64,000 nt of DNA from assembly GCF_037997115.1 (NCBI RefSeq), contig NZ_CP150484.1, positions 5,310,400 through 5,374,399 of the forward strand, read 5' to 3'. This DNA comes from Amycolatopsis coloradensis (GTDB lineage Bacteria; Actinomycetota; Actinomycetes; Mycobacteriales; Pseudonocardiaceae). Of this stretch, positions 1-64,000 are shown piece after piece (position 1 is the stretch's first letter; each line of letters begins with the position of its first letter). Made by a program: the position numbers and the translations under genes. The notes under the pieces were generated by a model. That model was given only the letters and a program-made list of their open reading frames with translations, did no database searches and was not told where the DNA came from.

Positions 1-4
1 GTCC

Positions 5-51
5 GTGAAGGCCTCCTTGCCTACCCTGAAGGTAGGCAAGGAGGCCTTCAC
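5..51. terminator. Perfect long-stem inverted repeat (probable terminator)
   Basis: Positions 5-25 and 31-51 are perfect reverse complements (21 bp) around a 5-nt loop (ctgaa). There is no U-tract. Such stems are common as factor-independent terminators in high-GC actinobacteria. It probably ends a gene lying left of the window. Confidence 0.7.
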
Positions 52-278
52 TCCTCGCTGAGTTCCTTGGGTGGCGGCCCTGCCGAGGTATGTCGAGGTG
101 TCGCGCAGGTAAGTGAGTCCTTTTCGCGCGTTCCGGACTCTCGGTGCCCGCATGACCACGTGCTGCGCCGGTCCGGCCGACTCCCCCGGTCGGACCGGCG
201 CCGAGCACTGCGAACAGCCGCACGATTGCGGAATTCGGGTGCATGCAAGGGCTCGCGCTTCGGCTACGTTCGTCGGTC

Positions 279-707
279 ATGGTCGATCGCCGAAGATGCC
301 TGGTCCTGGTCCCCCTGGCGCTGTTCGCCGCCGGCTGCGCGACAGCGACTCCGACGCCGATCTTCGCCGCGGCGAGTTCGAGGCCTTCCGCGGGAAGTGT
401 GCTGATGGAGGCGGCGGCCCCGTCCGGCGCGCCGTTCGTCGCGGCGGACGGACGGAACCTGAAGGCCTGCTCCGATGGGGAGTGCGAGGTGCTGGTCCGG
501 ACCGGCGACCAGGTCCCCAACGACGGCGGCGCCGGACCGCTCGCGGTCACGGTCCAGGCCGGGAAGGTAGGTCTCGCCCCGGCTTCCGGCGGGATGGGCG
601 GGGCGGTGTCGGGTCCGCCGGGGATGGTGCACCAGATCAACCGGCAGGTGATCGCCGTCGTCGCGGTGCAGGGCGACGAGGGGATCGTCCGGCTCAACAG
701 GAAATAG
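279..707 (+). CDS. Putative secreted lipoprotein, unknown function
   Basis: A 142-residue protein from ATG 279, whose N-terminus reads as a lipoprotein signal: Arg-rich start, hydrophobic LVLVPLALFA and a lipobox ending in Cys (LFAAGC). The mature part is Ala/Gly-rich and carries a Cys pair (ACSDGEC). No family is recognised. An alternative in-frame start lies 36 nt upstream, but it would put extra residues before the signal. It sits alone between the terminator at 5-51 and a broken hydroxylase gene on the other strand. Confidence 0.55.
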   Translation: MVDRRRCLVLVPLALFAAGCATATPTPIFAAASSRPSAGSVLMEAAAPSGAPFVAADGRNLKACSDGECEVLVRTGDQVPNDGGAGPLAVTVQAGKVGLAPASGGMGGAVSGPPGMVHQINRQVIAVVAVQGDEGIVRLNRK

Positions 708-711
708 CCGG

Positions 712-1745
712 TCAGTTCAGGCCCGCGACGAATTCGCTGAGCAGGCGGTTCGCCGTCGCGGAGGTGAACAGGCGCTCGAAGTCGGCACGCGCCACCATGT
801 GCCTGAACTCCCCTCGGTACGAGGGATCGCCGGCGTCGTGGACGGTGTCGGTGAGCCATGTCGCGAAGGCCTGGTAGTTCCACACCTCGCGCAGGCGCGT
901 GTCGGAATAGGCATCGAGCAGGGCCGGATCACCGTCCTCGTAGTAGTGGATCAGGGCGTCGGCGAAGACGTCGGCGTCGTGCAGCGCGAGGTTCATGCCC
1001 TTCGCGCTCATCGGCGGGACGATGTGCGCGGCGTCGCCGAGCAGGTGGAGCCTGCCGTGGCTCATCGGGCTTATCACCTCGCCGCGCAGCGGCACCAGTT
1101 GCTTCTCGACGATCGCGCCCTTCGCGGTGAGCGGTTCACCGAAGCGCGTCTCAAGCTCACTCCAGATGCGCTCGTCCGGCCACTCCTCGGTGGTGTCGTC
1201 GAGCGGGCACTGGAGATAGAACCGGCTCGCCCGCGGTCCCCGGCCGAACTGGGCCGCGAATCCGCGCCGGTGGATCGCCATCACCGTCTGGTGAGTGGCG
1301 GGCACCTCGGCGAGGACCACCAGCCACGCGTAGCCGTGCCCCGGTTGCCGTCGCATCCGGCGACGAAGTCGCCTTCGACGATGGTTCCGTCGCCGAGCCG
1401 GACGCGGGGGCGTTCGGTGATGAGGTTCCGCACGAGGACCTGCTGAGGGCAGAGCCTGCCTTCTCGATGTTCTTCCACGGTGAGCGCCAGCGGCCTAGGC
1501 TGCCCGTCGACGCGGAAGCCGAGGCTCGGTTCGACGGGTACCCCGCCGAGGACGCGGTCTTCGAGTCCTCGTTTCCGGAAGACGCGGTTCGCTCTGGTGT
1601 CGATGACTCCGGCGCGCTGCCGTCGCTCGACGTACTCGCGGCTGCGCCGCTCGAACACGACGCAGCCGATGCCCTCGCGGAGAAGGAAGTTGCCGAGCGC
1701 GAGCCCGGAGACGCCTGCTCCGACGATCAGGACGGGTCTGTTCAA
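712..1745 (-). pseudogene. PobA-like FAD aromatic hydroxylase, disrupted
   Basis: The N-terminal half (frame ending near 1350) has the FAD motif VLIVGAGVSGLALG and CDGNRG. The C-terminal half in another frame (712-about 1350) has YAWLVVLAEVPATHQTVM and the second FAD motif GDAAHIVPPMSAKGMNLA. Both are hallmarks of 4-hydroxybenzoate 3-monooxygenase-like group A flavoprotein hydroxylases. The join is frameshifted and residues expected between CDGNRG and the substrate-pocket strand are missing. A second short stretch seems to be missing just before PRVRLGDG. It would hydroxylate an aromatic acid if intact; here it is almost surely inactive. The N-terminal start (TTG at 1745) is a guess. Confidence 0.7.
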
Positions 1746-1794
1746 GTTTCGGCGGCGAGCCGTTACCAGGTCAGTCAGGTCGAGCGCGCTCTCT

Positions 1795-1812
1795 GTACCT
1801 ACTAGTATGTAC
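1795..1812. promoter_or_regulatory. Near-perfect palindrome, probable repressor operator
   Basis: The 18-mer GTACcTACTAGTAtGTAC is palindromic except at one symmetric pair. It sits between the divergent hydroxylase remnant and the DUF4865-like gene, close to both expected start sites. The spacing is typical of a TetR/MarR-type operator. No regulator gene is adjacent, so it may have been lost with the hydroxylase decay. Confidence 0.5.
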
Positions 1813-1815
1813 GAA

Positions 1816-2463
1816 ATGCATGCGATGCAGTACGAGATCACCCTCCCCGCCGACTACGACATGGGCATCATCCGCGAACGCGTCGCCACGCGCGGGCATC
1901 TGCTCGACGACTTCGGCGGTCTGGGGCTGAAGGTCTACGGGGTCCGCGAGCGCGGCGTCGACGGCTCGACGCTGAACCAGTACTCGCCCTTTTACCTGTG
2001 GCACGACGAGGCCGGGATGAACGCCTTCCTGTTCGGCGGTCCGTTCAGCGGCATCGTCGAGTCCTTCGGGCGTCCCGCCGTGCGGCACTGGACCGTGCTC
2101 GGGTTCGAGGAAGGACCCGCTTTCGGCTCGACCCCGGTCGCGGCGGGAAAGCACGTCGTGCGGATCCCCGACGAGACCGACCCGGTCGCCTTCCTCGGCG
2201 AAGCACTCGACGGACTTCGCGAGCATCTGCGCCAGGACGGCGCGCATTCGGGCGCGCTCGCCGTCGATCCGCGGACCTGGCAGGTCGTCCGCTACAGCCT
2301 GTGGGCGGGCCAGGCGCCGGAGTCGGACGAGGTTCGTTACCGGATCCTCCACCTGTCCTCGCCGCACCTGGATCAGCTGCGGCGAGGACGGCAGTGGGAT
2401 CAGCCGAGCAAGGCGGCGAACAGCGCACCGGGATCGGCTTCGGGCGGGCCGGCGGGCCACTGA
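1816..2463 (+). CDS. DUF4865-like protein
   Basis: A protein of about 215 residues starting MHAMQYEITLPADYDM, with the recurrent features GLGLKVYGVRERG, YSPFYLWHD and NAFLFGGPF. I associate these with the DUF4865 family of small cytoplasmic proteins of unknown function, often found beside regulators and FAD hydroxylases, as here. ATG 1816 is chosen because upstream ATG 1807 lies inside the palindrome; ATG 1825 is also possible. The 3' end overlaps the convergent SWIM gene by 64 nt, and the last 20 or so residues look like a read-through tail. Confidence 0.65.
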   Translation: MHAMQYEITLPADYDMGIIRERVATRGHLLDDFGGLGLKVYGVRERGVDGSTLNQYSPFYLWHDEAGMNAFLFGGPFSGIVESFGRPAVRHWTVLGFEEGPAFGSTPVAAGKHVVRIPDETDPVAFLGEALDGLREHLRQDGAHSGALAVDPRTWQVVRYSLWAGQAPESDEVRYRILHLSSPHLDQLRRGRQWDQPSKAANSAPGSASGGPAGH

Positions 2464-3560
2464 TCCCGGTACGGGTACCAGAGACCGTCCTTGCCCAGCC
2501 GCACCTGCACCCCGGTTCCGTGGACGGTGCAGTGGTTGCGTTCGACGTCCAGCCCCTGGCCGGGGTCGTCCACGACCTCGGCGAACGCGGCCCGTGCCCG
2601 GCCCATCGCCTGCGACGGCGGGGTCCACGTGGTCTCCAGGACGTCGAGACCGGCCCGGCCACCGTACCGCCAGGCGAGCACCGCACGGTCGAAGTCCTCA
2701 GCGCTCTCGGCCGGGCGCAGCCTGTCGGCGGTCTCCGGATGAGTCGCAGCGAGGCGGACGGCGTCCTGCTTACGGGTGAGCTTCGGCCGCGACGTCAGCA
2801 GCGCACCTGCCATCTGGCTCGCGTTGGCGACCAGCAGGGCGAAGGTCTCGGCCGGGATGCCGGGCGCACCCGGCACGGTCGGGCCTCCGGTGGGAGCGAA
2901 TCCGGCGAGATCCGGCAACGAACCCGGCTCGTCGGCGTACGCGCGCTCGGCCGGGACTTCGTCGTCGCCGGTGCGCACGAACCGAGGAGCGTTGCGTCGC
3001 TGCAATTCGGCGAGCAGCTCCCGCTCCCCCTTGCCGCGCATCAGCAACAGCACGAACGGATCCGCGTCGAGCAGCCACGAGGCCTGGAACGACAGCGCCG
3101 CGGCGTGACGACACGGCAGCTCCCAGCCGGGGCAGTCGCAGTCCGGGTCGAGGTCACCGATCCCGGGCAGCAGATGCACCCCGGCGTCGTCGGCGGCCTC
3201 GACGAGGTCGTGCGGCATGTCCCGGTCCAGCAACGCGGCGAGATGCCCGGCGCGCGAGGCGACCCGGTCGAGGAACCGGTCCCACTCGTCGCCGGTCAGC
3301 TCCGCGAGACGGACCTCGGTGCGGTACTGGCCCTCCTGGTCGTCGACCACGGCGGCGATCCGCCCAGGGCTGACCGTGATCGGACCGACCCGGCCCGCCG
3401 CGGCGTACTTGCGGCCCTGTTTGAGCTGACGGAGATCCAGCGCGGTGTCCTCCATCGCGCTGATCCACGCGCGGCCCCACCACGAGCGGGCGAACTGGCC
3501 GCGTCCGCCTTGGGCGCCGAAGGCGGGGAAACCGCGGACGCGGTCGTCTGGCGTGCTCAT
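2400..3560 (-). CDS. SWIM zinc-finger protein, helicase partner
   Basis: A protein of 386 residues. The SWIM signature CxC...CxH is seen as CDCPGWELPCRH in the central part, preceded by a region starting FARSWWGRAWISAMED that is typical of SWIM proteins encoded with SNF2 helicases. SWIM fingers bind nucleic acid or protein. The start ATG 3560 overlaps the stop of the upstream helicase gene (ATGA-type), so the two are translationally coupled and probably work together. The exact role in DNA repair or remodelling is not established. Confidence 0.85.
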   Translation of the reverse strand: MSTPDDRVRGFPAFGAQGGRGQFARSWWGRAWISAMEDTALDLRQLKQGRKYAAAGRVGPITVSPGRIAAVVDDQEGQYRTEVRLAELTGDEWDRFLDRVASRAGHLAALLDRDMPHDLVEAADDAGVHLLPGIGDLDPDCDCPGWELPCRHAAALSFQASWLLDADPFVLLLMRGKGERELLAELQRRNAPRFVRTGDDEVPAERAYADEPGSLPDLAGFAPTGGPTVPGAPGIPAETFALLVANASQMAGALLTSRPKLTRKQDAVRLAATHPETADRLRPAESAEDFDRAVLAWRYGGRAGLDVLETTWTPPSQAMGRARAAFAEVVDDPGQGLDVERNHCTVHGTGVQVRLGKDGLWYPYRDQWPAGPPEADPGALFAALLG

Positions 3561-6274
3561 CGGCGGCTCCTCAACTCGACCAGATCGGCCAGCTCGGCGT
3601 CGGTCAGTTCGGTCAGCGCGGCCTCGCCTCCGGCGAGCACCGCGTCGGCGAGCGCACGCTTCTCCCGCAGCATCGCCGCGATCCGGTCCTCGACCGTGCC
3701 CTCGGCGATGAGCCGGTGCACCTGCACCGGTCTGGTCTGCCCGATCCGGTACGCGCGGTCGGTCGCCTGGTCCTCCACCGCGGGGTTCCACCAGCGGTCG
3801 TAGTGCACGACGTGATCGGCGCGGGTCAGGTTGAGCCCGGTCCCCGCCGCCTTGAGCGACAACAGGAACACCGGCACCTCACCGGCCTGGAACCGGCGCA
3901 CGAGCTCCTCGCGTTTGGGCACCGGTGTGCCGCCATGCAGCAGCTGCGTGCCGATCCCGCGCTGCGCGAGATGGCGTTCCAGCAGCCGCGCCATGGCGAC
4001 GTACTGGGTGAACACCAGCACCGATCCGTCCTCGGCGAGGATCGTGCCCAGAAGTTCGTCGAGCAGCTCGAGCTTGCCCGACCGCCCGTCCAGCACCGCT
4101 TCCGACGGCTCCTTGAGGTACTGCGCGGGGTGGTTGCAGATCTGCTTGAGTCCGGTGAGCAGCTTGACGATCCGGCCGCGGCGCGCGATCCCCTCACTCC
4201 CGGCGATCTCGGCCATCAGTTCGCGCACGGTCGCCTCGTAGAGGGCCGCTTGCTCGGCGGTGAGCGTCACCGGCCGGTCGGTCTCGGTCTTGGGCGGCAG
4301 CTCCGGCGCGATCCCCGGATCGGATTTGCGGCGGCGCAGCAGGAACGGCCGGACCAGCCGGGACAGGCGCTCCGCGGCCTCGGGGTCCTTCCCGGACTCG
4401 ACCGGTTTCGCCCACTCCCGGCGGAAGTCGGCCATGGTGCCGAGCAGGCCCGGTGTCGTCCAGTCCAGGATCGCCCACAGCTCGGCGAGGTTGTTCTCCA
4501 CCGGGGTGCCCGTCAGCGCCACCCGCGCCGACGACGTCAGCGTCCGCAACGCCTTCGCCGTGCCGGAGCGGTGATTCTTGACGTGCTGGGCCTCGTCGGC
4601 GACCAGCAAACCCCAATGGACACTCGCCGGCGGTTCCGGGTCGGCGCGCAGCGTGCCGTAGGTGGTGAGCACGAAGCCGCCGTCGAGATCCTCGAGCGAG
4701 CGTTCGGTGCCGTGGAACCGGCGCACCGGGACACCAGGGGCGAACCGGGTGATCTCGCGTTCCCAGTTCCCCAGCAGTGAAGCCGGGCAGACGACCAGCG
4801 TCGGTCCGTCCGCACGATGCAGGTGCAGTGAGATCAGCGTGATCGTCTTGCCGAGACCCATGTCGTCGGCGAGGCAGCCACCGAGCCCGATCGACGTCAT
4901 GGCGGTGAGCCACTGCAGGCCGCGCATCTGGTAGTCGCGCAAGGTCGCGGCCAGCCCGCGCGGCGGTGCCTGCGGCTCAGGTGGCGCGAGCAGCCGTTCC
5001 CGCAACGCGGCGAGCCAGCCGTCGGTGAGGACGTCGACGCGTTCACCGTCGACCTCGGCCGTCCCGCTCAGGGCGGCGCCGAGCGCGTCGATCGGCGTGA
5101 GCGGCTTCAGCGCGCGATCCCGCGCCTTCGCCGCCAGCGCCGGGTCGACGAGCACCCACTGATCGCGCAGCCGCACGACAGGGCGGTGCGCCTCGGCCAG
5201 CGCGTCCATCTCGGCCGCGGTGAGCGGTGCGCCGCCGAGCGCGAGCTGCCAGTCGAACCGCAGCAGGGTGCCGCCGGCGAAGAACGACGGAAGGTCGGCA
5301 GGCGGCGCGGCACCGCCGACGACGACGGCCTTCGCGCTCAGGTCACGGACGAGATCGGCGGGCCAGTGCACGTCGATACCCGCCGTGGCCAGCAGGGGCG
5401 CCGCCGTGGTGAGCAGTTCGGTGATGTCGGCGTCGCCGAGCCCGACCTCGTCGGGCACCGCGGCGCTGAGCAGGGGTTCCAGCGGTGGCCACAGTTGGGC
5501 CGCGCGGCGCAGGGCCAGCATGACGTCGATCCGCGCTCGTGGGCCGAACCGGTCGTCGCCCGACCAGAGCGCGGCGGCGTCGATCAGGACGCCGGGATCG
5601 GCGAGGCTGTGCACCTGGACGACCCCACTGAAGCGGCCGCTCGTGAAGTCGTCACCCGGTGCCTCGATCCGCACCGAGACCCGGACACCCGAATCCAGCC
5701 CCGCCGCGACCTCGGCCGCCCAGTCCCGCAACTGCGGGACACGATGTGCGGGCACGGCGGCGAAGGCCTTGACGCCCGCCGCCTGCGCGGCCGCCGGCGT
5801 GCGGGGAAGGGTGTCGGCCACGGCGTCGAGGAACGCACGCAGCAACGGATACCGCGCGGGGAGCAGGTTTCCCTCGCCCGGGATCGCTCGTGCCCGAGCC
5901 GGCATGGCCTCGGACAACTCGCGCAGCCAAGCGGCGTCGGCGGGTTCCAGCGGACCCGCGCGCCAGGCGTCCACATCGGACTCCGTGAGCCCGGGCAGCA
6001 GCCTGCCCGCCTCGGCGAGCTTCAACGCCGCCGTGGCCGCGGTGCTCCAGAAACGCGCGGAGGGATCGTCGCTCTCACGAAGCCGCAGCAGCGCGGGGAG
6101 CGCCTCGGCCATCGGGAGCCGCACGCACGGCACCGTGGTGACCTCGGGGAGAGCGACGGTCACCTCCCCGGTCCCCGGCGTGTTCCCCTCGGCGTTCCAG
6201 AAGACGAATCCGCTGGTCCGAGGGGGATTTTTCGGTTCGAAAACAACACTGCCGAAACCGTCGTGAGACGCCAC
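3557..6274 (-). CDS. SNF2/RapA-family DEAD/DEAH-box helicase
   Basis: A 905-residue ATP-dependent DNA translocase. The N-terminal 430 or so residues are the variable region seen in actinobacterial SNF2 proteins. The motor follows, with Walker A DDMGLGKT, motif II DEAQ, and the C-terminal helicase lobe ending in AGTGLNLT and RAYRIGQ. The protein is full length for the family. It is followed by a SWIM protein gene with a 4-nt overlap, and faces a TetR gene across tandem operator-like sites at 6288-6334, so it may be under that repressor's control. A role in DNA repair or chromatin-like remodelling is inferred from the family. Confidence 0.92.
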   Translation of the reverse strand: MASHDGFGSVVFEPKNPPRTSGFVFWNAEGNTPGTGEVTVALPEVTTVPCVRLPMAEALPALLRLRESDDPSARFWSTAATAALKLAEAGRLLPGLTESDVDAWRAGPLEPADAAWLRELSEAMPARARAIPGEGNLLPARYPLLRAFLDAVADTLPRTPAAAQAAGVKAFAAVPAHRVPQLRDWAAEVAAGLDSGVRVSVRIEAPGDDFTSGRFSGVVQVHSLADPGVLIDAAALWSGDDRFGPRARIDVMLALRRAAQLWPPLEPLLSAAVPDEVGLGDADITELLTTAAPLLATAGIDVHWPADLVRDLSAKAVVVGGAAPPADLPSFFAGGTLLRFDWQLALGGAPLTAAEMDALAEAHRPVVRLRDQWVLVDPALAAKARDRALKPLTPIDALGAALSGTAEVDGERVDVLTDGWLAALRERLLAPPEPQAPPRGLAATLRDYQMRGLQWLTAMTSIGLGGCLADDMGLGKTITLISLHLHRADGPTLVVCPASLLGNWEREITRFAPGVPVRRFHGTERSLEDLDGGFVLTTYGTLRADPEPPASVHWGLLVADEAQHVKNHRSGTAKALRTLTSSARVALTGTPVENNLAELWAILDWTTPGLLGTMADFRREWAKPVESGKDPEAAERLSRLVRPFLLRRRKSDPGIAPELPPKTETDRPVTLTAEQAALYEATVRELMAEIAGSEGIARRGRIVKLLTGLKQICNHPAQYLKEPSEAVLDGRSGKLELLDELLGTILAEDGSVLVFTQYVAMARLLERHLAQRGIGTQLLHGGTPVPKREELVRRFQAGEVPVFLLSLKAAGTGLNLTRADHVVHYDRWWNPAVEDQATDRAYRIGQTRPVQVHRLIAEGTVEDRIAAMLREKRALADAVLAGGEAALTELTDAELADLVELRSRR

Positions 6275-6287
6275 TCAACCCCAATCT

Positions 6288-6334
6288 CTGTACGGTGTAC
6301 AGTTCAGGATAACACAACTCTGTACACCGTAGAG
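6288..6334. promoter_or_regulatory. Two TetR-type operator half-palindromes
   Basis: Site 1 is CTGTACGGTGTACAG (6288-6302), a palindrome with arms CTGTAC/GTACAG. Site 2 (6320-6334) is CTGTACACCGTAGAG, whose complement CTCTACGGTGTACAG matches site 1 at 13 of 15 positions. They lie 17 nt apart in the gap between the helicase (leftward) and tetR (rightward) starts, so one regulator could control both directions. Confidence 0.7.
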
Positions 6335-6339
6335 AGAAC

Positions 6340-7137
6340 GTGATGACGGACGCGGACCACACCGGCACGGGCGATCCACGGCGGACCATCGAACTGCTCT
6401 GGAATGTGCGCGAGAAACCCCGCCGCGGCCCCAAACCGAAGCTCACCGTCGAGGAGATCGTCACCGCCTCGATCGAGCTGGCCGACACCGAGGGCATCAC
6501 CGCGCTGTCGGTGCGCCGGGGCGCGGAGAAACTCGGCGTCTCCCCCATGACGATCTACACCTACATCCCCGGCCGCGCCGAACTGCTCGACCTGATGATC
6601 GACCGGGTCCACGGCGAACTGACCGATCCACCGGAGAGCCACGACTGGCGGGTCACGATGACGATCCTCGCCGAGGACGCGTGGGAGATGTACCACCGGC
6701 ATCCGTGGATGCTCCAGCTCACCACCGGCCGTCTCCCCCTCGGCCCGCACACCTTCGCCAAACACGAACGCGAACTGAGGGCCGTCGACGCGATCGGGCT
6801 CACCGACCTGGAAATGGACGCCGTGGTCGCGATGGTCAACGGGTTCGTCCAGGGCATCGCGCGCGGCTCGGTCGAATCGGCGAGTCTCGTCCGGAGATCC
6901 GGGCTGACGGAAATGGAGTGGTGGACGGCCAGCGCGCCCGTGCTCGCGGAGATCCCCGAAGCCGACGCCGGGCTGTTCCCGCTCGCGGCGCGGATCGGGC
7001 AGGCGGCCGGCGAGACGCACGGTGCGGCGAGCGCGCCGCTGCACACCTTCCGGTTCGGGCTGGCGCGGATCCTGGACGGCGTCGAGCAGCTGGTGAACGG
7101 CGACTCCGGTACCTCGGGTGCTGAACTTCCCTCGTGA
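6340..7137 (+). CDS. TetR/AcrR-family repressor
   Basis: About 265 residues, starting at GTG 6340 or ATG 6343. The N-terminal DNA-binding domain shows LTVEEIVTASIELADTEG...LSVRRGAEKLGVSPMTIYTYI, the usual TetR helix-turn-helix with the YxYxxxRAELLDLM follow-on. The N-terminus is extended by about 30 basic residues (RGPKPK before the HTH). The C-terminal ligand domain is helical and matches the TetR_C class with a DWR...A.W..Y..HPWM segment. It is divergent from the SNF2 helicase with paired palindromes between, suggesting autoregulation and control of the helicase/SWIM operon. The ligand is unknown. Confidence 0.88.
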   Translation: MMTDADHTGTGDPRRTIELLWNVREKPRRGPKPKLTVEEIVTASIELADTEGITALSVRRGAEKLGVSPMTIYTYIPGRAELLDLMIDRVHGELTDPPESHDWRVTMTILAEDAWEMYHRHPWMLQLTTGRLPLGPHTFAKHERELRAVDAIGLTDLEMDAVVAMVNGFVQGIARGSVESASLVRRSGLTEMEWWTASAPVLAEIPEADAGLFPLAARIGQAAGETHGAASAPLHTFRFGLARILDGVEQLVNGDSGTSGAELPS

Positions 7138-7389
7138 GCGCGACAGGAGTGGGCCGCCGGCACGCTTTGACCGTCCACAAGGGACGCCAGCCAGGCAACG
7201 GAGTCCCTTGTGAGCACTTTGCGAGGGGGTCGTGAGTGGCAAAGAGGGTTAGAACGCTCATTACCACTCACGACCCCCTCGCAAAACCGTGCATACAGTC
7301 ACGAACCAGACATTTCATCGCGCGAAAGTGTCCTTTGTGGAGGCTCGCGGTACAGCAGGCGCCCGTCAACGAGTACGGAGCCGCTCAGG
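7138..7389. terminator. Intergenic region with long inverted repeat
   Basis: A non-coding gap between convergent tetR and a small membrane protein gene. Positions 7218-7239 and 7264-7285 are perfect 22-bp reverse complements around a 24-nt loop. A second 8-bp pair (caagggac...gtcccttg) lies just before. Probably a bidirectional terminator. Confidence 0.65.
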
Positions 7390-7629
7390 TCACTTGCCGC
7401 GTCGCCGCAGTGAGCGGTAGAGCAGCCACAACGCCAGCGCGACCGGGGCCAGCACCGCCGTGAACAGGATCCCCGCGAACATCCCGTAGCCGTGCGGATC
7501 GAAGGACAGGCCGGTCGCGCTGAGCACCGCGCGGCCGACGAGCAGCACGATCACCGCGGCGACGCAGACGAACGCGCCCAGCACGATGCGTCGGAACACT
7601 GTCCGCGATGTACTTTCCGGCGTGTCCAT
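7390..7629 (-). CDS. Small two-helix membrane protein
   Basis: A protein of 79 residues with two strongly hydrophobic segments (FVCVAAVIVLLVGRAVL and ILFTAVLAPVALALWLLY) joined by a short hydrophilic loop, and a basic C-terminus RSLRRRGK. No named family is recognised. The gene follows a lipoprotein gene by 6 nt and shares its operon with the ESX-like genes upstream, so it may belong to that secretion-linked group. Confidence 0.6.
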   Translation of the reverse strand: MDTPESTSRTVFRRIVLGAFVCVAAVIVLLVGRAVLSATGLSFDPHGYGMFAGILFTAVLAPVALALWLLYRSLRRRGK

Positions 7630-7635
7630 GAGCCG

Positions 7636-8184
7636 TCACTCCGGGTCGGGAGTGCAGACGGTCAGGAACGACTTCCGGTTCTCACGCTGCACGGCCGCCG
7701 CGTCCATCCACCCGCTCCGGCCGAACAGGTAGCTGCCGGACGGATGCCGGGCCGACTCGCGCAGCACCTGGGCGACGTTGGCCTTCGCGCCGTTCGCTTT
7801 CGGTCCGTCGACGGCGACGCTGACCGAGCCCGCCTTGGTCCAGTCGTAGTCCGCGGGCAGCGGTGTCCGCACCTGGAGCGGGCCACCGGTGTCCGGAAAG
7901 GACACCCCGAGCAGGTCAAGGTGCTCGACCCGCACTCCCGGCCGCGGCGCGGTCCACACCTGTTCCGTGCTCGCCTGGGTGCCGGAGTCGAACGTCAACC
8001 TCAGGCCGGTGACGCCCTCGCACGGGGTGCCCGTCCACAGTTTCAGGACGCCGTCGTCGACACGGAACCCGGCCTCCGGTGGCAGCGACGGCGCGAACTG
8101 CGCCTTGGTCTCGCACGCCGCGGTCACCGCCACCACGAGCAAGGCGGCGCAGGCGACGCGCGAACCCCTAGTGATATCCGCCAT
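7636..8184 (-). CDS. Putative lipoprotein in ESX-like operon
   Basis: A protein of 182 residues with an N-terminal signal (RVACAALLVVAVTAAC) ending in a lipobox-type Cys, then a mostly beta-type polar domain containing two further Cys. No family is recognised. The gene overlaps the 3' end of the upstream HExxH protein gene by 17 nt and is followed closely by a small membrane protein gene, so all are probably co-transcribed. Confidence 0.6.
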   Translation of the reverse strand: MADITRGSRVACAALLVVAVTAACETKAQFAPSLPPEAGFRVDDGVLKLWTGTPCEGVTGLRLTFDSGTQASTEQVWTAPRPGVRVEHLDLLGVSFPDTGGPLQVRTPLPADYDWTKAGSVSVAVDGPKANGAKANVAQVLRESARHPSGSYLFGRSGWMDAAAVQRENRKSFLTVCTPDPE

Positions 8185-9568
8185 CGGTCAGTCCCGCGTC
8201 TTCCTCGGTTTCGTTGCCGCCGGTGACCTGCTCCCACGCGTAGGAGGCGAGGAAGCCGGCATAGCCTTCGCGCGCCCATTGCTGGGAGTGGCGCTCCTCG
8301 TGATGCAGCAACCGGTCCAGGTCGAGCGAACCCTGGGACGCGCCGTTGTCGCCCTCGTACCAGGCGTGGCCCGACTTCACGACCTCTCGGAGTTGCTGCG
8401 CCGGGTCCTTCGGGTCGTCGATGTTCAGCATGAACGTGTCGCCCCAGGCGGTTCCGCCTTGCTGGCTGAACTGGTCCTGGATGAGGTTCCCGCCCAGGCC
8501 CATCATCATGCCGTTCGGGGTGGTCACCAGCCGCCCGCCGTTGCCGTGCACGAAGCCCACGTCGTCGTCGTAGCTCCAGGAGTTCTCCCGTTGCCGGTCG
8601 GTGATCCGCCGCAGCTCGTCGGATCCGTACGGCGTCGGCGCGAAGTCGGTCTTCTCGCCTTCGGTCCCGTAGTCGGTGCCCGCGTTCATGATGTAGGTCA
8701 TCCGGACCGCCTTGGCGGCGTCGTCCCCGCTGATGTCGGTCGGCATCAGGAAGTACGACTTGAACGTCCCGTCGCCGTCCTCGTCCTCGCGGATCTCTTC
8801 CATGCCGTCGAGGACCTTGAAGTCCTCCGGTGTGATGTCGTGGTCGCCGGCGATCTTCTTGATGGTGTCGATCGATACGCCCCGGCGTACGGCGTTCTCG
8901 AGCCACTGCCGGTAGTGGCCGGACGCGGGCGGCCCGGTCAGCAGCCCCGCCTCGCGCAGGGACTGCTCCATCTCGATCACCTTGGCGTTGATCTCCCCGC
9001 TCTTCTTGGCTCCTGCGAGGGTGGTCGCTCCGTCGTCGCTGATCTGGGCATCCTGCGCGAGCCGCATCACCCGGGCGAGGGCGGCGTCGATGTTGTTCGC
9101 CGCGGTGAGGATCGCCTTGGTCTCCTGCTCCAGCTGCTTCCTGATGGTTTCGCGATGCCGTCGGGACTCGGCGTACTCCTCGGCCTCGAACCGCGATTTC
9201 GGCGGTGGGTCGGCGGGCTTGTCGTCCACGATCGCGCCGTCGGCGGCGACGCGGAACTGGTAGGTGCCGGCGAGCGAGTCGTTGTTGGCGACCCTGGTCT
9301 TCAGCGCGGACACCTCGTCCGACGCGTTCTGCAGGGCGGTTTCGACGGCGGACAGTTCCGCGATCAGGAGCTCGGCCTTGTTCCGCGTGTCACCCAGCGA
9401 ACCGCGTGCGCGCTCGCCCGCGGGGCCGCGCCAATCAGGCAGTTTCCTGGCGTCGTCGAGTTCGTCCTGCAACCCGATGAGCTTGTCCCGCCGCCCGCCC
9501 AGGTTGGTGGCCGTCGTTTCGAGCGCCTCAGCGTCCCATTTGCGGACGTCGTCGTAGCCGATCGTCAT
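8168..9568 (-). CDS. WXG100-like N-terminal domain with C-terminal HExxH domain
   Basis: A protein of 466 residues. The N-terminal 190 or so residues are helical and WXG100/LXG-like (YDDVRKWDAEAL..., a Trp-Arg-Gly turn in LPDWRGPAGERARG). The C-terminal part holds DLDRLLHHEERHSQQWA, containing a HExxH zinc-binding motif as in metallopeptidases or metal-dependent toxins. The gene directly follows a 95-residue WXG-type partner with a 4-nt overlap. The layout fits a type VII-secreted effector with its small helper. A peptidase or toxin function is inference; no immunity gene is evident unless the lipoprotein downstream plays that part. Confidence 0.65.
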   Translation of the reverse strand: MTIGYDDVRKWDAEALETTATNLGGRRDKLIGLQDELDDARKLPDWRGPAGERARGSLGDTRNKAELLIAELSAVETALQNASDEVSALKTRVANNDSLAGTYQFRVAADGAIVDDKPADPPPKSRFEAEEYAESRRHRETIRKQLEQETKAILTAANNIDAALARVMRLAQDAQISDDGATTLAGAKKSGEINAKVIEMEQSLREAGLLTGPPASGHYRQWLENAVRRGVSIDTIKKIAGDHDITPEDFKVLDGMEEIREDEDGDGTFKSYFLMPTDISGDDAAKAVRMTYIMNAGTDYGTEGEKTDFAPTPYGSDELRRITDRQRENSWSYDDDVGFVHGNGGRLVTTPNGMMMGLGGNLIQDQFSQQGGTAWGDTFMLNIDDPKDPAQQLREVVKSGHAWYEGDNGASQGSLDLDRLLHHEERHSQQWAREGYAGFLASYAWEQVTGGNETEEDAGLTDGGYH

Positions 9569-9852
9569 CCCCCGAAAGCCTCCTCCGCGGAGTTCTCGTT
9601 TTCGGAGTACGCGTTCGCGGCCTTCGTGATCGATTCGCTCCAGCCGTCGATCTCGCCGGCCCAGCCCTTCGCGCGCTCGGTGAACGTCGACGCCAGCGTC
9701 GGCGCGCTCTTCGCGGCCTCACCACCGGGCAACGCCGTCGCGATGGCGTCCACGCCGGTGCCCGGTTCCACGGCTCTGGCCTGGTCCGCGGCGGATCCCG
9801 CCGCCTTGGCCGCGTTCCGCAGCTGACCGATTTCGACCTCGTACCCGCTCAC
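9565..9852 (-). CDS. Small WXG100/ESX-type helper protein
   Basis: A protein of 95 residues, all helical, starting MSGYEVEIGQLRNAAKAAGSA, with a central WAGEIDGW turn in place of a canonical WXG. The size and helical hairpin layout match ESX-family partner proteins. Its stop overlaps the start of the downstream HExxH protein gene, so the two are coupled and probably form a secreted pair. Confidence 0.65.
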   Translation of the reverse strand: MSGYEVEIGQLRNAAKAAGSAADQARAVEPGTGVDAIATALPGGEAAKSAPTLASTFTERAKGWAGEIDGWSESITKAANAYSENENSAEEAFGG

Positions 9853-9864
9853 AGCCGGTGGACT

Positions 9865-10890
9865 CTACTTCAGCTCGGACGCCTCCACAGGCGATTCGGG
9901 CGATTCTTCGACGACCGGAGGACGGGCGAGTTCGGCCAGCTGCCGGACGACGTCGTCGTACCGCGCCTGATCCGCGGCGGCACGGGCCTGCGCGCGCTCC
10001 AGTTCCTCGGCCAGGGCCGTCGCCCGGGCTTCGGCGAGGCTCCTGGCTGTGTGCTCCTGAGCGAGTTCGGCTCGGACACGGTCCAGATCTCCACGCAGAG
10101 CGGCCGACTCCGCCCGCGCGGCGGCACAGTCCTTTTCGGACACCGTCGCCCTGGCCTTAGCCTCCTCGAGCCGGTCCAGCAGCGCCTCGAGTTCCGCGAC
10201 CGCCCTGGCCAGAGCCGTGTCGCGCTCACCCAGCTCCGCTGCCAGCCGGGTCTTTTCCTTCCTGACGGCCGCGAAGTCCTCGCGCAGCGTCCGGAGATCG
10301 GAGACCAGGGCGTCGCGGGCGCGTTCGGCCGCCACGGTCGCGGCTTCCGCGGCGCCACGGGCCCGTTCGTGGGCGGCGACTTCGGCCCACGAACGCTGGC
10401 GGGTCTCCTCCGCGTCCTTGAAGGCCTGTTCGGCGGCGCGTTCCGCTTTGGCCTTGGCCATCTTGTCGTCGCGGGACGCGGCCAGCGCGGTCGCGCGCGC
10501 GGTGTCGGCCTTCGCCGCCGCCTGCTGCGCGTCCTCGGCCTCGCGCCTGGCCGCGGCCGCGTCGGTTTCGGCTTCGGTGACCCGGCCCAGAGCCGCCTCG
10601 GCGGCGTCGTCGAATCGCGAGCGCATGGCGTCCAGCAGTTCCACGAGCGACGCCGCCGTCGGGGTGAACTCGTCGGCGATCCGCCGGACCTCCAGCAGCG
10701 GATCGGCCACGCTCGCCACGGCGGCCGCCCGCCGGGCGCGTGACGCGGCGTCGGCGTGGGTCTTGCCGCAGTAGGCCGAAGGCCTGCCGCCCTTGCGTTT
10801 CCCGTCGGCGTCCACCGCGGGCGGGGGCAAGGGATTCTCGCAGCCTTCCAGCGCGCACAGCCGGACCTCGTCGGCGTCCGTATCGATCAC
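9865..10890 (-). CDS. Zinc-ribbon plus long coiled-coil protein (paralogue of 26408-27532)
   Basis: A protein of 341 residues. The N-terminus has a Cys-rich motif (CALEGCENPLPPP...GGRPSAYC). From about residue 100 to 320 it is an almost unbroken Ala/Glu/Arg coiled coil, ending in a Pro/Glu tail. The same architecture and the same C-x4-C-x-PLPPP...GGRP...C motif occur in the protein at 26408-27532, so the two are paralogues. The combination of an N-terminal DNA-binding-like head and a coiled coil recalls KfrA-type plasmid proteins in architecture only. Function unknown. Confidence 0.65.
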   Translation of the reverse strand: MIDTDADEVRLCALEGCENPLPPPAVDADGKRKGGRPSAYCGKTHADAASRARRAAAVASVADPLLEVRRIADEFTPTAASLVELLDAMRSRFDDAAEAALGRVTEAETDAAAARREAEDAQQAAAKADTARATALAASRDDKMAKAKAERAAEQAFKDAEETRQRSWAEVAAHERARGAAEAATVAAERARDALVSDLRTLREDFAAVRKEKTRLAAELGERDTALARAVAELEALLDRLEEAKARATVSEKDCAAARAESAALRGDLDRVRAELAQEHTARSLAEARATALAEELERAQARAAADQARYDDVVRQLAELARPPVVEESPESPVEASELK

Positions 10891-10964
10891 CGCAGCAGGG
10901 TAGCGCTGCCCGCTCGCGCGAAAAGCGAGGCAACGCCGGGAAGACCGCCGATAGGGTCGATTCC

Positions 10965-12098
10965 ATGCGTGTCCTGTTCACCTTCGCCGGCGGTAACGGC
11001 CACTTCCGGCCGCTGCTCCCCCTCGCCCGCGCGCTCGCCGACGCGGGCCACGCGATCGCGTTCACCGGCGAGCCGCTCATGGTCCCGATCGTCGAGGCGA
11101 CGGGGTTCGCCGCGTTCTCGTCAGGGCCGAATCTCGGCAGCGACGGCGCACGCCGCCCTTTGCTTCCCGTCGACAGGGACCGCGAGGACGCCGACCTCCG
11201 CGACGGGTTCGTCCGCCGAACCGCACCCCTGCGCGCGAAAGACGTCCTGGCGCTCTGCGAAGACTGGACACCGGATCTGCTCGTCTGTGACGAAGCCGAT
11301 CACGGCGCGATGATCGCGGCCGAAAAGCTCGGTCTCCCCCACGTGACCGTCCTGGTCATGGCGGCGGGTGTCCTCATCCGTCCCGAACTGGTCGACGACG
11401 CGCTCAACGAGGTCCGTGCCGCCCACGGGCTCTCGCCGCAGCGGAACCTCGAAATGGCCTACCGCCATCTCGTGCTCTCACCGTTCCCCGCGAGTCTCCG
11501 CGATCCCCGGTTCCCGTTGCCGCCGACCACACAGCCGTTCCACAGTCCCGTTCCCGGTCCTGGACCGGCGCCGGACTGGCACGTCGAGGGCCGCCCGACG
11601 GTCTATTTCACCCTCGGCACGATCTTCAACACCGAATCCGGCGACCTGTTCGCCCGGGCACTGGCCGGGCTGAAGGACCTCGACGCGACGTGCGTGGTGA
11701 CCGTCGGGAACCTCATCGACCCCGCCGAGTTCGGCCCCCAACCGGAGCACATCCATCTCACGAGGTACCTGCCGCAGGACGACGTCCTCCCGTACTGCGA
11801 CGCGGCCCTCACCCACGGCGGTTCGGGCAGCCTGCTGGGCGCGATCGCCCACGGGCTGCCGATGGTGCTGCTGCCGATGGGCGCCGACCAGCCCCACAAC
11901 GGCGACCGGGTCACCGAACTCGGGCTCGGCACCGTCCTCGACGTCGTCGACGCGAAACCGCGGGACATCCGCGACGCCGTGTCCTTGGTGCTGAGGGAAC
12001 CGTCCTACCGGGAGGCGGCCGCGCGGTTGCGCGACGAGGTCACCGCGTACCCGCCTCCGGAGAAGACCGTCCCGCTCCTGGAAGGGCTGCTCCGGTGA
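10965..12098 (+). CDS. GT1-family (UGT/MGT-like) glycosyltransferase
   Basis: A protein of 377 residues starting MRVLFTFAGGNGHFRPLLPLA, the N-terminal GT-B acceptor domain with its GNGHFRPL loop. The C-terminal donor domain has DAALTHGGSGSLLGAIAHGLPMVLLPMGADQPHN, the NDP-sugar binding signature of macrolide/UDP glycosyltransferases. It transfers a sugar from an NDP donor to an unknown small acceptor. Its stop overlaps the GTG start of the sigma factor gene (GTGA), implying coupled translation. Confidence 0.88.
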   Translation: MRVLFTFAGGNGHFRPLLPLARALADAGHAIAFTGEPLMVPIVEATGFAAFSSGPNLGSDGARRPLLPVDRDREDADLRDGFVRRTAPLRAKDVLALCEDWTPDLLVCDEADHGAMIAAEKLGLPHVTVLVMAAGVLIRPELVDDALNEVRAAHGLSPQRNLEMAYRHLVLSPFPASLRDPRFPLPPTTQPFHSPVPGPGPAPDWHVEGRPTVYFTLGTIFNTESGDLFARALAGLKDLDATCVVTVGNLIDPAEFGPQPEHIHLTRYLPQDDVLPYCDAALTHGGSGSLLGAIAHGLPMVLLPMGADQPHNGDRVTELGLGTVLDVVDAKPRDIRDAVSLVLREPSYREAAARLRDEVTAYPPPEKTVPLLEGLLR

Positions 12099-13321
12099 CC
12101 ACCGACCTCGACGCCGCGATCACCCGAGCGTTCCGCGAGGAGTCCGGGCAGGTGATCGCCACCCTGATCCGGGTCACCGGCGATTGGGATCTGGCCGAGG
12201 AATGCCTCCAGGAGGCGTTCGCGCTCGCGTTGCGCACCTGGCCCCGCGACGGTGTCCCGGCGAAACCCGGCGCGTGGCTGACGACGGCGGCACGTAACCG
12301 GGCCACCGACCGGATCCGGCGGGAGGCGGTAGGCGCGGCGAAACTCCGAGAGGCGGCCGAGCTGAACGTCCCCGCCGAGCCGGAGCGGGACGAGAGCGGC
12401 GTCCACGACGACAGGCTCCGGCTGATCTTCACCTGCTGCCACCCCGCACTGCCGCTGGAAGGCCAAGTCGCGCTCGCGCTGCGGACCTTGGCCGGGCTCA
12501 CCACCGCCGAGATCGCCCGCGCCTTCCTCGTCTCCGAGGCCACGATGTCGCAACGTCTGGTCCGGGTGAAACGGAAGATCCGCACCGCGGGCATCCCGTA
12601 CCGGGTCCCGCCCGCGGAACTACTGCCCGAACGCACATCCGCGGTGCTGGGGATGCTGTACCTGCTGTTCAACGAAGGCTACTCGGCAAGTGTCGGCACC
12701 GATCTCCTCCGGCCCGACCTCTCCACGGAAGCCATCCGGCTCGCCCGGATCCTCGCGGACCTGATGCCCGGCGAACCGGAGGTCCTCGGGCTGCTGGCCC
12801 TGTTGCTCCTGCACGACGCCCGCCGTTCCACAAGGGTTGACGGTGACGGCACCCTCGTCTCGCTCGAGGACCAGGACCGCGGCCGCTGGAACACCGCCGA
12901 GATCGCCGAAGGCACCGAACTGCTGGAGTCCGCGCTCCGCCGCGGTGTCCCCGGGCCGTACCAGATCCAAGCCGCCATCGCCGCCTGCCACGCGACGGCG
13001 GCCCACGCCGCCGAGACCGACTGGGCGCAGATCGCAGCCCTCTACGGGGAACTGCTGCGTTTCGTGCCCTCGCCGGTCGTCGAGCTGAACCGCGCGGTCG
13101 CCGTCGCCATGGCCGACGGCGCCGAAGCCGGGCTCGTACTGGTCGACAAGCTCACCGGCAGTCTTCCGGGCTACCACCTGCTTCCCGCGACCCGCGCGGA
13201 CCTGCTGCGGCGTCTCGGTCGTCTCGAGGAGGCCGCCGGCTCCTACCGCGAGGCGCTCGCGCTCGCCGGCACCGACGCCGAGCGCGCCTACCTGTCGGGA
13301 AAACTCGCCGAAATCTGCTGA
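12095..13321 (+). CDS. ECF-type sigma factor with long C-terminal extension (ECF42/DUF6596-like)
   Basis: A protein of 408 residues. Sigma region 2 (AITRAFREESGQVIATLIRVTGDWDLAEECLQEAF) and region 4 (LAGLTTAEIARAFLVSEATMSQRLVRVK) fall in the first 190 residues. The remaining 220 or so are a TPR-like helical extension (LLPERTSAVLGMLYLLFNEGYSAS; a repeat-like end in RADLLRRLGRLEEAAGSYREAL) typical of the ECF42 group. It starts with GTG overlapping the upstream stop. The usual YCII-domain partner is absent here; a glycosyltransferase precedes and a hydrolase follows. Target promoters are unknown. Confidence 0.9.
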   Translation: MTTDLDAAITRAFREESGQVIATLIRVTGDWDLAEECLQEAFALALRTWPRDGVPAKPGAWLTTAARNRATDRIRREAVGAAKLREAAELNVPAEPERDESGVHDDRLRLIFTCCHPALPLEGQVALALRTLAGLTTAEIARAFLVSEATMSQRLVRVKRKIRTAGIPYRVPPAELLPERTSAVLGMLYLLFNEGYSASVGTDLLRPDLSTEAIRLARILADLMPGEPEVLGLLALLLLHDARRSTRVDGDGTLVSLEDQDRGRWNTAEIAEGTELLESALRRGVPGPYQIQAAIAACHATAAHAAETDWAQIAALYGELLRFVPSPVVELNRAVAVAMADGAEAGLVLVDKLTGSLPGYHLLPATRADLLRRLGRLEEAAGSYREALALAGTDAERAYLSGKLAEIC

Positions 13322-13392
13322 CGCCGGGTGTCTGTCCTCGGCGACGCCGTTCGTCGGTGGGACGACAAGTCCCGAAAGGAAGGGGTCATCGC

Positions 13393-14166
13393 ATGGCCGT
13401 TCTCGACGTTCCCGGCGCCCGGCTGCACCACACCGTCACCGGCAGCGGTCCCGCGCTGCTGTGCATCCCCGGTGGTGCGGCCGATTCCGGCATGTTCGCG
13501 CCGATCGCGGGCCTGCTCGCGGCGCACTACACGGTGATCACCTACGACCCGCGCGGGATCTCCCGCAGCACCCTCGACGATCCCGACGAGGACCAGCGGA
13601 TCGAGGTCCACGCCGCCGACGCGCTCCGCCTGCTCGACAGCGTGAGCGAGGAACCCGCGGTGATCTTCGCGTCCAGCGGTGGCTGTATGCAGGCTTTCGA
13701 GCTCGTCGCCCGCCATCCCGGGCGGGTGCGGACGCTCGTGGCGCACGAACCGCCGCTGACGAGCCTGCTGGACGAGCAGCCCGACATCGATCCCGACGAG
13801 TTGCTGCACATCCACCGCGAGCACGGCGTCGAGGCGGCGATGGCGAAGTTCATGGCCGATGCCGGTTTCGAGGCGGGCGAGGGTGATCTCCCGCCGGAGA
13901 TGAGGAAGAACTTCGCGTTCTTCATCGTCCACCTGATGGCGATGATCGGGAACTTCACCCCGGATTACGCGGCTCTGAAGGCGTCGGGGACCCGGATCGT
14001 CGTCGGTGTCGGCAAGGAATCGGCCGGGCAGCCCGCACACGAGGCGGCGGTGCTCGCCGCCGGCCGTCTCGGGGTGGATCCGACCTACTTCCCCGGTGAA
14101 CACGGTGGTTTCGCCGCCGAAGCCGCCGCGTTCGCTCCGCTGCTCCGGGAGGTACTCGACGCCTGA
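13393..14166 (+). CDS. Alpha/beta-hydrolase
   Basis: A protein of 257 residues in the alpha/beta-hydrolase fold. The oxyanion loop is CIPGGAADSG, the nucleophile elbow ASSGG (Ser followed by GG), and the terminal catalytic His lies in PGEHGGFA. ATG 13393 follows an AAGGAAGGGG purine run. The substrate cannot be told. It lies 71 nt after the sigma factor and could belong to its operon. Confidence 0.82.
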   Translation: MAVLDVPGARLHHTVTGSGPALLCIPGGAADSGMFAPIAGLLAAHYTVITYDPRGISRSTLDDPDEDQRIEVHAADALRLLDSVSEEPAVIFASSGGCMQAFELVARHPGRVRTLVAHEPPLTSLLDEQPDIDPDELLHIHREHGVEAAMAKFMADAGFEAGEGDLPPEMRKNFAFFIVHLMAMIGNFTPDYAALKASGTRIVVGVGKESAGQPAHEAAVLAAGRLGVDPTYFPGEHGGFAAEAAAFAPLLREVLDA

Positions 14167-14173
14167 CCGGAGG

Positions 14174-14665
14174 TCAGCCGCGGACGTGCACGATCAGCCC
14201 GCCCACCAGAGCGCCGAAGCCACCGATCGCGGCCAAGGTCCGGACCAGGTTCCACCGCTCCCAGACCCCCTCGAATTTCGTCCGCAGCGCCTCGAAGTCG
14301 GTGTTGTCCCCGTCGAAACCGGCTTCGAGCGCGTTGTTCAACGGCACGTTGAGTGCCATGGTCACGATCAGCATCACCAGCAGCAGGACGAACCCCGCGA
14401 TGATCCACGGCAGCGCGGACCGCAGTTCCGACCGGAAATGCAGCGCCGCCGCCACCGCGGCGAGCAACGGCGCGCCGCCGAAGCCGATCGCGAACCAGCC
14501 GTTGAGGATGGCGATGTTGATCTCCCGCATCCCGGTCACGTACGTCCGGGCGTCGGCCCTGCCCAGCCCCGGCATGACCGAGCACGTGTAGGCGTAGAAC
14601 AAGCCCGCGATCAACCCCGCCGTGATGACTGCCGCGATCAGGACGATCTCGCTCAGCGTCGCCAT
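14174..14665 (-). CDS. DUF1772-type membrane protein (anthrone oxygenase-like)
   Basis: A protein of 163 residues with four hydrophobic segments. The first includes LIAGLFYAYTCSVMPGL and the third IIAGFVLLLVMLIVTMALNVPLN. The pattern, with NVPLNNALE after the third helix and WERWNLVRT before the last, is that of the DUF1772/anthrone-oxygenase family. ATG 14665 has a GGGAGGCGACAGG leader. It lies 32 nt after an NmrA-family gene on the same strand and probably shares its promoter. Confidence 0.8.
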   Translation of the reverse strand: MATLSEIVLIAAVITAGLIAGLFYAYTCSVMPGLGRADARTYVTGMREINIAILNGWFAIGFGGAPLLAAVAAALHFRSELRSALPWIIAGFVLLLVMLIVTMALNVPLNNALEAGFDGDNTDFEALRTKFEGVWERWNLVRTLAAIGGFGALVGGLIVHVRG

Positions 14666-14697
14666 TCCTGTCGCCTCCCTTCCGATTCCCGCTCGTT

Positions 14698-15525
14698 TCA
14701 CTGATTCCAGACCCCGGTGGCCGCGGCCTTCGCGGCGTACACGGAGAAGTCCCGCGCCGGCCTGCCCAGCACCTTCTCGACGTCACCGGTGAGGGATTCG
14801 TTCCGGCCGTCGAGGACCCGGGTGAACAGGTCGGTCAGGCCTTCGATCTCTTCCTCCGGAACGCCTTGTTCGGCCGCTCCTGCGGCGAACTCCGCTGCGG
14901 AAACCGGAACGTACTGGATCTCTCGCCCCGAAGCCTTGCCGATTTCCGCCGCCGCGTCCGCGAAACTCAGCAACCGGGGCCCGGTCACCTCGTACACCTC
15001 GCCGTCGTGCCCGTCGGTGGTCAGCGCCGTCACCACGACGTCGGCGATGTCCTCGACGTCGATGAACGGTTCGGTCACCTGCCCGGCGGGCAGCACGATC
15101 TCCCCGGCGAGCACCGGCTCCAGCAGGAAGTGCTCGCTGAAGTTCTGTGCGAACCAGCTGGCCCGCACGACCGTCCACTCGGCACCGGAGTCCCGCACCC
15201 CCTGTTCGCTGACCACGGCCTCCTCCTCGCCGCGGCCGGACAGCAGGACCAGCCGCCGGACGCCGTGTTCCACGGCCAGCTTCGAGAAGTCGCGGATCGC
15301 TTCGGCGGCACCGGGAAAGGCGAGGTCGGGGTAGTAGGTCACGTAAGCCGCGCTGATCCCGGTGACCGCCGCCATCCAGGTCGACCGGTCGTTCCAGTCG
15401 AACCCGGGACGCGACGCCTTGCGGACCTCGATGCCCTGCTCGGTCAGGCGCCGCGCCACCCGGCTCCCCGTCTTACCTGTGGCGCCGAGGACCAGGACCG
15501 TCTCGTTGTTCTTCGTCTCTGTCAT
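14698..15525 (-). CDS. NmrA-family NAD(P)-binding protein
   Basis: A protein of 275 residues starting MTETKNNETVLVLGATGKTGSRVA, an atypical short-chain dehydrogenase Rossmann motif (GATGKTG). The active-site Tyr-x3-Lys of classical SDRs is not seen, and the later segments (VTEPFIDVEDIADVV; EVTGPRLLSFADAAAEI) are typical of NmrA-like redox sensors and atypical SDRs. The gene is divergent from an AraC regulator, with 81 nt between the starts, and leads a two-gene operon with the DUF1772 protein. Confidence 0.87.
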   Translation of the reverse strand: MTETKNNETVLVLGATGKTGSRVARRLTEQGIEVRKASRPGFDWNDRSTWMAAVTGISAAYVTYYPDLAFPGAAEAIRDFSKLAVEHGVRRLVLLSGRGEEEAVVSEQGVRDSGAEWTVVRASWFAQNFSEHFLLEPVLAGEIVLPAGQVTEPFIDVEDIADVVVTALTTDGHDGEVYEVTGPRLLSFADAAAEIGKASGREIQYVPVSAAEFAAGAAEQGVPEEEIEGLTDLFTRVLDGRNESLTGDVEKVLGRPARDFSVYAAKAAATGVWNQ

Positions 15526-15606
15526 GCCCCTAGTCAAGCGCCTCCAAATGAGACGGAACATAGCTCAAAGACTCGATTCCATGTTTTATCGTCTACACTG
15601 CTCGGC

Positions 15607-16545
15607 ATGGATCCCCTCGCCGGTCTGCTCGACGGACCACGCGCCCGCGGCGCGTTCCTGCTGAAGTCGGTCATGACCCCGCCGTGGTCGCTGCGGATCG
15701 AGGACGAGGCACCGCTGACGGTGATGGCGCAGGTTCGCGGGGAGTCCTGGGTCGTGCCCGATCACGGGGAGGCGGTCCGCCTCGGCACCGGCGACATCGC
15801 CATCGCGCGCGGTCCGGACCCGTATCTCGTCGCGGACGACCCGGCCACGCCACCGCAGGCGATGATCCTGCCGGGACAGGAATGCCTGACCCCGGACGGA
15901 CAGCACCTCACCGAGCTGTCCGATCTGGGCGTCCGCACCTGGGGCAGCGATCCGGACGGCCCCGTCGTCCTGCTCACCGGCACCTATCCCCTGGAAGGCG
16001 AGATCAGCAAACGGCTCCTCAACGCGCTGCCGTCACTGCTGGTCGTGCGGGACGAGGAGTGGGAGAACCCGCTCGTGGCGCTGCTGGCCGGTGAGATCGT
16101 CAAGGACACGCCCGGTCAGGAAGCCGTCCTGGACCGCGTGCTCGACCTGCTCCTGGTCGCCGCGCTGCGGACCTGGTTCGACCGGCCCGGCGCCGAACCG
16201 CCCGCCTGGTATCGCGCGCACAGCGACCCGGTCGTCGGGCGAGCGCTGAAACTGTTGCAGCACAAGCCTTCCGAACCATGGACCGTGGCGAGCCTCGCGG
16301 CCGACACCGGAGTTTCCCGCGCCGCGTTCGCCCGCCGGTTCACCGCCGCCGTGGGCGAACCGCCGATGGCCTACCTCGCGAGCTGGCGTATCGCGCTCGC
16401 CGCGGATCTCCTGCGTCAGCATCCCGATGTCACGATCGGCGCGGTCGCCCGCCAGGTCGGCTACGGCAGTTCGTTCGCGCTCAGCACCGCGTTCAAACGC
16501 GAGCACGGCGTCAGCCCGCAGGGTTACCGCGCCGGCGTCGCGTAA
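15607..16545 (+). CDS. AraC-family regulator with cupin sensor
   Basis: A protein of 312 residues. The N-terminal two thirds is the cupin-type AraC sensor (MDPLAGLLDGPRARGAFLLKSVM; HGEAVRLGTGDIAI). The C-terminal 100 or so residues hold two HTH units: TVASLAADTGVSRAAFARRF and TIGAVARQVGYGSSFALSTAFKRE. It is divergent from nmrA/DUF1772, which it probably controls. Its 3' end overlaps the convergent WYL gene by 22 nt. Confidence 0.9.
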   Translation: MDPLAGLLDGPRARGAFLLKSVMTPPWSLRIEDEAPLTVMAQVRGESWVVPDHGEAVRLGTGDIAIARGPDPYLVADDPATPPQAMILPGQECLTPDGQHLTELSDLGVRTWGSDPDGPVVLLTGTYPLEGEISKRLLNALPSLLVVRDEEWENPLVALLAGEIVKDTPGQEAVLDRVLDLLLVAALRTWFDRPGAEPPAWYRAHSDPVVGRALKLLQHKPSEPWTVASLAADTGVSRAAFARRFTAAVGEPPMAYLASWRIALAADLLRQHPDVTIGAVARQVGYGSSFALSTAFKREHGVSPQGYRAGVA

Positions 16546-17477
16546 CGCTCGACCAGTTCCGCGCCGATCCGCGCGAGTTCCGCCTGGACCGACGGCGGCC
16601 CCAGCACTTCGATCATCGAGCCCCAGCCCGCGAGCTGCTGGGCGATCATCCATGCCACCGGCGCCGACACCGTCACCCGCACGCGTCCATCGCCGAGCTT
16701 CTCCTCCACAGTGGACTGCCGTCCGAAGTGGTCCTGGAGGATCGGCAGATGCCGCTCGGCGATGAGCACGGTCGCGTCCAGCCCGGAACGGCGTTCCTCG
16801 ACCCGGTCGACGACCCGTTCCCACGCTCTCGACAGCTCGAAGTCGTCCGGGCGACCGGCGGGCAGGTCGCTGACCTCGGCGTCGGACATGCGGTCGACCC
16901 GGAAGGTGCGCTGGCCCTTCTCGGTGCCCGCGATGAGGTACCAGATGTCGTCCTTGTCCACGAGTCCCCACGGATCCACGATCCGCTCGACCGGTTCCGC
17001 GCCCTTTTTCGCGTAGCCGAAGCGGACTTTGCGGCGGCGGACGATCCCGGCCTGCAGCACGGTGAGCAGTTCGGGCCGTTCCTTCTCGCGCTCGCCCCAC
17101 CGGGACGGGTCGATGACGACGGCGTCCGCGGCGGCCTGCGCGTCGGCGCGGAAGGTGTCGGGCAGGGCCCGGACCAGCTTCCGCAGCGCGGATTTGACCT
17201 CGGGTGAGATCGACGCGGCCGGGCCCGCGAGCAGGAACAACGCCTGAGCTTCCGGCGCCGACAGTCCACTGAGGTCGGTCCGCGCACCGCCGACCAGCGA
17301 CCATCCACCGCCACGGCCGGGCTGCGGGTACACCGGCACGCCCGCGGCGGACAACGCCTCCAGGTCACGCCGGGCGGTGGCGACCGAGGTCTCGAGCTCC
17401 TCGGCCAGTTCGGCAGCCGTGACGCGGCCACGAGCCTGCATCAGCAGGAGGGTGGCCACCAGGCGATCGGCACGCAT
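16524..17477 (-). CDS. HTH-WYL transcriptional regulator
   Basis: A protein of 317 residues starting at ATG 17477 (MRADRLVATLLLMQARGRVTA). A DeoR-type winged HTH (AAELAEELETSVATARRDLEALSAAG) is followed by a WYL domain with VDPWGLVDKDDIWYLIAG and TFRVDRMSD, then the C-terminal WCX-like extension. WYL regulators bind nucleic acids or nucleotide-like ligands. No obvious target gene is adjacent. The gene lies downstream of the hairpin at 17526-17594, so it has its own promoter. Confidence 0.9.
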   Translation of the reverse strand: MRADRLVATLLLMQARGRVTAAELAEELETSVATARRDLEALSAAGVPVYPQPGRGGGWSLVGGARTDLSGLSAPEAQALFLLAGPAASISPEVKSALRKLVRALPDTFRADAQAAADAVVIDPSRWGEREKERPELLTVLQAGIVRRRKVRFGYAKKGAEPVERIVDPWGLVDKDDIWYLIAGTEKGQRTFRVDRMSDAEVSDLPAGRPDDFELSRAWERVVDRVEERRSGLDATVLIAERHLPILQDHFGRQSTVEEKLGDGRVRVTVSAPVAWMIAQQLAGWGSMIEVLGPPSVQAELARIGAELVERYATPAR

Positions 17478-17525
17478 GCGCCCAGTCTCGCAGCCAAACC
17501 GCTCACCCGATGCACACTTTGCTCT

Positions 17526-17594
17526 CCCGCGTTTCGTCCTCCGAATGCGGTGGTTCGCGATGCCAACCACCGCATTCAGAGGACGAAACGCGGG
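17526..17594. terminator. 30-bp-stem inverted repeat terminator
   Basis: Positions 17526-17555 and 17565-17594 pair over 30 bp with one mismatch, around a 9-nt loop. It lies directly after the stop of the leftward pentapeptide gene and before the start of the WYL gene, so it ends the former transcript. Confidence 0.75.
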
Positions 17595-17598
17595 GGGG

Positions 17599-18429
17599 TT
17601 ACCAGCGCGCGGGGTGCGCGAGCGACTCCGGCAGCTTCGTCGTCGCGTCACCCTTCGCCGCGTCCAGCTGGGACTGGATGAGGAAGAGCGCGTCACGGAA
17701 GTCCGCGCCGCGGATATCGGCGTCACGCAGATCCGCTCCGGTGACGTCGGCCTGCCGGAGATCGGCTCCCCTCAGGTCCGCGCCGATCAGGTACGCCCCG
17801 CGCAGCAGCGCGCCGCGCAGGTTCGCCCCCTTCAGCTTCGCGCCGATGAGGTCGGCGCCGCGCCGGTCCTTCTTCTTGCCGGGCACGACGGCGCGGGCGA
17901 GTTCGCTCGCGCGCACCAGCAGCCCGTTCACCGCCGCCCGATGCGTGGGGACGTCGAGCTTCCTCAACACGCCGGGCGTGTCCAGTGTCATCCGCTCGGT
18001 CCGGTCGATCATCTCGGCCAGGTCGTCGCGGATGGGCGCGGACGTCGGCAGCGCCGCCGCCTCGGTGAGGTAGTAGAGCAGTTCCTGCAGATCCCGCATG
18101 ACCGGGAAGACCGCGAACATCGACTTGGCCGTCTTCGGCGCCTTCCGCCAGTCCTCGCCGTCGAAGGTGACCTGGGAGACCTTCTGGCCCGCGCCGAAGC
18201 AGTCATAGACCGTGCAGCCGGTGAAACCCTTCTTGCGGAGCTTGTCGTGGATGCCGCACCGGGAATCCTCGCGCAGGTTCGGGCACGCCTGACCGGCCGG
18301 TTTGGTGATCGCGAAATCGGCCGACGCCGCGAAGGCCGGGACGACACAGCACAGGCCGAAGCAGTTCTCGCAGTCGGCCCGCAGGCTGGAAAGGGCTGGC
18401 ACGGTGGTTCGGACTCCAGATTTCGGCAC
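17599..18429 (-). CDS. Pentapeptide-repeat protein with N-terminal Cys-rich domain
   Basis: About 276 residues from GTG 18429. The N-terminus has paired cysteines (RADCENCFGLCC, then CPNL, RCGIH, GCTVYDC), a likely zinc- or iron-binding region. The C-terminus is a run of A(D/N)LRGA-type pentapeptide repeats (about residues 190-250) forming a right-handed beta-helix. Pentapeptide repeat proteins include gyrase-protecting mimics, but no specific function can be assigned here. The start is uncertain. Confidence 0.82.
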   Translation of the reverse strand: MPKSGVRTTVPALSSLRADCENCFGLCCVVPAFAASADFAITKPAGQACPNLREDSRCGIHDKLRKKGFTGCTVYDCFGAGQKVSQVTFDGEDWRKAPKTAKSMFAVFPVMRDLQELLYYLTEAAALPTSAPIRDDLAEMIDRTERMTLDTPGVLRKLDVPTHRAAVNGLLVRASELARAVVPGKKKDRRGADLIGAKLKGANLRGALLRGAYLIGADLRGADLRQADVTGADLRDADIRGADFRDALFLIQSQLDAAKGDATTKLPESLAHPARW

Positions 18430-18662
18430 GGTGTTCCAGCCACAGGGTACGGAGCGCACTTTCCGTGCAGGGCACCCGCCGCCAATGGCCGCCAGACGAA
18501 GGTCGGGTGCTGCCCCGTTCAGTCGATATCGGACATCTCGGCCGCTCAATAGCCTCGATCTTCGTGGGATTCGGCAGGTGCCGCCCCATGCGGTCGTGCC
18601 GGACCGCTTTCCGCCGCTGTGGTCCTGACCGGCCGGTCCCCTGCGAACGACAGGACGAACAC

Positions 18663-19844
<1,182 letters not shown>

Positions 19845-19902
19845 ACACCTCGTGAGTGTAAGACGGTTCTGGCGGACCGGCGCTAGGCCGGGGCTTGTCC
19901 CG

Positions 19903-19951
19903 TGTCCATGAAGGATTGGGGACGACGAGTGTCCCCAATCCTTCATGGACA
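19903..19951. terminator. Perfect 21-bp-stem bidirectional terminator
   Basis: Positions 19903-19923 and 19931-19951 are perfect reverse complements around a 7-nt loop. The repeat sits between the convergent protease and SGNH hydrolase genes. Confidence 0.75.
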
Positions 19952-19990
19952 ACCCCGTGCACCCCCTTGGCCTTACCGCTCACTAGCCCG

Positions 19991-20863
19991 CTACAGCACC
20001 TTCCGGATACTCGGCACCACGGCGGCGAGACCGGCGGCGTTCGGGTGCAGCGGAGCGAAGCTGTTGTTCACCACCGACGGGATGAGCCCCTCGATCCACT
20101 TGACGCCGATCGGCTGACAGGCGTCGTGCCCGATGCTCGGCGTCCGGATGTCGACGTACTTTGCGCCGTGCGCGGCGGACTGCTCGGCCATCCGCGCGTT
20201 GAGCCGGTCGATGTTGGCCTGGATGTAGTCGGCGTCCTGCGGCAGGACCGGGACGAGCGGCCAGCATCCGCCCGGCTTGATCCCGGTCGGGTAGCCCACC
20301 ATGACGACCTCGGCGCGCGGGGCGCGCTGGCGGATCTGCTCGATGACCGTGCCGTAGGTCGCGGCGAAGGCGTCGATCTTGGTGGCGTACTTGTCCACCC
20401 CGCCCGTGGTGTTGGCCGCCTTGCAGGAGGCACCCACCGGCAGCAGGTTCACGCACGACGTCGCAAGCCCGACCAGGCCGACGTCGTTGCCGCCGATCCC
20501 GACGGTCACCAGTGTCGTGTCGGCCGAGAGCGCGTCGTACTGCGGCGGGTTGGTTCCGGAGACGATGCCCTTCTGCGGGTTGCCGAAATGGGACGTCGTC
20601 GCCGCGCCGCAGGTGACGTCGCGCAGTTCGTCGACGTCGAGCTGCTTCGCCAGCAGGCCGGCGTAGTTGATCGCCGACCGGGCGCAGGTGAGCAGATCGG
20701 ACTGCGGCAGGACCACCGAGCCTGCCGAGAACGAGTCACCCATCGCGACGTACACCTGGCGTTCCGCCGTGGCGAGGGCCGGTGTCCCGATTCCGGCGAG
20801 GGTCAGTGCGGTGCCCGCCACCGCGGCGATCCGGGCGAGTCTTCCCCAGCGCGTACGTGTCAC
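19991..20863 (-). CDS. Secreted SGNH/GDSL-type lipase or esterase
   Basis: A protein of 290 residues. GTG 20863 is chosen because AGGAGG lies 5 nt upstream; ATG 20878 is a rival. A signal peptide ends near GTPALA. Block I is AMGDSFSAGS (nucleophile Ser), the oxyanion Gly and Asn are in GIGGNDVG, and the C-terminal His is in LHPNAAG. Several Cys pairs suggest disulfides. It hydrolyses lipid or ester substrates outside the cell, resembling Streptomyces SGNH lipases. Confidence 0.9.
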   Translation of the reverse strand: MTRTRWGRLARIAAVAGTALTLAGIGTPALATAERQVYVAMGDSFSAGSVVLPQSDLLTCARSAINYAGLLAKQLDVDELRDVTCGAATTSHFGNPQKGIVSGTNPPQYDALSADTTLVTVGIGGNDVGLVGLATSCVNLLPVGASCKAANTTGGVDKYATKIDAFAATYGTVIEQIRQRAPRAEVVMVGYPTGIKPGGCWPLVPVLPQDADYIQANIDRLNARMAEQSAAHGAKYVDIRTPSIGHDACQPIGVKWIEGLIPSVVNNSFAPLHPNAAGLAAVVPSIRKVL

Positions 20864-20957
20864 TGCCGCCTCCTGCATGCGTCGTCGAATGCCGCGATCA
20901 GCGTCCGCCGACCCGCGGAGAACCACTAGAACGGAGGCGCGCGTTCTTGATCGGGGT

Positions 20958-22151
20958 TTTGTAGGTTCCCTCTATGACGAAGGCGCCGGCACGGCCCTGG
21001 CGCAGGCTGGACGCTTCAGTGCTGACACGGCTGGAGCCGGACACCGCCGCGATCGCGTCCGCCGCGATGGACCAGGTCCGCGCCGGGCTCCGGACCCCGC
21101 TGGACGACCGGACGGCGGCGAACCTCCAGGTCACCCTCGACGTCGCCTTGCACGCCTTCTTCAGCGAGATCGGGCATCCCGACATCACGACCGACCGGGA
21201 GGTCTACCGGGCGCAGGGCCGGGCCCAGCACACCGCCGGCCGCAGCCTCGAGGAGATGCTCGGCTTTTACCAATCGGCGGCGCTGGGCGTCTGGCGGCAG
21301 CTCACCTCGGCGGCGCCCGCGGTGGATCTGCCGACCCAGGCGATCGTCGAACTCGGTGAAGCACTGTTCGCCTTCATCGCGGAACTCTCGGCCGCGGCCG
21401 CCGACGGGTACGCCGAAGCGCGATCACAGGCGGCGCGAGCCGGGCAAGCACGGCGCGACCGGCTCCTCGGCCTCCTGCTCGCCGAACCGGCCGCCACCCG
21501 CGACCAGCTCGACGACGTCGCGAACCAAGCCGCATGGGTGCTGCCCGGTCGGCTCGTCATCGCCGTCACCAGCGCCGATATGGCACCGCAGCTGCTGGAC
21601 CGGATGCCGGGACGGGTGCTGGTCGGCCGTCACCATGATCTGACCGCGATCGTCATGCCCGCCGACCGGCTCGAGTGGTACCTCGGCCGGTTGCGGGACC
21701 TGCTCGGCGACGACCAGGCCGGCGTCGGCCCGGTCGTACCGCTTCGCTCGGCCGCGCTCAGCGCCCGCCGGGCGAGCGCGCTGTGGCGGCTGACGCGCAC
21801 CGGCGCGCTCGGCGACAGCCCGCTGGTCCACACCGTCGACCACCGCATCGATCTGCTGCTGACCGCCGATCCCGAACTCGCCGCCGAGTTCGCGAAGGAC
21901 GTCCTCGCGCCGCTGGCCGGTCTGCCCGAACCGGCGAGGCAACGGCTCACCACGACCCTCGCGGCGTGGCTCGCCCGGCCGGACCAGCCACAGGCGATCG
22001 GCGTCGAACTGCACGTCCACGTCCAGACCGTCCGGTACCGGATCCGGCAGTTGCGGACGCTCTTCGGCGGCACGATCGACGATCCGGCCGGGCGCTTCGC
22101 GCTGGCGATCGCGCTGAGAATCGATCCGCTGGTATCGAGGGAACCTACAAA
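20958..22151. repeat. 15-bp inverted repeats flanking the PucR gene
   Basis: The sequence tttgtaggttccctc at 20958-20972 is repeated exactly in reverse complement at 22137-22151. The left copy sits in the leader, 1 nt before the ATG of the PucR gene. The right copy lies in its last 25 codons. The sequences between carry the regulator gene only. Confidence 0.6.
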
Positions 22152-22206
22152 CCGCTCAGAGCGGGGCGTCCATCCGCTGCGTCCCGACGACGGACAGCAG
22201 GCGTAA
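20974..22206 (+). CDS. PucR-family HTH regulator
   Basis: A protein of 410 residues. A helical N-terminal sensor (RsbRD/PucR-like, GRSLEEMLGFYQSAALGVWRQL) and a GGDEF-like central segment lead to the C-terminal PucR HTH (LHVHVQTVRYRIRQLRTLFGGTIDDPAGRFAL). The last 25 or so residues, after the HTH, are a tail within the right flanking repeat and overlap the convergent XRE gene by 51 nt. No partner gene is evident. Confidence 0.85.
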   Translation: MTKAPARPWRRLDASVLTRLEPDTAAIASAAMDQVRAGLRTPLDDRTAANLQVTLDVALHAFFSEIGHPDITTDREVYRAQGRAQHTAGRSLEEMLGFYQSAALGVWRQLTSAAPAVDLPTQAIVELGEALFAFIAELSAAAADGYAEARSQAARAGQARRDRLLGLLLAEPAATRDQLDDVANQAAWVLPGRLVIAVTSADMAPQLLDRMPGRVLVGRHHDLTAIVMPADRLEWYLGRLRDLLGDDQAGVGPVVPLRSAALSARRASALWRLTRTGALGDSPLVHTVDHRIDLLLTADPELAAEFAKDVLAPLAGLPEPARQRLTTTLAAWLARPDQPQAIGVELHVHVQTVRYRIRQLRTLFGGTIDDPAGRFALAIALRIDPLVSREPTNRSERGVHPLRPDDGQQA

Positions 22207-23010
22207 GGCGTTCTCCGACGGCGTTCCGGGGTCGGCGGTGTAGATCACGACCTGCTGATCGCGGTCGGAAATGTCGAGGACGTCGCAGTTCACGCTGACC
22301 GGGCCGACCACCGGATGCCGGAAGATCTTGCACAGGGTGGGCGCGGCGCACACGTCGTGCGCTGCCCACAGCCGGGCGAATTCCTCGCTGCCGTCGAGGA
22401 GTTCCCGGATCAGCCCGGTGACCTCGGGGTCGTCGGGATAACGACCCGCGGTGGCCCGGAGGTTGCGGACCGCGCTCGCGGAGAACTCGTCCACATCGGA
22501 CACACCGTAGAGCCGCCGCCCGTCCGGCCGCGGCGCGAGGAACGCGCGGCGCACGAGGTTACGGTCCCGCCGCGGCAGTGCGGAGAAGTCCTCCATCAAC
22601 GCGGCGGCGAGGTCGTTCCAGGCGAGCACCTCGTAGGTCGCCGACAGTACGATCGCCGCCGCCTGCGGAAGACGGTGCAACAGCGCGAGAAGGCTCGGCC
22701 GGACCTCCCGGGACGGGCCGGGCGGTGGTCCCGGCGGCGCGCCGGCGAGGTGATGCAGGTGATCGCGTTCCACGTCCGACAACCGAAGGGCCCTACTCAG
22801 CCCGGCCAGCACCTCACGAGAGGGCCGTGGACCACGGGCCTGCTCCAGCCGGGTGTAGTACTCGGTCGAGATGAACGCCAGCTGCGCCACTTCCTCACGC
22901 CGCAGCCCGGGAGTACGGCGGCGGCGCCCGGCGGGGAGGCCGACGTCCGAGGGAGTGATCCGCTCGCGCCTGGTGCGCAGGAAGTCCGCGAGTTGTCGTC
23001 TGTCCACCAC
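22156..23010 (-). CDS. XRE-family regulator with MmyB-like ligand domain
   Basis: A protein of 284 residues. The N-terminal HTH has the MmyB-type signature (RTPGLRREEVAQLAFISTEYYTRLEQARG). The C-terminal part is the MmyB-like PAS domain (YEVLAWNDLAAALMEDF; FARLWAAHDV), which binds fatty-acid-like ligands in homologues. It is divergent from an SDR gene across an operator-like repeat, a common layout in which the regulator represses the oxidoreductase. Confidence 0.9.
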   Translation of the reverse strand: MVDRRQLADFLRTRRERITPSDVGLPAGRRRRTPGLRREEVAQLAFISTEYYTRLEQARGPRPSREVLAGLSRALRLSDVERDHLHHLAGAPPGPPPGPSREVRPSLLALLHRLPQAAAIVLSATYEVLAWNDLAAALMEDFSALPRRDRNLVRRAFLAPRPDGRRLYGVSDVDEFSASAVRNLRATAGRYPDDPEVTGLIRELLDGSEEFARLWAAHDVCAAPTLCKIFRHPVVGPVSVNCDVLDISDRDQQVVIYTADPGTPSENALRLLSVVGTQRMDAPL

Positions 23011-23025
23011 TCCAGTGTGGACGAT

Positions 23026-23050
23026 GGCGGTACGTCAGCCAGGTACCGCC
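23026..23050. promoter_or_regulatory. Inverted repeat between XRE and SDR genes
   Basis: Arms ggcggtac (23026-23033) and gtaccgcc (23043-23050) with a 9-nt spacer lie between the divergent starts. This is a plausible operator for the XRE regulator. Confidence 0.5.
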
Positions 23051-23092
23051 GGTGCCTGGATACGCGCCGACGGCGGAGGAACTCTCGGTGCC

Positions 23093-23872
23093 ATGACCAA
23101 CACAACGACTGTTCCAGGCCTGCTCGACGGCAAGGTCGCCTTCATCACCGGCGCCGGCCGCGGTATCGGCGCCGCCGCCGCGCGGCTGTTCGCCAGGGAA
23201 GGCGCCCGCGTCGTGCTCGCCGCCCGCACCGAGTCTCAGCTGAAAGCCGTGGCCGAGGAGATCCGCGCGGAGGGCGGCGTCGCGGACCACGTGGTGTGCG
23301 ACCTCGGCGACGCGTCGAGCATCCGCGCGGCCGTCGGCCGTGCCGTGGAACTGCACGGCAGGCTCGACGTCGCGTTCAACAACGGCGCGACGAACGTGCC
23401 GCCCGGCCCGATGGACCAGGTGACCGATGCCGATTTCGACCACATCTACGCGGTGAACCTCAAGGGCCCGTGGCTGGCGATGGTCGCCGAGATCGAGGCG
23501 ATCCGGGCCACCGCGAAAACGGGGGCCATCGTCAACAACACCAGCGTCGGCAGCCTGATGGCCAACCCGGAGCTCCCCGCGTACGGGGCCATGAAACGTG
23601 GCGTCAACAGCCTCACCGCCTCGGCGGCCACCACCTACGGCCCGGAGGGGATCCGCGTCAACGCCGTCGCCCCCGGCACGACGTTGACCGAGATGTTCGA
23701 CGAGTGGGTCAAGAGCTCGCCGGACATCCTCGACCGGCTCAACGCGCGCACGCCGCTGGGCCGGGTGGCCGAACCCGAGGAGATCGCCGAGGCCGCCGCG
23801 TGGCTGCTGAGCGACCGCGCCTCCTATGTGACCGGGACGGTCCTGCGGGTGGACGGCGGCATGCTGTCCTGA
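23093..23872 (+). CDS. Classical short-chain dehydrogenase/reductase
   Basis: A protein of 259 residues. NAD(P)-binding motif TGAGRGIG, NNGAT (the NNAG equivalent), Tyr and Lys of the catalytic YGAMK, and C-terminal VNAVAPGTT are all present. ATG 23093 is preceded by a GGAGGA run 14 nt away. It oxidises or reduces an unknown alcohol or ketone. Probably controlled by the divergent XRE regulator. Confidence 0.92.
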   Translation: MTNTTTVPGLLDGKVAFITGAGRGIGAAAARLFAREGARVVLAARTESQLKAVAEEIRAEGGVADHVVCDLGDASSIRAAVGRAVELHGRLDVAFNNGATNVPPGPMDQVTDADFDHIYAVNLKGPWLAMVAEIEAIRATAKTGAIVNNTSVGSLMANPELPAYGAMKRGVNSLTASAATTYGPEGIRVNAVAPGTTLTEMFDEWVKSSPDILDRLNARTPLGRVAEPEEIAEAAAWLLSDRASYVTGTVLRVDGGMLS

Positions 23873-23968
23873 CCCTGGGGCGGGGTGGGTGATGCGGGGG
23901 AACCGGTGCCGTCCTTCCGGCGTCTGAACGCGACCCACCCTGCCCACGGGTTGCCCGAGGAGAAGCCG

Positions 23969-25618
23969 ATGCCGTTCCTGGATCCCGAACCGCTCTACGC
24001 CAAGCTCACGTCGGGGGACGCGGCGGGCATCGCCGAGGTCGGCGCCACCATCGCCGACGCCAAGACGTCGTTGCAGACCGTGGCGGACGGGATCTCCGAC
24101 GGCGCCCTGCGAGCGGCCAGATCCTGGCGCGGTACAGCGGCGGCGGAGTTCGTCGGCAAGGCGAAACAGTCCTCGGGCACCGTCGCCGAGGTGTATGCCC
24201 AGCTCAACACCGCCGAGGCGGCGGTCAAGGGCGCTGCCTCGGCGTACTCCGCGCTGCGAGCGTCGGCCGACACCGCCATCGGACCATGGCGCAAGCTCGG
24301 CCTGACCGACCTCCTCGAGGCGCCGGAGATCGCGATGAAGACCATCCGGGCACTCACGGTCGCGCAGCAGACCTACGAAAGCAGGCTCAACGCGCTGGCG
24401 GCCACGACCGACGGCGGCGCGAGCGAGGGCTGGGACAGCGAGGGCAACGCCGACATCAGCGGCGTCGATCCAGGGCAGCCGTGGACTTCCCAAGGTCTGG
24501 CCTACGACGGCAAGAACCTGCTCGTCGGCTCGTACCACGACGGCAACGGCGACGGAACGGGCGACAGCCCGATCGGCCCCGGCCTGACTCCCAGCAGGCT
24601 GACCTACGTCGACTACGAGACCGGAGTGGAAGCGGGGAACGTCTACCTCAACGGCAACGGCGAGGTCGGCGCGCCCACGCACACCGGCGGTGTCGCGACG
24701 GACGGCAAGCACGTCTGGGTTTCGTCCAACGGATACGTGTACGTCTATGACAAGACCGAACTCGACGCCGCGCAGGACAGCGGGGTGCCCGTCGACGCCG
24801 TGGACGTGGTCGATACGCCCGCCCACAGCTACGTCACCTACGCGCAAGGCAAACTCTTCGTGGGCGACTACGCCAACAACCGGCTCTATGAAGTCCCGGT
24901 CGGCCCGGACGGTTCGCCCCGCCCGGACGAGGCCGGAGATCCGATCGAGACTCCGAACAACGTCCAGGGCGTCGTGGTACGCGCCGACGAGTTCATCTTC
25001 TCCTCGTCCGATGGTCACAGCGGCAAGTTCTTTCGGCAGGACCGGACGCCGGAGTGGTACGACCTCAACGATCGCGAGGAGATCGAGCTGAAGGGCGGCG
25101 AGCCCGGCAACGAAGACGGCTACGACTCGCACGGTGTGGAGGAAGCCGTCGAGATCGACGGGGAGATCGTGCTGGCCCACGAATCCGGCGCCTACGGCTA
25201 CCAGAAGAACCCGGGTTCGAAGTGGGACGAGCCCGAGCTGACCAGGATCTCCTTGGAGGAGCTGGGGCTCGATCCGGACGGCGCGCTCTCCCCAGGCGAC
25301 GCCGGATACGAAACCGATCCCGATTCACTGGTCGGTGCCGCGGGTGTTCTGGACGGGGCGACGTCGACGTTGAGTACGGCGGCCGGCGCGGTGTCGCGAC
25401 TGCAACTGGTGTCGCACCTGCTCGGCGAGGTTCCCGCTGCTACCACCTTCAGCGACGCACTGACCAAGCACATCAGCGCCGCCGGGGATCGGCTGACGGC
25501 GGGTGTGGACACGGTCGGTGGCATCGCCGACAGCCTGGTCACGGGTGCCGACACGTACCGGCGGATCGAGGACGGGATCCGCGAGGGGCTGGACAAGCTC
25601 GGCGAAGCTCTCCCCTGA
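23969..25618 (+). CDS. WXG-like protein with central beta-propeller-type region
   Basis: A protein of 549 residues. The N-terminal 140 or so residues are a helical WXG100-like hairpin (ARSWRGTAAAEFVGKAKQ, Trp-Arg-Gly turn). The middle (about 160-430) is rich in Gly/Asp strand repeats (GLAYDGKNLLVGSYHD; GGVATDGKHVWVSSNGYVYVYD; VTYAQGKLFVGDYANN), resembling a beta-propeller with YWTD/NHL-like blades. The C-terminal 100 residues are helical again. There is no signal peptide, consistent with type VII export. ATG 23969 has a GAGGAG leader. Function unknown. Confidence 0.65.
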   Translation: MPFLDPEPLYAKLTSGDAAGIAEVGATIADAKTSLQTVADGISDGALRAARSWRGTAAAEFVGKAKQSSGTVAEVYAQLNTAEAAVKGAASAYSALRASADTAIGPWRKLGLTDLLEAPEIAMKTIRALTVAQQTYESRLNALAATTDGGASEGWDSEGNADISGVDPGQPWTSQGLAYDGKNLLVGSYHDGNGDGTGDSPIGPGLTPSRLTYVDYETGVEAGNVYLNGNGEVGAPTHTGGVATDGKHVWVSSNGYVYVYDKTELDAAQDSGVPVDAVDVVDTPAHSYVTYAQGKLFVGDYANNRLYEVPVGPDGSPRPDEAGDPIETPNNVQGVVVRADEFIFSSSDGHSGKFFRQDRTPEWYDLNDREEIELKGGEPGNEDGYDSHGVEEAVEIDGEIVLAHESGAYGYQKNPGSKWDEPELTRISLEELGLDPDGALSPGDAGYETDPDSLVGAAGVLDGATSTLSTAAGAVSRLQLVSHLLGEVPAATTFSDALTKHISAAGDRLTAGVDTVGGIADSLVTGADTYRRIEDGIREGLDKLGEALP

Positions 25619-25630
25619 ACAGGCCGCTCT

Positions 25631-26081
25631 TCAGCCGGCGGGTGTGCCGATCCTGTCGTGTTCGAGCGCGGTCAGGAGTTGCCGCAATGCCTGCGCGGGG
25701 TCGAGGGCCGTCTGGACGAGCGCGCCGATGGCCGCGAACGTCTCGTCCGCTTCGTGGACGAGTTGCGTGCCGGTGTCGGTGAGTTCCAGTAGCGAGGAGC
25801 GGCGGTCGGCGGGATCCGGAAACGCGCCTGACCAAGCCGCGCCCTTCGAGGCGGTCGATTCCCTTGTTGGTCGCTCCGACGCCGATGGCGAAGAAGGCCG
25901 CGAGGTCCCCGACGCGTGCGTCCGGGTGGTCGCGCAGGTAGCGACGGCCGGCGTGCCGCACGTTTTCCAGTCCTTCATCGGCCGACTCGACGAATCCGAC
26001 CAGGCCCCTCGTCCTCACCCAGCACGTGAACGCCTGAAGCAGCGCCGCGCGTCGATGTGACGTCTCACGGCAATGAGACAT
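25631..26081 (-). pseudogene. MarR-family regulator, frameshifted
   Basis: The N-terminal two thirds reads as a MarR winged helix in one frame (RYLRDHPDARVGDLAAFFAI...ATNKGIDRLEGRGLVRR). The continuation (FPDPADRRSSLLELTDTG...) is in another frame, so a single-base indel lies near 25821-25827. If it is a sequencing error, this is an intact repressor of about 150 residues; otherwise it is dead. A palindromic site overlaps its start. Confidence 0.65.
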
Positions 26082-26090
26082 CACGTCTCA
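26057..26090. promoter_or_regulatory. Operator-like palindromes at the MarR gene start
   Basis: Arms TGAGAC (26074-26079) and GTCTCA (26085-26090) form a perfect palindrome with a 5-nt spacer. The sequence gtgacgtctca (26057-26067) is its imperfect partner. The location over the MarR start suggests autoregulation. Confidence 0.45.
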
Positions 26091-26151
26091 CTTAATGTGA
26101 AATCGAATCTGAGTGAATCGCCCCGGGTTCGGTAGAGACTCGTTGTTGGGG

Positions 26152-26262
26152 TCAGGCGACCAGGCTGATCAGGTCGCCGTCCTCGTACAGGGTCTCGAAC
26201 TCGACGGGTGGCCGGTCGCCGCATGCTCCGTGGAGTCGCTGGGTGTTGTAACACTCGATCCA
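26152..26262 (-). pseudogene. Remnant of IS3-family transposase OrfB
   Basis: Only the last 36 or so residues remain: WIECYNTQRLHGACGDRPPVEFE..., the IS3 rve-domain end (W..YN..R.H..PP..FE). Upstream sequence does not continue the transposase. It marks an old insertion near the left edge of the biosynthetic cluster. Confidence 0.75.
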
Positions 26263-26407
26263 CGCGGGGCACCGGAGTGGTCGCCACGATCCGGCAGAAA
26301 CCGAGCAGGACAACGGCGTCCGCTTTCGGCAGTTCATTCGTGTCCGCGAAGGACACAAGGGTCCGCTTGGAGCAACAGGAACGGCAGCCACAGGAGGAAA
26401 CCTACCT

Positions 26408-27532
26408 CTACGACAGGTCAGGATCCCTCGACGCTGGACTCTCCGCGGTGTCGTCACGGAGAAGAATCCCCAACAGGTCGTTTCGCAGCGGCGCCGACGG
26501 TTCCTCTGTCGCGGCGAGGGCGCGTTGGCGGATGCGGGACAGTGTCGCCGTGGTCTGATCGTGCACTGCCTGGAATTGAGTGAGCCGAAGCTGGGCCGCG
26601 GCGAGTTGCTCGCGCGCTGTGGTCAGTTCAGCTTGAACGTCCGCGAGCTGCTCGCGCGAAGCCGTGTCACGCGCTGCCTGCTCGGCGACAGCTTCCCGAT
26701 GACGGACGTCTTGATCTCGCAGTTCTCCCCGGACTACGTCCAACTCCGCGGTCAGCTCGCGCTTCTGCGTGTCCACGAGCCGCTCCCATGTTTTGCGACG
26801 CTCGTCTGACTCGGCCAACGCAGTCTGTGCGGCGTCTCGCTCGGCGGTCCGTGTCGCCAGTTCCTCACTGCGGGCCGAGAGCGCGGCCGCCAGCTCCTCG
26901 GCTCTGGTTCGCAGTGCCGCCGCTTCCTCGCTGACCTCCTTCACACGCCGGGTGATCACAACGGTGGCCGACTCCGCTTTGGCTTGAGTCAGCTGGGCGG
27001 CAACCCGGGCCTCGGCCGCCTCGTCCGCGGTCGCCTTGGCCAGTGACTCGGCGTGCTGAGCCGTCCGAGCCGCTTCCAGCGCCGCCTCGGCTTCGGCTTC
27101 GGCTTCGGCCGCTCGTGCCAGCGCGGCGTCCCGTTGCCGATCGGCCTCCACCGCGGCCTTATGCGCGGCGTCGGCCTGACTAACGGCCGCAGCGATCTCA
27201 TCCCGCAGATGGGCCGTGACCGCGTCCAGCGCGTTGCTCAACGTGCGGAGGGGATCGATCAGCGCGGCAGCCGCCTGATCGAAGTCCTGACCGGCGTCCA
27301 CCAGAGCCGCTGACGGCACGGCGTCGTCCCCCAGCGCCTCCCGCAGGGCCTGCTCCGCCGCGGCCAGCTGCTTGCAGCTCTTCCCGCCGGGCCACGTCCG
27401 GTCCGGGCAGAACTCATAAGGCCTGCCTCCGCGCGGTCCCGGCGGCGGCAGCGGATCCCGGCACTTGCGAAACCCGCATCGTGCCTGCTCAGGCACACCT
27501 TCCTCGGCGACCGCGTCCTCGTTTCCGATCAT
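26408..27532 (-). CDS. Zinc-ribbon plus long coiled-coil protein (paralogue of 9865-10890)
   Basis: A protein of 374 residues. The N-terminal Cys motif CGFRKCRDPLPPP...GGRPYEFC...C is followed by about 250 residues of Ala/Glu/Arg coiled coil (DQAAAALIDPLRTLSNALD; many AEAEAEAALEAAR-type heptads). The head and coil match the protein at 9865-10890. The 5' side is an AT-rich region with palindromes at 27552-27597, so autoregulatory DNA binding is plausible. KfrA-type plasmid proteins have a comparable head-plus-coil layout. Function not established. Confidence 0.65.
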   Translation of the reverse strand: MIGNEDAVAEEGVPEQARCGFRKCRDPLPPPGPRGGRPYEFCPDRTWPGGKSCKQLAAAEQALREALGDDAVPSAALVDAGQDFDQAAAALIDPLRTLSNALDAVTAHLRDEIAAAVSQADAAHKAAVEADRQRDAALARAAEAEAEAEAALEAARTAQHAESLAKATADEAAEARVAAQLTQAKAESATVVITRRVKEVSEEAAALRTRAEELAAALSARSEELATRTAERDAAQTALAESDERRKTWERLVDTQKRELTAELDVVRGELRDQDVRHREAVAEQAARDTASREQLADVQAELTTAREQLAAAQLRLTQFQAVHDQTTATLSRIRQRALAATEEPSAPLRNDLLGILLRDDTAESPASRDPDLS

Positions 27533-27539
27533 GTCCAGA

Positions 27540-27664
27540 GGGTACCTTAAGGGTTATTTAACCTATGACTTCGGTTGCAGTAATTCTAACTACAACCTAA
27601 CTCAGCTACAGAAGATACATTTTGTAGCTAAGTTTGGAGACTGCTCTGCAGAGCTTCGAGTTCT
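27540..27664. promoter_or_regulatory. AT-rich leader with GGTT...AACC palindromes
   Basis: This stretch is clearly richer in A+T than its surroundings. It holds GGTTAttTAACC (27552-27563), a 25-bp imperfect palindrome with arms ggttgcagt (27573-27581) and actacaacc (27589-27597), and a further pair agctaca/tgtagct (27604-27610 and 27623-27629). It lies directly upstream of the coiled-coil gene. Confidence 0.5.
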
Positions 27665-27780
27665 ACCGCGTGGGGCCCTGATCGCCACCCGAAACGGGCT
27701 TGAACGACCGTTCTGAAAACGCGTTTGGCGTTACGGCCGGTAACAGGTTCAGCCCGCCATGCCAGATGGCCATCCCATTT

Positions 27781-27815
27781 CGTCACGGTGACGGTCTGAA
27801 GCCGCCACCGTGACG
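27781..27815. terminator. Hairpin after the mutase operon
   Basis: Arms cgtcacggtg (27781-27790) and caccgtgacg (27806-27815) pair perfectly over 10 bp, with a 15-nt loop. It lies 20 nt past the stop of the leftward mutase gene, so it is a likely end of the first biosynthetic operon. Confidence 0.6.
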
Positions 27816-27835
27816 CGGCGCCCGCACACCAGGGG

Positions 27836-29263
27836 TCAGTCTTGCGGCGCCATTGCCTCACACATCTGGCCGAGACTGGCACGAGCCCGTGCCGCCTCGA
27901 TCAGGGTGGGCATCACGTTGACGCCACTCGCCACCGCGTCTCGTATCGCCTTCAACTCGGCATCGCAGGCCCGACGCTCCACCCCTCGTTGAACCGACGG
28001 CAAGGGTTTATGGCGCTCCCGCTGGAGAACGACCTCTTCGGTCTCGGACCGAAGCTGGTCCTTGACCCCCACCCGGGGCCCTGGTTCACGTTGAGCCAGA
28101 TCCTCGATCTCGGACTCCAGCCACCCGCTCCGGATACTGCCGAGCATGCCGCCATGGTCCTCGATCCGGCGGAGCCAGTCCTCCACCTCGGACCTCATCT
28201 CCGCCGCGATCCGCTCGATCACCGCCGAACCACCTAGCGGATCGACGTACCGGGCGACGTCCGTCTCCTCCGCCATGATCTGGTGGGTTCGCAGCGCGAT
28301 ACGGGCACCCAACTCCCCCGGCGTCTGATAGGCCTCGTCGAAACTGCACACGTGCAGGGACTGCACCCCGCCCAGCACGGCCGCGAGCGCCTGGATCGTG
28401 GATCGGACCACATTGTTCAGCGGTTCTTGGTGTGCGAGCGCGGAACCGAAAGTGTTGACCTGTACCCGCATCTTCATCGCGCGTTCGTCTGTCGCTCCCC
28501 AGCGTTCCCGCAACCGCTGCGCGTAGAGCGACCGCACCACACGAAACTTCGCGGCCTCCGCCAGCAATTCCATGTGCGCACCGAAGATGAAGGTGAACCG
28601 TCGAGCCACCTCGTCCACCCCCAGACCGCGGTCGACCATGCCTTGGAGGTACACCTCCGCGTCCGCGATCCCACATGCCACCTCAAGCGCCCGGCTGGCC
28701 CCCGCCTCGCGCGCGTGTCCACCGGACAAAGACACCGGATTCACTGTCGGCAGGTGGCGAATACAGTGCTCCAGAACATCGAGCGAATAGCGCATGCTGG
28801 TGTCGATGTCGTAGATGTAGGCCTTGCGTGCCAGAAACTCCTTCGGCATCTCGTTCTGGAGCGTCCCGCGCAGCGAAGCCGGATCGACACCCGACTCCTC
28901 GGCCACCACCACCCACATGGCCAGCAGTATCGGTGCCGTGGCGTTGATGGTCATGGACACCGAGAGCCGGTCCAAGGGAATACCTTTGAACACCTCCGCG
29001 AGGTCGTCGACGGTGGCAATCGAAACACCCGTACGACCGACTTCGCCTTCTGCTCGGGGGTCGTCGGGGTCGAGGCCGAGTTGCGTCGGCAGGTCGAACG
29101 CCAGCGACAGGCCGGTCTCGCCAAGGCCCAGCAGATAGTGGAAACGTTCGTTCGTAGAGCCGGCAGTGCTCAAACCGGCGAGCTGGCGCATGGTCCAGAC
29201 TTTGGTGGTGTATCCGGTCGGGTGGATACCCGCGTCATAGGGGTACTCGCCGGGCTCTGCCAT
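27836..29263 (-). CDS. B12-dependent acyl-CoA mutase, large (substrate-binding) subunit, alkylmalonyl-CoA type
   Basis: A protein of 475 residues, the TIM-barrel half of the methylmalonyl/ethylmalonyl-CoA mutase family (YDAGIHPTGY...WTMRQLAG; GLSLAFDLPTQLGLD; LAAVLGGVQSLH). The usual fused B12-binding C-terminus is absent; a separate subunit lies at 54493-54933. Where family members have SGYH at the thioester carbonyl contact, this protein has SGGH (Gly182, His183). Other pocket segments also differ (RVQVNTFG, LHVCSFDEA), suggesting a bulkier substrate. With the carboxylase/reductase 11 nt upstream it would turn an alkylmalonyl-CoA into a 2-alkylsuccinyl-CoA, as described for actinonin/matlystatin warheads. 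The substrate is inferred. Confidence 0.88.
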   Translation of the reverse strand: MAEPGEYPYDAGIHPTGYTTKVWTMRQLAGLSTAGSTNERFHYLLGLGETGLSLAFDLPTQLGLDPDDPRAEGEVGRTGVSIATVDDLAEVFKGIPLDRLSVSMTINATAPILLAMWVVVAEESGVDPASLRGTLQNEMPKEFLARKAYIYDIDTSMRYSLDVLEHCIRHLPTVNPVSLSGGHAREAGASRALEVACGIADAEVYLQGMVDRGLGVDEVARRFTFIFGAHMELLAEAAKFRVVRSLYAQRLRERWGATDERAMKMRVQVNTFGSALAHQEPLNNVVRSTIQALAAVLGGVQSLHVCSFDEAYQTPGELGARIALRTHQIMAEETDVARYVDPLGGSAVIERIAAEMRSEVEDWLRRIEDHGGMLGSIRSGWLESEIEDLAQREPGPRVGVKDQLRSETEEVVLQRERHKPLPSVQRGVERRACDAELKAIRDAVASGVNVMPTLIEAARARASLGQMCEAMAPQD

Positions 29264-29274
29264 TCATGCCCCCT

Positions 29275-30594
29275 TCAGGCCATCAACGGCGCGATGTCCG
29301 CACCGAATTTTTCGCGCATCACCGGATCGGTCACGCCGAGTCCTTCTTCGGGAGCCAGCGCGAGCACACCGACCTTCCCGAGATGAAGGTTCTCTTGCAC
29401 CAGCCGTGCTGCTTCGGCGGCTTCGGCCAAGGGATAGACGACCGAAAGGGCTGATTTGACGCGTCCGAGGGTGATGAGCCGGTTGACCTCCCATTGCTCT
29501 TGGAGATTCGCCCCATGGCTGCCGATCACCCGCTTGAGGCGCATCCACAAATAGCGATTGTCGAACTCGTGCTGAAAACCGGTACTCGATCCGCAAGTCA
29601 CGATCGTCCCGCCACGCCCGGCGACGAAAACCGAAAGGCCGAACGTTTCGCGCCCCACATGCTCGAAGACGACGTGCGGATCGTCACCGACCGCTTTTCG
29701 GATTCTCTTGCCGAGTTGTTTTCCACCTGTCACCGGATCTTCGAGGTCGAGTTCGCGCCGGTTGATGACGTGCTCGCAGCCCATCAACCGAGCACTTTCC
29801 GCGCGCTCTTCCGAGCTGACCACACCGACCGCGATGCCACCACCGTTCCGGACGAACTGTGCCGCGTACACGCCGAGCCCGCCGGCCGCGCCCCAGATCA
29901 AGACGACATCGCCCTGCTTGATGCGCGCCCCGTGCTCACCGACCAGCATGCGATAAGCGGTACCCGCGCACAGCGGACTGGCGGCGGCCTCCTCCCAGGT
30001 CAGATGAGGGGGCTTCGCCAGCAGTTGACTCGCCCGGACCACCGCGTACTGCGCCAGACCGCCGAAATTCGTCTCGAAACCCCAAGCGCGTTGCTCGCCG
30101 CCGAGCATGCTGTCTCCGTGCGTCGATGGCTCCTCATGGTCGACATGCGCCGTCGCGACCACGACATGATCGCCGACGGTCCAGCGGCGAACGCCGGAGC
30201 CGGCACGCACCACGACGCCTGCCGCGTCCGAGCCCAGTACATGGAACCGCTGGTCGTGACGAGCCGCGTCACCGCCCTGCCGTCCGAAATACTTGAGGAA
30301 GGCGAATGTCGGGACGGGATCAAAGGTCGCCGACCACACGGTGTTGTAGTTGATACCGCTGGCCATGACCGCGATGAGGACCTCGTCCGCCGCCAACGCC
30401 GGCATCGGCACCGGACCGATTCTCAACGAGCGCCGGACATCCTTGTCCTCGACACCTTGGAACATACCGACGTCTTCGGTGCGTGTGTGGACCGCGACGA
30501 ATTCGTCAGGCACCGGTATGCGTTCCAAATCCTCCCTGGGCGCACCTTTGACTACAGCTTCAGCGAGAGCGTCCAAGATCCCATCCAATCTCAT
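29275..30594 (-). CDS. ccr: Crotonyl-CoA carboxylase/reductase-type enzyme, probably medium-chain
   Basis: A protein of 439 residues in the MDR superfamily, full length for CCR. NADPH site IWGAAGGLGVYAAQF. The residues that hold CO2 in CCRs are present: Asn82 in INYNTVW, Phe173-Glu174 in GFETNFGG and His360 in IGSH. CCRs reductively carboxylate 2-enoyl-CoAs to alkylmalonyl-CoAs. After IGSH, crotonyl-specific enzymes have Phe; here it is Gly361, the change I recall from octenoyl-CoA enzymes such as CinF, so a longer chain is likely. No polyketide synthase is present, so the product must go to the mutase next door. Overlaps the adenylation gene by 4 nt. Confidence 0.9.
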   Translation of the reverse strand: MRLDGILDALAEAVVKGAPREDLERIPVPDEFVAVHTRTEDVGMFQGVEDKDVRRSLRIGPVPMPALAADEVLIAVMASGINYNTVWSATFDPVPTFAFLKYFGRQGGDAARHDQRFHVLGSDAAGVVVRAGSGVRRWTVGDHVVVATAHVDHEEPSTHGDSMLGGEQRAWGFETNFGGLAQYAVVRASQLLAKPPHLTWEEAAASPLCAGTAYRMLVGEHGARIKQGDVVLIWGAAGGLGVYAAQFVRNGGGIAVGVVSSEERAESARLMGCEHVINRRELDLEDPVTGGKQLGKRIRKAVGDDPHVVFEHVGRETFGLSVFVAGRGGTIVTCGSSTGFQHEFDNRYLWMRLKRVIGSHGANLQEQWEVNRLITLGRVKSALSVVYPLAEAAEAARLVQENLHLGKVGVLALAPEEGLGVTDPVMREKFGADIAPLMA

Positions 30595-32168
30595 CGGTTT
30601 CGGATGTCTTCGACAATGAGCGCGGCGACCGCGTCGCGGTCTGTCTTCCCGCTCGGCGTACGAGGCAGATAGGGCAGAACAGTCAGCGACAAAGGCAGCG
30701 ATGCCTCGGGAAGCACTTCGCTCAGATAGGCGAAAATGGCGTGCCAGTCCGGTGGCGGACCTTCCTCCGACGCGGTGACGGCTGCCCGCAGGGTTCGCGT
30801 ACCGGTACTCGCCTCGACGACTACACAGGCCGCGGCCTCGACGCCGGGCCTGCTCAGCAGATGGACGTCGATCTCCGTCAGGTTCACGCGGTACCCGCGG
30901 ATCTTGACGTCGCTGTCCAGACGGGACATGAACTGCACGACACCGTCCTGGATGCGCACCAGGTCGCCTGTGCGGAAGACCCGCGTGTGGCCATGAGGCG
31001 TGGGGGCGACGGTGACGAAGCGTTCCGCGTTGAGTTCCGGCCGGTGTGTGTAGCCCAGGGAAACCGGTGATCCGGCTACGAGCAACTCACCGACGTCCGG
31101 CGATTCTTCGTCCTCCGGATCGATCAGCAGCTCACAGCCCGGCAAGGGAACACCGATCGGTGGCAGAGCAGGCCATTCGTCGGGATCGGCGGGCAGGATG
31201 TGCGACGACACCATCGCGGACTCGCTCTGGCCGTAATGGTTGACCAACCGGGCACCGGGCAGCCGTCGGAACATCGCACGGATCTGCTTGGTGGCCACCA
31301 GTTGCTCGCCCGCGGTATTGACTTCGATCAGCTGGATCCCGGCCAGATCAGGTGTCGCCTCCGCCACGATCGCCAGCATCTGCAGGGCCACGTAAGGCAG
31401 GAACATCCGCTCGACGCGGTGTTCCATCAGCCAAGCGAGCAGACCGACCGGGTCACGGCGCAGCCGTTCCGGCACGACGACCACCGTGCCGCCACCGCGA
31501 AGTGTGCCAAGTACCTCCTGGAAGTAGACATCGAAATTGAGCGGGGCGAACTGAGCGGTGCGCAGGTCCCGACGCGGTGAGTGCGAGGCCTGCCACTCCA
31601 CCATGTTGTCCAGGCAGCCATGCGGGATCGCGACACCCTTGGGCCAGCCGGTTGAGCCCGAGGTATAGATGATGTAGAAGGCGGTATCCGGGTCGCAGGT
31701 GGCGGGCGGCTGGAAGACGACCACTTCGTCGGCGACGGAGAGCGAGTCGAAAGCGGGGATCGGGAGCGGTACCGGCGAATCGCTCAAGGCCGGGTCCGGT
31801 CCACTGTGGAGCAGCACCTTGGCGCCGCTGTCCTGGAGCATGTACTTCAGCCGCAACTCCGGATAGGCGGGATCGAGAGGTACATAGACGGCTCCAAGCA
31901 GCCCCGTCGCCAGCATCGCCGCGATGGTGGGCGCACCACGCTCGCCCGTGACGGCGACAGGGTCTCCTGTGGCGACGCCTTGCTCGTCGAGCAGAGCGGC
32001 GAGGCTCTGGGCCCATCGCAGAAGTTCCGCGTAGGTGAACCGGTCCACGCCGTCGACGACCGCGATCGCTTGCGGCTGCCGGGCGGCTGTCCGCAGCAAC
32101 GCGGTGATGAGGCAGGTCGGATTCGAGTCGCCACCCCACAGGGAGACCGGGAGACCGGCGTCCCTCAT
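30591..32168 (-). CDS. Stand-alone NRPS adenylation domain
   Basis: A protein of 525 residues with core motifs A3 YTSGSTGWPKG, A4 FDVYFQE, A5 NHYGQSE, A8 RLDSDVKIRGYRVNLTEI and the catalytic Lys in PSGKTDRD. There is no carrier domain attached. My alignment by eye gives the selectivity residues D-V-Q-V-N-A-H-M-V-K, which I cannot match to a known amino acid; the FDVxFQE/NHYG variant differs from standard A domains. It probably loads an amino acid, perhaps piperazate since it is coupled to the KtzT-type gene by a 4-nt overlap, onto the free carrier at 52719-52976. The substrate is inference. Confidence 0.85.
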   Translation of the reverse strand: MRDAGLPVSLWGGDSNPTCLITALLRTAARQPQAIAVVDGVDRFTYAELLRWAQSLAALLDEQGVATGDPVAVTGERGAPTIAAMLATGLLGAVYVPLDPAYPELRLKYMLQDSGAKVLLHSGPDPALSDSPVPLPIPAFDSLSVADEVVVFQPPATCDPDTAFYIIYTSGSTGWPKGVAIPHGCLDNMVEWQASHSPRRDLRTAQFAPLNFDVYFQEVLGTLRGGGTVVVVPERLRRDPVGLLAWLMEHRVERMFLPYVALQMLAIVAEATPDLAGIQLIEVNTAGEQLVATKQIRAMFRRLPGARLVNHYGQSESAMVSSHILPADPDEWPALPPIGVPLPGCELLIDPEDEESPDVGELLVAGSPVSLGYTHRPELNAERFVTVAPTPHGHTRVFRTGDLVRIQDGVVQFMSRLDSDVKIRGYRVNLTEIDVHLLSRPGVEAAACVVVEASTGTRTLRAAVTASEEGPPPDWHAIFAYLSEVLPEASLPLSLTVLPYLPRTPSGKTDRDAVAALIVEDIRNR

Positions 32169-32824
32169 GCCCCCGCCTCCTGGCTCACCGCACAGGGTCC
32201 GTGCTCGCGCATCAGGCGCCCCAACTTCCGACGGTTTCCCTCACGGTCTTCGAAATGCCGGATCACCAGTTCCCGCATCTCGGCGGGCATCTCCTGGCTG
32301 AGCTTGAACATCGCGTCGACACCCTCGATCTCCAGGCGGAACGCCCCGACCCCCGGCAGAATCCGCCGGAAGTATTCCAGCGATGACGTCGGATCCCACT
32401 CTTCGCCTTGCGTGCTCTCCAGCTGTTTCACGGTCGCCAGGATGACTTCGAATGTCTCCTCGCGGTCCTGTACGAGACGGAGCCGGCCATGAAGGTGGAT
32501 GGAGACGAAATCCCAGGTGGGGGCCGCCGGGTCCAGGCCATACGTCGCCGGAGTCACGTAGGCGCCCGGCCCCTGGAACACCAGCAGGGCCCGCATCCCG
32601 TCGGAGAGGGATCGCCAATGGGGATTGGCCCGATTCAGGTGACCTATCACTTCCGAGCCGACCAGCGGCGCATCGTCCGGAATAGCGGGCGCGAGCAGAG
32701 CCGGGAGATGCGTGGAATAGGGAACGTCCGCCCCATTGGTGTTGAGCGTCGCCAGCGGATGGTCCCGCATGACGTCGCGCAGCCACGTCTCGTCGCGTAC
32801 TTGATAGAGCTCGGGAACGAACAC
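32165..32824 (-). CDS. ktzT: PaiB-family piperazate synthase (KtzT-like)
   Basis: A protein of 219 residues in the PaiB/FMN-binding split-barrel family, with the conserved STHLP (His39), a candidate heme ligand, and GPGAYVTPATYG. Family members are often named FMN-binding negative transcriptional regulators, but KtzT uses heme to close N5-hydroxy-ornithine into piperazic acid, forming an N-N bond. The adjacent upstream gene encodes the matching ornithine N-hydroxylase, which is the diagnostic pairing. The gene lies 12 nt after that hydroxylase and overlaps the adenylation gene by 4 nt. Confidence 0.85.
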   Translation of the reverse strand: MFVPELYQVRDETWLRDVMRDHPLATLNTNGADVPYSTHLPALLAPAIPDDAPLVGSEVIGHLNRANPHWRSLSDGMRALLVFQGPGAYVTPATYGLDPAAPTWDFVSIHLHGRLRLVQDREETFEVILATVKQLESTQGEEWDPTSSLEYFRRILPGVGAFRLEIEGVDAMFKLSQEMPAEMRELVIRHFEDREGNRRKLGRLMREHGPCAVSQEAGA

Positions 32825-32836
32825 CGGATCACTCCT

Positions 32837-34183
32837 TCAGTGTTCAGTCAGAGACACACTCGACGATCGATTACGGGGATGCCGGGCGGGTCTTCCGGAC
32901 GCCTCCAGCGCATCGGCGATCTCCCCCGCTCGTACCGCCACATTGGAAAGAAGGCTGGACGAGATGCCGTGACTGTGTTCGGTGGAACCTTGCAGGAAGA
33001 TGTCGACTTTCACGTCGTCCGTCGTCCGGACCCGGTAATCGCGCCCCACCTGGATGTTCCCGCGCTCGTCGCGCAGGCATCGCGTTCCGAGCTCGCCGAG
33101 CAATCGCAGCGGATCACCGGGGCGGTAGCCGGTCGCGTAGACGATAGCGTCGGCCCGGACCGCCGTGACATCGCCGGTCGGCAGGAACTCGAGCCGGACG
33201 TTCACGTCGTCGGTACCGACCTCTTGACCGCGCACCCGGGACACATTGTGGACGTGCAGACGCCGGACCCCGCTGAGGCTTTCCCGGTACACACGGTCAT
33301 ACAGGTCTCGTATGGTGTCGTCATCGACGACCGCGTAATTGGTGTTGGAATGGTAGTCGAGCAGCATCGCCTTCACGTCCGGCGGAGAAGTGAAATACCG
33401 GTCGACGGCGACCGGGTCGAAGACCTCGTTGGTGAACGAACTGTCGTCTGCGACGCTGAAGCCGTACCGTGCGAAAACCGCGTGCACCTCCGCCTGCGGG
33501 AAACGTTCGTGCAGATAGCCGACCACTTCCGCGGCGCTCTGCCCGGCGCCGACCACGACGAAACGGGCAGGTGTCCCTGTTGCCGCCTTCTCCGCCTGGT
33601 AGAGCAAGTCCGAGCTGTGCCATATCCGGTCCCCCGCCTCGATACCCGCGGGAAGGACCGGCTCGAGCCCGGACGCGACGGCGATGGCTCGCGTCCGCAC
33701 GGTCGACAGCGCACCTTGTCCGCGGACGACCACGTCGACGGCGGCCGTGGTGCCGCGAGCATCCGTGACCGGTCGTATTTCGACGACCTCACTGCCATAG
33801 TCGACATCGTCGGCGAGCTGATCGGCCGCCCAAGCCAGATAGTCGTGGAACTCGGTACGAAGTGGATAGAAGGACTTGCGGTTGAGAAACGTGGCGAAAC
33901 GGCCTTTGGCGTGCAAGTAGGACAAGAATCCGAACCGGCTCGTCGGATTGCGCGGCGTGACCAAGTCCTTGAGGAATGACACCTGCATCGTCGCGCCGTC
34001 GATCAGCATGCCGCGATGCCAGCCGAACTCTTGCTGCTTCTCGAAGAAGCGCGCTTTGAAGACGGCCGCGGCGGATTCGGCCGATGCCCGTTCCCTGAGG
34101 GCTATGGCGAGTGCCAGGTTCGCCGGACCGAAACCCACGCCCACGACGTCCGCCGTATCGTCCGCCTCTGACTCGTACGCCAT
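32837..34183 (-). CDS. ktzI: L-ornithine N5-monooxygenase (KtzI-like)
   Basis: A protein of 448 residues in the class B flavin N-hydroxylase family (SidA/PvdA/KtzI). FAD motif GVGFGPANLALAIAL; substrate-loop FLKDLVTPRNPTSRFGFLSYL; NADPH motif VVGAGQSAAEVVGYL; and the C-terminal IVYATGYR and HSHGISSSLLSNVAVR blocks. It would make N5-hydroxy-ornithine for the KtzT-like enzyme. No siderophore genes are nearby, so a hydroxamate siderophore role is unlikely. It is the first gene of the leftward operon that ends with the mutase. Confidence 0.9.
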   Translation of the reverse strand: MAYESEADDTADVVGVGFGPANLALAIALRERASAESAAAVFKARFFEKQQEFGWHRGMLIDGATMQVSFLKDLVTPRNPTSRFGFLSYLHAKGRFATFLNRKSFYPLRTEFHDYLAWAADQLADDVDYGSEVVEIRPVTDARGTTAAVDVVVRGQGALSTVRTRAIAVASGLEPVLPAGIEAGDRIWHSSDLLYQAEKAATGTPARFVVVGAGQSAAEVVGYLHERFPQAEVHAVFARYGFSVADDSSFTNEVFDPVAVDRYFTSPPDVKAMLLDYHSNTNYAVVDDDTIRDLYDRVYRESLSGVRRLHVHNVSRVRGQEVGTDDVNVRLEFLPTGDVTAVRADAIVYATGYRPGDPLRLLGELGTRCLRDERGNIQVGRDYRVRTTDDVKVDIFLQGSTEHSHGISSSLLSNVAVRAGEIADALEASGRPARHPRNRSSSVSLTEH

Positions 34184-34501
34184 CGGTGATCCCTCCGTCG
34201 TTTCGTCACGGCAGCAGCCGAACTACGCCAACCAGCCGGGTCTACCGGGACTGCGGCGAGGGCTGCCGGAGACGGTGGCAGAGACCGACGGCCTCGGGGC
34301 TACGGGATCGAAGCGTCTACAGGCGATGGCACATAGCATCTATTCCCCCATTGCGAATCAGCCGTTCCCGTGAAAGGAGGAGCGACCCATCAGGGTTCGT
34401 CCGTCTCCACGATGCCCCATACTGCCGTGCGAATACGTGGTGCGCAAACATTCCGATTGCGAAGGCCAGGGAGCGGGCACGGTGAATCCGGTGTCCGGTC
34501 C
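34184..34501. other. Non-coding gap with presumed operon promoter
   Basis: About 320 bases between the ornithine hydroxylase start and the end of the MFS gene. I see no convincing gene. It should hold the promoter of the leftward piperazate/alkylsuccinate operon and the end of the MFS transcript. No clear palindrome was found. Confidence 0.5.
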
Positions 34502-35752
34502 TCACGGCTTTGCCATACGAGCAGGTTGCGGTGCCAGGACTTCCGGCGTCGGTGTCGCCCTGAGCCGGGAAAGGTAGTACAGCGTCGAGAACACCAGCAC
34601 CGTCACCATGAAGATCAGCATCGGCCCGTGTCCGATCGTCCCGATCGTCAAGGAGCCGAGCGCGATGAATCCGGCCTGTGGCAGGCTGATGAGTGAATCG
34701 GCGACCGCGGACACCCTGCCGAGCATCCTGTCCGGGGCGAGATGCTGCACCTGCGTGTAGAAACCCACGATCACCGGGGCGATCCCGCCGCCGATCACGA
34801 CGAATCCCGCGATCGCGCTGATCGGGACCGGTATCAGGAGTGCGGCGTGTCCTGCGATGTAGAGGAGCAGCCCGCAGAGAAGCAGCCGACGGGCACCAAG
34901 CCGGTCGACCATTCGGACGGTGACCATTCCGCCGACGATGGCGCCGACCGCTTGACAACTGCTCAGTACGCCCACAAAAGTGACAGAGAGCTGCAGGCCG
35001 TTCGACACAAGGGCGAACACGGTCGGCTGGATCAACCCGAAGACGGCGAGCACGCCCACCAGTGTGAAAGCGGTCTCCCGAAGTGGGGCGCACTGCCACA
35101 GGAATCGCGCGCCGGCGGTCATCTGGCGCACGAGAGGCTCACCACGCTCGTACTGTGGCTTGGGGTCATCGACGTCCACCAGCCAAACGCACACCGCGGC
35201 GACCAGATAGGTCGCGGCGTTGATCACCACCACCGCTTCCACGCTCGACGCGGCGAAAAGCGCGGTGCCGACGACTGGCGCGAACAAACGACTGATCTCT
35301 TTCAGGGTGCGCAGTTTCGCGTTCGCCCGGCCGATCCCCTTCGGTCCGGCGATCCTCGGGAGCAACGCGCCACCCGCGGCGTTGTGCAGACTCGTCCCGA
35401 ACCCGGTGATCACCAGCACCGTGTAGATGATCCACACGTCCGAACTCGTGGTGGCGAACAGCACCAGACACGTGACGGGAGCGAGCACGAGGTTGATCGT
35501 CAACACGAGCCGCTTGCGCCGCACCCGATCGACGACCACTCCGAACAGCGGCGCAATGATGCCGGGGGCGAGATAAGCCAGGAAGGTCATACCCGCCGCG
35601 CCGTCACTGCCGGTCAAACTCTTCACCCAAAGGGCCGCTACCAGCCAAAGTGCGCTATCGCCGAACAGCGACAGACTCACGCCGGACAACCACAGGTTCA
35701 GGCTGCGAGTGCGGTGAGGGTTGGGTTCCTCTTGCAAGGGCTCTGGAGACAT
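34502..35752 (-). CDS. MFS exporter
   Basis: About 416 residues from ATG 35752 (MSPEPLQEEPNPHRT). It has 12 predicted hydrophobic segments, with VDRVRRKRLVL (motif A-type loop) between TM2 and TM3 and LAPDRMLGRVSAV in the C-half loop, as in MFS_3-type (enterobactin exporter-like) proteins. It probably exports the cluster product and contributes to self-protection. The longer reading upstream lacks hydrophobic character and is rejected as the start. Confidence 0.88.
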   Translation of the reverse strand: MSPEPLQEEPNPHRTRSLNLWLSGVSLSLFGDSALWLVAALWVKSLTGSDGAAGMTFLAYLAPGIIAPLFGVVVDRVRRKRLVLTINLVLAPVTCLVLFATTSSDVWIIYTVLVITGFGTSLHNAAGGALLPRIAGPKGIGRANAKLRTLKEISRLFAPVVGTALFAASSVEAVVVINAATYLVAAVCVWLVDVDDPKPQYERGEPLVRQMTAGARFLWQCAPLRETAFTLVGVLAVFGLIQPTVFALVSNGLQLSVTFVGVLSSCQAVGAIVGGMVTVRMVDRLGARRLLLCGLLLYIAGHAALLIPVPISAIAGFVVIGGGIAPVIVGFYTQVQHLAPDRMLGRVSAVADSLISLPQAGFIALGSLTIGTIGHGPMLIFMVTVLVFSTLYYLSRLRATPTPEVLAPQPARMAKP

Positions 35753-35843
35753 CCGGACCGGCACGGTATGACAATGTATCGGATGGCAGTCGTCGACGCG
35801 CAGCCTTCGACTCCTCGATCTCCGTTTCCGTGAAAGGCCGCTT

Positions 35844-37058
35844 GTGAACCCGAGCAATGAGAGAACAGCCGCACCGATGACCACCTGGGTCACGGCGGAC
35901 TCGATCGACGAGATCGCGCCGGCCGAGTGGGACGCCGTGGCCGAAGGCTCCTCGCTTTTCGCTTGTCACCGCTGGCAGCGGTTTCTCGAAGACCGGCTCA
36001 CCACGAAAATCGCGTATCTGCTGTGGCACGACGAGGACGGCAAGTTGATCGCGGCCCTGCCGACTTACTCCGGTGGGCCGGACGAGACACCGTCGCCCTT
36101 CACACTGACTAAGGTCATCCACTCGGAAGCCGCGCCGCCGTCGGGATTCGCAGTTCTGGGTGGGACGGCCTACGGATATCACAACGATGGATTGCTCATC
36201 CGGCCCGATGTGTCCGCCGGGGAGCGCGCCTCACTTGCTCGGACTATGGTCGAGACCTTCCGGGAGTTCGCGACTTCTCTGGGAGCCGACTACACCGCTT
36301 TCCTCTGCGTGCCACAGGCGCGGCTCACCGAACTCTCCGAGGCGGGGTATGGGCACCCGTCGGTCGGACTGCTGAACACCGTCGCCACGCTGGATCTCCA
36401 GGCCACGACTTTCGAGGGGTATCTCCACACTCTCCCGAAGCGGCGGCGCCAGGAAATCGGCCGAGAACGCCGCATCTTCGAAAACAGTGGGCTCGTGTGG
36501 GGCCCCGCCACTTTACCGGATGATTTCGACGAGATCGCCGCGCTTTTCGAATTCACCTACCGCCAACATGGCTATCCCCCGGCCGACCCGGCAGGGCTCC
36601 GCCAGAACCTGGAGGCGCAAGCGCGCTGCTTCGGCGAGGACACCTTGGTCCTCACCTGCCGCGACGAAGGGCGCCTGGTCGGCGCGGTGAGCGGATTCGT
36701 GAACGGGTCGCAATGGGTGGTCCCGTGGCTGGGCTTGGACTACGAGGTGGCGCGAAGGACGGCGCTCTATTTCAACCTCGGCTATTATCTGCCCATCGAA
36801 TGTGCGCTGGCACGAGGGGCGACGACGATCGACTTCGGGATCAAAGCGCTGCACGCCAAAGTGTCGCGAGGAATGACGATCGAGCCGAAGTGGGCACTGG
36901 TCGAACCGTCATCCGAAGGAGCAAGTGGTTGGTCGGCCGCCGTTCGCGAACACAACCGCCGGAGCTTCGACGAGTTCCAGGAGGAGAACGGCGAGCGAGC
37001 GACGGAGTTCCTCACCGCGAAGTGGAGTCCCCAGGCGCCGCTCCCCGGCGCCGATTGA
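35844..37058 (+). CDS. FemAB/GNAT-fold acyl- or aminoacyl-transferase-like protein
   Basis: A protein of 404 residues. GTG 35844 has an AAAGG leader; ATG 35877 is an alternative. Features such as SLFACHRWQRFLEDR, LPKRRRQEIGRERRIFE and DFGIKALHAKVSRGM fit the double-GNAT FemAB/peptidogalycan-biosynthesis family. Such proteins make amide bonds, sometimes from aminoacyl-tRNA. In this cluster it could attach or cap an amino acid. It is divergent from the exporter and 63 nt before the P450, with which it probably forms an operon. Confidence 0.7.
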   Translation: MNPSNERTAAPMTTWVTADSIDEIAPAEWDAVAEGSSLFACHRWQRFLEDRLTTKIAYLLWHDEDGKLIAALPTYSGGPDETPSPFTLTKVIHSEAAPPSGFAVLGGTAYGYHNDGLLIRPDVSAGERASLARTMVETFREFATSLGADYTAFLCVPQARLTELSEAGYGHPSVGLLNTVATLDLQATTFEGYLHTLPKRRRQEIGRERRIFENSGLVWGPATLPDDFDEIAALFEFTYRQHGYPPADPAGLRQNLEAQARCFGEDTLVLTCRDEGRLVGAVSGFVNGSQWVVPWLGLDYEVARRTALYFNLGYYLPIECALARGATTIDFGIKALHAKVSRGMTIEPKWALVEPSSEGASGWSAAVREHNRRSFDEFQEENGERATEFLTAKWSPQAPLPGAD

Positions 37059-37121
37059 TCGGACGCCCGGTTCGATAACGAATCCCTTGGCGATCGATCG
37101 GATCCCGGCTACGTTTGTTTC

Positions 37122-38324
37122 ATGGTGGAGATGATCCCGGAAATCCACGGTCTTCCGATGACGCGCTCCTGCCCCTTCGATCCGCCCGACGAGCTCAGCG
37201 AGCTCAGGGAGCAAGCACCCCTTTCGCGGCTGATATTCCCCGATGGCCACCGCGGCTGGCTGGTGACCAACCATGCGCTGGCCCGGACCGTTCTCGCGGA
37301 TCCACGGTTCAGCAACCGCAACGAATTCCGGCACTGGCCGGTCGAACGCGCGCGGACACAGACACGGCACGTGCCGACGCTGCCGGGGATGTTCAGTCGT
37401 CTGGACCCGCCGGAGTACACGCGCTATCGCCGTCTCCTCGCCGGGCAGTTCACGGTACGGCGCATGGCGACGCTCGAGCCGAGGATCACCGAGATCGCCG
37501 ACGCCTGTGTGGACGAGATGCTCCGGGTCGGGCCTCCCGCCGATCTCCAACGCGATTTCGCGGTGCCGATCCCGTCGCAGATGATCTGCGAGTTGATCGG
37601 TGTGCCGCTGGAAGACCGCGAGGCTTTCCTCGAACGGACGAACGTGCTGGTCGACATGAAGTCGACCAGCACGGGCTCCGGCCATGCCTGGGCGTACATC
37701 CATGACTACGTCCGCAAACTGGTCGCCGCCAAGCGGGCCGATCCGGGCGAGGATCTGCTGAGTGGTTTGACCGAGAGCGACCTCACCGACGAGGAACTGA
37801 CCGGGGCAGGGGTGACGCTCATCGTCGCCGGCCTGGAGTCGACCGCGAACATGATCGCGCTCGGCATCCATGCGCTTTTGCAGAACCCCGACCAGCTCGC
37901 CCTGTTGCTCGATGACATGACGCTGCTGGAAAACGCGATCGAAGAGTTGGTGCGCTACCAGACCATCATCCACATCGGGCCGTTCCGCGGCGCGCTGGAG
38001 GACGTCGAATTGGAAGGCGTGCAGGTCAAACGGGGCGAAGTGGTGCTGGTGTCGCTTCCCGCCGCGAACCGTGATCCGCTGAGGTTCGACGACCCCGACC
38101 GACTGGACCTGCGGCGCACGACGACCGGTCACGTCGGCTTCGGTCACGGCATCCACCAGTGCATCGGCCAGCAGCTGGCGCGCGCGGAGTTGCGGATCGG
38201 CTACTCCGTACTGCTCCGGCGGCTTCCCGGCCTGAGGGTGACCCTTCCGCCGGAGGAGATCGCGATGCGGCACGACATGGGTGTGTACGGGGTCAAATCA
38301 TTGCCGGTGGAGTGGGATGCCTGA
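37122..38324 (+). CDS. Cytochrome P450
   Basis: A protein of 400 residues, a full-length bacterial CYP. I-helix VAGLESTANM (acid is Glu, followed by Ser-Thr), K-helix EELVRY, and heme ligand Cys347 in FGHGIHQCIGQQLARAE. It would oxidise the peptide product or a precursor. The stop overlaps the downstream ferredoxin start by 8 nt (translational coupling), giving a natural electron-transfer pair; the ferredoxin reductase is not in the window. A perfect 13-bp hairpin lies inside the gene at 37643-37673. Confidence 0.94.
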   Translation: MVEMIPEIHGLPMTRSCPFDPPDELSELREQAPLSRLIFPDGHRGWLVTNHALARTVLADPRFSNRNEFRHWPVERARTQTRHVPTLPGMFSRLDPPEYTRYRRLLAGQFTVRRMATLEPRITEIADACVDEMLRVGPPADLQRDFAVPIPSQMICELIGVPLEDREAFLERTNVLVDMKSTSTGSGHAWAYIHDYVRKLVAAKRADPGEDLLSGLTESDLTDEELTGAGVTLIVAGLESTANMIALGIHALLQNPDQLALLLDDMTLLENAIEELVRYQTIIHIGPFRGALEDVELEGVQVKRGEVVLVSLPAANRDPLRFDDPDRLDLRRTTTGHVGFGHGIHQCIGQQLARAELRIGYSVLLRRLPGLRVTLPPEEIAMRHDMGVYGVKSLPVEWDA

Positions 38325-38535
38325 CCAGTTGAAGATCGAGACGGACGTCGATGTCTGTATGGGCACGGGAGTCTGTGCCCTGACGGCTCCGGCGGTGTTC
38401 ACGCAACGGGAAGACGACGGAACCGTCATCGTCAGGGTGGCCACGCCGGGAGCCGAGTTGCACGAAGTGACGCAGGCGGCGGCCTACAACTGCCCGTCCG
38501 GCGCGATTCGGCTGAATGTCAGCGAGACTCCGTGA
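38317..38535 (+). CDS. P450-partner ferredoxin (3Fe-4S type)
   Basis: A protein of 72 residues with cluster ligands in DVCMGTGVC and YNCPSGAI. The residue at the fourth ligand position is Thr/Gly instead of Cys, as in 3Fe-4S ferredoxins coded beside P450s. The start ATG 38317 lies inside the P450 gene. The 3' end overlaps the convergent NRPS gene by 17 nt. Confidence 0.92.
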   Translation: MPDQLKIETDVDVCMGTGVCALTAPAVFTQREDDGTVIVRVATPGAELHEVTQAAAYNCPSGAIRLNVSETP

Positions 38536-41500
38536 CGAAGTCCGTCATCAGAGCGGTCAGCCGACCGACAGCGGGTCCCGTCACCAGGCCGAAGTGATCG
38601 CTGGAAAGCGTTTCCTCGATCACTGCCCCGGTGAGGAATTCAGTCCACTTCCTCGTGGGTGCAACGGTTTCCGATGCCGACACGAGCAGTGTCCGTACAT
38701 CGACCGGGGCAGGCCGGTGGCGGTGGACCGCACGCACGATCGCCGAGTAGAGCCGGCGCCGATGCCGTAGTTCCGGAGACTCGCTCACGTCACGGTTGTC
38801 GAGCGTCAGCGCGATCTCAGCACGGAAATCGCTCGCGAGTCTTTTCTCATCGGGGAGTGAGCCGTCTGGCAGGACGGCGTCGACGAGAACGAGTCCGGCG
38901 ATTTCGTTTTGCTGCCGCTGCCGCAGCCGGTGGGCCACGGCCTGCGCGATGATCCCGCCGAAGGACCACCCCGCGATGTACACCGGTCGGTCGGCGCAGA
39001 ACCGGATGATCAAGTCCGCGTACTGGTCCGCCATGGAAGTCACGGACGTCGGAAGAGGTCCTCCCGGCCGTTCCTCCGCTCCGATCCCCCAGCACTGGAA
39101 TCTCGAGCCGGCCTTTTGCGCGAGCGGGGCGTAGCAGAGCGCCGAGCCTGAACTCGGGTGAATCAAGAACACCGGTGCTGCCTCGCGGTCGAGCCGAGCG
39201 CTACTGGTCAGGGCGGAAATCTGTGCCGGGAGCGCCTGCTGGGGCGCGACCGCCACCCGGTCCGCGAGCGCCGCGACGGTCGAAGCGGCGTAAACGTCGC
39301 CCACGGGCAAGGAGATCCCCAGCCGGCGCCTGAGCTCGGCCAGCAGGCGCACGATCCGGAGCGAGGTGCCGCCGAGTTCGAAGAAACCGTCGTGGATCCC
39401 GACCTGTTCGATGCCCAGTGTCGCGGCGAACGCCTCGGCGACGTGCCGTTCCGCGGTTGTCCGCGGCTGAGCCATCGGGGAACCGGCGGATGCGCCCGGT
39501 GACGGGAGCGCGGACCGGTCGACCTTCCCGTGCGGGGTCAAGGGGATGGCGTCGATCACGTCGACCGAGCTCGGCACCATGTAGTGGGGAAGCGACTCGC
39601 CGAGCCATTGCCGCAGCCGGGCAGGGTCACAGCTACCGCCTGGAGCGGGCACCACCCAGGCCGCGACCCGGGCATCGGCGCCGGAACCCACTAGGTGAAC
39701 CACCACCTGCTGCACGTCAGGATGGCCGGCGAGAACCGTTTCGACCTCCCCGAGTTCCACCCGGAATCCGCGGATCTTGACCTGACTGTCGAGCCGGCCG
39801 CGAAAGGTCAGCTCACCGTCGCGACCCAGAACGCACCGATCTCCCGTCCGATAGACCGTCCCGCGACCGGGGACGAACGGATCCGGCACGAAAGCCTCAC
39901 GGGTGGCCTCCGGGGCGTTTTCATAGCCTTCGGCCACACTCACTCCCCCGATCCACAGCTCGCCCGGGACCCCGACCGGGGCCAAGTCTCCGAAGGCGTC
40001 GACCACGTAAGCGTGGGAATTGGCCCGCGGTCGCCCGAAAGGCAGGGGATCGACCTCGTCCGGCCCGCAGCGATGCCAGGCCATGATGACGGTCGCCTCC
40101 GTGGGCCCGTAACTGACCACCACCTCCCGTCCCGGCGCCGCCCAGCGAGCCGCGAGTTCAGCGGGGAACGCCTCGCCACCGATGTCGAGCAACCGGAGCG
40201 GCAGGTCGGGCCGGAGTGGCACGAGATCCACGAAGGTCGGTGGCAGGACCGCCACGTCGATGCGCGCGTTCTGCAGGTAGTCGGAGAGATCGTCTGGTGC
40301 GCGGATCACTTCGAGAGAAGGCATGCACACGGTCCCGCCGCGGCACAGGGCGGTGAAGATTTCCAGGACCGAGACGTCGAAGGTGAGGTTCGAGAACTGG
40401 AGGACCCTGGTTCCTTCACCGATGTCGAAACAGTCGCCGTACTGGCGCACGAAGTCGGCTGCGGCCTCGTGGGACACCAGTACGCCTTTGGGACGTCCGG
40501 TCGAACCGGAGGTGTAGAGGACGTAGGCGGGACGGCGCCGGTCCTCTCCGGACGGACTGCGTATATCCCCCGCGCCGACCGCGCGCACCTCCGTGCCATC
40601 CACCATGACTCGGACACCTGAGTCGGCGAACTGCTTGTCCACCCGTTGCCGAGGCGCTTCCGGATCCACCGGCAAGTAGGCGGCTCCGGTTTTGAGAACG
40701 CCGAGGACAGCGGCCAAGAGCGCTACCCCGCGATCGGCCTTGACGGCCACCCGGTCCCCCGGCTCGACGCCGGCGTGCCGCAGTTTCTCGGCGACGGTGT
40801 TCGCCCTGATGTCGAGCTCGGCGTAGGTGAAGGTGCCGTCCGGACACTCGGCTGCGATCCGCGATGGTGCTACGTGCACCCAATGTGCAAAGGAGTCGTG
40901 CAGGTCCACCGTGGGCACCGGCCGCTCCGGGCCGGTCAGAGATTTGATGAGCTCTTTTCGAGTCGCGGGGTCCGTCAGCGTGATCTCCCGCAAGGGGCTC
41001 CGCGGTTTGGCGACCGCCATCGTCACGACGTGTTCGAAGTGGTCCAGGAGCTGTTCGATCCGCCATCGGTCGAACAGATCGCTGGAGTACTCCACATAGA
41101 GAAGCGAACCGTCTCCGGCCGCCGACACCTGGATGTCGAGATCGAACTTCACCTGCCCGGTCGCGATCTCCCGGCTGTCTCTTGGCCGCAAGACCACCCC
41201 GGGCGCCAGAATCTGGTCCGGTGTTCCGCGCTCGAAGCCGAGCGCTGTCTGGAACAACGGGTTCGCACCTCGATGACGCGGCGGGCCGACCACCTCGACA
41301 ACCTGGCTGAACGGGACCTCGCGGTGGCCGAGATCGGCGAGAAGGGCGTCCCGTGTCTGCCGGAGGAATTCGGCGAAGGGCAAGGTCTCGTCGATCCGGT
41401 TGCGGACGGCGAGCATGTTCACGAACAGGCCGACGGTGTCGAACGACTCGGCACTCGCCCGGCTTGAGGTCGGCACACCGATCGGGATGTCGGTACTGCC

Positions 41501-42259
41501 GGTCGTGCGGCTCAGCGTCCAGGCGAAGGCGGCGAGGATCACCATGAACGGCGATACCTGCTCACGCACCGCCAGATCCTCGACGTCGGCCATGAGCCCC
41601 GGCCGCAGTTCGCGTCGAAGCAGTTCGCCGTGATGTGCCCCCGCGGTGATCGGCCGAGGCCGGTCCGCGGGCAGTTCCACGTCTTCGAGGCCTGCGAGCC
41701 GCTTCTGCCAATATGCGAGATGCTCGCCGATCGCCTCCTCGCTTCCGGAGGCGCGCTCCGTCCGGACGTGGTCGGCGAACTGCGGCGGCTCGATCGCCGA
41801 GGTGTCCTTTCCCCCGGCCCGGTAGTGCCGTCCGATCTCCTCGACCATCAGCTGCACCGACCAGCCATCGGCCACAATGTGATGAAACATCAGGAGCAGC
41901 ACATGATGCCCGGCGCTCAAGCGATAGAGGGTGACCCGCAAGCGGTGCGGTCCGCCGAGATCGAGCGGCCGGAAACACTCCGCGCGCAGGGCTTCCCGCA
42001 GCTCCGGCTCGCCCGACGTCAGTTCCACCAGCGGGCACGCAAGTGGCGTCGGAGGCCGTACCCGGGCCGTGGGGATGCCGTCGACGTCCACGTACTCCGT
42101 GCGCAGGATCTCGTGGCGTTCGACCAGCGTTCCCAGTGCTTCACGCAGTACCTCGACGTCCAGCGCTCCGATGACGTCGTAGGCGATCGGAACGGTGTAG
42201 GCGGCCGACGGCTCCATCCGGTGAAGGAACCACAGTTGTTCTTGGGAATGAGACAGCAT
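38519..42259 (-). CDS. Single-module NRPS, C-A-PCP-TE
   Basis: A protein of 1246 residues. Condensation domain (about 1-430) with intact HHIVADG; adenylation domain (about 470-950) with YTSGSTGRPKG, FDVSVLE, YGPTEAT, RGRLDSQVKIRG and PHGKVDRSA; carrier near 980-1045 with LGGTSLR (Ser for phosphopantetheine); thioesterase at the end with GWSFGG and the catalytic His in SSDHFG. Selectivity residues by eye: D-V-L-T-D-G-S-V-I-K, not matched to a known substrate. It adds the last residue and releases the peptide by hydrolysis or cyclisation. ATG 42259 overlaps the stop of the asparagine-synthetase-like gene by one base. Confidence 0.94.
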   Translation of the reverse strand: MLSHSQEQLWFLHRMEPSAAYTVPIAYDVIGALDVEVLREALGTLVERHEILRTEYVDVDGIPTARVRPPTPLACPLVELTSGEPELREALRAECFRPLDLGGPHRLRVTLYRLSAGHHVLLLMFHHIVADGWSVQLMVEEIGRHYRAGGKDTSAIEPPQFADHVRTERASGSEEAIGEHLAYWQKRLAGLEDVELPADRPRPITAGAHHGELLRRELRPGLMADVEDLAVREQVSPFMVILAAFAWTLSRTTGSTDIPIGVPTSSRASAESFDTVGLFVNMLAVRNRIDETLPFAEFLRQTRDALLADLGHREVPFSQVVEVVGPPRHRGANPLFQTALGFERGTPDQILAPGVVLRPRDSREIATGQVKFDLDIQVSAAGDGSLLYVEYSSDLFDRWRIEQLLDHFEHVVTMAVAKPRSPLREITLTDPATRKELIKSLTGPERPVPTVDLHDSFAHWVHVAPSRIAAECPDGTFTYAELDIRANTVAEKLRHAGVEPGDRVAVKADRGVALLAAVLGVLKTGAAYLPVDPEAPRQRVDKQFADSGVRVMVDGTEVRAVGAGDIRSPSGEDRRRPAYVLYTSGSTGRPKGVLVSHEAAADFVRQYGDCFDIGEGTRVLQFSNLTFDVSVLEIFTALCRGGTVCMPSLEVIRAPDDLSDYLQNARIDVAVLPPTFVDLVPLRPDLPLRLLDIGGEAFPAELAARWAAPGREVVVSYGPTEATVIMAWHRCGPDEVDPLPFGRPRANSHAYVVDAFGDLAPVGVPGELWIGGVSVAEGYENAPEATREAFVPDPFVPGRGTVYRTGDRCVLGRDGELTFRGRLDSQVKIRGFRVELGEVETVLAGHPDVQQVVVHLVGSGADARVAAWVVPAPGGSCDPARLRQWLGESLPHYMVPSSVDVIDAIPLTPHGKVDRSALPSPGASAGSPMAQPRTTAERHVAEAFAATLGIEQVGIHDGFFELGGTSLRIVRLLAELRRRLGISLPVGDVYAASTVAALADRVAVAPQQALPAQISALTSSARLDREAAPVFLIHPSSGSALCYAPLAQKAGSRFQCWGIGAEERPGGPLPTSVTSMADQYADLIIRFCADRPVYIAGWSFGGIIAQAVAHRLRQRQQNEIAGLVLVDAVLPDGSLPDEKRLASDFRAEIALTLDNRDVSESPELRHRRRLYSAIVRAVHRHRPAPVDVRTLLVSASETVAPTRKWTEFLTGAVIEETLSSDHFGLVTGPAVGRLTALMTDFVTESR

Positions 42260-44112
42260 CAGAAGTCCAACTCGACGCCACAGTCCGTGGTCCAGTAATA
42301 GAGCTGGATGGCGGCTTCGATACTCAGCCGATTCACGCCCGCGCCAAGCCCCTCGGACGGATCCGACAGCACCGCCTCGACCCGCTTGGCGTCCAGCAAG
42401 CCGGCGATACCGCTGGCCTTGTCCTCGCTGATCACTTGGAGCTGTTTGCGCAAGGATTGGCGATAGGCCGGATCCTGCGCCGTCGGAAAAGGAGACTTGC
42501 CGCGCCACAGGATACTTTCCGGCAGCAGGTCGGTCACCGCGGCACGCAGCAGGCCCTTTTCCCTGCCGTCCAGATTCTTCATGGCCCAAGGGATGTTGTA
42601 GACGTACTCGACGAGGAGGTGATCGCAGAAAGGCACACGTCCTTCCAACGGGCCAGCCTGGCCCATGCGGTCTCGTCGATCCAGAACCGTCCGTAGATAC
42701 CTGGTGAGATTGAGATAGGTGATCTCCCGCATCCGCCGTTCCTCGGCGGTCTCCGTTCCGGTGAGCGGGGTCTCCGCGATCGCCTCCCGACAGCGCTGGT
42801 CGATGTAGCCGGGCAGATCGAGCTCCTGGTAGAGCTGCCGATCGACGAGCCCCGAGTACATCTCCATTCCGTGGAAAGGCCCGATCCAGGGAAAGGTCTT
42901 GGCCCGGACATACCAGGGATCCTGGAACCAGACGTAGCCGCCGAACAACTCGTCCGCGCCGTCGCCGCACAGCGCCACCGTCGCGGTCGGCTGCATCCGG
43001 GCCGCCAGCCGGCGGAACGCGACATGCGTGTCCAGGCCTACGACCGGCCGGTCCATCCCGCTCACCACGGCCAGCTGTTCCAGCGGATCCATCAGGTCGT
43101 CGGTGGTCACCAGCAGTTCGCTGTGGTCGGTGCCGAGGCGTTCGACCATCGTCGCCACGTGAGGACTGTCCGGGGACTCGTGCATCTCGTTGCGACGGAA
43201 GTGTGCGAGGTTGTAGCCGTACTCCATCGAGAAGGTGCGCAACCGGTCACCACCGGCCCCCGCGCCGACCTCACGGTCCACGAGCGTGGACACGATGCTG
43301 GAGTCGAGGCCACCGGAGAGCATCACCCCGAGCGGTACATCGGAGACCACCTGGCGTTTTATGCTGTCTTCCAGCAGCTCCCGCACCGTGCGGATGGTCT
43401 CGGACAGGCTTTCGGTGTGCTCCCGGGCGGGGAGCTGCCAGTAATGGCGCCTGCTGAGCCCGTCTCGGCCGAAGGTCACGATCTCGCCGGGCATCACCTC
43501 CCTGACACCTCGGAAGACCGTGAGGCCGGGGGTCGGCGTATAGCCGAGAAGTTCGCGCAGGCCGTCGTGGTCGACGACGGGCCGTGCCTGTCCGGTGTGG
43601 AACAGCGCTTTGGGCTCCGACGCGAACGCGAATCCTTCGTCGGTCAGCGTGTAGTGGAGCGGATAGATCCCGAACCTGTCACGGATGAGGTGGAGCTGTT
43701 CCTTCGCCGCGTCCCAGACCGCGAACGCGAACATCCCCCGCAGCCGCTCCGCGCACGCGGGCCCCCATTCCTCGAAGGCACGGAGCACGACCTCGGTGTC
43801 GCTTCCCGTGATGAAGCGGTGCCCACGCCCGGTCAGCTCCCGGCGCAGGTCCACGAAGTTGAAGATCTCCCCGGTGTACGCGAGGACGGCCGGTTCCGCA
43901 CCGTCCTCGGCATCTGCGCCCACCATCGGCTGCCCACCGCCGATCGGGTCGATGACCGCGAGCCGGGTGAACACCAGCAGCGCATGCCGCCCCAACCAGC
44001 GGCCGCCCGACTCGGGGCCGCGGTCGTGCAACGCCGCCGCGAACCGGTCAGCGGTCTGATCCCGTCCGCCGAGATCCGAGCTGAAGGAGATGATTCCGCC
44101 AATTCCACACAC
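42259..44112 (-). CDS. asnB: Asparagine-synthetase-like amidotransferase
   Basis: A protein of 617 residues, starting GTG with AGGAG before it. The N-terminal glutaminase nucleophile is Cys2 (MCGIGG) with RLAVID and GEIFNF. The C-terminal ATP-PPase domain has SGGLDSS. Housekeeping AsnB aminates aspartate using glutamine; in fosfazinomycin a homologue is reported to use glutamylhydrazine. Placed directly after the glutamylhydrazine-type ligase here, it probably activates the free carboxylate of the alkylsuccinyl unit and joins it to ammonia or hydrazine delivered by the glutaminase domain. The nucleophile is inference. Confidence 0.88.
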   Translation of the reverse strand: MCGIGGIISFSSDLGGRDQTADRFAAALHDRGPESGGRWLGRHALLVFTRLAVIDPIGGGQPMVGADAEDGAEPAVLAYTGEIFNFVDLRRELTGRGHRFITGSDTEVVLRAFEEWGPACAERLRGMFAFAVWDAAKEQLHLIRDRFGIYPLHYTLTDEGFAFASEPKALFHTGQARPVVDHDGLRELLGYTPTPGLTVFRGVREVMPGEIVTFGRDGLSRRHYWQLPAREHTESLSETIRTVRELLEDSIKRQVVSDVPLGVMLSGGLDSSIVSTLVDREVGAGAGGDRLRTFSMEYGYNLAHFRRNEMHESPDSPHVATMVERLGTDHSELLVTTDDLMDPLEQLAVVSGMDRPVVGLDTHVAFRRLAARMQPTATVALCGDGADELFGGYVWFQDPWYVRAKTFPWIGPFHGMEMYSGLVDRQLYQELDLPGYIDQRCREAIAETPLTGTETAEERRMREITYLNLTRYLRTVLDRRDRMGQAGPLEGRVPFCDHLLVEYVYNIPWAMKNLDGREKGLLRAAVTDLLPESILWRGKSPFPTAQDPAYRQSLRKQLQVISEDKASGIAGLLDAKRVEAVLSDPSEGLGAGVNRLSIEAAIQLYYWTTDCGVELDF

Positions 44113-44154
44113 GTCGACTCCTGGAGGAACGGGGCACAGAGCCCGCCGATCGGT

Positions 44155-45708
44155 TCAGTAGACCTCGAAATACTCGCGCTGTTCCCAGTCGGTGACCTGG
44201 TCGGCGGCGTGCTCGACGCCGTCCGCGGCCGCCCACTTCTGGTAGCGCGTCCATTCACTTCGCTTGAGCAGCAGAAGAGCGCGCCACAGCGGTTCGCCCA
44301 ACGTCTGCTTGAACAGCTCCGACGACTCGAAGGCTTCGAGCGCCGCAGCGAGCGAATCCGGTAAAGGTGCGGCATCGGTCGCGTGCGGGTCTGTGGACGC
44401 CATCCCCGGGTCCGATCCGCGATCGATGCCGTCGAGTCCTGCGGCCGTTTGGGCGGCGATGAACAGATAGGGATTGGCGCACGGCTCCCCGATCCTGTTC
44501 TCGATGTGGGTCACCGGGTCCCCCTCCCCGCCAAGCACTCGAAGAAACGTTCCCCTGTTCTCCACGGACCAGACCACACGGTCCGGTGAAAGGCTGAACC
44601 GGTCGGCCATACGCCGGTAGCCGTTGACCGTCGGCACGCAAAGCAGGCTCGCGCTCTCCGCGTGCTCCAGCAGTCCTCCGAGATAGTGACTGCCGGTCGT
44701 GGAGAGGAATCCGCCCTCGCTCCCGGTGGCGAAGGCGTTGCGGTCACGGGCCAAGTCATAGAGCGACTGATGCAGGTGCCAGCCACTCGGGTCCAGGCCT
44801 GGAAGCGACGGGAGCGCCATGAACGAGGCGTGGTACCCGAGGCGAGCGCAGACCTGCTTGGTCAGGCTGCGGATCAGCAGCACCGCGTCGGCGGCGGCGA
44901 GACCGCTCATCGGGCTGAAGGTGCATTCCAGCTGCCCCGGCCCCGATTCGTGTTCGATCGTCCGCAGCGGGAGATCGACGTCCCGGTAGGCACGTGCCAA
45001 CGGCGCGATGACCGGAAGCAGCTGATCGACGTAGAGATCGAGGTTGAACTGGTAGCCGGCGTTCACCGCCGCCACCGACGGTGCACTGCCCTGGATCCCG
45101 AAGCCGCCGGCGCTTTCCGGGCGGCCGTCATCCAGGAATCTGGTCAGTGTCCACTCGATCTCCAAACCGACGACCAGGTCGAGCGAGCGGGCGGCCAGCC
45201 GCTCGCTCTGCCGTTTCAGCACGGCCCGGCTCGACAGCGGATGCGGGGTGCCGTCCCTCAGGTACTCATCCGCGACGACCCAACCGATCGCCGCCTCCTG
45301 GTGCGGCAGAACGCGGAACGTGTGCGGGTCCGGGACGAGGACGAAGTCTCCGGCCCCGGTCAGCTCGGGGACGCCGATCCCCGCGCCTTCGGTGAAGAAG
45401 TCGATGGCGACGGCATGACCGGTGTCGAATACGAGGGGGCCGGGGCTCGCGTCCATACCGTTTCGGAGGACAGTCCGGAACGCGGGTACGGTCAGGGTCT
45501 TGGAACGCACAAGGCCGTGGGGATCGCCGTAGACCACGCGTACCAGGTCCAGCCCGTCGAGCACGGTATCGAGCTTGGCGGCCTCCTCGCGTTGGGCCTC
45601 GCTCCACAGCCCGTGCCGGTCGATGAACCCGGGCGTACCGGTGCTGAACCCCGCGTAACGCTGGACGTTCGCGTACGCCGTGGCGACGCCGGGCTTGGCC
45701 TCAGTCAT
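44155..45708 (-). CDS. Glutamine-synthetase-like ligase, glutamylhydrazine-synthetase type
   Basis: A protein of 517 residues. The glutamine-synthetase catalytic domain is recognisable by VVGLEIEWTL, ESGPGQLECTF (metal Glu residues), SGWHLHQSLYD (His), NGYRRM, and ENRGTFLRV/ENRIG (Arg-type contacts). It is longer than GlnA, with about 100 extra N-terminal residues. In the fosfazinomycin/kinamycin cassette a GS homologue ligates hydrazine to glutamate. The same amidase/unknown/GNAT/lyase neighbours are present, which supports that role here. Ten nt separate it from the amidase gene. Confidence 0.85.
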   Translation of the reverse strand: MTEAKPGVATAYANVQRYAGFSTGTPGFIDRHGLWSEAQREEAAKLDTVLDGLDLVRVVYGDPHGLVRSKTLTVPAFRTVLRNGMDASPGPLVFDTGHAVAIDFFTEGAGIGVPELTGAGDFVLVPDPHTFRVLPHQEAAIGWVVADEYLRDGTPHPLSSRAVLKRQSERLAARSLDLVVGLEIEWTLTRFLDDGRPESAGGFGIQGSAPSVAAVNAGYQFNLDLYVDQLLPVIAPLARAYRDVDLPLRTIEHESGPGQLECTFSPMSGLAAADAVLLIRSLTKQVCARLGYHASFMALPSLPGLDPSGWHLHQSLYDLARDRNAFATGSEGGFLSTTGSHYLGGLLEHAESASLLCVPTVNGYRRMADRFSLSPDRVVWSVENRGTFLRVLGGEGDPVTHIENRIGEPCANPYLFIAAQTAAGLDGIDRGSDPGMASTDPHATDAAPLPDSLAAALEAFESSELFKQTLGEPLWRALLLLKRSEWTRYQKWAAADGVEHAADQVTDWEQREYFEVY

Positions 45709-45717
45709 CGTTCCTCC

Positions 45718-47136
45718 TCAGATCAGACCTGCGGCGGTGCGTCCGTAGGCTGCTGCCCATGGCCGGATCCGTTCCAGGTCGCGGGCGACCGCGAGCACGG
45801 CGGAGTCCGCACGCCAACGGCCTACCAGTTGCACTCCCACCGGGATCCCGCGCTCGGTGAACCCGGCGGGCACCGACACCGCGGGCTGCCCGGTGAGGTT
45901 GAACGGGTAGGTCGCCGGCGTCCAGGAAAGCCAGGAAAGCCGGCCTTTGTGGACGGCTTCGGCAGGTTGATGACGCTCAGCGGAGAACGGGCCGATCGGC
46001 ACGGTGGGCATCGCCAGCACGTCCACATCGGCCATGGCCAGCCGTATCTCGTCGGCCAGCTTCCCCCGATCGCGCTCCGCGCGGGCGAGATCGATCGCCG
46101 ACAGTTTCCTGCCGAGGTCGGCTACTTCCAGGCGTCCGGGTGCGGCGTGCTCGACGGGCTCTTCACCGGCACCTGCCGCTTCGGCGGCCGCGAGGATGGT
46201 TTCGAGAACGTGGTACGGGTCGGCGCAAGGGGGTCTCATCTCTCGTACCGTGTGCCCGGCCTCTCCGAGCGCCGCGACCGCGGCATATGCGATCCGTTCG
46301 ATCGCCACCTCCGGTTCAGGGCGGCCGAACGAGCGGATCCACCCGATGCGCAGAGGCCGGTCCGTGGCTGGTCCCAGATCCCATTCGCCGGGCGGACCGG
46401 AGTAGGAATACACGTCCCTGGCGTCCGCCCCGGCCATGACCGACATCATCAGCGCCGTGTCGGAAACGCTGCGTGTCAGCGGTCCCAGATGTGACAGGTT
46501 CTCCGGACTTGTTGGTACGTAAGGAATGCTGCCGAACGACGGCTTGAACCCGACCACTCCGCAGAAGGCCGCGGGAATGCGAACCGAGCCCGCGCCGTCG
46601 GTGCCAACGGCACCCGCCCCCAGTCCGGCCGCGACGGCCGCCGCGGCACCCCCGCTGGAGCCGCCCGAGGTGAGTTCGAGGTTCCACGGGTTACGCACCG
46701 GGCCGGCCAGCAAGCTGTTGCCCGAACCGCTCCAACCGAACTCGGATGTCGCGGTCTTTCCGAGGAGCACCGCTCCCGCCGCTCGCAACCGTTCGACGAC
46801 GGGGGGATCGAAGTCCGGGATCCAGTCGCGATGCTGCCAGGAACCTCTGGTCGTGCGCAGCCCTTTCGTCGCGATGAGGTCCTTGACGGAGATCGGAATA
46901 CCCAGCAGCGGCGCTTCCCGCCAAGCCGTGTGACCGCCGTGTCGGATCCGGGTGGCGGCTGCCTCGGCCGCGGCCATCGCACCCTTCCGGTCCACCGTGA
47001 TGAACGCGCCCAGCCTGGCGCCGACCGTCTCGATCCGCGCCAGCACGGTCTCCACGTGCTCGACCGGCGACAGCTCGCCTCGTGCGAACGCGTCGCGCAG
47101 GGTGGCCATGTCGCAGAACCGGTACTCGTCAGTCAT
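45718..47136 (-). CDS. Amidase-signature hydrolase of the hydrazine cassette
   Basis: A protein of 472 residues with the Ser-cisSer-Lys triad of amidase-signature enzymes: Lys in ISVKDLI, the SGGSSGGAAAAVA block and GTDGAGSVRIPA. By analogy with the fosfazinomycin/kinamycin pathway it would remove the acetyl group from acetylhydrazine to give free hydrazine for the neighbouring ligase. It overlaps the upstream gene by 8 nt. A general amidase role cannot be excluded from sequence alone. Confidence 0.85.
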   Translation of the reverse strand: MTDEYRFCDMATLRDAFARGELSPVEHVETVLARIETVGARLGAFITVDRKGAMAAAEAAATRIRHGGHTAWREAPLLGIPISVKDLIATKGLRTTRGSWQHRDWIPDFDPPVVERLRAAGAVLLGKTATSEFGWSGSGNSLLAGPVRNPWNLELTSGGSSGGAAAAVAAGLGAGAVGTDGAGSVRIPAAFCGVVGFKPSFGSIPYVPTSPENLSHLGPLTRSVSDTALMMSVMAGADARDVYSYSGPPGEWDLGPATDRPLRIGWIRSFGRPEPEVAIERIAYAAVAALGEAGHTVREMRPPCADPYHVLETILAAAEAAGAGEEPVEHAAPGRLEVADLGRKLSAIDLARAERDRGKLADEIRLAMADVDVLAMPTVPIGPFSAERHQPAEAVHKGRLSWLSWTPATYPFNLTGQPAVSVPAGFTERGIPVGVQLVGRWRADSAVLAVARDLERIRPWAAAYGRTAAGLI

Positions 47137-48868
47137 CGAACCGGAACCCCCGATACCACGCGTTGTCGAACGCCGTGACCCGACGGCGATGAGCGGCCAT
47201 CGCCTGGTGGAGCGTCGTCAGCATCTGGCCGACCGCGACCGCCGCGCGCAGATCGACGAGTTCGAAGGGCGGCTCCTCGGCCCGCATGAGCCGCAGGTCG
47301 TACAGGCCGGGGCGGTAGGAGCCGTCGAAGTGAATTCCGATGGGTACACGGATCGCGTGACGAACGCCGAACATGACATGGCCGGTGTGATGCTGGTCCG
47401 ACCAAGTGGTGATGTCGGGCATCGAAGGCGCGAAGAACCAGTCGTCCCTGCCAGGGTGATGCCTGCCGAGCCCCATGGAGTCCGGAAGGTAGTGCCAGGT
47501 GTTGTAGCGCATCCTTGCGCTGTAGGAGGCCAGGGCTTTGATCAACGAGGCACGGTCATCGGCGAATCTCTCCCGGAACCGGTGGCTGGGCACGACGCAG
47601 CAGTAGTTCTCGTTCGTGGTCAGCCGCAGCACCCGCTCCGGTGAGTCGCTGCCGTCGGCCAGGTCGTCCAGACATCGAGGTCCGCGTGCCATGGTCACAT
47701 CCGAATCGGTCGCCTCGGCGACGGCGCCGAGCAATCCGTGGAGCAGTTGCTCGAAAGCCGAGCCGAAACGAGCGTCGCCTGCCGGTTCGGCCAGCGCTCG
47801 TGCCAGGTCGTCGGGGACGCGGAACGTACCGTCGGCCGTCTCGTCCAGGCTTGCCTCTTCGCGCAGGAACCCGACCACCTCGGCGGGAAGGTCGGCCGGG
47901 CCGACCCGAGGAACCAGCGGCCGCTCCTCCTTGTAGAGGTTGACGCCCTGGATGTACCGGTAGAACTGTTGACCGGAGCGGATCGATTCCGACCGCCGGG
48001 CCGCACACTGGACCGCCAGATCATCAAGCCTGCCCAGGATTCCGCCGGTCGGCATGGCCGCCGCGTTGTCGATTTCGAGGCCGCTGTAGCTGCACGTTTT
48101 CCGCCGAAGCCACGCCTCCAAAGCGGACGGTGTCAGCTGGCGGCTGTTGAACTCTTCCAGCCGAACCGCCGTACCGGACTTAAGAAGCGCGGCGGCGCAC
48201 GCGACGAAGACGGCGTCTTCGACCCGCCACTCCGCCACTCCCGTCCGGCTCAGTTCGGTCAACACCGAATCCGGCGCACCGACGGCCAGCGACTTCCCCG
48301 GCAGGTTGGAGTGGCTGCCCAAGTTCGAATAGGTCCGGTCGCCGACATAGATCCGCACCGGCGCGAGATGGACCAGCGCGTCGGAGACGGAGTTCAGCCG
48401 CTCGACGACCGCTTCGGGCGGCTCTTGTGCCAGCTCCGCAGCGAGATCGTCGAACTCGGATCGCTCGGCCCAGGCCGCTCCGCGCGCCAGGCGATCGGCA
48501 GTGGCGAGGGATTCAGGGGTAGGCCAGCAACCCTTGCCGATGCGGTATCCACCCTCGCCGGCGTCGGCATCACGTTGTCGGATCGCCAGCCTGCCTGTCG
48601 CGGTGAGCCAGAGCCACCAGCCGTCGTCGGTCCTGTCGTCGTCGGCCTCGGTCTCTCCATCACCTTCGAGCCGGATCCCCGAGCGGACCATCTCTTCCAG
48701 AAGACCCCGCTCCTGGCGACTGAGTGCGGCGATCCCCGTCTCCTCGTCGATGCGTCCATCCAGAGTGGCGGCGACGCGAGCCGCCTCCGACGCCGTCGAC
48801 TGCTTCCTCGCCAGCGCGGCGGCCTCTGCCACGATCGCGTCGAAACCGTTTGTCCTCAAGCCAGTCAC
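47129..48868 (-). CDS. Conserved protein of the hydrazine cassette, unknown fold
   Basis: A protein of 579 residues. GTG 48868 lies 6 nt after a G9 run that may act as ribosome-binding site. No catalytic motif I can name. Notable segments include YCCVVPSHRFRERF, HYLPDSMGLGRHHPGRDDWFFAPSMPD and SDQHHTGHVMFGVRHAIRVP, with clustered His/Asp that could bind metal. Its place between GNAT and amidase matches the conserved hypothetical gene of the fosfazinomycin/kinamycin cassettes (FzmP-type, from memory). It may be involved in making hydrazinosuccinate, but this is not shown. Confidence 0.7.
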   Translation of the reverse strand: MTGLRTNGFDAIVAEAAALARKQSTASEAARVAATLDGRIDEETGIAALSRQERGLLEEMVRSGIRLEGDGETEADDDRTDDGWWLWLTATGRLAIRQRDADAGEGGYRIGKGCWPTPESLATADRLARGAAWAERSEFDDLAAELAQEPPEAVVERLNSVSDALVHLAPVRIYVGDRTYSNLGSHSNLPGKSLAVGAPDSVLTELSRTGVAEWRVEDAVFVACAAALLKSGTAVRLEEFNSRQLTPSALEAWLRRKTCSYSGLEIDNAAAMPTGGILGRLDDLAVQCAARRSESIRSGQQFYRYIQGVNLYKEERPLVPRVGPADLPAEVVGFLREEASLDETADGTFRVPDDLARALAEPAGDARFGSAFEQLLHGLLGAVAEATDSDVTMARGPRCLDDLADGSDSPERVLRLTTNENYCCVVPSHRFRERFADDRASLIKALASYSARMRYNTWHYLPDSMGLGRHHPGRDDWFFAPSMPDITTWSDQHHTGHVMFGVRHAIRVPIGIHFDGSYRPGLYDLRLMRAEEPPFELVDLRAAVAVGQMLTTLHQAMAAHRRRVTAFDNAWYRGFRFDD

Positions 48869-48874
48869 CGTTCG

Positions 48875-48883
48875 CCCCCCCCC
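48875..48883. promoter_or_regulatory. G9 tract at the ribosome-binding site of the 579-residue gene
   Basis: Nine consecutive G on the minus strand lie 6 nt before the GTG start, within a GTTCG-G9-CGAAC palindrome. No other Shine-Dalgarno sequence is present. Length variation of the run could change translation. Confidence 0.4.
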
Positions 48884-48921
48884 GAACCGATCTCTTCCGA
48901 CTTTCGTGGATTCGTCCTGAC

Positions 48922-49326
48922 TCAGCCCAAAGCGTTCAGCACCCAGGCGGACTCGTGCCGGGTGAAGCCCACGTGGGGGTAGTAGTCGACCGCGGCGGGC
49001 GCGGACAGCAGGACGATCTTGGCTTGCGGCGCGAACTCCTGGGTGGCGCGGATCAGGCTCCGGCCCACTCCCTGGCGCTGGAACTCCACGTCGACCGCGA
49101 TATCCGACATGTAGGTGACGTACGCTCCGTCGGTCAACGATCGGGCGATGCCGATCATGCGGCCGTCCAGCCGCGCGGTCACGATCAGGTTCGCCTGGCG
49201 GACCATGGTGGTGAAACGGTCACGTTGGTCGGTCGGACGGCGTTCGGCGAGTGTGGAAGCGTGGTAGAGCGCCGCCACTTCCTCCACATCGAGATCCGCG
49301 CCGTCTTCGATTTCACATTTCCACAT
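48922..49326 (-). CDS. GNAT N-acetyltransferase of the hydrazine cassette
   Basis: A protein of 134 residues with the GNAT core: MSDIAVDVEFQRQGVGRSL (motif A, acetyl-CoA pyrophosphate loop QRQGVG) and YYPHVGF near the end. In the fosfazinomycin/kinamycin cassette the corresponding enzyme acetylates hydrazinosuccinate before the lyase step. Here it overlaps the lyase gene by 14 nt, the pairing expected. Confidence 0.85.
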   Translation of the reverse strand: MWKCEIEDGADLDVEEVAALYHASTLAERRPTDQRDRFTTMVRQANLIVTARLDGRMIGIARSLTDGAYVTYMSDIAVDVEFQRQGVGRSLIRATQEFAPQAKIVLLSAPAAVDYYPHVGFTRHESAWVLNALG

Positions 49327-50617
49327 GCGATGAGGTCTCCTTGATCAAGTCGTGCAGCCGTTCTTTGAGGTGGCTCCGATTGGCCAGATACCTTTCCGGC
49401 CCGACGTCCAAGGGTTGTGCGACACCCCGTTCGCGCAATGCCTGTGCGAAATCCGTGGTACCGGACCAGGCCGAGTCGGCGGCACTCTGGACTGTCCGGT
49501 AGGCCTGTTCGCGCTCCATACCGGAAGAGACCAGATCGAGGTAGCCCATCGAGCTGTAGATCAGGCCCCGCGTGGCTTCCATGTTCTCCAGCATGCGTTC
49601 CGAACGTACGGTCAGGCCCGCGATGACGTCGGCGGCCGAAGAGAAGAGGAAATGGGTGATCATCAGGCTGTCGGGAAGAATCACGCGTTCCGCCGCCTGG
49701 TGGGCCAGATCGCGCTCGTGCCACAGCGCGACGTTCTCGAAGGCCACACTCGCGTGGGACCGCAGCAGTCGCGCCAGACCGCACAACCGCTCACTGGTGT
49801 TCGGGTTCCGTTTGTGCGGCATCGCCGACGAGCCTTGGTACTCGGAGGTTCGGGGCTCTTCCACCTCGCGGACCTCGGTGCGCTGCAGATGTCTGAACTC
49901 CAGGGCGATCTGCTCGACCACGGCGCCGGCGACGGCCAGCGCCGCCAGCAGCTCGGCATGCCGGTCTCTAGCCACGACCTGCGATGGGATCGGCTCGAAG
50001 CCCAGCCCCAAGGACGCGCATACGTGCGTTTCCACGCCTGGATCGAGGAACGCGTACGTTCCGATCGCGCCGGAAATCGTACCGACCGCGACGGCGGTGC
50101 GAGCCACCCGGACACGCTCCAGGCTCCGGTGCACCGCGAAGGCGTGAACTCCGAGCTTCTGGCCGAAGGTGGTGGGTTCGGCGTGGACCCCGTGTGTGCG
50201 ACCCACGCACATCGTGTCCCAATGCTCCAGGGCACGGTCGACGAGCGTGGCGAGCAGGCGCGTCCCGGCGTCCAGGACGAGATCACAGGCGGCCTTCAGT
50301 GTAGCGCCCAGACCGGTATCGACTACGTCATAGCTCGTCAGGCCGTAGTGGACCCAACGGGCGGCTTCGGCGGGCATGGGTTCGGTGTACGCGGCGAGAA
50401 ATGCCAGGATTTCGTGATCGCGAGTCCGTTCCAGTTCGGCGACGCGGTCCGGGGTGGGCGGCGGTGCTTCGGCGATCAGGCGCAGTGTCGCGTCCGGGAA
50501 AGCCCCCTGCTCGGCCATCGCCTCGGCCACGAGGACTTCAATACGCGCCCACAGGCCATACTTGGCCTCGTCGGACCAGATGGCGGCCATCGCCGGCAAC
50601 ACGTAGCGGGGAATCAT
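49313..50617 (-). CDS. Adenylosuccinate-lyase-like enzyme of the hydrazine cassette
   Basis: A protein of 434 residues from ATG 50617. It has the fumarase/aspartase superfamily signature GSSAMPHKRNPNTSE, and TSYDVVDT and VGRTHGVHAEP in the other active-site blocks. It should eliminate fumarate from a C-N bond; in the fosfazinomycin route the homologue splits N-acetylhydrazinosuccinate to fumarate and acetylhydrazine. A housekeeping PurB role is unlikely, given its place in the operon. Confidence 0.87.
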   Translation of the reverse strand: MIPRYVLPAMAAIWSDEAKYGLWARIEVLVAEAMAEQGAFPDATLRLIAEAPPPTPDRVAELERTRDHEILAFLAAYTEPMPAEAARWVHYGLTSYDVVDTGLGATLKAACDLVLDAGTRLLATLVDRALEHWDTMCVGRTHGVHAEPTTFGQKLGVHAFAVHRSLERVRVARTAVAVGTISGAIGTYAFLDPGVETHVCASLGLGFEPIPSQVVARDRHAELLAALAVAGAVVEQIALEFRHLQRTEVREVEEPRTSEYQGSSAMPHKRNPNTSERLCGLARLLRSHASVAFENVALWHERDLAHQAAERVILPDSLMITHFLFSSAADVIAGLTVRSERMLENMEATRGLIYSSMGYLDLVSSGMEREQAYRTVQSAADSAWSGTTDFAQALRERGVAQPLDVGPERYLANRSHLKERLHDLIKETSSHVEM

Positions 50618-50637
50618 CCTCGTCCTTCGTCCAGGGC

Positions 50638-52701
50638 CTAGGGGATGTCTGCGGTCGACGGGCTCGTCGCATCGAGGCAGATCGACCGGACTCGCGCGAG
50701 GTCGACCCTCCCTGTCCGGTCCCTGGGCAGCCGTTCGGTCAACACCACTTCGGTGGGCCGGGGTGCTCCCGGCGGCCAAACTCGAAGGACTTTCCGGCGC
50801 CACGTCCTCTCCGAGGCGGGATCCGATTCGGCGGTGCCGTCCGGCACCAGCAGAATCCCGGGTGCCGGACGGCTCGCGTCGGCCCCGGGTACGACGGCCA
50901 CCTCACGCACACCCGGCAGCGCCGCGATCCGGCGCTCGGCCTCCGCGCCTTCGAGATGCCGTCCCCCGAAATCGGCGGCCTGCCCCGCCAAGCCGAGGTA
51001 GTGGAGACGTCCCTTCGGATCGATGCGCGCGCGGATCTCGGTTTCCAGGTCGGGTCCTCCATCCCGCGGACGGAGCACCAGCGTTCCCGGAACCCGCGCC
51101 GGCAGTTCCCGCCCGTCGTGCGCGACCACGATCGGTCGCCAGTTCCCGGTGTTGTGGGCCAAGATCAGAGCGCCGTCGGGGACGTCCGGAGCCGGTTCCC
51201 ACTCCCCCCACGCGATCGGGCCGGCTCGGTCGTCGTCGAGTACCAGCACGATCCGGCCACCCGAGTTCACGAAAGCCACCCGGTCCTCTGTGGGGAGGAA
51301 CCGGTCGACCGGGACGATCATGGTGCCGGCTTCGAACTTCGGCACGGGTGCCACGGGCAGCGGGCAGCCGGGACTGCCGGAACGCCGAGACAGTGGTTCG
51401 TCGGGATCCGCGAGCGCCCGCTCCAAGGTCTCGTGCCAGCCTGACACGAAGTCCTCGGCGGTCTCGGCATCGAAAACGGAGGTCGCGTAATCCAGGCGGC
51501 CGAATACGCCTTCCGGGGTCTTTCGTAGCTGAAGCGTGACTTGGAAGGACTGGGACGAGTTCGGCGCGAAGAAATCCCAATCCAGCACAAGCCCCGGAAC
51601 CTCGCCGAAGTCTGCTGCGACTCGCGGGTAGGAAACGCCGAACCGATCGAAGATGCTCGGCCCGATGTCGACGCCATAGCTCTGGCGGAGTTCGCGCATC
51701 AGAAGGTGGAACGGGACCCGCCGGAACCGGTCGATGTCGGCCAGGGCACGTCCGGCCGTGGTGACCAGGTCCCGAAGGCCGGCCCGCGGCGCATGCTCGA
51801 TCACGCAGGGAACCATGTTGACCTGCATGGCAATGCGTTCCCTGGTGGCGGCGGTACTCGTGTCCGCCGGGATGCACAACGCGAAGCGGTCGTTTCCGTA
51901 GCGACCGAGCTGGGCGGCGGTGACGGCGAGCAGACCGGAGAAGAAGCTCGTCCCGGCTTCGGTTGTGAGAGCGGCGAGCCGCCGCAACCTTTGCTCGGGG
52001 AGTTCGAATCTCGACGTCGCGGCCATACTCGACACAGGATCGACGCGACTCGGCGCGGGCAGTACCAGGCTGGGAAAGGTGCGCAGGTCGTGCCCCTGCC
52101 AATAGGTTGTCGCCGCCGCCAGCCCGGCTTTGTCCAAGTCGTCGGAGCCGGCCAGCGGAGCGACGGCTTCGACGGCCGCGGCCGGGCGAACCCCCGCTCG
52201 GATCTCTCGCAAGGCACTGACGAACTGGCGCGCGAACACGAATTTGGACCGGCCGTCGAACGCGATGTGATGAACCGCGATCACCAGCGTCCGCCGCTCA
52301 TCACCGTGGTCGAGCAGGAAGAAACGGATGGGAGCACGGGACGTCAAGTCCCATGTCAGCGGCCGCCGGGCGAGATACCAGGCGCGGGCCGTCTCGTTCT
52401 CGGCGCCCGGCGCGCACGGAACAATGGGGTATTCGATTTCGAATACCGTTTCGGCGTCGTTGATCCGAAACCAGTACCGGTTATCCTGGTCGACGATTGT
52501 TCCGCGCAATTCCGGATGGTTTCGGCAAACTTCGGCGCAGGCCCCAGCGACCGCGTCGGCCTCCACTGTCCCGCTCATCGTGACAACGAAGAATCCTGCG
52601 TTCACCTGTTCCGGATGCCGGAGCTGTTCCAGCCAAACCGGTTCCTGCGCCATCGTCAGTGGCACGGTCTCCCCGCATCCCCGCATCTGACTCTCTTCCA
52701 T
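50638..52701 (-). CDS. NRPS condensation domain with degenerate adenylation tail
   Basis: A protein of 687 residues. The first 440 or so are a condensation domain with intact HHIAFDG and MVPCVIEHAPRAG. The last 220 or so resemble only the C-terminal part of an adenylation domain (GRLHYLGLAGQAADFGGRHLE, then GVREVAVVP, ending LPRDRTGRVDLARV), with no ATP-binding core. The tail is probably structural or a docking platform. The C domain likely joins the alkylsuccinyl unit to the amino acid on the carrier encoded 17 nt upstream. The start is uncertain (ATG 52686 possible). Confidence 0.82.
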   Translation of the reverse strand: MEESQMRGCGETVPLTMAQEPVWLEQLRHPEQVNAGFFVVTMSGTVEADAVAGACAEVCRNHPELRGTIVDQDNRYWFRINDAETVFEIEYPIVPCAPGAENETARAWYLARRPLTWDLTSRAPIRFFLLDHGDERRTLVIAVHHIAFDGRSKFVFARQFVSALREIRAGVRPAAAVEAVAPLAGSDDLDKAGLAAATTYWQGHDLRTFPSLVLPAPSRVDPVSSMAATSRFELPEQRLRRLAALTTEAGTSFFSGLLAVTAAQLGRYGNDRFALCIPADTSTAATRERIAMQVNMVPCVIEHAPRAGLRDLVTTAGRALADIDRFRRVPFHLLMRELRQSYGVDIGPSIFDRFGVSYPRVAADFGEVPGLVLDWDFFAPNSSQSFQVTLQLRKTPEGVFGRLDYATSVFDAETAEDFVSGWHETLERALADPDEPLSRRSGSPGCPLPVAPVPKFEAGTMIVPVDRFLPTEDRVAFVNSGGRIVLVLDDDRAGPIAWGEWEPAPDVPDGALILAHNTGNWRPIVVAHDGRELPARVPGTLVLRPRDGGPDLETEIRARIDPKGRLHYLGLAGQAADFGGRHLEGAEAERRIAALPGVREVAVVPGADASRPAPGILLVPDGTAESDPASERTWRRKVLRVWPPGAPRPTEVVLTERLPRDRTGRVDLARVRSICLDATSPSTADIP

Positions 52702-52718
52702 CGCTCGACGAGGGACAG

Positions 52719-52976
52719 TCAGGCGCTCTGCTCCTGCGCGAGGTCCGTCACCGCTGCCGCGAAGTCGCCGAGCACCGGGTTTTCGAACAACAGCAGAAGT
52801 GGGACGTCCACTTCCAATTCAGAGCGGATGAGAACGACGATCCGGGTGCCGACCAAAGAGTCGACCCCGAGCTTGAGCAGGTTGGCCGTCTGCGCCACCG
52901 GCTGCTTGAGGACGTCGGAGACAACTCTGGACACCGTCTCGCCGACGGCAGTGAGAAGGGGACCGGATATCGACAA
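52719..52976 (-). CDS. Free-standing peptidyl carrier protein
   Basis: A protein of 85 residues from TTG 52976, chosen because AGGAGG lies 10 nt upstream. The phosphopantetheine site is Ser40 in KLGVDSLVGTRI, followed by the helix III segment LLLLFENPVLGDFA. It would be loaded by the stand-alone adenylation enzyme and serve the condensation protein downstream. It is the first gene of the long leftward operon. Confidence 0.9.
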   Translation of the reverse strand: MSISGPLLTAVGETVSRVVSDVLKQPVAQTANLLKLGVDSLVGTRIVVLIRSELEVDVPLLLLFENPVLGDFAAAVTDLAQEQSA

Positions 52977-53499
52977 GGAACGTAACCCTCCTGGTTGGGG
53001 ACTTATCGTTCGCGCTACCTGGTGATGACCAATGATCCCAGTCTTACAGACGCCACCCCGAGCTGTCCACGAAGAACTGAAGAAATGGTTTCGCGGCAAG
53101 GAGTCGACCCGCGTCGTAACGAAGCCGGGACACCTGGGACATAGGACGGATATGCCGATTACGCGTGTATCCTCCCCCGATCACTGGCCATCCCGAGGCG
53201 ACCGGCCGATGAGGGCGTAAAGATGAGACTTGCCGGGCATGTCACGAATTTCGTTGTCCAGCGGTGGTAAAAAAGCTATTCTCGCTCATTCGTGGAAGCT
53301 TTGCTTCCCATTTCGCACTATCGCTCGGCGGCGACACGGGATGAGCTGGACGAAATGAAGTGTGCGCCGATGGAACCAGTCCGGGCCCGCTGAAAGGAGT
53401 AATCACAACTCCTCAGCGGCCCCGGACGATACTCGAGGGCAGGAACGGGGTCGCCGGCACGGTCCGGACAGCCGTGAGCAGATCCCGGAGGCGCCGCGG
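52977..53499. other. Non-coding region: operon promoter and deformylase terminator
   Basis: About 520 bases with no convincing gene. The part near 52980-53280 should carry the promoter of the carrier/NRPS operon. At 53379-53427 an imperfect hairpin (arms gtccggg...ggagt and actcc...cccggac, loop about 7 nt) follows the deformylase gene and probably terminates it. Confidence 0.55.
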
Positions 53500-54171
53500 C
53501 TACTTCCCCTTCTCGGTGGCACCGATCTCTCGTGCGCGTTCCACTCGCTGCGCGAACACGTCTTCCATGACGTCGGCCATCTCCTGGAGCACCGACCGGC
53601 GCCGTCGCTTGGCGAGCCGGTCGATGTAGAGGAGACCGTCGAGGTGATCGGTCTCGTGCAGAAGACAACGGGCGAAATATCCGGTGCCCTCGATCACCAG
53701 CTCGTTCCCGTCCTTGTCCTGGCCGCGCACCACCGCTTTTTCCTCGCGGTGCAAACCCGCGGTGGGGCCTGGTACCGAAAGGCAGCCCTCATGGGCGTCT
53801 AGCAGACGTCGCTCACGTGGACCGAGTGGATCGACCGTGGGATTGAGGATATGGCCGACATGGCGCACGCCGTCGTCATCGAAGCAGTCGTAGACGAACA
53901 GGCGCAGATCGACGCCGACTTGGTTTGCGGCGAGGCCGCAGCCCGCGGCCACGTACATGGTGACGAACATGTCGTCGATCAACCGGGACAGTTCCGGAGT
54001 ACCGAACTCCGTCCGCGCGGGGGCGCAAGGCCGGTGAAGGATCTCCTCCCCCACGACCGTGACCCGCAGGACCTGGCCACGCGCGGCCTCGGGCGCACGG
54101 GCAGGGTAGTCGCCGTCCACAGGCACACCCTGGACTCGGGTGCGGCGGTCAGTGACCGGGATAGTTGCCAT
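53500..54171 (-). CDS. def: Peptide deformylase, probable self-resistance copy
   Basis: A protein of 223 residues with all three deformylase motifs: GCGLAANQ (77-84), EGCLS (128-132, metal Cys130) and HETDH (172-176). The enzyme removes the N-formyl group from nascent proteins using Fe2+ or Zn2+ and is the target of hydroxamates such as actinonin. A lone def next to a cluster with alkylsuccinate-type genes points to target duplication for resistance. An alternative is deformylation of a biosynthetic intermediate. GGAGGG lies 11 nt before the ATG. It has its own transcript, divergent from the B12-subunit gene. Confidence 0.9.
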   Translation of the reverse strand: MATIPVTDRRTRVQGVPVDGDYPARAPEAARGQVLRVTVVGEEILHRPCAPARTEFGTPELSRLIDDMFVTMYVAAGCGLAANQVGVDLRLFVYDCFDDDGVRHVGHILNPTVDPLGPRERRLLDAHEGCLSVPGPTAGLHREEKAVVRGQDKDGNELVIEGTGYFARCLLHETDHLDGLLYIDRLAKRRRRSVLQEMADVMEDVFAQRVERAREIGATEKGK

Positions 54172-54492
54172 CGTCGTGCGATCCCTCCGAAATTCGCCGT
54201 CCCGTGACCAGGAAAGCCTGTTGGATTTGGTTCAATGGGCTCACTTTACCTTGGCGAAATGGCCCGTCCCGCAACGACACAGAGCCATCCGTGCGACAAA
54301 GCGAGTTCCCGTTTCCGCGGAGAATCGGACCGAAGCTGGCAGATGGAGCCGTCGCCGAAGTATCGTGACACCACGCGAGGCGGAGGGTTGCCTGGACCTC
54401 ACCCGCACGGCCGGAGGTGGTGAGAATTCGGGCGCCCGCATCGATTCACGATCCCGGAAGTGCAGACCCCGAGCAACCCTTCGAGGAGGAGC
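54172..54492. promoter_or_regulatory. Divergent intergenic region between def and the B12-subunit gene
   Basis: About 320 bases with no credible gene. It must hold promoters for the leftward deformylase and the rightward mutase small subunit. GAGGAGG lies just before the latter start. No clear operator repeat was found. Confidence 0.5.
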
Positions 54493-54933
54493 ATGTACAC
54501 CGACGCGCAGACGCCGGGACGTCCACTGCCGAGTCCGATCCGGGTCGTGGTCGCCAAGCCCGGTCTTGATGGCCACGATCGTGGCGCCAAGATCGTGGCG
54601 CGCGCTCTACGCGACGCGGGCATGGAAGTTGTTTACACGGGGTTGCGGCAGTCTCCGGAACAGATCGTGCGTGTCGCCGTGCAGGAAGACGCCGACGCCA
54701 TCGGCCTGTCCGTGCTGTCGGGAACGCACCTTTCGTTGTTCCGGCGCATTCTCGACCTGCTGGCCGAACAGGACGCGACCGACATCGTCGTCTTCGGCGG
54801 TGGCATCATTCCCGCCGAAGACATCGAAGAGCTGGCCGCGATGGGGGTCGCGCAGATCTTCACCCCCGGCGCCGCGACGACCGAAATCGTCGACTGGGTC
54901 CGGGACACCCTGGCCCCGGCCTCGATGGCATGA
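54493..54933 (+). CDS. B12-binding small subunit of acyl-CoA mutase
   Basis: A protein of 146 residues with the cobalamin-binding signature DxHxxG (Asp26-His28-Gly31 in GLDGHDRG), then GLSVLSGTH and [10 protein letters not shown], the usual order in mutase B12 domains. It completes the large subunit coded 25 kb away at 27836-29263. No other mutase is visible in the window, so the two probably form the functional enzyme. ATG 54493 has an ideal GAGGAGG leader. Confidence 0.92.
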
Positions 54934-55019
54934 TTTCCGCTGTTCTTGTGTACCCGGCACAACCACTACGGTGATCGGATGATCGTCGCGACCGACCGAA
55001 GCCCGGAGGACACCCGACA

Positions 55020-56264
55020 GTGAAACTCCTGTCCGGCCTCGATTCAGCCGCTGTCTCACCCGGAAAACCCGTGCGAGAGAGCGAAGTCTGGCCCGGGGTC
55101 ACGGATCCGGCCGGTCTGCTCTCCGGCATCACGGAGTGGTTGACCGGATACGGCAACCACCAGACCCGCCGTACTTACGCCGAAGGACTGGGGCTGCCGG
55201 TGACCACCGACGATATCGGCGGCTGGATGGGGCCCCGGATCGGTGCCCCGGTCCGGGATCGGTGGGCTGACGCCTTGGCAGACTACGCCGAGGCCGTCGT
55301 CATCGCGCCCGCGGCCAAGCCGCCGGGACGGGCAGGACCTCCGCCTGCGGGCCGGGGACGGTTACGGGATTGCCATTGGCTGCGGTGGTGCGCGGCCAAC
55401 GGGGTGGATCCGACGGTGGCGACATCGGCACAGGTGAAGACGTGGCTAAGAGACCTGGAGTCGGCGGGAGCGGCGCCGTCGACGCGGGACCGGATGTTGG
55501 CGACGGTGAAGACCATGTACGCATCCCTGGCCGATGCGGGGCTGGTGGCGGCAAACCCGGCAGCGCTGGACCGGCGGCGGCTCGGGCTGACCGCAGCAGC
55601 GGCGAGCACGTCGGCGACGGTCACCTTGACGACCCGGCAGGTCGCGGCATTACATCAGGCGGCGGGGACACCGCGGCGGGGTGCGAGTGCGTGTGATGTC
55701 GCGCGCGCGGTCGCGATCGTCGCGTTGTTCACGCTGGGTTTGCGGGTCAGTGAGCTGTGCGGGCTCGACGACGCCGACCTGCATGTGACCCGGGGGCGGC
55801 GGGCGCTACGCGTGCGCGGCAAAGGCGGGAAAGTGCGCATCGTGTATCTGAGTGTGCCCGCTGAGCGCGCGTTGGTGGAGTATCTCGCGCTGCGTGCGGA
55901 CGGTACGGGAACCGCGGTGGTGACCGGCGCCGGCCGCCGCGCCCTGCCCTCAGACCGCCCGCTGCTGGTGACCCGTGGCGGGCGCCGATTCGCCCGTCAG
56001 GCGATCTGGCAGCTCCTGCGCCGTCTCGCCGCGGCCGGCGGCCAGGACTTGGCCGGCGTCGCCGAGGCGATGCATCCCCACGCGCTGCGGCACTTCTACG
56101 TGACCGCCGCGGTCGAGGCAGGGGCCTCGCTGGAATATGTGCAGGCCGACGTCGGGCATGCCAGCATCGACACCACCAGCGGCGTCTACGATCACGCGGC
56201 CCGTGACCCGGCGCGCAGCGCTGTCGACCTCGTCGCCGACGCCTGGCACCCTAGCGGCACCTAG
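55020..56264 (+). CDS. Tyrosine recombinase (phage/ICE-type integrase)
   Basis: A protein of 414 residues starting at GTG 55020, with GGAGGA before it. The SAM-like core-binding domain (about 115-200) precedes the catalytic domain: Arg in LGLRVSELCGL, Lys in RGKGGKVR, HALRH (His-x-x-Arg), VGHAS and the terminal Tyr in SGVYDH. It catalyses site-specific integration or excision. It directly follows the mutase subunit gene by 86 nt and marks the right edge of the cluster. Confidence 0.92.
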   Translation: MKLLSGLDSAAVSPGKPVRESEVWPGVTDPAGLLSGITEWLTGYGNHQTRRTYAEGLGLPVTTDDIGGWMGPRIGAPVRDRWADALADYAEAVVIAPAAKPPGRAGPPPAGRGRLRDCHWLRWCAANGVDPTVATSAQVKTWLRDLESAGAAPSTRDRMLATVKTMYASLADAGLVAANPAALDRRRLGLTAAAASTSATVTLTTRQVAALHQAAGTPRRGASACDVARAVAIVALFTLGLRVSELCGLDDADLHVTRGRRALRVRGKGGKVRIVYLSVPAERALVEYLALRADGTGTAVVTGAGRRALPSDRPLLVTRGGRRFARQAIWQLLRRLAAAGGQDLAGVAEAMHPHALRHFYVTAAVEAGASLEYVQADVGHASIDTTSGVYDHAARDPARSAVDLVADAWHPSGT

Positions 56265-56377
56265 CTCAGCCGGGCTGGTTGCACCGTTCGGTGGAGCCAC
56301 CTTGACCCGAGAACGAAGCGCGCCGTCTCCTGATCTCGTAGCGGCCACCGAGGACACACCAGACACCGGGATGCGGG

Positions 56378-57759
56378 ATGGTGACGCGAACGGCGGGTCG
56401 TCCGGGCCCCAAGGGTCCTCACGTCAGTGCTGAGGAACGGGCCAGGGTGGTGGTCCGGCTGCGGCAACTACGCGACCGCGACTGCCTCGACCGTGCCCAT
56501 ATCGTGGCCGCCGCGGACGGGGCGGGGGGGGTGTCGGACGCGACGGTGTACCGGTGGTTGCGCCGCGCCGATCGTGCGCCGGATCCCGCGCGCGGCCGGT
56601 TCACGTTGTCATCGACCGACGTGGCCGCGCTGCAGGATTTCCATGGCAGGGTCGCCGCGGTGTACCGCGCCCGATCGGCGGCGCTGGCCGGCCGCCGCCG
56701 CGCTGCTGGTGTCCCGATCGATCCACGGCTGTGGCGGGAGTGGCAAGGGCAGCGCGCGGTGTCGCGGGCGTGCTTCTACCGGGCGGTAGCGCGGCAATGG
56801 GATCCGGCTGAACGCGCGTATTGGCACCGTGGCGACGAGGCGCGGCGAGCGCGTCGGGTGTGGCCGCAAAGGTCGAGTCCGCACCGTAACGCGATCTGGC
56901 AGGCCGATCACACTCAGCTGGAGATCGTCGTGGTGCCTGGGCGCGGGCGGCCGTTGCGGCCCTGGCTTACCACCTTTGTCGACACCTACAGCCGGATGAT
57001 CATGGGCTGGGCGATCAGTGAGCGGGGCGATGCGGGCACGGTGCTGTGCGCGCTGCGCTCCGCATTGCCGATCGACCCCCTGCGCGGCCCTCATGGCGGG
57101 GTGCCGGCGGTGATCGAATGTGACCACGGCGCGGATTTCCTCTCCCAGGCAGTCGAACGGGTCGCGTCGAACCTGGTGATCCACGTGCGGCCGGTGATGC
57201 CCCGTGACGGGCGAGGGAAAGGCACGATCGAGCAGATGCTGCTGGTCGCGGTCGCCGGTACGGAGGACTGGCCGGGTGCGGCGATGCTGACGCTGCCGCA
57301 ACTGGGACGGCTGTTCACCGAATGGGCACGCTTTTCCAACCACGAGCACCATCACGAAGGCTTGCGCGGGCGGACGCCGGTGCAGGTGTGGAACGGTGAC
57401 CCGACCCAGATCGACGTCCTCGACGCGGCACAATTGCGGGAGAGGCGTTCGTTACCCTGCATGCAGCCTGCTCCGGCAAGAACCCCACCCAGGGTGACGC
57501 TGAACTACTGGAACGCGGCTTCCTCGACCCCACCACCCGCTACCCCACCACCGACGTCCAGTTCGCTTTGCAGTGGTACCCGGTAGCCGCTACACATGTT
57601 GCGCACCTCCACGAGACCTTCCGCACGACTGACAGACCAAACAGGCTCGGCGAGCACAAGTCACTCTCCGAACAACGCCAAACATTTCGGAAATATCATT
57701 TGCCCCCCTCACGCAAGCGGAACAAAAAGCCCACTCAAGTTCGCCTGGCGCCGAATTAA
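56378..57759 (+). pseudogene. DDE-type (rve) transposase with C-terminal frameshift
   Basis: The first 355 or so residues form a transposase with N-terminal HTH and an rve core: WQADHTQLE (first Asp), IECDHGAD (second Asp) and GRGKGTIEQ (Glu). After LDAAQLRE the frame becomes low-complexity. Reading without two bases near 57441-57444 (gagagg) gives a sensible continuation, AFVTLHAACSGKN...HVAHLHETFR, to a stop at 57757-57759. So the element is probably inactive or uses a frameshift. It may be a module together with the recombinase upstream. Confidence 0.6.
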
Positions 57760-58327
57760 CTCGAGGGCACATCACCCGACATTGACCCGAAAACTCAGAT
57801 GACATGCAAATGCGCTTCCGACCCCGAAGGGATCACTTGAAGAGAGCCCTAGAAAGCAGCACCACACACGACCAGTCAGCAGTCTGACGACAACGATTCG
57901 CACACAAGACCGGGCACAGGTGGGGTTGGCGCACAGAACACCGAAGACACTCTACAAGCCGCTGAACAGCTGCTTTGGCAATATCTGCGACCGATTATCA
58001 ATAAGTGAGACCGCAGTCGACATTACACGAGAATCCCTCTACAATGCCTTGAGACGTCACGCCGCGCGTTGAGCTGATCCACTCCCGGCCGCCGATCGTG
58101 GGAATCTCTTGTCGTTTTTGACCGTTTACGCGATACGCGTATCTGGTTTCGCTTCTTGCGCACGCGTAACTATGACAGCGCCTATGTACCGTGATAATGC
58201 CCCTTATGACTGAGCATCCCTGAGAAAAGCGCGAAATACGCTTTCCTGAGAACGCAGAAGCCCGGAGCGAAGACACCAGGCGGCCCGGATTAGGCGCTCA
58301 GTGGCGATCTGAGAGCATTCTGCCTGG
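57760..58327. other. Low-coding intergenic region
   Basis: Some 570 bases, lower in GC than the flanks, with no credible gene in any frame. It separates the recombinase/transposase from the next chromosomal genes and may be the outer part of the inserted element. No terminal inverted repeat was identified by eye. Confidence 0.5.
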
Positions 58328-59233
58328 TCAGGCCACCGGCAGAACGACGACCTTGCCGCGGATACCACCCGCTTCGCTTCGGCGGTGCAAGGAGGCGAGC
58401 GCGCTGAGCAGGTGCCGTTCGGTGATCTCGACGGTGATCGTGCCGCTGTCGACCAAGGTCACCAGCTCGGCGAGCTGGGCGGAGTCGTTACGGGCGACGA
58501 CACGTGTGGTGATCGGCGCCTTGAACTCGTTGGTGACCGAGACGATGCGGCCACCGGGCCGGACGAGCGAAGCCAGCGCCGCGCTCCGCGGCTCGTCGAG
58601 ACCGACGAGGTTCAGGACGACATCGACCTGACCGTCGAGCGCGTTCCCGAGCGACGTGGTGGTGTAGTCGACGATCAGGTCCGCGCCGTGCCGCAGGACC
58701 GCTTGCCTGCTGCGCGGGCTGGCGGTGGCGACCACCTGTGCGCCGGCGCGTTTCGCGAGTTGGACGGCGAAGCCGCCGATGCCGCCGCCCGCGCCGTTGA
58801 CCAGAAGTCGTTCACCCGGGACGAGGCGTGCGCGCTCGACCGCCTGCCACGCTGTCAACCCGGCGAGCGGCAGGGCGGCCGCGCCGGCGAGAGGGACGGC
58901 TGTGGGCGCGGTGACCAGCGCTGCGGCGTCGGCCACGGCGAACTCCGCGGCCGCACCGTCGATCCAGCCGATGACCTGGTCGCCGACCTTGTGCGTGCGC
59001 ACTCCCTCCCCGAGTTCGACGATCGTCCCCGCGACATCCCAGCCCAGGGTGAGCGGCAGAGCCACCGGCACCAGGTCGCGGAGCGCGCCGGAGCGCAGGG
59101 CCACCTCGGTGGGATTGAAGGAGGTGGCGGCGACCTCGATCAGCGCCTCGCCCGCCGCGGGGACGGGCCGAGCGACCTCCTCGATGCGGATGACGGTCGG
59201 GTCCCCATGCTGATGAATCCGTGCGGCTTTCAT
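58328..59233 (-). CDS. MDR-family NADP-dependent oxidoreductase (quinone oxidoreductase-like)
   Basis: A protein of 301 residues starting MKAARIHQHGDPTVIRIEE. NADPH motif LLVNGAGGGIGGFAVQLAKRAGA; GWDVAGTIVELGEGV is the zinc-less MDR/QOR signature. It reduces quinones or enones using NADPH. It is divergent from an AraC regulator with 92 nt between starts, a likely regulator-target pair. Confidence 0.9.
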   Translation of the reverse strand: MKAARIHQHGDPTVIRIEEVARPVPAAGEALIEVAATSFNPTEVALRSGALRDLVPVALPLTLGWDVAGTIVELGEGVRTHKVGDQVIGWIDGAAAEFAVADAAALVTAPTAVPLAGAAALPLAGLTAWQAVERARLVPGERLLVNGAGGGIGGFAVQLAKRAGAQVVATASPRSRQAVLRHGADLIVDYTTTSLGNALDGQVDVVLNLVGLDEPRSAALASLVRPGGRIVSVTNEFKAPITTRVVARNDSAQLAELVTLVDSGTITVEITERHLLSALASLHRRSEAGGIRGKVVVLPVA

Positions 59234-59325
59234 GTTCTCGACCGTAGGGCCCCCTGGAGAGACGAACCATGTGCCAAAGCCGCCTATTTCCTTCGCAATC
59301 GTCTCCGAACGCGTAGGGTCGCGCC

Positions 59326-60300
59326 GTGGACGTGCTGAGCGACGTGCTGTCGGTGGTACGCGCCGGCCGTCCGAGGTCGGCGCTCGTGACGTGGCAAGGC
59401 TCCTGGGCGCAACAGTTCTCTCCGGTGCCCGGCGCCGTCGGCTTTCGTGTGGTGGTGCGGGGCAGTTGCGTCCTCGTCCCGGCCGATGCCGAACCGGTGC
59501 GGCTTGTCGCGGGTGACGTCGTGCTCCTGCCACACGGACGAGGGCACGTGCTGGCCGACAGCCCGGCCACGCCGCCGACCGCACGGCCTTGCGGTCCCGC
59601 CGCCGAGGACCATCCGCTCGCGCTCGCCGACGCGTCGGAATCCTCCACCGTCACCCTGTGCGGCGCCTACGAACTCGCACCCGAGGGTCTGCACCCCTTG
59701 CTGCAGGACCTGCCCGAGGTCGTCCATCTCGATACCCGCGCCGACGGTCTTGCCGAGCTGAGGACCGTGGTGGACATGCTCGGCGCCGAATCGGTTCGGC
59801 CGCGGCTCGGCACGGACGCGGCCATTCCCGCACTCCTGGACATGCTGCTGCTCTACGCCCTGCGCGCTTGGTTCGACAGCGCCCGGACCAAGACTGGCAC
59901 CGGTTGGGCGACGGCGTTGCGGGATCCGGGCGTCGCGGCCGCGCTGCACGCCATCCACCGGAAGCCGGCGCACCCCTGGACGGTCGCGTCGCTCGCCACG
60001 CTCGCGGGTCTGTCCCGGGCTCCGTTCGCCAAGAGGTTCACCGAACTGATCGGCCGACCACCGATGCGCTACCTGACCTGGTGGCGCATGACCACGGCGG
60101 CCCGGCTGCTGCGCGAGTCCGACGCGCCGCTCAGCTCCATCGCCGATGCCGTCGGCTACCGGTCGGAATTCGCGCTCGCCGTGGCGTTCAAACGCCAGTA
60201 CGAGACCCCGCCCGGCAGGTACCGGCGGTCGGCGGCCACTCCCGGTCAGCCCAGAGACGCGCTCGCGGAGCGCAGTTCTTCAAGGGCCTTGAGCAGGTAG
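59326..60300 (+). CDS. AraC-family regulator with cupin sensor
   Basis: A protein of 324 residues. N-terminal cupin (MDVLSDVLSVVRAGRPRSA; GDVVLLPHGRGHV) and C-terminal double HTH (TVASLATLAGLSRAPFAKRF; LSSIADAVGYRSEFALAVAFKRQY). The same design as the regulator at 15607-16545, and likewise divergent from an oxidoreductase. Its last 18 codons overlap the truncated TetR gene on the other strand. Confidence 0.9.
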   Translation: MDVLSDVLSVVRAGRPRSALVTWQGSWAQQFSPVPGAVGFRVVVRGSCVLVPADAEPVRLVAGDVVLLPHGRGHVLADSPATPPTARPCGPAAEDHPLALADASESSTVTLCGAYELAPEGLHPLLQDLPEVVHLDTRADGLAELRTVVDMLGAESVRPRLGTDAAIPALLDMLLLYALRAWFDSARTKTGTGWATALRDPGVAAALHAIHRKPAHPWTVASLATLAGLSRAPFAKRFTELIGRPPMRYLTWWRMTTAARLLRESDAPLSSIADAVGYRSEFALAVAFKRQYETPPGRYRRSAATPGQPRDALAERSSSRALSR

Positions 60301-60733
60301 GTGGCGAAGTCGTCCTCAGGAGCGCGGTCGCCTTCGGACCATTCGGCGTATTCCCGTTTGAAGGCGAGGACGCCGAGCTCGCTGGCGAGGGCGGCGGTCG
60401 GATCGGGCACGCCGCGGGCGACCAGGGCGGCTGTCATGGCGACGGCGAGGCTGACGCTCTTGAGGGCGTCTCGTTCCTGAAGTTCGGCGCTCGCGGCGAC
60501 CGCGGCCTTGAGCCGCGGGGCGATCTCCCGGCTCATCGGGCCCATCGCGGTCGACGCGCGGACGAGACCCGCGGCGACCACCTCGAGCGGACTGGCTTCG
60601 GCGGGCGCTTCGGAGATCACTTCGGTCAGCAGCCGGCTCAGCGTTTCCTGTCCGGCGACCAGCAGTTCGCGCTTGTCGGGGACGTGCCGGAAGAAGGTGC
60701 TCTTGGTGACCCCGGCCCGTTCGGCACCGGCCG
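60246..60733 (-). pseudogene. TetR-family regulator lacking its N-terminus
   Basis: The remaining part begins inside the HTH (AERAGVTKSTFFRHVPDKRELLVAGQE) and runs through a normal helical ligand domain to the stop. The first 35 or so residues expected are missing; sequence upstream belongs to the opposite-strand SDR remnant. The break is near 60730. Confidence 0.75.
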
Positions 60734-61041
60734 CCCCTTCGTGACCTGTTCGGGCACGCCCGCCACGCCGGGCCGCGCCCCCACCGAGAGTGACCCGCTT
60801 CCGACCGACGGGCCGTCCGCCTGCCGCAGACCGTTCACCACGAGGGCAAGGGCGGGTTCGCCGGTGTGCTGACCGGTATCGCGCGCCAGAGCGGGGTGTC
60901 CGGTTACCCGGGCGACGGCACCCAGCGCTGGCCCGCTTCGCGGCCGACCAGCCCTCGTCCAGCGCCCACACCCGCCAAACGTTCGGTTGGACTCCCCAGC
61001 ACCCGAGCCTGCTGAAGGACCTCGAGAACATCCAGCCCTAG
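60731..61041 (+). pseudogene. Remnant of an NAD(P)-dependent SDR/epimerase-like gene
   Basis: Pieces of an SDR are readable in changing frames: GTGRPFVTCSGTPATPGR, then GVLTGIARQSGVSGYPGDGTQRWP, then RQTFGWTPQHPSLLKDLENIQ to the stop at 61041. The N-terminal Rossmann motif and several internal stretches are missing. It was probably the divergent partner of the TetR gene before the deletion. Confidence 0.7.
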
Positions 61042-61727
61042 GCCTCGAGGACGAAGAACAGAAAACTCAAGAAGGCGGTCTTGCCCGCGAGTTCCTCGGG
61101 GAAGCGCTCGTGCGCGCCCGGTGCCGGATGGGGCTCACTGATGACGGCGGTCCGGAAACCTGCCGCGGTGAACGCGTCGGTCATCGCGTGCAGAGGACGA
61201 TGCCAGTACGTCAGCACGGCTTTCCGGCCGTTGAAGGTGTACTCGTCGGACCACTTGGCGGTCTTGAAGTAGTCCGAGTCGGGATGGACCAGTTTGAAGA
61301 GGAGCGGGTGGTTGACGGCCATGATCAGCCTGCCGCCGGGTTTCAGTACGCGCCGGATTTCGGCCAGCGGCGCGGTCCAGTCTTCGAGGTAATGCAGGAC
61401 GAGGACCGCGATGACGTCATCGAACGCGCCGTCGGGAAAGGGCAGCGGGGCACCGATGTCGGCGACCTGGAGGGCCGCGTCGTCTCCGAGTCGTTTCCGG
61501 GCCAGCTCCAGCATCTTGGCGCTGGCGTCGAAGCCGGTCACGATGGCGCCCCGCTCCCGCAGCGACTCGAACAGGGGGCCCGCGCCGCAGCCGGCGTCGA
61601 GGATCCGCCTGCCGGCCACGTCCCCCGCGAGGTTCAGGATCGCGGGCCGTGTGTAGTAGGCATTGATCAGGCTGTTCTCGGACTCGGCCGCGTATGCCTC
61701 GGCGAAGCCGTCGTAGTCGTTCTCCAT
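61038..61727 (-). CDS. Class I SAM-dependent methyltransferase
   Basis: A protein of 229 residues from ATG 61727. SAM-binding motif ILDAGCGAGPLFE, then FDASAKMLELAR, FDDVIAVLVLHYLEDW and RRVLKPGGRLI, the standard methyltransf_11 order. The acceptor is unknown. It follows the CGNR gene by 11 nt on the same strand. Confidence 0.9.
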   Translation of the reverse strand: MENDYDGFAEAYAAESENSLINAYYTRPAILNLAGDVAGRRILDAGCGAGPLFESLRERGAIVTGFDASAKMLELARKRLGDDAALQVADIGAPLPFPDGAFDDVIAVLVLHYLEDWTAPLAEIRRVLKPGGRLIMAVNHPLLFKLVHPDSDYFKTAKWSDEYTFNGRKAVLTYWHRPLHAMTDAFTAAGFRTAVISEPHPAPGAHERFPEELAGKTAFLSFLFFVLEA

Positions 61728-61738
61728 CGCGATGCCTT

Positions 61739-62305
61739 TCACCGGGCCGATCCGGGGTTCTTGCGGTGGTTGGCGTTGAACCGCGCTTTCTTCTGGCGAT
61801 TCCCGCACGTGTTCATGTCGCACCATCGGCGGGTGCGGCTTTGACTGGTGTCGAAGAAGGCGGCCTGGCAGGTCGGTGACGCGCACAAGGCGAATCGTCC
61901 GTCGCGTTCGCCCGCGATGATGCTGATCGCGTCGGCGGCGATCACACTCAGGGCGTCTTCCACGCCGGGAACCCGCCATCGCCGCTCACCCTCGGGTGTC
62001 AGGACGGCCGCGGCCCGGCCGCGGGCGCTGCACTCGTTGATGACCCGGACGGCAGGCGCGGGGAGCGTGTCCTGGAGCGCGGTCGCGGTCGCGGCGGCGT
62101 GAATCGCTTCCCTCAGCTCACGGGCGAGGTCGAGCTGGGCGGTGGTGCAGGAGCCCACGTCGAGGCCGTTCACGGCCAGCCAGTCCACGAGCCGCGGCGG
62201 TGTGGGTATGCGCTCGACGGCGTCGCCATGACGCTCGGTCAGAGTCGCCGTGAAGCTGGTCGCCAGCACGCTACCGAGGCGGAAGTCGGGAAACCCAGCA
62301 GGCAT
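61739..62305 (-). CDS. CGNR zinc-finger (ABATE-domain) regulator
   Basis: A protein of 188 residues. The N-terminal ABATE-type sensor domain is followed by a C-terminal CGNR zinc finger: CASPTCQAAFFDTSQSRTRR, WCDMNTCGNRQKKARF. These are DNA-binding regulators, often next to the genes they control; here it heads an operon with the methyltransferase and is divergent from an epoxide hydrolase gene. Confidence 0.9.
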   Translation of the reverse strand: MPAGFPDFRLGSVLATSFTATLTERHGDAVERIPTPPRLVDWLAVNGLDVGSCTTAQLDLARELREAIHAAATATALQDTLPAPAVRVINECSARGRAAAVLTPEGERRWRVPGVEDALSVIAADAISIIAGERDGRFALCASPTCQAAFFDTSQSRTRRWCDMNTCGNRQKKARFNANHRKNPGSAR

Positions 62306-62386
62306 GGAACCACCTTAGCCGGTTGCACGCCGCCGGCCGGAACTGTTAGAACCGTCTTAGCCGGTTCCGCAATGCCAGGAGGTCTC

Positions 62387-63532
62387 ATGACCAATGAGGT
62401 GCGAGCATTCGAAAGCCGGGCGACGGAGGCCGACCTCGAGGAGCTGCGGGCGCGATTGGCCGCGGCGCGGCTGCCCGAGGCCGAGACGGTCTCCAGATGG
62501 GAACAGGGCGTTCCTTTATCCGACCTCGTCGACGTCGTGGACTACTGGCGCACGGAGTACGACTGGCGGTCGTTCGAAGAGCGCCTCGACCGGATCGGGC
62601 AGTTCCGCACGACCATCGACGGCCTGGGGATCCACTTCCTGCATCGCCGATCCGCGCGTGCGGATGCCACTCCCCTGATCTTGACCCACGGCTGGCCGGG
62701 CAGCGTCGCCGAGTTCGTCGACGTGATCGAAGAGCTCTCGGATCCGAAGGACGCGGCCGCGCCGGCGTTCCACGTCGTGGCCCCGTCGTTGCCGGGCTTC
62801 GGGTACAGCGACAGGCCTGCCACCACCGGATGGGGCACCGAAAAGATCGCGTCCGCGTGGGTGGAGCTGATGGGAAGGCTCGGCTACGGCGAGTTCGTGG
62901 CCCACGGCGGCGACTGGGGAGGCAATATCACCACGGTGCTCGGCGGCAGGTTCCCGGCGCACGTACTCGGCATCCACACGACGTTCGCGCAGGGGCCGCC
63001 CGGGTTGTCCATGGACGGGCTGACGGCGGCCGAGCGCGAGTGGACCGAGCAGACCCGTGATTTCTGGGGCCGTCGCGCGGCGTACGCGAAACAGCAGGCG
63101 ACCCGGCCGCAGACCATCGGTTACTCCCTCGTCGACTCACCGGTCGGGCTGCTCGCCTGGATCCTCGACAAGTTCGCCGAGTGGTCGGACACCGAAGACA
63201 GTCCGTTCGAGACGATCTCCAGAGACCGCGTTCTCGACAACGTGACCCTGTACTGGCTGACACGGACCGGCGCGTCGGCGGCCCGCATCTACTACGAGAG
63301 CCACGATTCCCTGGACCCCGGACTCCGGGTCGACGTCCCGTCGGCGATCACCATGTATCCCCGCGACATCGAGAAATGCCCACGTCCTTTGGCGCAGGAG
63401 CGGTACCGGCGGATCGTTCGCTGGAGGTCTCCCGAATCCGGGGGTCACTTCCCGTCGCTGGAGGTTCCCGGATATTTCGTCAAGGACCTGAGGGAAGGCC
63501 TAGCGGCGGTACTGGCCGCAGGGGGTCGTTGA
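62387..63532 (+). CDS. Epoxide hydrolase (alpha/beta-hydrolase, EHN domain)
   Basis: A protein of 381 residues. The N-terminal EHN lid (about 5-110) with YWRTEYDWRSFEERLD is followed by the hydrolase fold: LTHGWPGSVAEF (oxyanion), GGDWGG (nucleophile Asp), and the terminal His in SGGHFPSLE. It opens epoxides to diols. GGAGG lies 4 nt before ATG 62387. Confidence 0.92.
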   Translation: MTNEVRAFESRATEADLEELRARLAAARLPEAETVSRWEQGVPLSDLVDVVDYWRTEYDWRSFEERLDRIGQFRTTIDGLGIHFLHRRSARADATPLILTHGWPGSVAEFVDVIEELSDPKDAAAPAFHVVAPSLPGFGYSDRPATTGWGTEKIASAWVELMGRLGYGEFVAHGGDWGGNITTVLGGRFPAHVLGIHTTFAQGPPGLSMDGLTAAEREWTEQTRDFWGRRAAYAKQQATRPQTIGYSLVDSPVGLLAWILDKFAEWSDTEDSPFETISRDRVLDNVTLYWLTRTGASAARIYYESHDSLDPGLRVDVPSAITMYPRDIEKCPRPLAQERYRRIVRWRSPESGGHFPSLEVPGYFVKDLREGLAAVLAAGGR

Positions 63533-63822
63533 GGTTCTCGGGGAACGAAGCGCTCGCCGTCGAACACCATCTCGAACGGCGGTCGTCGCGCGGCGGGCTG
63601 CCAGCCGGCGCGAAAGGCGTCACGAATGGCGCGGCGGACCTGCGTCTGCGTAGGCAGGAAGGCGTGGTGGTAGGGGTCGAGAACGAGAACCTGTCCGCCG
63701 GTGCCGTCTTCCTTGACGCGGATCACGCGCGTTGTCGTTTCCCAGCCGGCATCGAGGTGCCAGAGGAACGACTGGCCGTTCCGGAGCGAGACCCGGCGGG
63801 TGTCCTTCTCGGGCCAGGTCAT
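63445..63822 (-). CDS. Conserved hypothetical protein
   Basis: A protein of 125 residues with no recognised domain (WHLDAGWETTTRVIRVKEDG...VLVLDPYHHAFLPTQ). The start ATG 63822 overlaps the stop of the upstream dienelactone hydrolase gene, supporting a real coupled gene. The 3' end overlaps the convergent epoxide hydrolase by 88 nt; the last 25 residues are low-complexity and may be a shifted tail. Confidence 0.5.
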   Translation of the reverse strand: MTWPEKDTRRVSLRNGQSFLWHLDAGWETTTRVIRVKEDGTGGQVLVLDPYHHAFLPTQTQVRRAIRDAFRAGWQPAARRPPFEMVFDGERFVPREPQRPPAASTAARPSLRSLTKYPGTSSDGK

Positions 63823-64000
63823 CCCAGCGTGCTGCCGAGGAGGGCGACCAGTCGTTCCCAGTGGCGCCGCGATCCGGTCTCGTCGAAGGCTTCGGTGTCG
63901 GACATGGTGAAGCCGTGGACGGTGCCGGGGTAGATCTCACAGCTGTAGCCGACGCCGGCGGCGTCGAACGCCTGGCTGATCTCGATGATCGCCTCGGGTG
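63819..64000 (-). CDS. Dienelactone hydrolase-family protein, C-terminal part
   Basis: The last 60 residues are visible: FDAAGVGYSCEIYPGTVHGFTMSDTEAF...RRHWERLVALL. The terminal catalytic His lies in VHGF, as in DLH/alpha-beta hydrolases. The gene continues past the window end. Confidence 0.8.
   Translation of the reverse strand, partial: PEAIIEISQAFDAAGVGYSCEIYPGTVHGFTMSDTEAFDETGSRRHWERLVALLGSTLG

What the first reader, a model, noticed from the sequence alone, without database searches (positions are those of the whole stretch)
27836..54933. Cluster predicted to make a chelating pseudopeptide with alkylsuccinyl, piperazate and hydrazine-derived parts
Seen: CCR-like enzyme and split acyl-CoA mutase, ornithine hydroxylase plus KtzT-type enzyme, the five-gene hydrazine cassette with an AsnB-like transferase, minimal NRPS parts (free A, free PCP, C, and C-A-PCP-TE), an exporter and a peptide deformylase. 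Known: actinonin and matlystatins carry an N-hydroxy alkylsuccinamic acid made by a modified ethylmalonyl-CoA route, and actinonin inhibits deformylase. Inference: this cluster makes a related short peptide with piperazate, in which the warhead carboxylate may become a hydrazide.
Basis: partly seen in the sequence, partly recalled or inferred. Interest (0 to 1): 0.92.

Follow-up and report, generated by a model that had tools for sequence, protein, structure and literature searches.

The report
Antibiotic-type cluster with predicted hydrazide warhead
A mobile block of bacterial DNA carries genes for a small peptide related to the antibiotics actinonin and matlystatin, but with the gene that completes their metal-gripping hydroxamate replaced by a complete hydrazine-making set, so the product probably grips metal with a hydrazide, a warhead that none of the papers I found reports for this family.

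Summary
Window 27,836-54,933 encodes a crotonyl-CoA carboxylase/reductase, a split acyl-CoA mutase, piperazate genes, an NRPS, the full five-gene hydrazine cassette, an AsnB-like enzyme and a peptide deformylase.

New evidence sharpens the reading:
- The mutase falls in a 100/100 clade with a matlystatin-type mutase and is 67% identical to the one on the lydiamycin plasmid.
- The free A domain has the ten-letter code of the matlystatin-type piperazate A domain.
- The AsnB-like enzyme groups with MatC (97/96), not with FzmA-type enzymes.
- No AurF-type N-oxygenase, which completes the hydroxamate, is in the window; the genome's nearest match to MatA is 26% identical.
- One same-genus relative has an empty site: both operons lie on one ~32-kb insertion, and each lacks NRPS parts that the other has.

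Best explanation: (alkylsuccinyl hydrazide)-piperazate-X, in which AsnB moves hydrazine from glutamylhydrazine onto the warhead carboxylate and the deformylase gives self-resistance. The acyl, piperazate and hydrazine parts are near-secure at gene level. Attachment at the warhead is inferred (about 0.6). The product is unproven; X, chain length, and the P450 and FemAB-like roles are open. New variant of a known kind.

The parts
25698..58106 (.). Insertion (genomic island) carrying the whole cluster
   Evidence: Relative G054 (same genus) matches the window up to 25697 and again from 58107, with about 67 bp between; one relative only
27836..29263 (-). Acyl-CoA mutase large subunit, hexylmalonyl-CoA-mutase type (MatB-like)
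   Evidence: Pfam MM_CoA_mutase; clade with L067, L068 at 100/100; 67% to the mutase on the lydiamycin plasmid
29275..30594 (-). Crotonyl-CoA carboxylase/reductase (MatL-like)
   Evidence: NCBIfam TIGR01751 over cut-off; 71% to mat-type copy
30591..32168 (-). Free adenylation domain, piperazate type (MatJ-like)
   Evidence: 61% to mat-type copy; ten-letter code identical to the mat-type and L072 copies
32165..32824 (-). KtzT-type piperazate synthase
   Evidence: FMN_bind_2; PDB 9ebk 'Piperazate synthase' E 4.1e-58
32837..34183 (-). KtzI-type ornithine N-hydroxylase
   Evidence: Lys_Orn_oxgnase E 4.7e-104; 53% to mat-type copy
34502..35779 (-). MFS exporter (start uncertain)
   Evidence: MFS_1
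35877..37058 (+). FemAB-like/GNAT_6 transferase, role open
   Evidence: PF04339 and PF13480 over cut-off; relatives both beside and away from cassettes
37122..38324 (+). Cytochrome P450
   Evidence: Pfam p450; PDB P450 hits led by 6m4p and CYP105AS1
38317..38535 (+). Single-cluster ferredoxin, probably the P450 partner (start by eye)
   Evidence: Fer4_13; overlaps the P450 stop
38519..42259 (-). NRPS C-A-PCP-TE, terminal module
   Evidence: Pfam; start overlaps AsnB stop; A code DVLVDGSVIK; HHxxxDG, LGGxS and GxSxG motifs present
42259..44112 (-). AsnB-like amidotransferase, MatC type, predicted to transfer hydrazine
   Evidence: Groups with MatC-type 97/96, far from FzmA-type; best PDB 7ylz hydroxyamidotransferase; N-terminal Cys and SGGLDSS motif kept
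44155..45708 (-). FzmN/KinL-type glutamine synthetase homologue (glutamylacetylhydrazine formation)
   Evidence: Gln-synt_C; 61-63% to L018-L024
45718..47136 (-). FzmO/KinK-type amidase (deacetylation)
   Evidence: Amidase; 53-55% to L018-L024
47129..48868 (-). KinJ/FzmP-type heme enzyme (N-N bond formation)
   Evidence: 44-47% to L018-L024; residues named for KinJ conserved by spacing
48922..49326 (-). FzmQ/KinN-type N-acetyltransferase
   Evidence: GNAT; 74-77% to L018-L024
49313..50617 (-). FzmR/KinM-type lyase
   Evidence: Lyase_1; 62-63% to L018-L024
50638..52701 (-). Condensation domain protein with a C-terminal extension, perhaps an A-domain relic
   Evidence: Condensation 12-439; weak AMP-binding_C 588-664, 23.6 bits under the 24.5 cut-off; 35% to mat-type C protein over 571 columns; HHxxxDG present
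52719..52982 (-). Free peptidyl carrier protein
   Evidence: PP-binding E 2.4e-12; LGVDS motif, TTG start behind a GGAGG by eye
53500..54171 (-). Extra peptide deformylase, predicted self-resistance
   Evidence: Pep_deformylase E 1.2e-41; 4 family members in genome; nearest other copy 51%; three active-site motifs present
54460..54933 (+). B12-binding small subunit of the mutase (MatQ-like)
   Evidence: B12-binding; 63% and 65% to mat-type and L072 copies
55020..56264 (+). Tyrosine recombinase near the island edge
   Evidence: Phage_integrase
56378..57586 (+). rve-type transposase
   Evidence: rve

Best explanation
The cluster makes a short metalloenzyme inhibitor of the actinonin/matlystatin/lydiamycin kind with a hydrazide in place of the hydroxamate. 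(1) CCR carboxylates an octenoyl-CoA-like enoyl-CoA, and the B12-dependent two-subunit mutase rearranges the alkylmalonyl-CoA to a 2-alkylsuccinyl-CoA (published model for act/mat; genes present; chain length not known). (2) KtzI and KtzT turn ornithine into piperazate, which the free A domain loads on the free PCP (genes and A code shown; activity inferred). (3) The KinJ-type heme enzyme joins nitrite to aspartate, giving hydrazinosuccinate; the GNAT acetylates it, the lyase releases acetylhydrazine, the GS homologue puts it on glutamate and the amidase deacetylates it to glutamylhydrazine (published reactions of the homologues). (4) The MatC-type AsnB, which in the mat model amidates the alkylsuccinyl carboxylate, here takes hydrazine from glutamylhydrazine and makes the warhead hydrazide, before or after peptide assembly (inferred; the key step). 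(5) The C protein joins the acyl part to piperazate; C-A-PCP-TE adds one residue X and releases the product (inferred). (6) The extra deformylase, perhaps not inhibited by the product, protects the producer, and the MFS protein exports the product (by analogy with LydA and exporters).
For: Mutase clade 100/100 with a matlystatin-type and a Streptomyces homologue, 64-67% identity, against 42-45% to 29 other mutases. Piperazate A code 10/10 identical to the mat-type one. AsnB: sister of the MatC-type enzyme at 97/96, 16 residues shared only with it, next best 7 among 23 rows; nearest solved structure is a hydroxyamidotransferase, 482 bits against 153 for E. coli AsnB. AurF-type N-oxygenase absent from the window, and no MatA orthologue in the genome. 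Complete cassette with the residues named for KinJ kept. Operon 2 runs PCP-C-lyase-GNAT-KinJ-amidase-GS-AsnB-NRPS with gaps of -14 to 53 bp, so cassette, AsnB and assembly line are probably one transcript. Operon 1 has the piperazate A but no PCP or C; operon 2 has a free PCP and a C protein without their own A, so the operons need each other. One insertion holds both. The genome also has a CreD/CreE-like pair as a possible nitrite source.
Against: No metabolite or enzyme data. Hydrazide formation on an acceptor was not reconstituted even for FzmA, and I found no precedent for a MatC-type enzyme using glutamylhydrazine. No MatE-like epimerase lies in the window (with a positive control; the rest of the genome was not searched for it except L111); none was found either in the 18 kb held of L072. 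None of the scanned cluster genes is a MeaB-type chaperone. The ferredoxin is single-cluster and sits beside the P450, unlike two-cluster KinI, though FzmP clusters also frequently lack one. FemAB-like and P450 genes are unexplained. The window AsnB has a long branch (1.17), so its placement is less sure than the support suggests; two other AsnBs of the same broad group, 42% identical, are encoded elsewhere in the genome (L089, L102).
Confidence: 0.6

Rival explanations
1. The warhead stays a free 2-alkylsuccinate, as in lydiamycin, and hydrazine is placed elsewhere, for instance on the C-terminal carboxylate after TE release, or used by the FemAB-like enzyme to build another N-N group.
For: Lydiamycin shows that the carboxylate form inhibits deformylase. 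The AsnB stop overlaps the NRPS start, which would also fit an acceptor at the C terminus. A FemAB-like gene is present.
Against: AsnB is sister to the MatC-type enzyme, whose proposed role is on the warhead. The lydiamycin cluster is reported to lack AsnB.
Confidence: 0.17
2. The hydrazide is only an intermediate: the FemAB-like transferase acylates its distal nitrogen, the TE closes a ring through it, or the P450 oxidises it, giving a diacylhydrazine, macrocycle or diazene.
For: FemAB/GNAT_6-like genes lie near 9 of the 10 cassettes in L018-L027 (not in the 16.9 kb held of L020) and near none of the 3 in L033-L035 (E 1e-8); P450 and ferredoxin are present.
Against: FemAB-like relatives of equal similarity occur in loci without a cassette, and the tree does not join the window gene to the cassette ones.
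Confidence: 0.13
3. AsnB uses glutamine to make the amide as proposed for matlystatin, and an N-oxygenase elsewhere makes the hydroxamate; the cassette serves another product.
For: Five AurF-family genes exist elsewhere in the genome.
Against: The only MatA match is 26% identical at 4.02 Mb. The cassette sits in one run of genes with the AsnB and NRPS on the same insertion.
Confidence: 0.06
4. Two unrelated clusters lie side by side by chance, or the cluster is decayed.
For: Two operons with a + strand gene block between them.
Against: Each operon lacks NRPS parts that the other has; the 21 translated proteins have no internal stop and the catalytic motifs looked at are kept; both lie on one insertion absent from a relative.
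Confidence: 0.04

Closest known systems
Matlystatin cluster (mat; PMC5719088)
   Different: No AurF-type MatA, no PKS among the scanned genes, no MatE-like epimerase in the window; hydrazine cassette, deformylase, P450 and terminal C-A-PCP-TE instead
Lydiamycin cluster (lyd; PMC12130866)
   Same: Mutase 67% identical; piperazate genes, NRPS and a cluster deformylase (read in the paper)
   Different: lyd is reported to lack AsnB and N-oxygenase; it makes a macrocyclic pentapeptide with a carboxylate warhead
Actinonin cluster (act; PMC5719088)
   Same: CCR, mutase, AsnB-like ActJ and short NRPS, as described in the paper
   Different: Valine/prolinol peptide, reductase release, AurF-type ActI; no deformylase gene. 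Its sequence was not compared here
Fosfazinomycin and kinamycin hydrazino cassette (PMC6133997, PMC12154649)
   Same: All five genes, in the order seen in L018-L024
   Different: No phosphonate or type II polyketide genes among the scanned ones; the AsnB is of the MatC type, 30% identical to FzmA-type enzymes
TsnB9-type hydroxyamidotransferase (PDB 7ylz; that 7ylz is TsnB9 is recalled)
   Same: Same broad AsnB group; TsnB9 moves hydroxylamine from glutamate to a carboxylate (read)
   Different: 39.5% identity; donor here predicted to be glutamylhydrazine

Membership tests
Alkylsuccinyl (HPS-type) pathway | Mutase in the clade tied to these clusters | tested here: met
   Clade of 3 of 32 rows at 100/100 with L067 (mat-type) and L068; 67% to lydiamycin-plasmid mutase
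Alkylsuccinyl (HPS-type) pathway | CCR and B12-binding small subunit in the cluster | tested here: met
   71% and 63% to mat-type copies
Alkylsuccinyl (HPS-type) pathway | Alkylmalonyl-CoA epimerase in the cluster | tested here: not met
   MatE-like query (named by position and eye) gives no hit in the whole window, positive control met; rest of the genome not searched except L111
Alkylsuccinyl (HPS-type) pathway | Product with a 2-alkylsuccinyl unit | not testable with these tools
   Needs metabolite data
Hydroxamate subgroup (actinonin, matlystatin) | AsnB-like enzyme of MatC/ActJ type | tested here: met
   MatC-type sister 97/96; ActJ not available for comparison
Hydroxamate subgroup (actinonin, matlystatin) | AurF-type N-oxygenase in the cluster | tested here: not met
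   Five PF11583 genes in the genome, none in the window; only MatA match 26% at 4.02 Mb
Piperazate pathway | KtzI plus KtzT pair and a piperazate A domain | tested here: met
Hydrazino cassette (fzm/kin) | GS, amidase, KinJ/FzmP, acetyltransferase and lyase together | tested here: met
   All five, same order as in 7 of 7 loci L018-L024
Hydrazino cassette (fzm/kin) | KinJ heme and substrate residues | tested here: met
   C468, R497, M498, N501, H504, H541, R551, R570 map by spacing alone to C423, R452, M453, N456, H459, H497, R507, R526, invariant in 20 rows; the KinJ sequence itself was not aligned
Hydrazino cassette (fzm/kin) | Dedicated two-cluster ferredoxin (KinI) | tested here: not met
   Only a single-cluster ferredoxin beside the P450; FzmP clusters also frequently lack one
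Fosfazinomycin | FzmA-type AsnB | tested here: not met
   30% identity to two FzmA-type enzymes, distant in tree
Deformylase-based self-immunity (LydA) | Cluster deformylase that resists the product | not testable with these tools
   Gene present and active-site motifs kept; resistance needs an assay

The most novel reading that the evidence does not exclude
A natural metalloenzyme inhibitor whose metal-binding group is an acyl hydrazide, made by replacing the N-oxygenase step of the matlystatin route with an imported hydrazine-donor pathway and a re-tuned AsnB. The same molecule would then hold two N-N bonds made by two different heme enzymes, KtzT type (piperazate ring) and KinJ type (warhead).
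Probability: 0.57. Interest if true: 0.85.

Novelty: new variant of a known kind. Interest (0 to 1): 0.72.

Why it matters
Hydroxamate inhibitors of peptide deformylase such as actinonin may have failed in trials through toxicity of the hydroxamate (discussed in PMC12130866, passage read). A natural hydrazide on the same scaffold would be a further metal-binding group beside hydroxamate and carboxylate, and would show nature swapping one by replacing a biosynthetic module. It would also show a glutamylhydrazine donor feeding an NRPS product, outside the fosfazinomycin and (diazo)benzofluorene groups beyond which PMC12154649 finds the cassette not conserved, and would give a concrete case for testing how AsnB-type enzymes choose between ammonia, hydroxylamine and hydrazine.

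Tried and rejected
The FemAB-like gene 35877-37058 first looked like a cassette partner, because relatives lie near 9 of the 10 cassettes in L018-L027. Rejected as evidence: 17 of 30 genomes searched have a match at E 1e-6; four loci with relatives of like similarity (L136-L139) hold no cassette gene; and the tree does not group the window gene with cassette copies.

AsnB as an FzmA orthologue: rejected. The two FzmA-type rows (L100, L101) were named from their place a few kb beyond the flanks of L021 and L024.

Search for the same combination elsewhere. At E <= 1e-145 the mutase was found in 1 of 390 family genomes (own only), 1 of 341 genomes of another family and 1 of 392 of a genus. The two other loci have no cassette gene in the stretches held (60 kb and 18 kb). 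KinJ relatives were found in 13 of 297 family genomes including the own one and in 7 loci of the genome-contig scan. None of the 19 loci examined (L018-L036, 16.9-21.8 kb each) has a mutase, CCR, KtzI, KtzT, free A, B12, AsnB or deformylase hit at E 1e-5, with KinJ as positive control in 19 of 19. The contig scan used patterns from one protein and finds close relatives only.

Residue X of the terminal A domain could not be assigned from its code. Exact repeats of 14 bp or more between the island-end zones searched: none. Literature: the listings show no title or abstract opening that describes a hydrazide of this family; most listed papers were not opened. The main text of that paper has no word beginning 'hydrazi'.

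Full report
What is there. The region was annotated by a GC-position gene call and Pfam/NCBIfam scans. Operon 1 (minus strand, 34.2 to 27.8 kb) reads KtzI - KtzT - free A - CCR - mutase, with gaps of -4 to 12 bp. Operon 2 (minus strand, 53.0 to 38.5 kb) reads PCP - C - lyase - GNAT - KinJ type - amidase - GS type - AsnB - C-A-PCP-TE, with gaps of -14 to 53 bp; the AsnB stop overlaps the NRPS start. That these runs are operons is inferred from spacing. A deformylase and the mutase B12 subunit lie at the right end. An exporter, a FemAB-like gene, a P450 and a ferredoxin lie between the operons. The 21 translated proteins have no internal stop.

One insertion. Relative G054 of the same genus aligns at 89-95% to the window left of 25,697 and right of 58,107, with about 67 bp between the two points. 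So both operons, the recombinase at 55,020 and the transposase at 56,378 came, or were lost, as one block of about 32.4 kb. This rests on one relative; in the 33 kb fetched of a second one, G107, only the right flank matched. The operons also need each other: operon 1 has the piperazate A domain but no PCP or C, while operon 2 has a free PCP and a C protein without an intact A of their own.

The acyl part. Ford et al. (PMC12130866; outline with abstract, passages and section 8 read) used the mutase as marker for the 2-pentylsuccinyl chemophore. The window mutase is 67% identical to the one on the lydiamycin plasmid and forms a 100/100 clade with a mat-type and a Streptomyces copy apart from 29 other mutases. 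In a search of 394 genomes of the class, the listed matches other than the window's own were at most 48% identical; the list was cut. CCR and B12 subunit follow (71%, 63%).

The matlystatin yardstick. G976 is unnamed, but its gene order fits the published mat letters: AurF-like A, mutase B, AsnB C, KtzI D, epimerase-like E, KtzT F, A domain J, C protein, CCR L, B12 subunit Q (PMC5719088, sections 6, 12 and 13 read). MatA was named from its position and a 26% match to an AurF-family protein, MatE by position and eye. I treat the cluster as matlystatin or a very close one. Its other A domain gives the code DAWFLGNIIK, leucine-like by recall, as published for MatO; this serves as a control for the code extraction.

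Piperazate. KtzI and KtzT homologues are clear; the KtzT-like protein matches the PDB entry named piperazate synthase at 4.1e-58. The free A has all ten code letters of the mat-type and L072 copies; Ford et al. report the same code for the lydiamycin and matlystatin piperazate domains.

Hydrazine. The five genes match those described by Wang et al. (PMC6133997, passages read): acetylation of hydrazinosuccinate, release of acetylhydrazine, loading on glutamate, deacetylation. The 579-aa protein is a relative of proteins that hold the KinJ/FzmP place in other cassettes; Kenney et al. (PMC12154649, a preprint; outline with abstract, passages and sections 9 and 10 read) show that KinJ joins nitrite to aspartate with a ferredoxin. 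The residues they name map by spacing to window residues that are invariant in 20 aligned rows; KinJ itself was not in the alignment. No CreD/CreE pair was seen among the scanned genes of the window, but the genome has one at 6.56 Mb (CreE-like 52-55%, CreD-like 54%). Kenney et al. state that the cassette beyond KinI/KinJ is not conserved outside fosfazinomycin and benzofluorene clusters; this locus, and perhaps L025-L027, would widen that. L018-L024 are called fosfazinomycin-like from gene content of L018 (methyltransferase, TauD, biotin-carboxylase-like) and conserved neighbours; a phosphonate gene was not looked for.

Where the hydrazine goes. For mat and act the paper proposes that the carboxylate is amidated by AsnB and oxidised by an AurF-type enzyme, or that the pair acts as in trichostatin, where hydroxylamine is moved from glutamate. 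The window AsnB is sister to the MatC-type enzyme (97/96), with 16 residues found only in these two against at most 7 with any other of 23 rows. It is 30% identical to two FzmA-type enzymes near Streptomyces cassettes. Its nearest solved relative is a hydroxyamidotransferase. No AurF-type gene is in the window, and the only MatA match in the genome is 26% identical. So a MatC-type acceptor side has been combined with a hydrazine donor pathway. The long branch of the window AsnB fits a changed function but also weakens its placement. Donor specificity is inferred, not shown.

Self-resistance. The genome has four deformylase-family genes; the cluster copy is 51%, 37% and 30% identical over the aligned stretches to the other three and keeps the three active-site motifs. 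In lydiamycin a cluster deformylase gives immunity; act and mat have none. The same role is likely here by analogy.

Open points. The terminal A code (DVLVDGSVIK) was not assigned. The FemAB-like gene and the P450 could tailor the product, including the hydrazide itself. No epimerase homologue was found in the window, nor in the 18 kb held of L072. Mass values in the next steps were computed by hand; the amide value agrees with the m/z 170.12 fragment reported in PMC5719088.

Confidence. Alkylsuccinyl plus piperazate about 0.9; hydrazine made about 0.9; hydrazide on the warhead about 0.6, or 0.7 counting products in which it is further modified.

Noticed in passing
L111 (own genome 6,556,000-6,575,900), 6819-12597: A CreE-like (52%) and a CreD-like (54%) gene lie elsewhere in the genome, a possible nitrite source for the KinJ-type enzyme or part of another N-N cluster.
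   Followed up: partly
L025, L026, L027: Full hydrazine cassettes in three genomes of the same family, with (scanned in L025, by similarity in the others) an MFS gene, a methyltransferase, a GNAT_6 protein and a 470-aa protein without Pfam domain; possibly a further product type.
   Followed up: partly
L033, L034, L035: Cassettes of more distant sequence; L033 (and L034 by similarity) lies beside aromatic-ring hydroxylases, and L033 beside a ketosynthase, so kinamycin/fluostatin-like. L035 was not typed.
   Followed up: partly
L028, L031: KinJ relatives without the rest of the cassette, beside ATP-grasp ligase genes (scanned in L028, by similarity in L031).
   Followed up: no
50638-52701: Behind the C domain lies a stretch with a weak AMP-binding_C match (588-664, just under the cut-off), as if a C-A module had lost its A core and now depends on the free A in trans.
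   Followed up: partly
L072 (18,337-base contig): A Streptomyces contig with mutase, CCR, B12, KtzI, KtzT, piperazate A and C but no AsnB hit in the 18 kb held; it looks lydiamycin-like.
   Followed up: partly
25539-26084: A MarR-like ORF fragment (name by eye, not scanned) spans the left edge of the insertion; the part inside the insertion is absent from the empty site in G054.
   Followed up: no
window 44155-45708: The GS-like protein matches PDB 8wwu (glutamine synthetase) far better (406 bits) than the other listed glutamine synthetases (138 bits or less); its function was not looked up.
   Followed up: no
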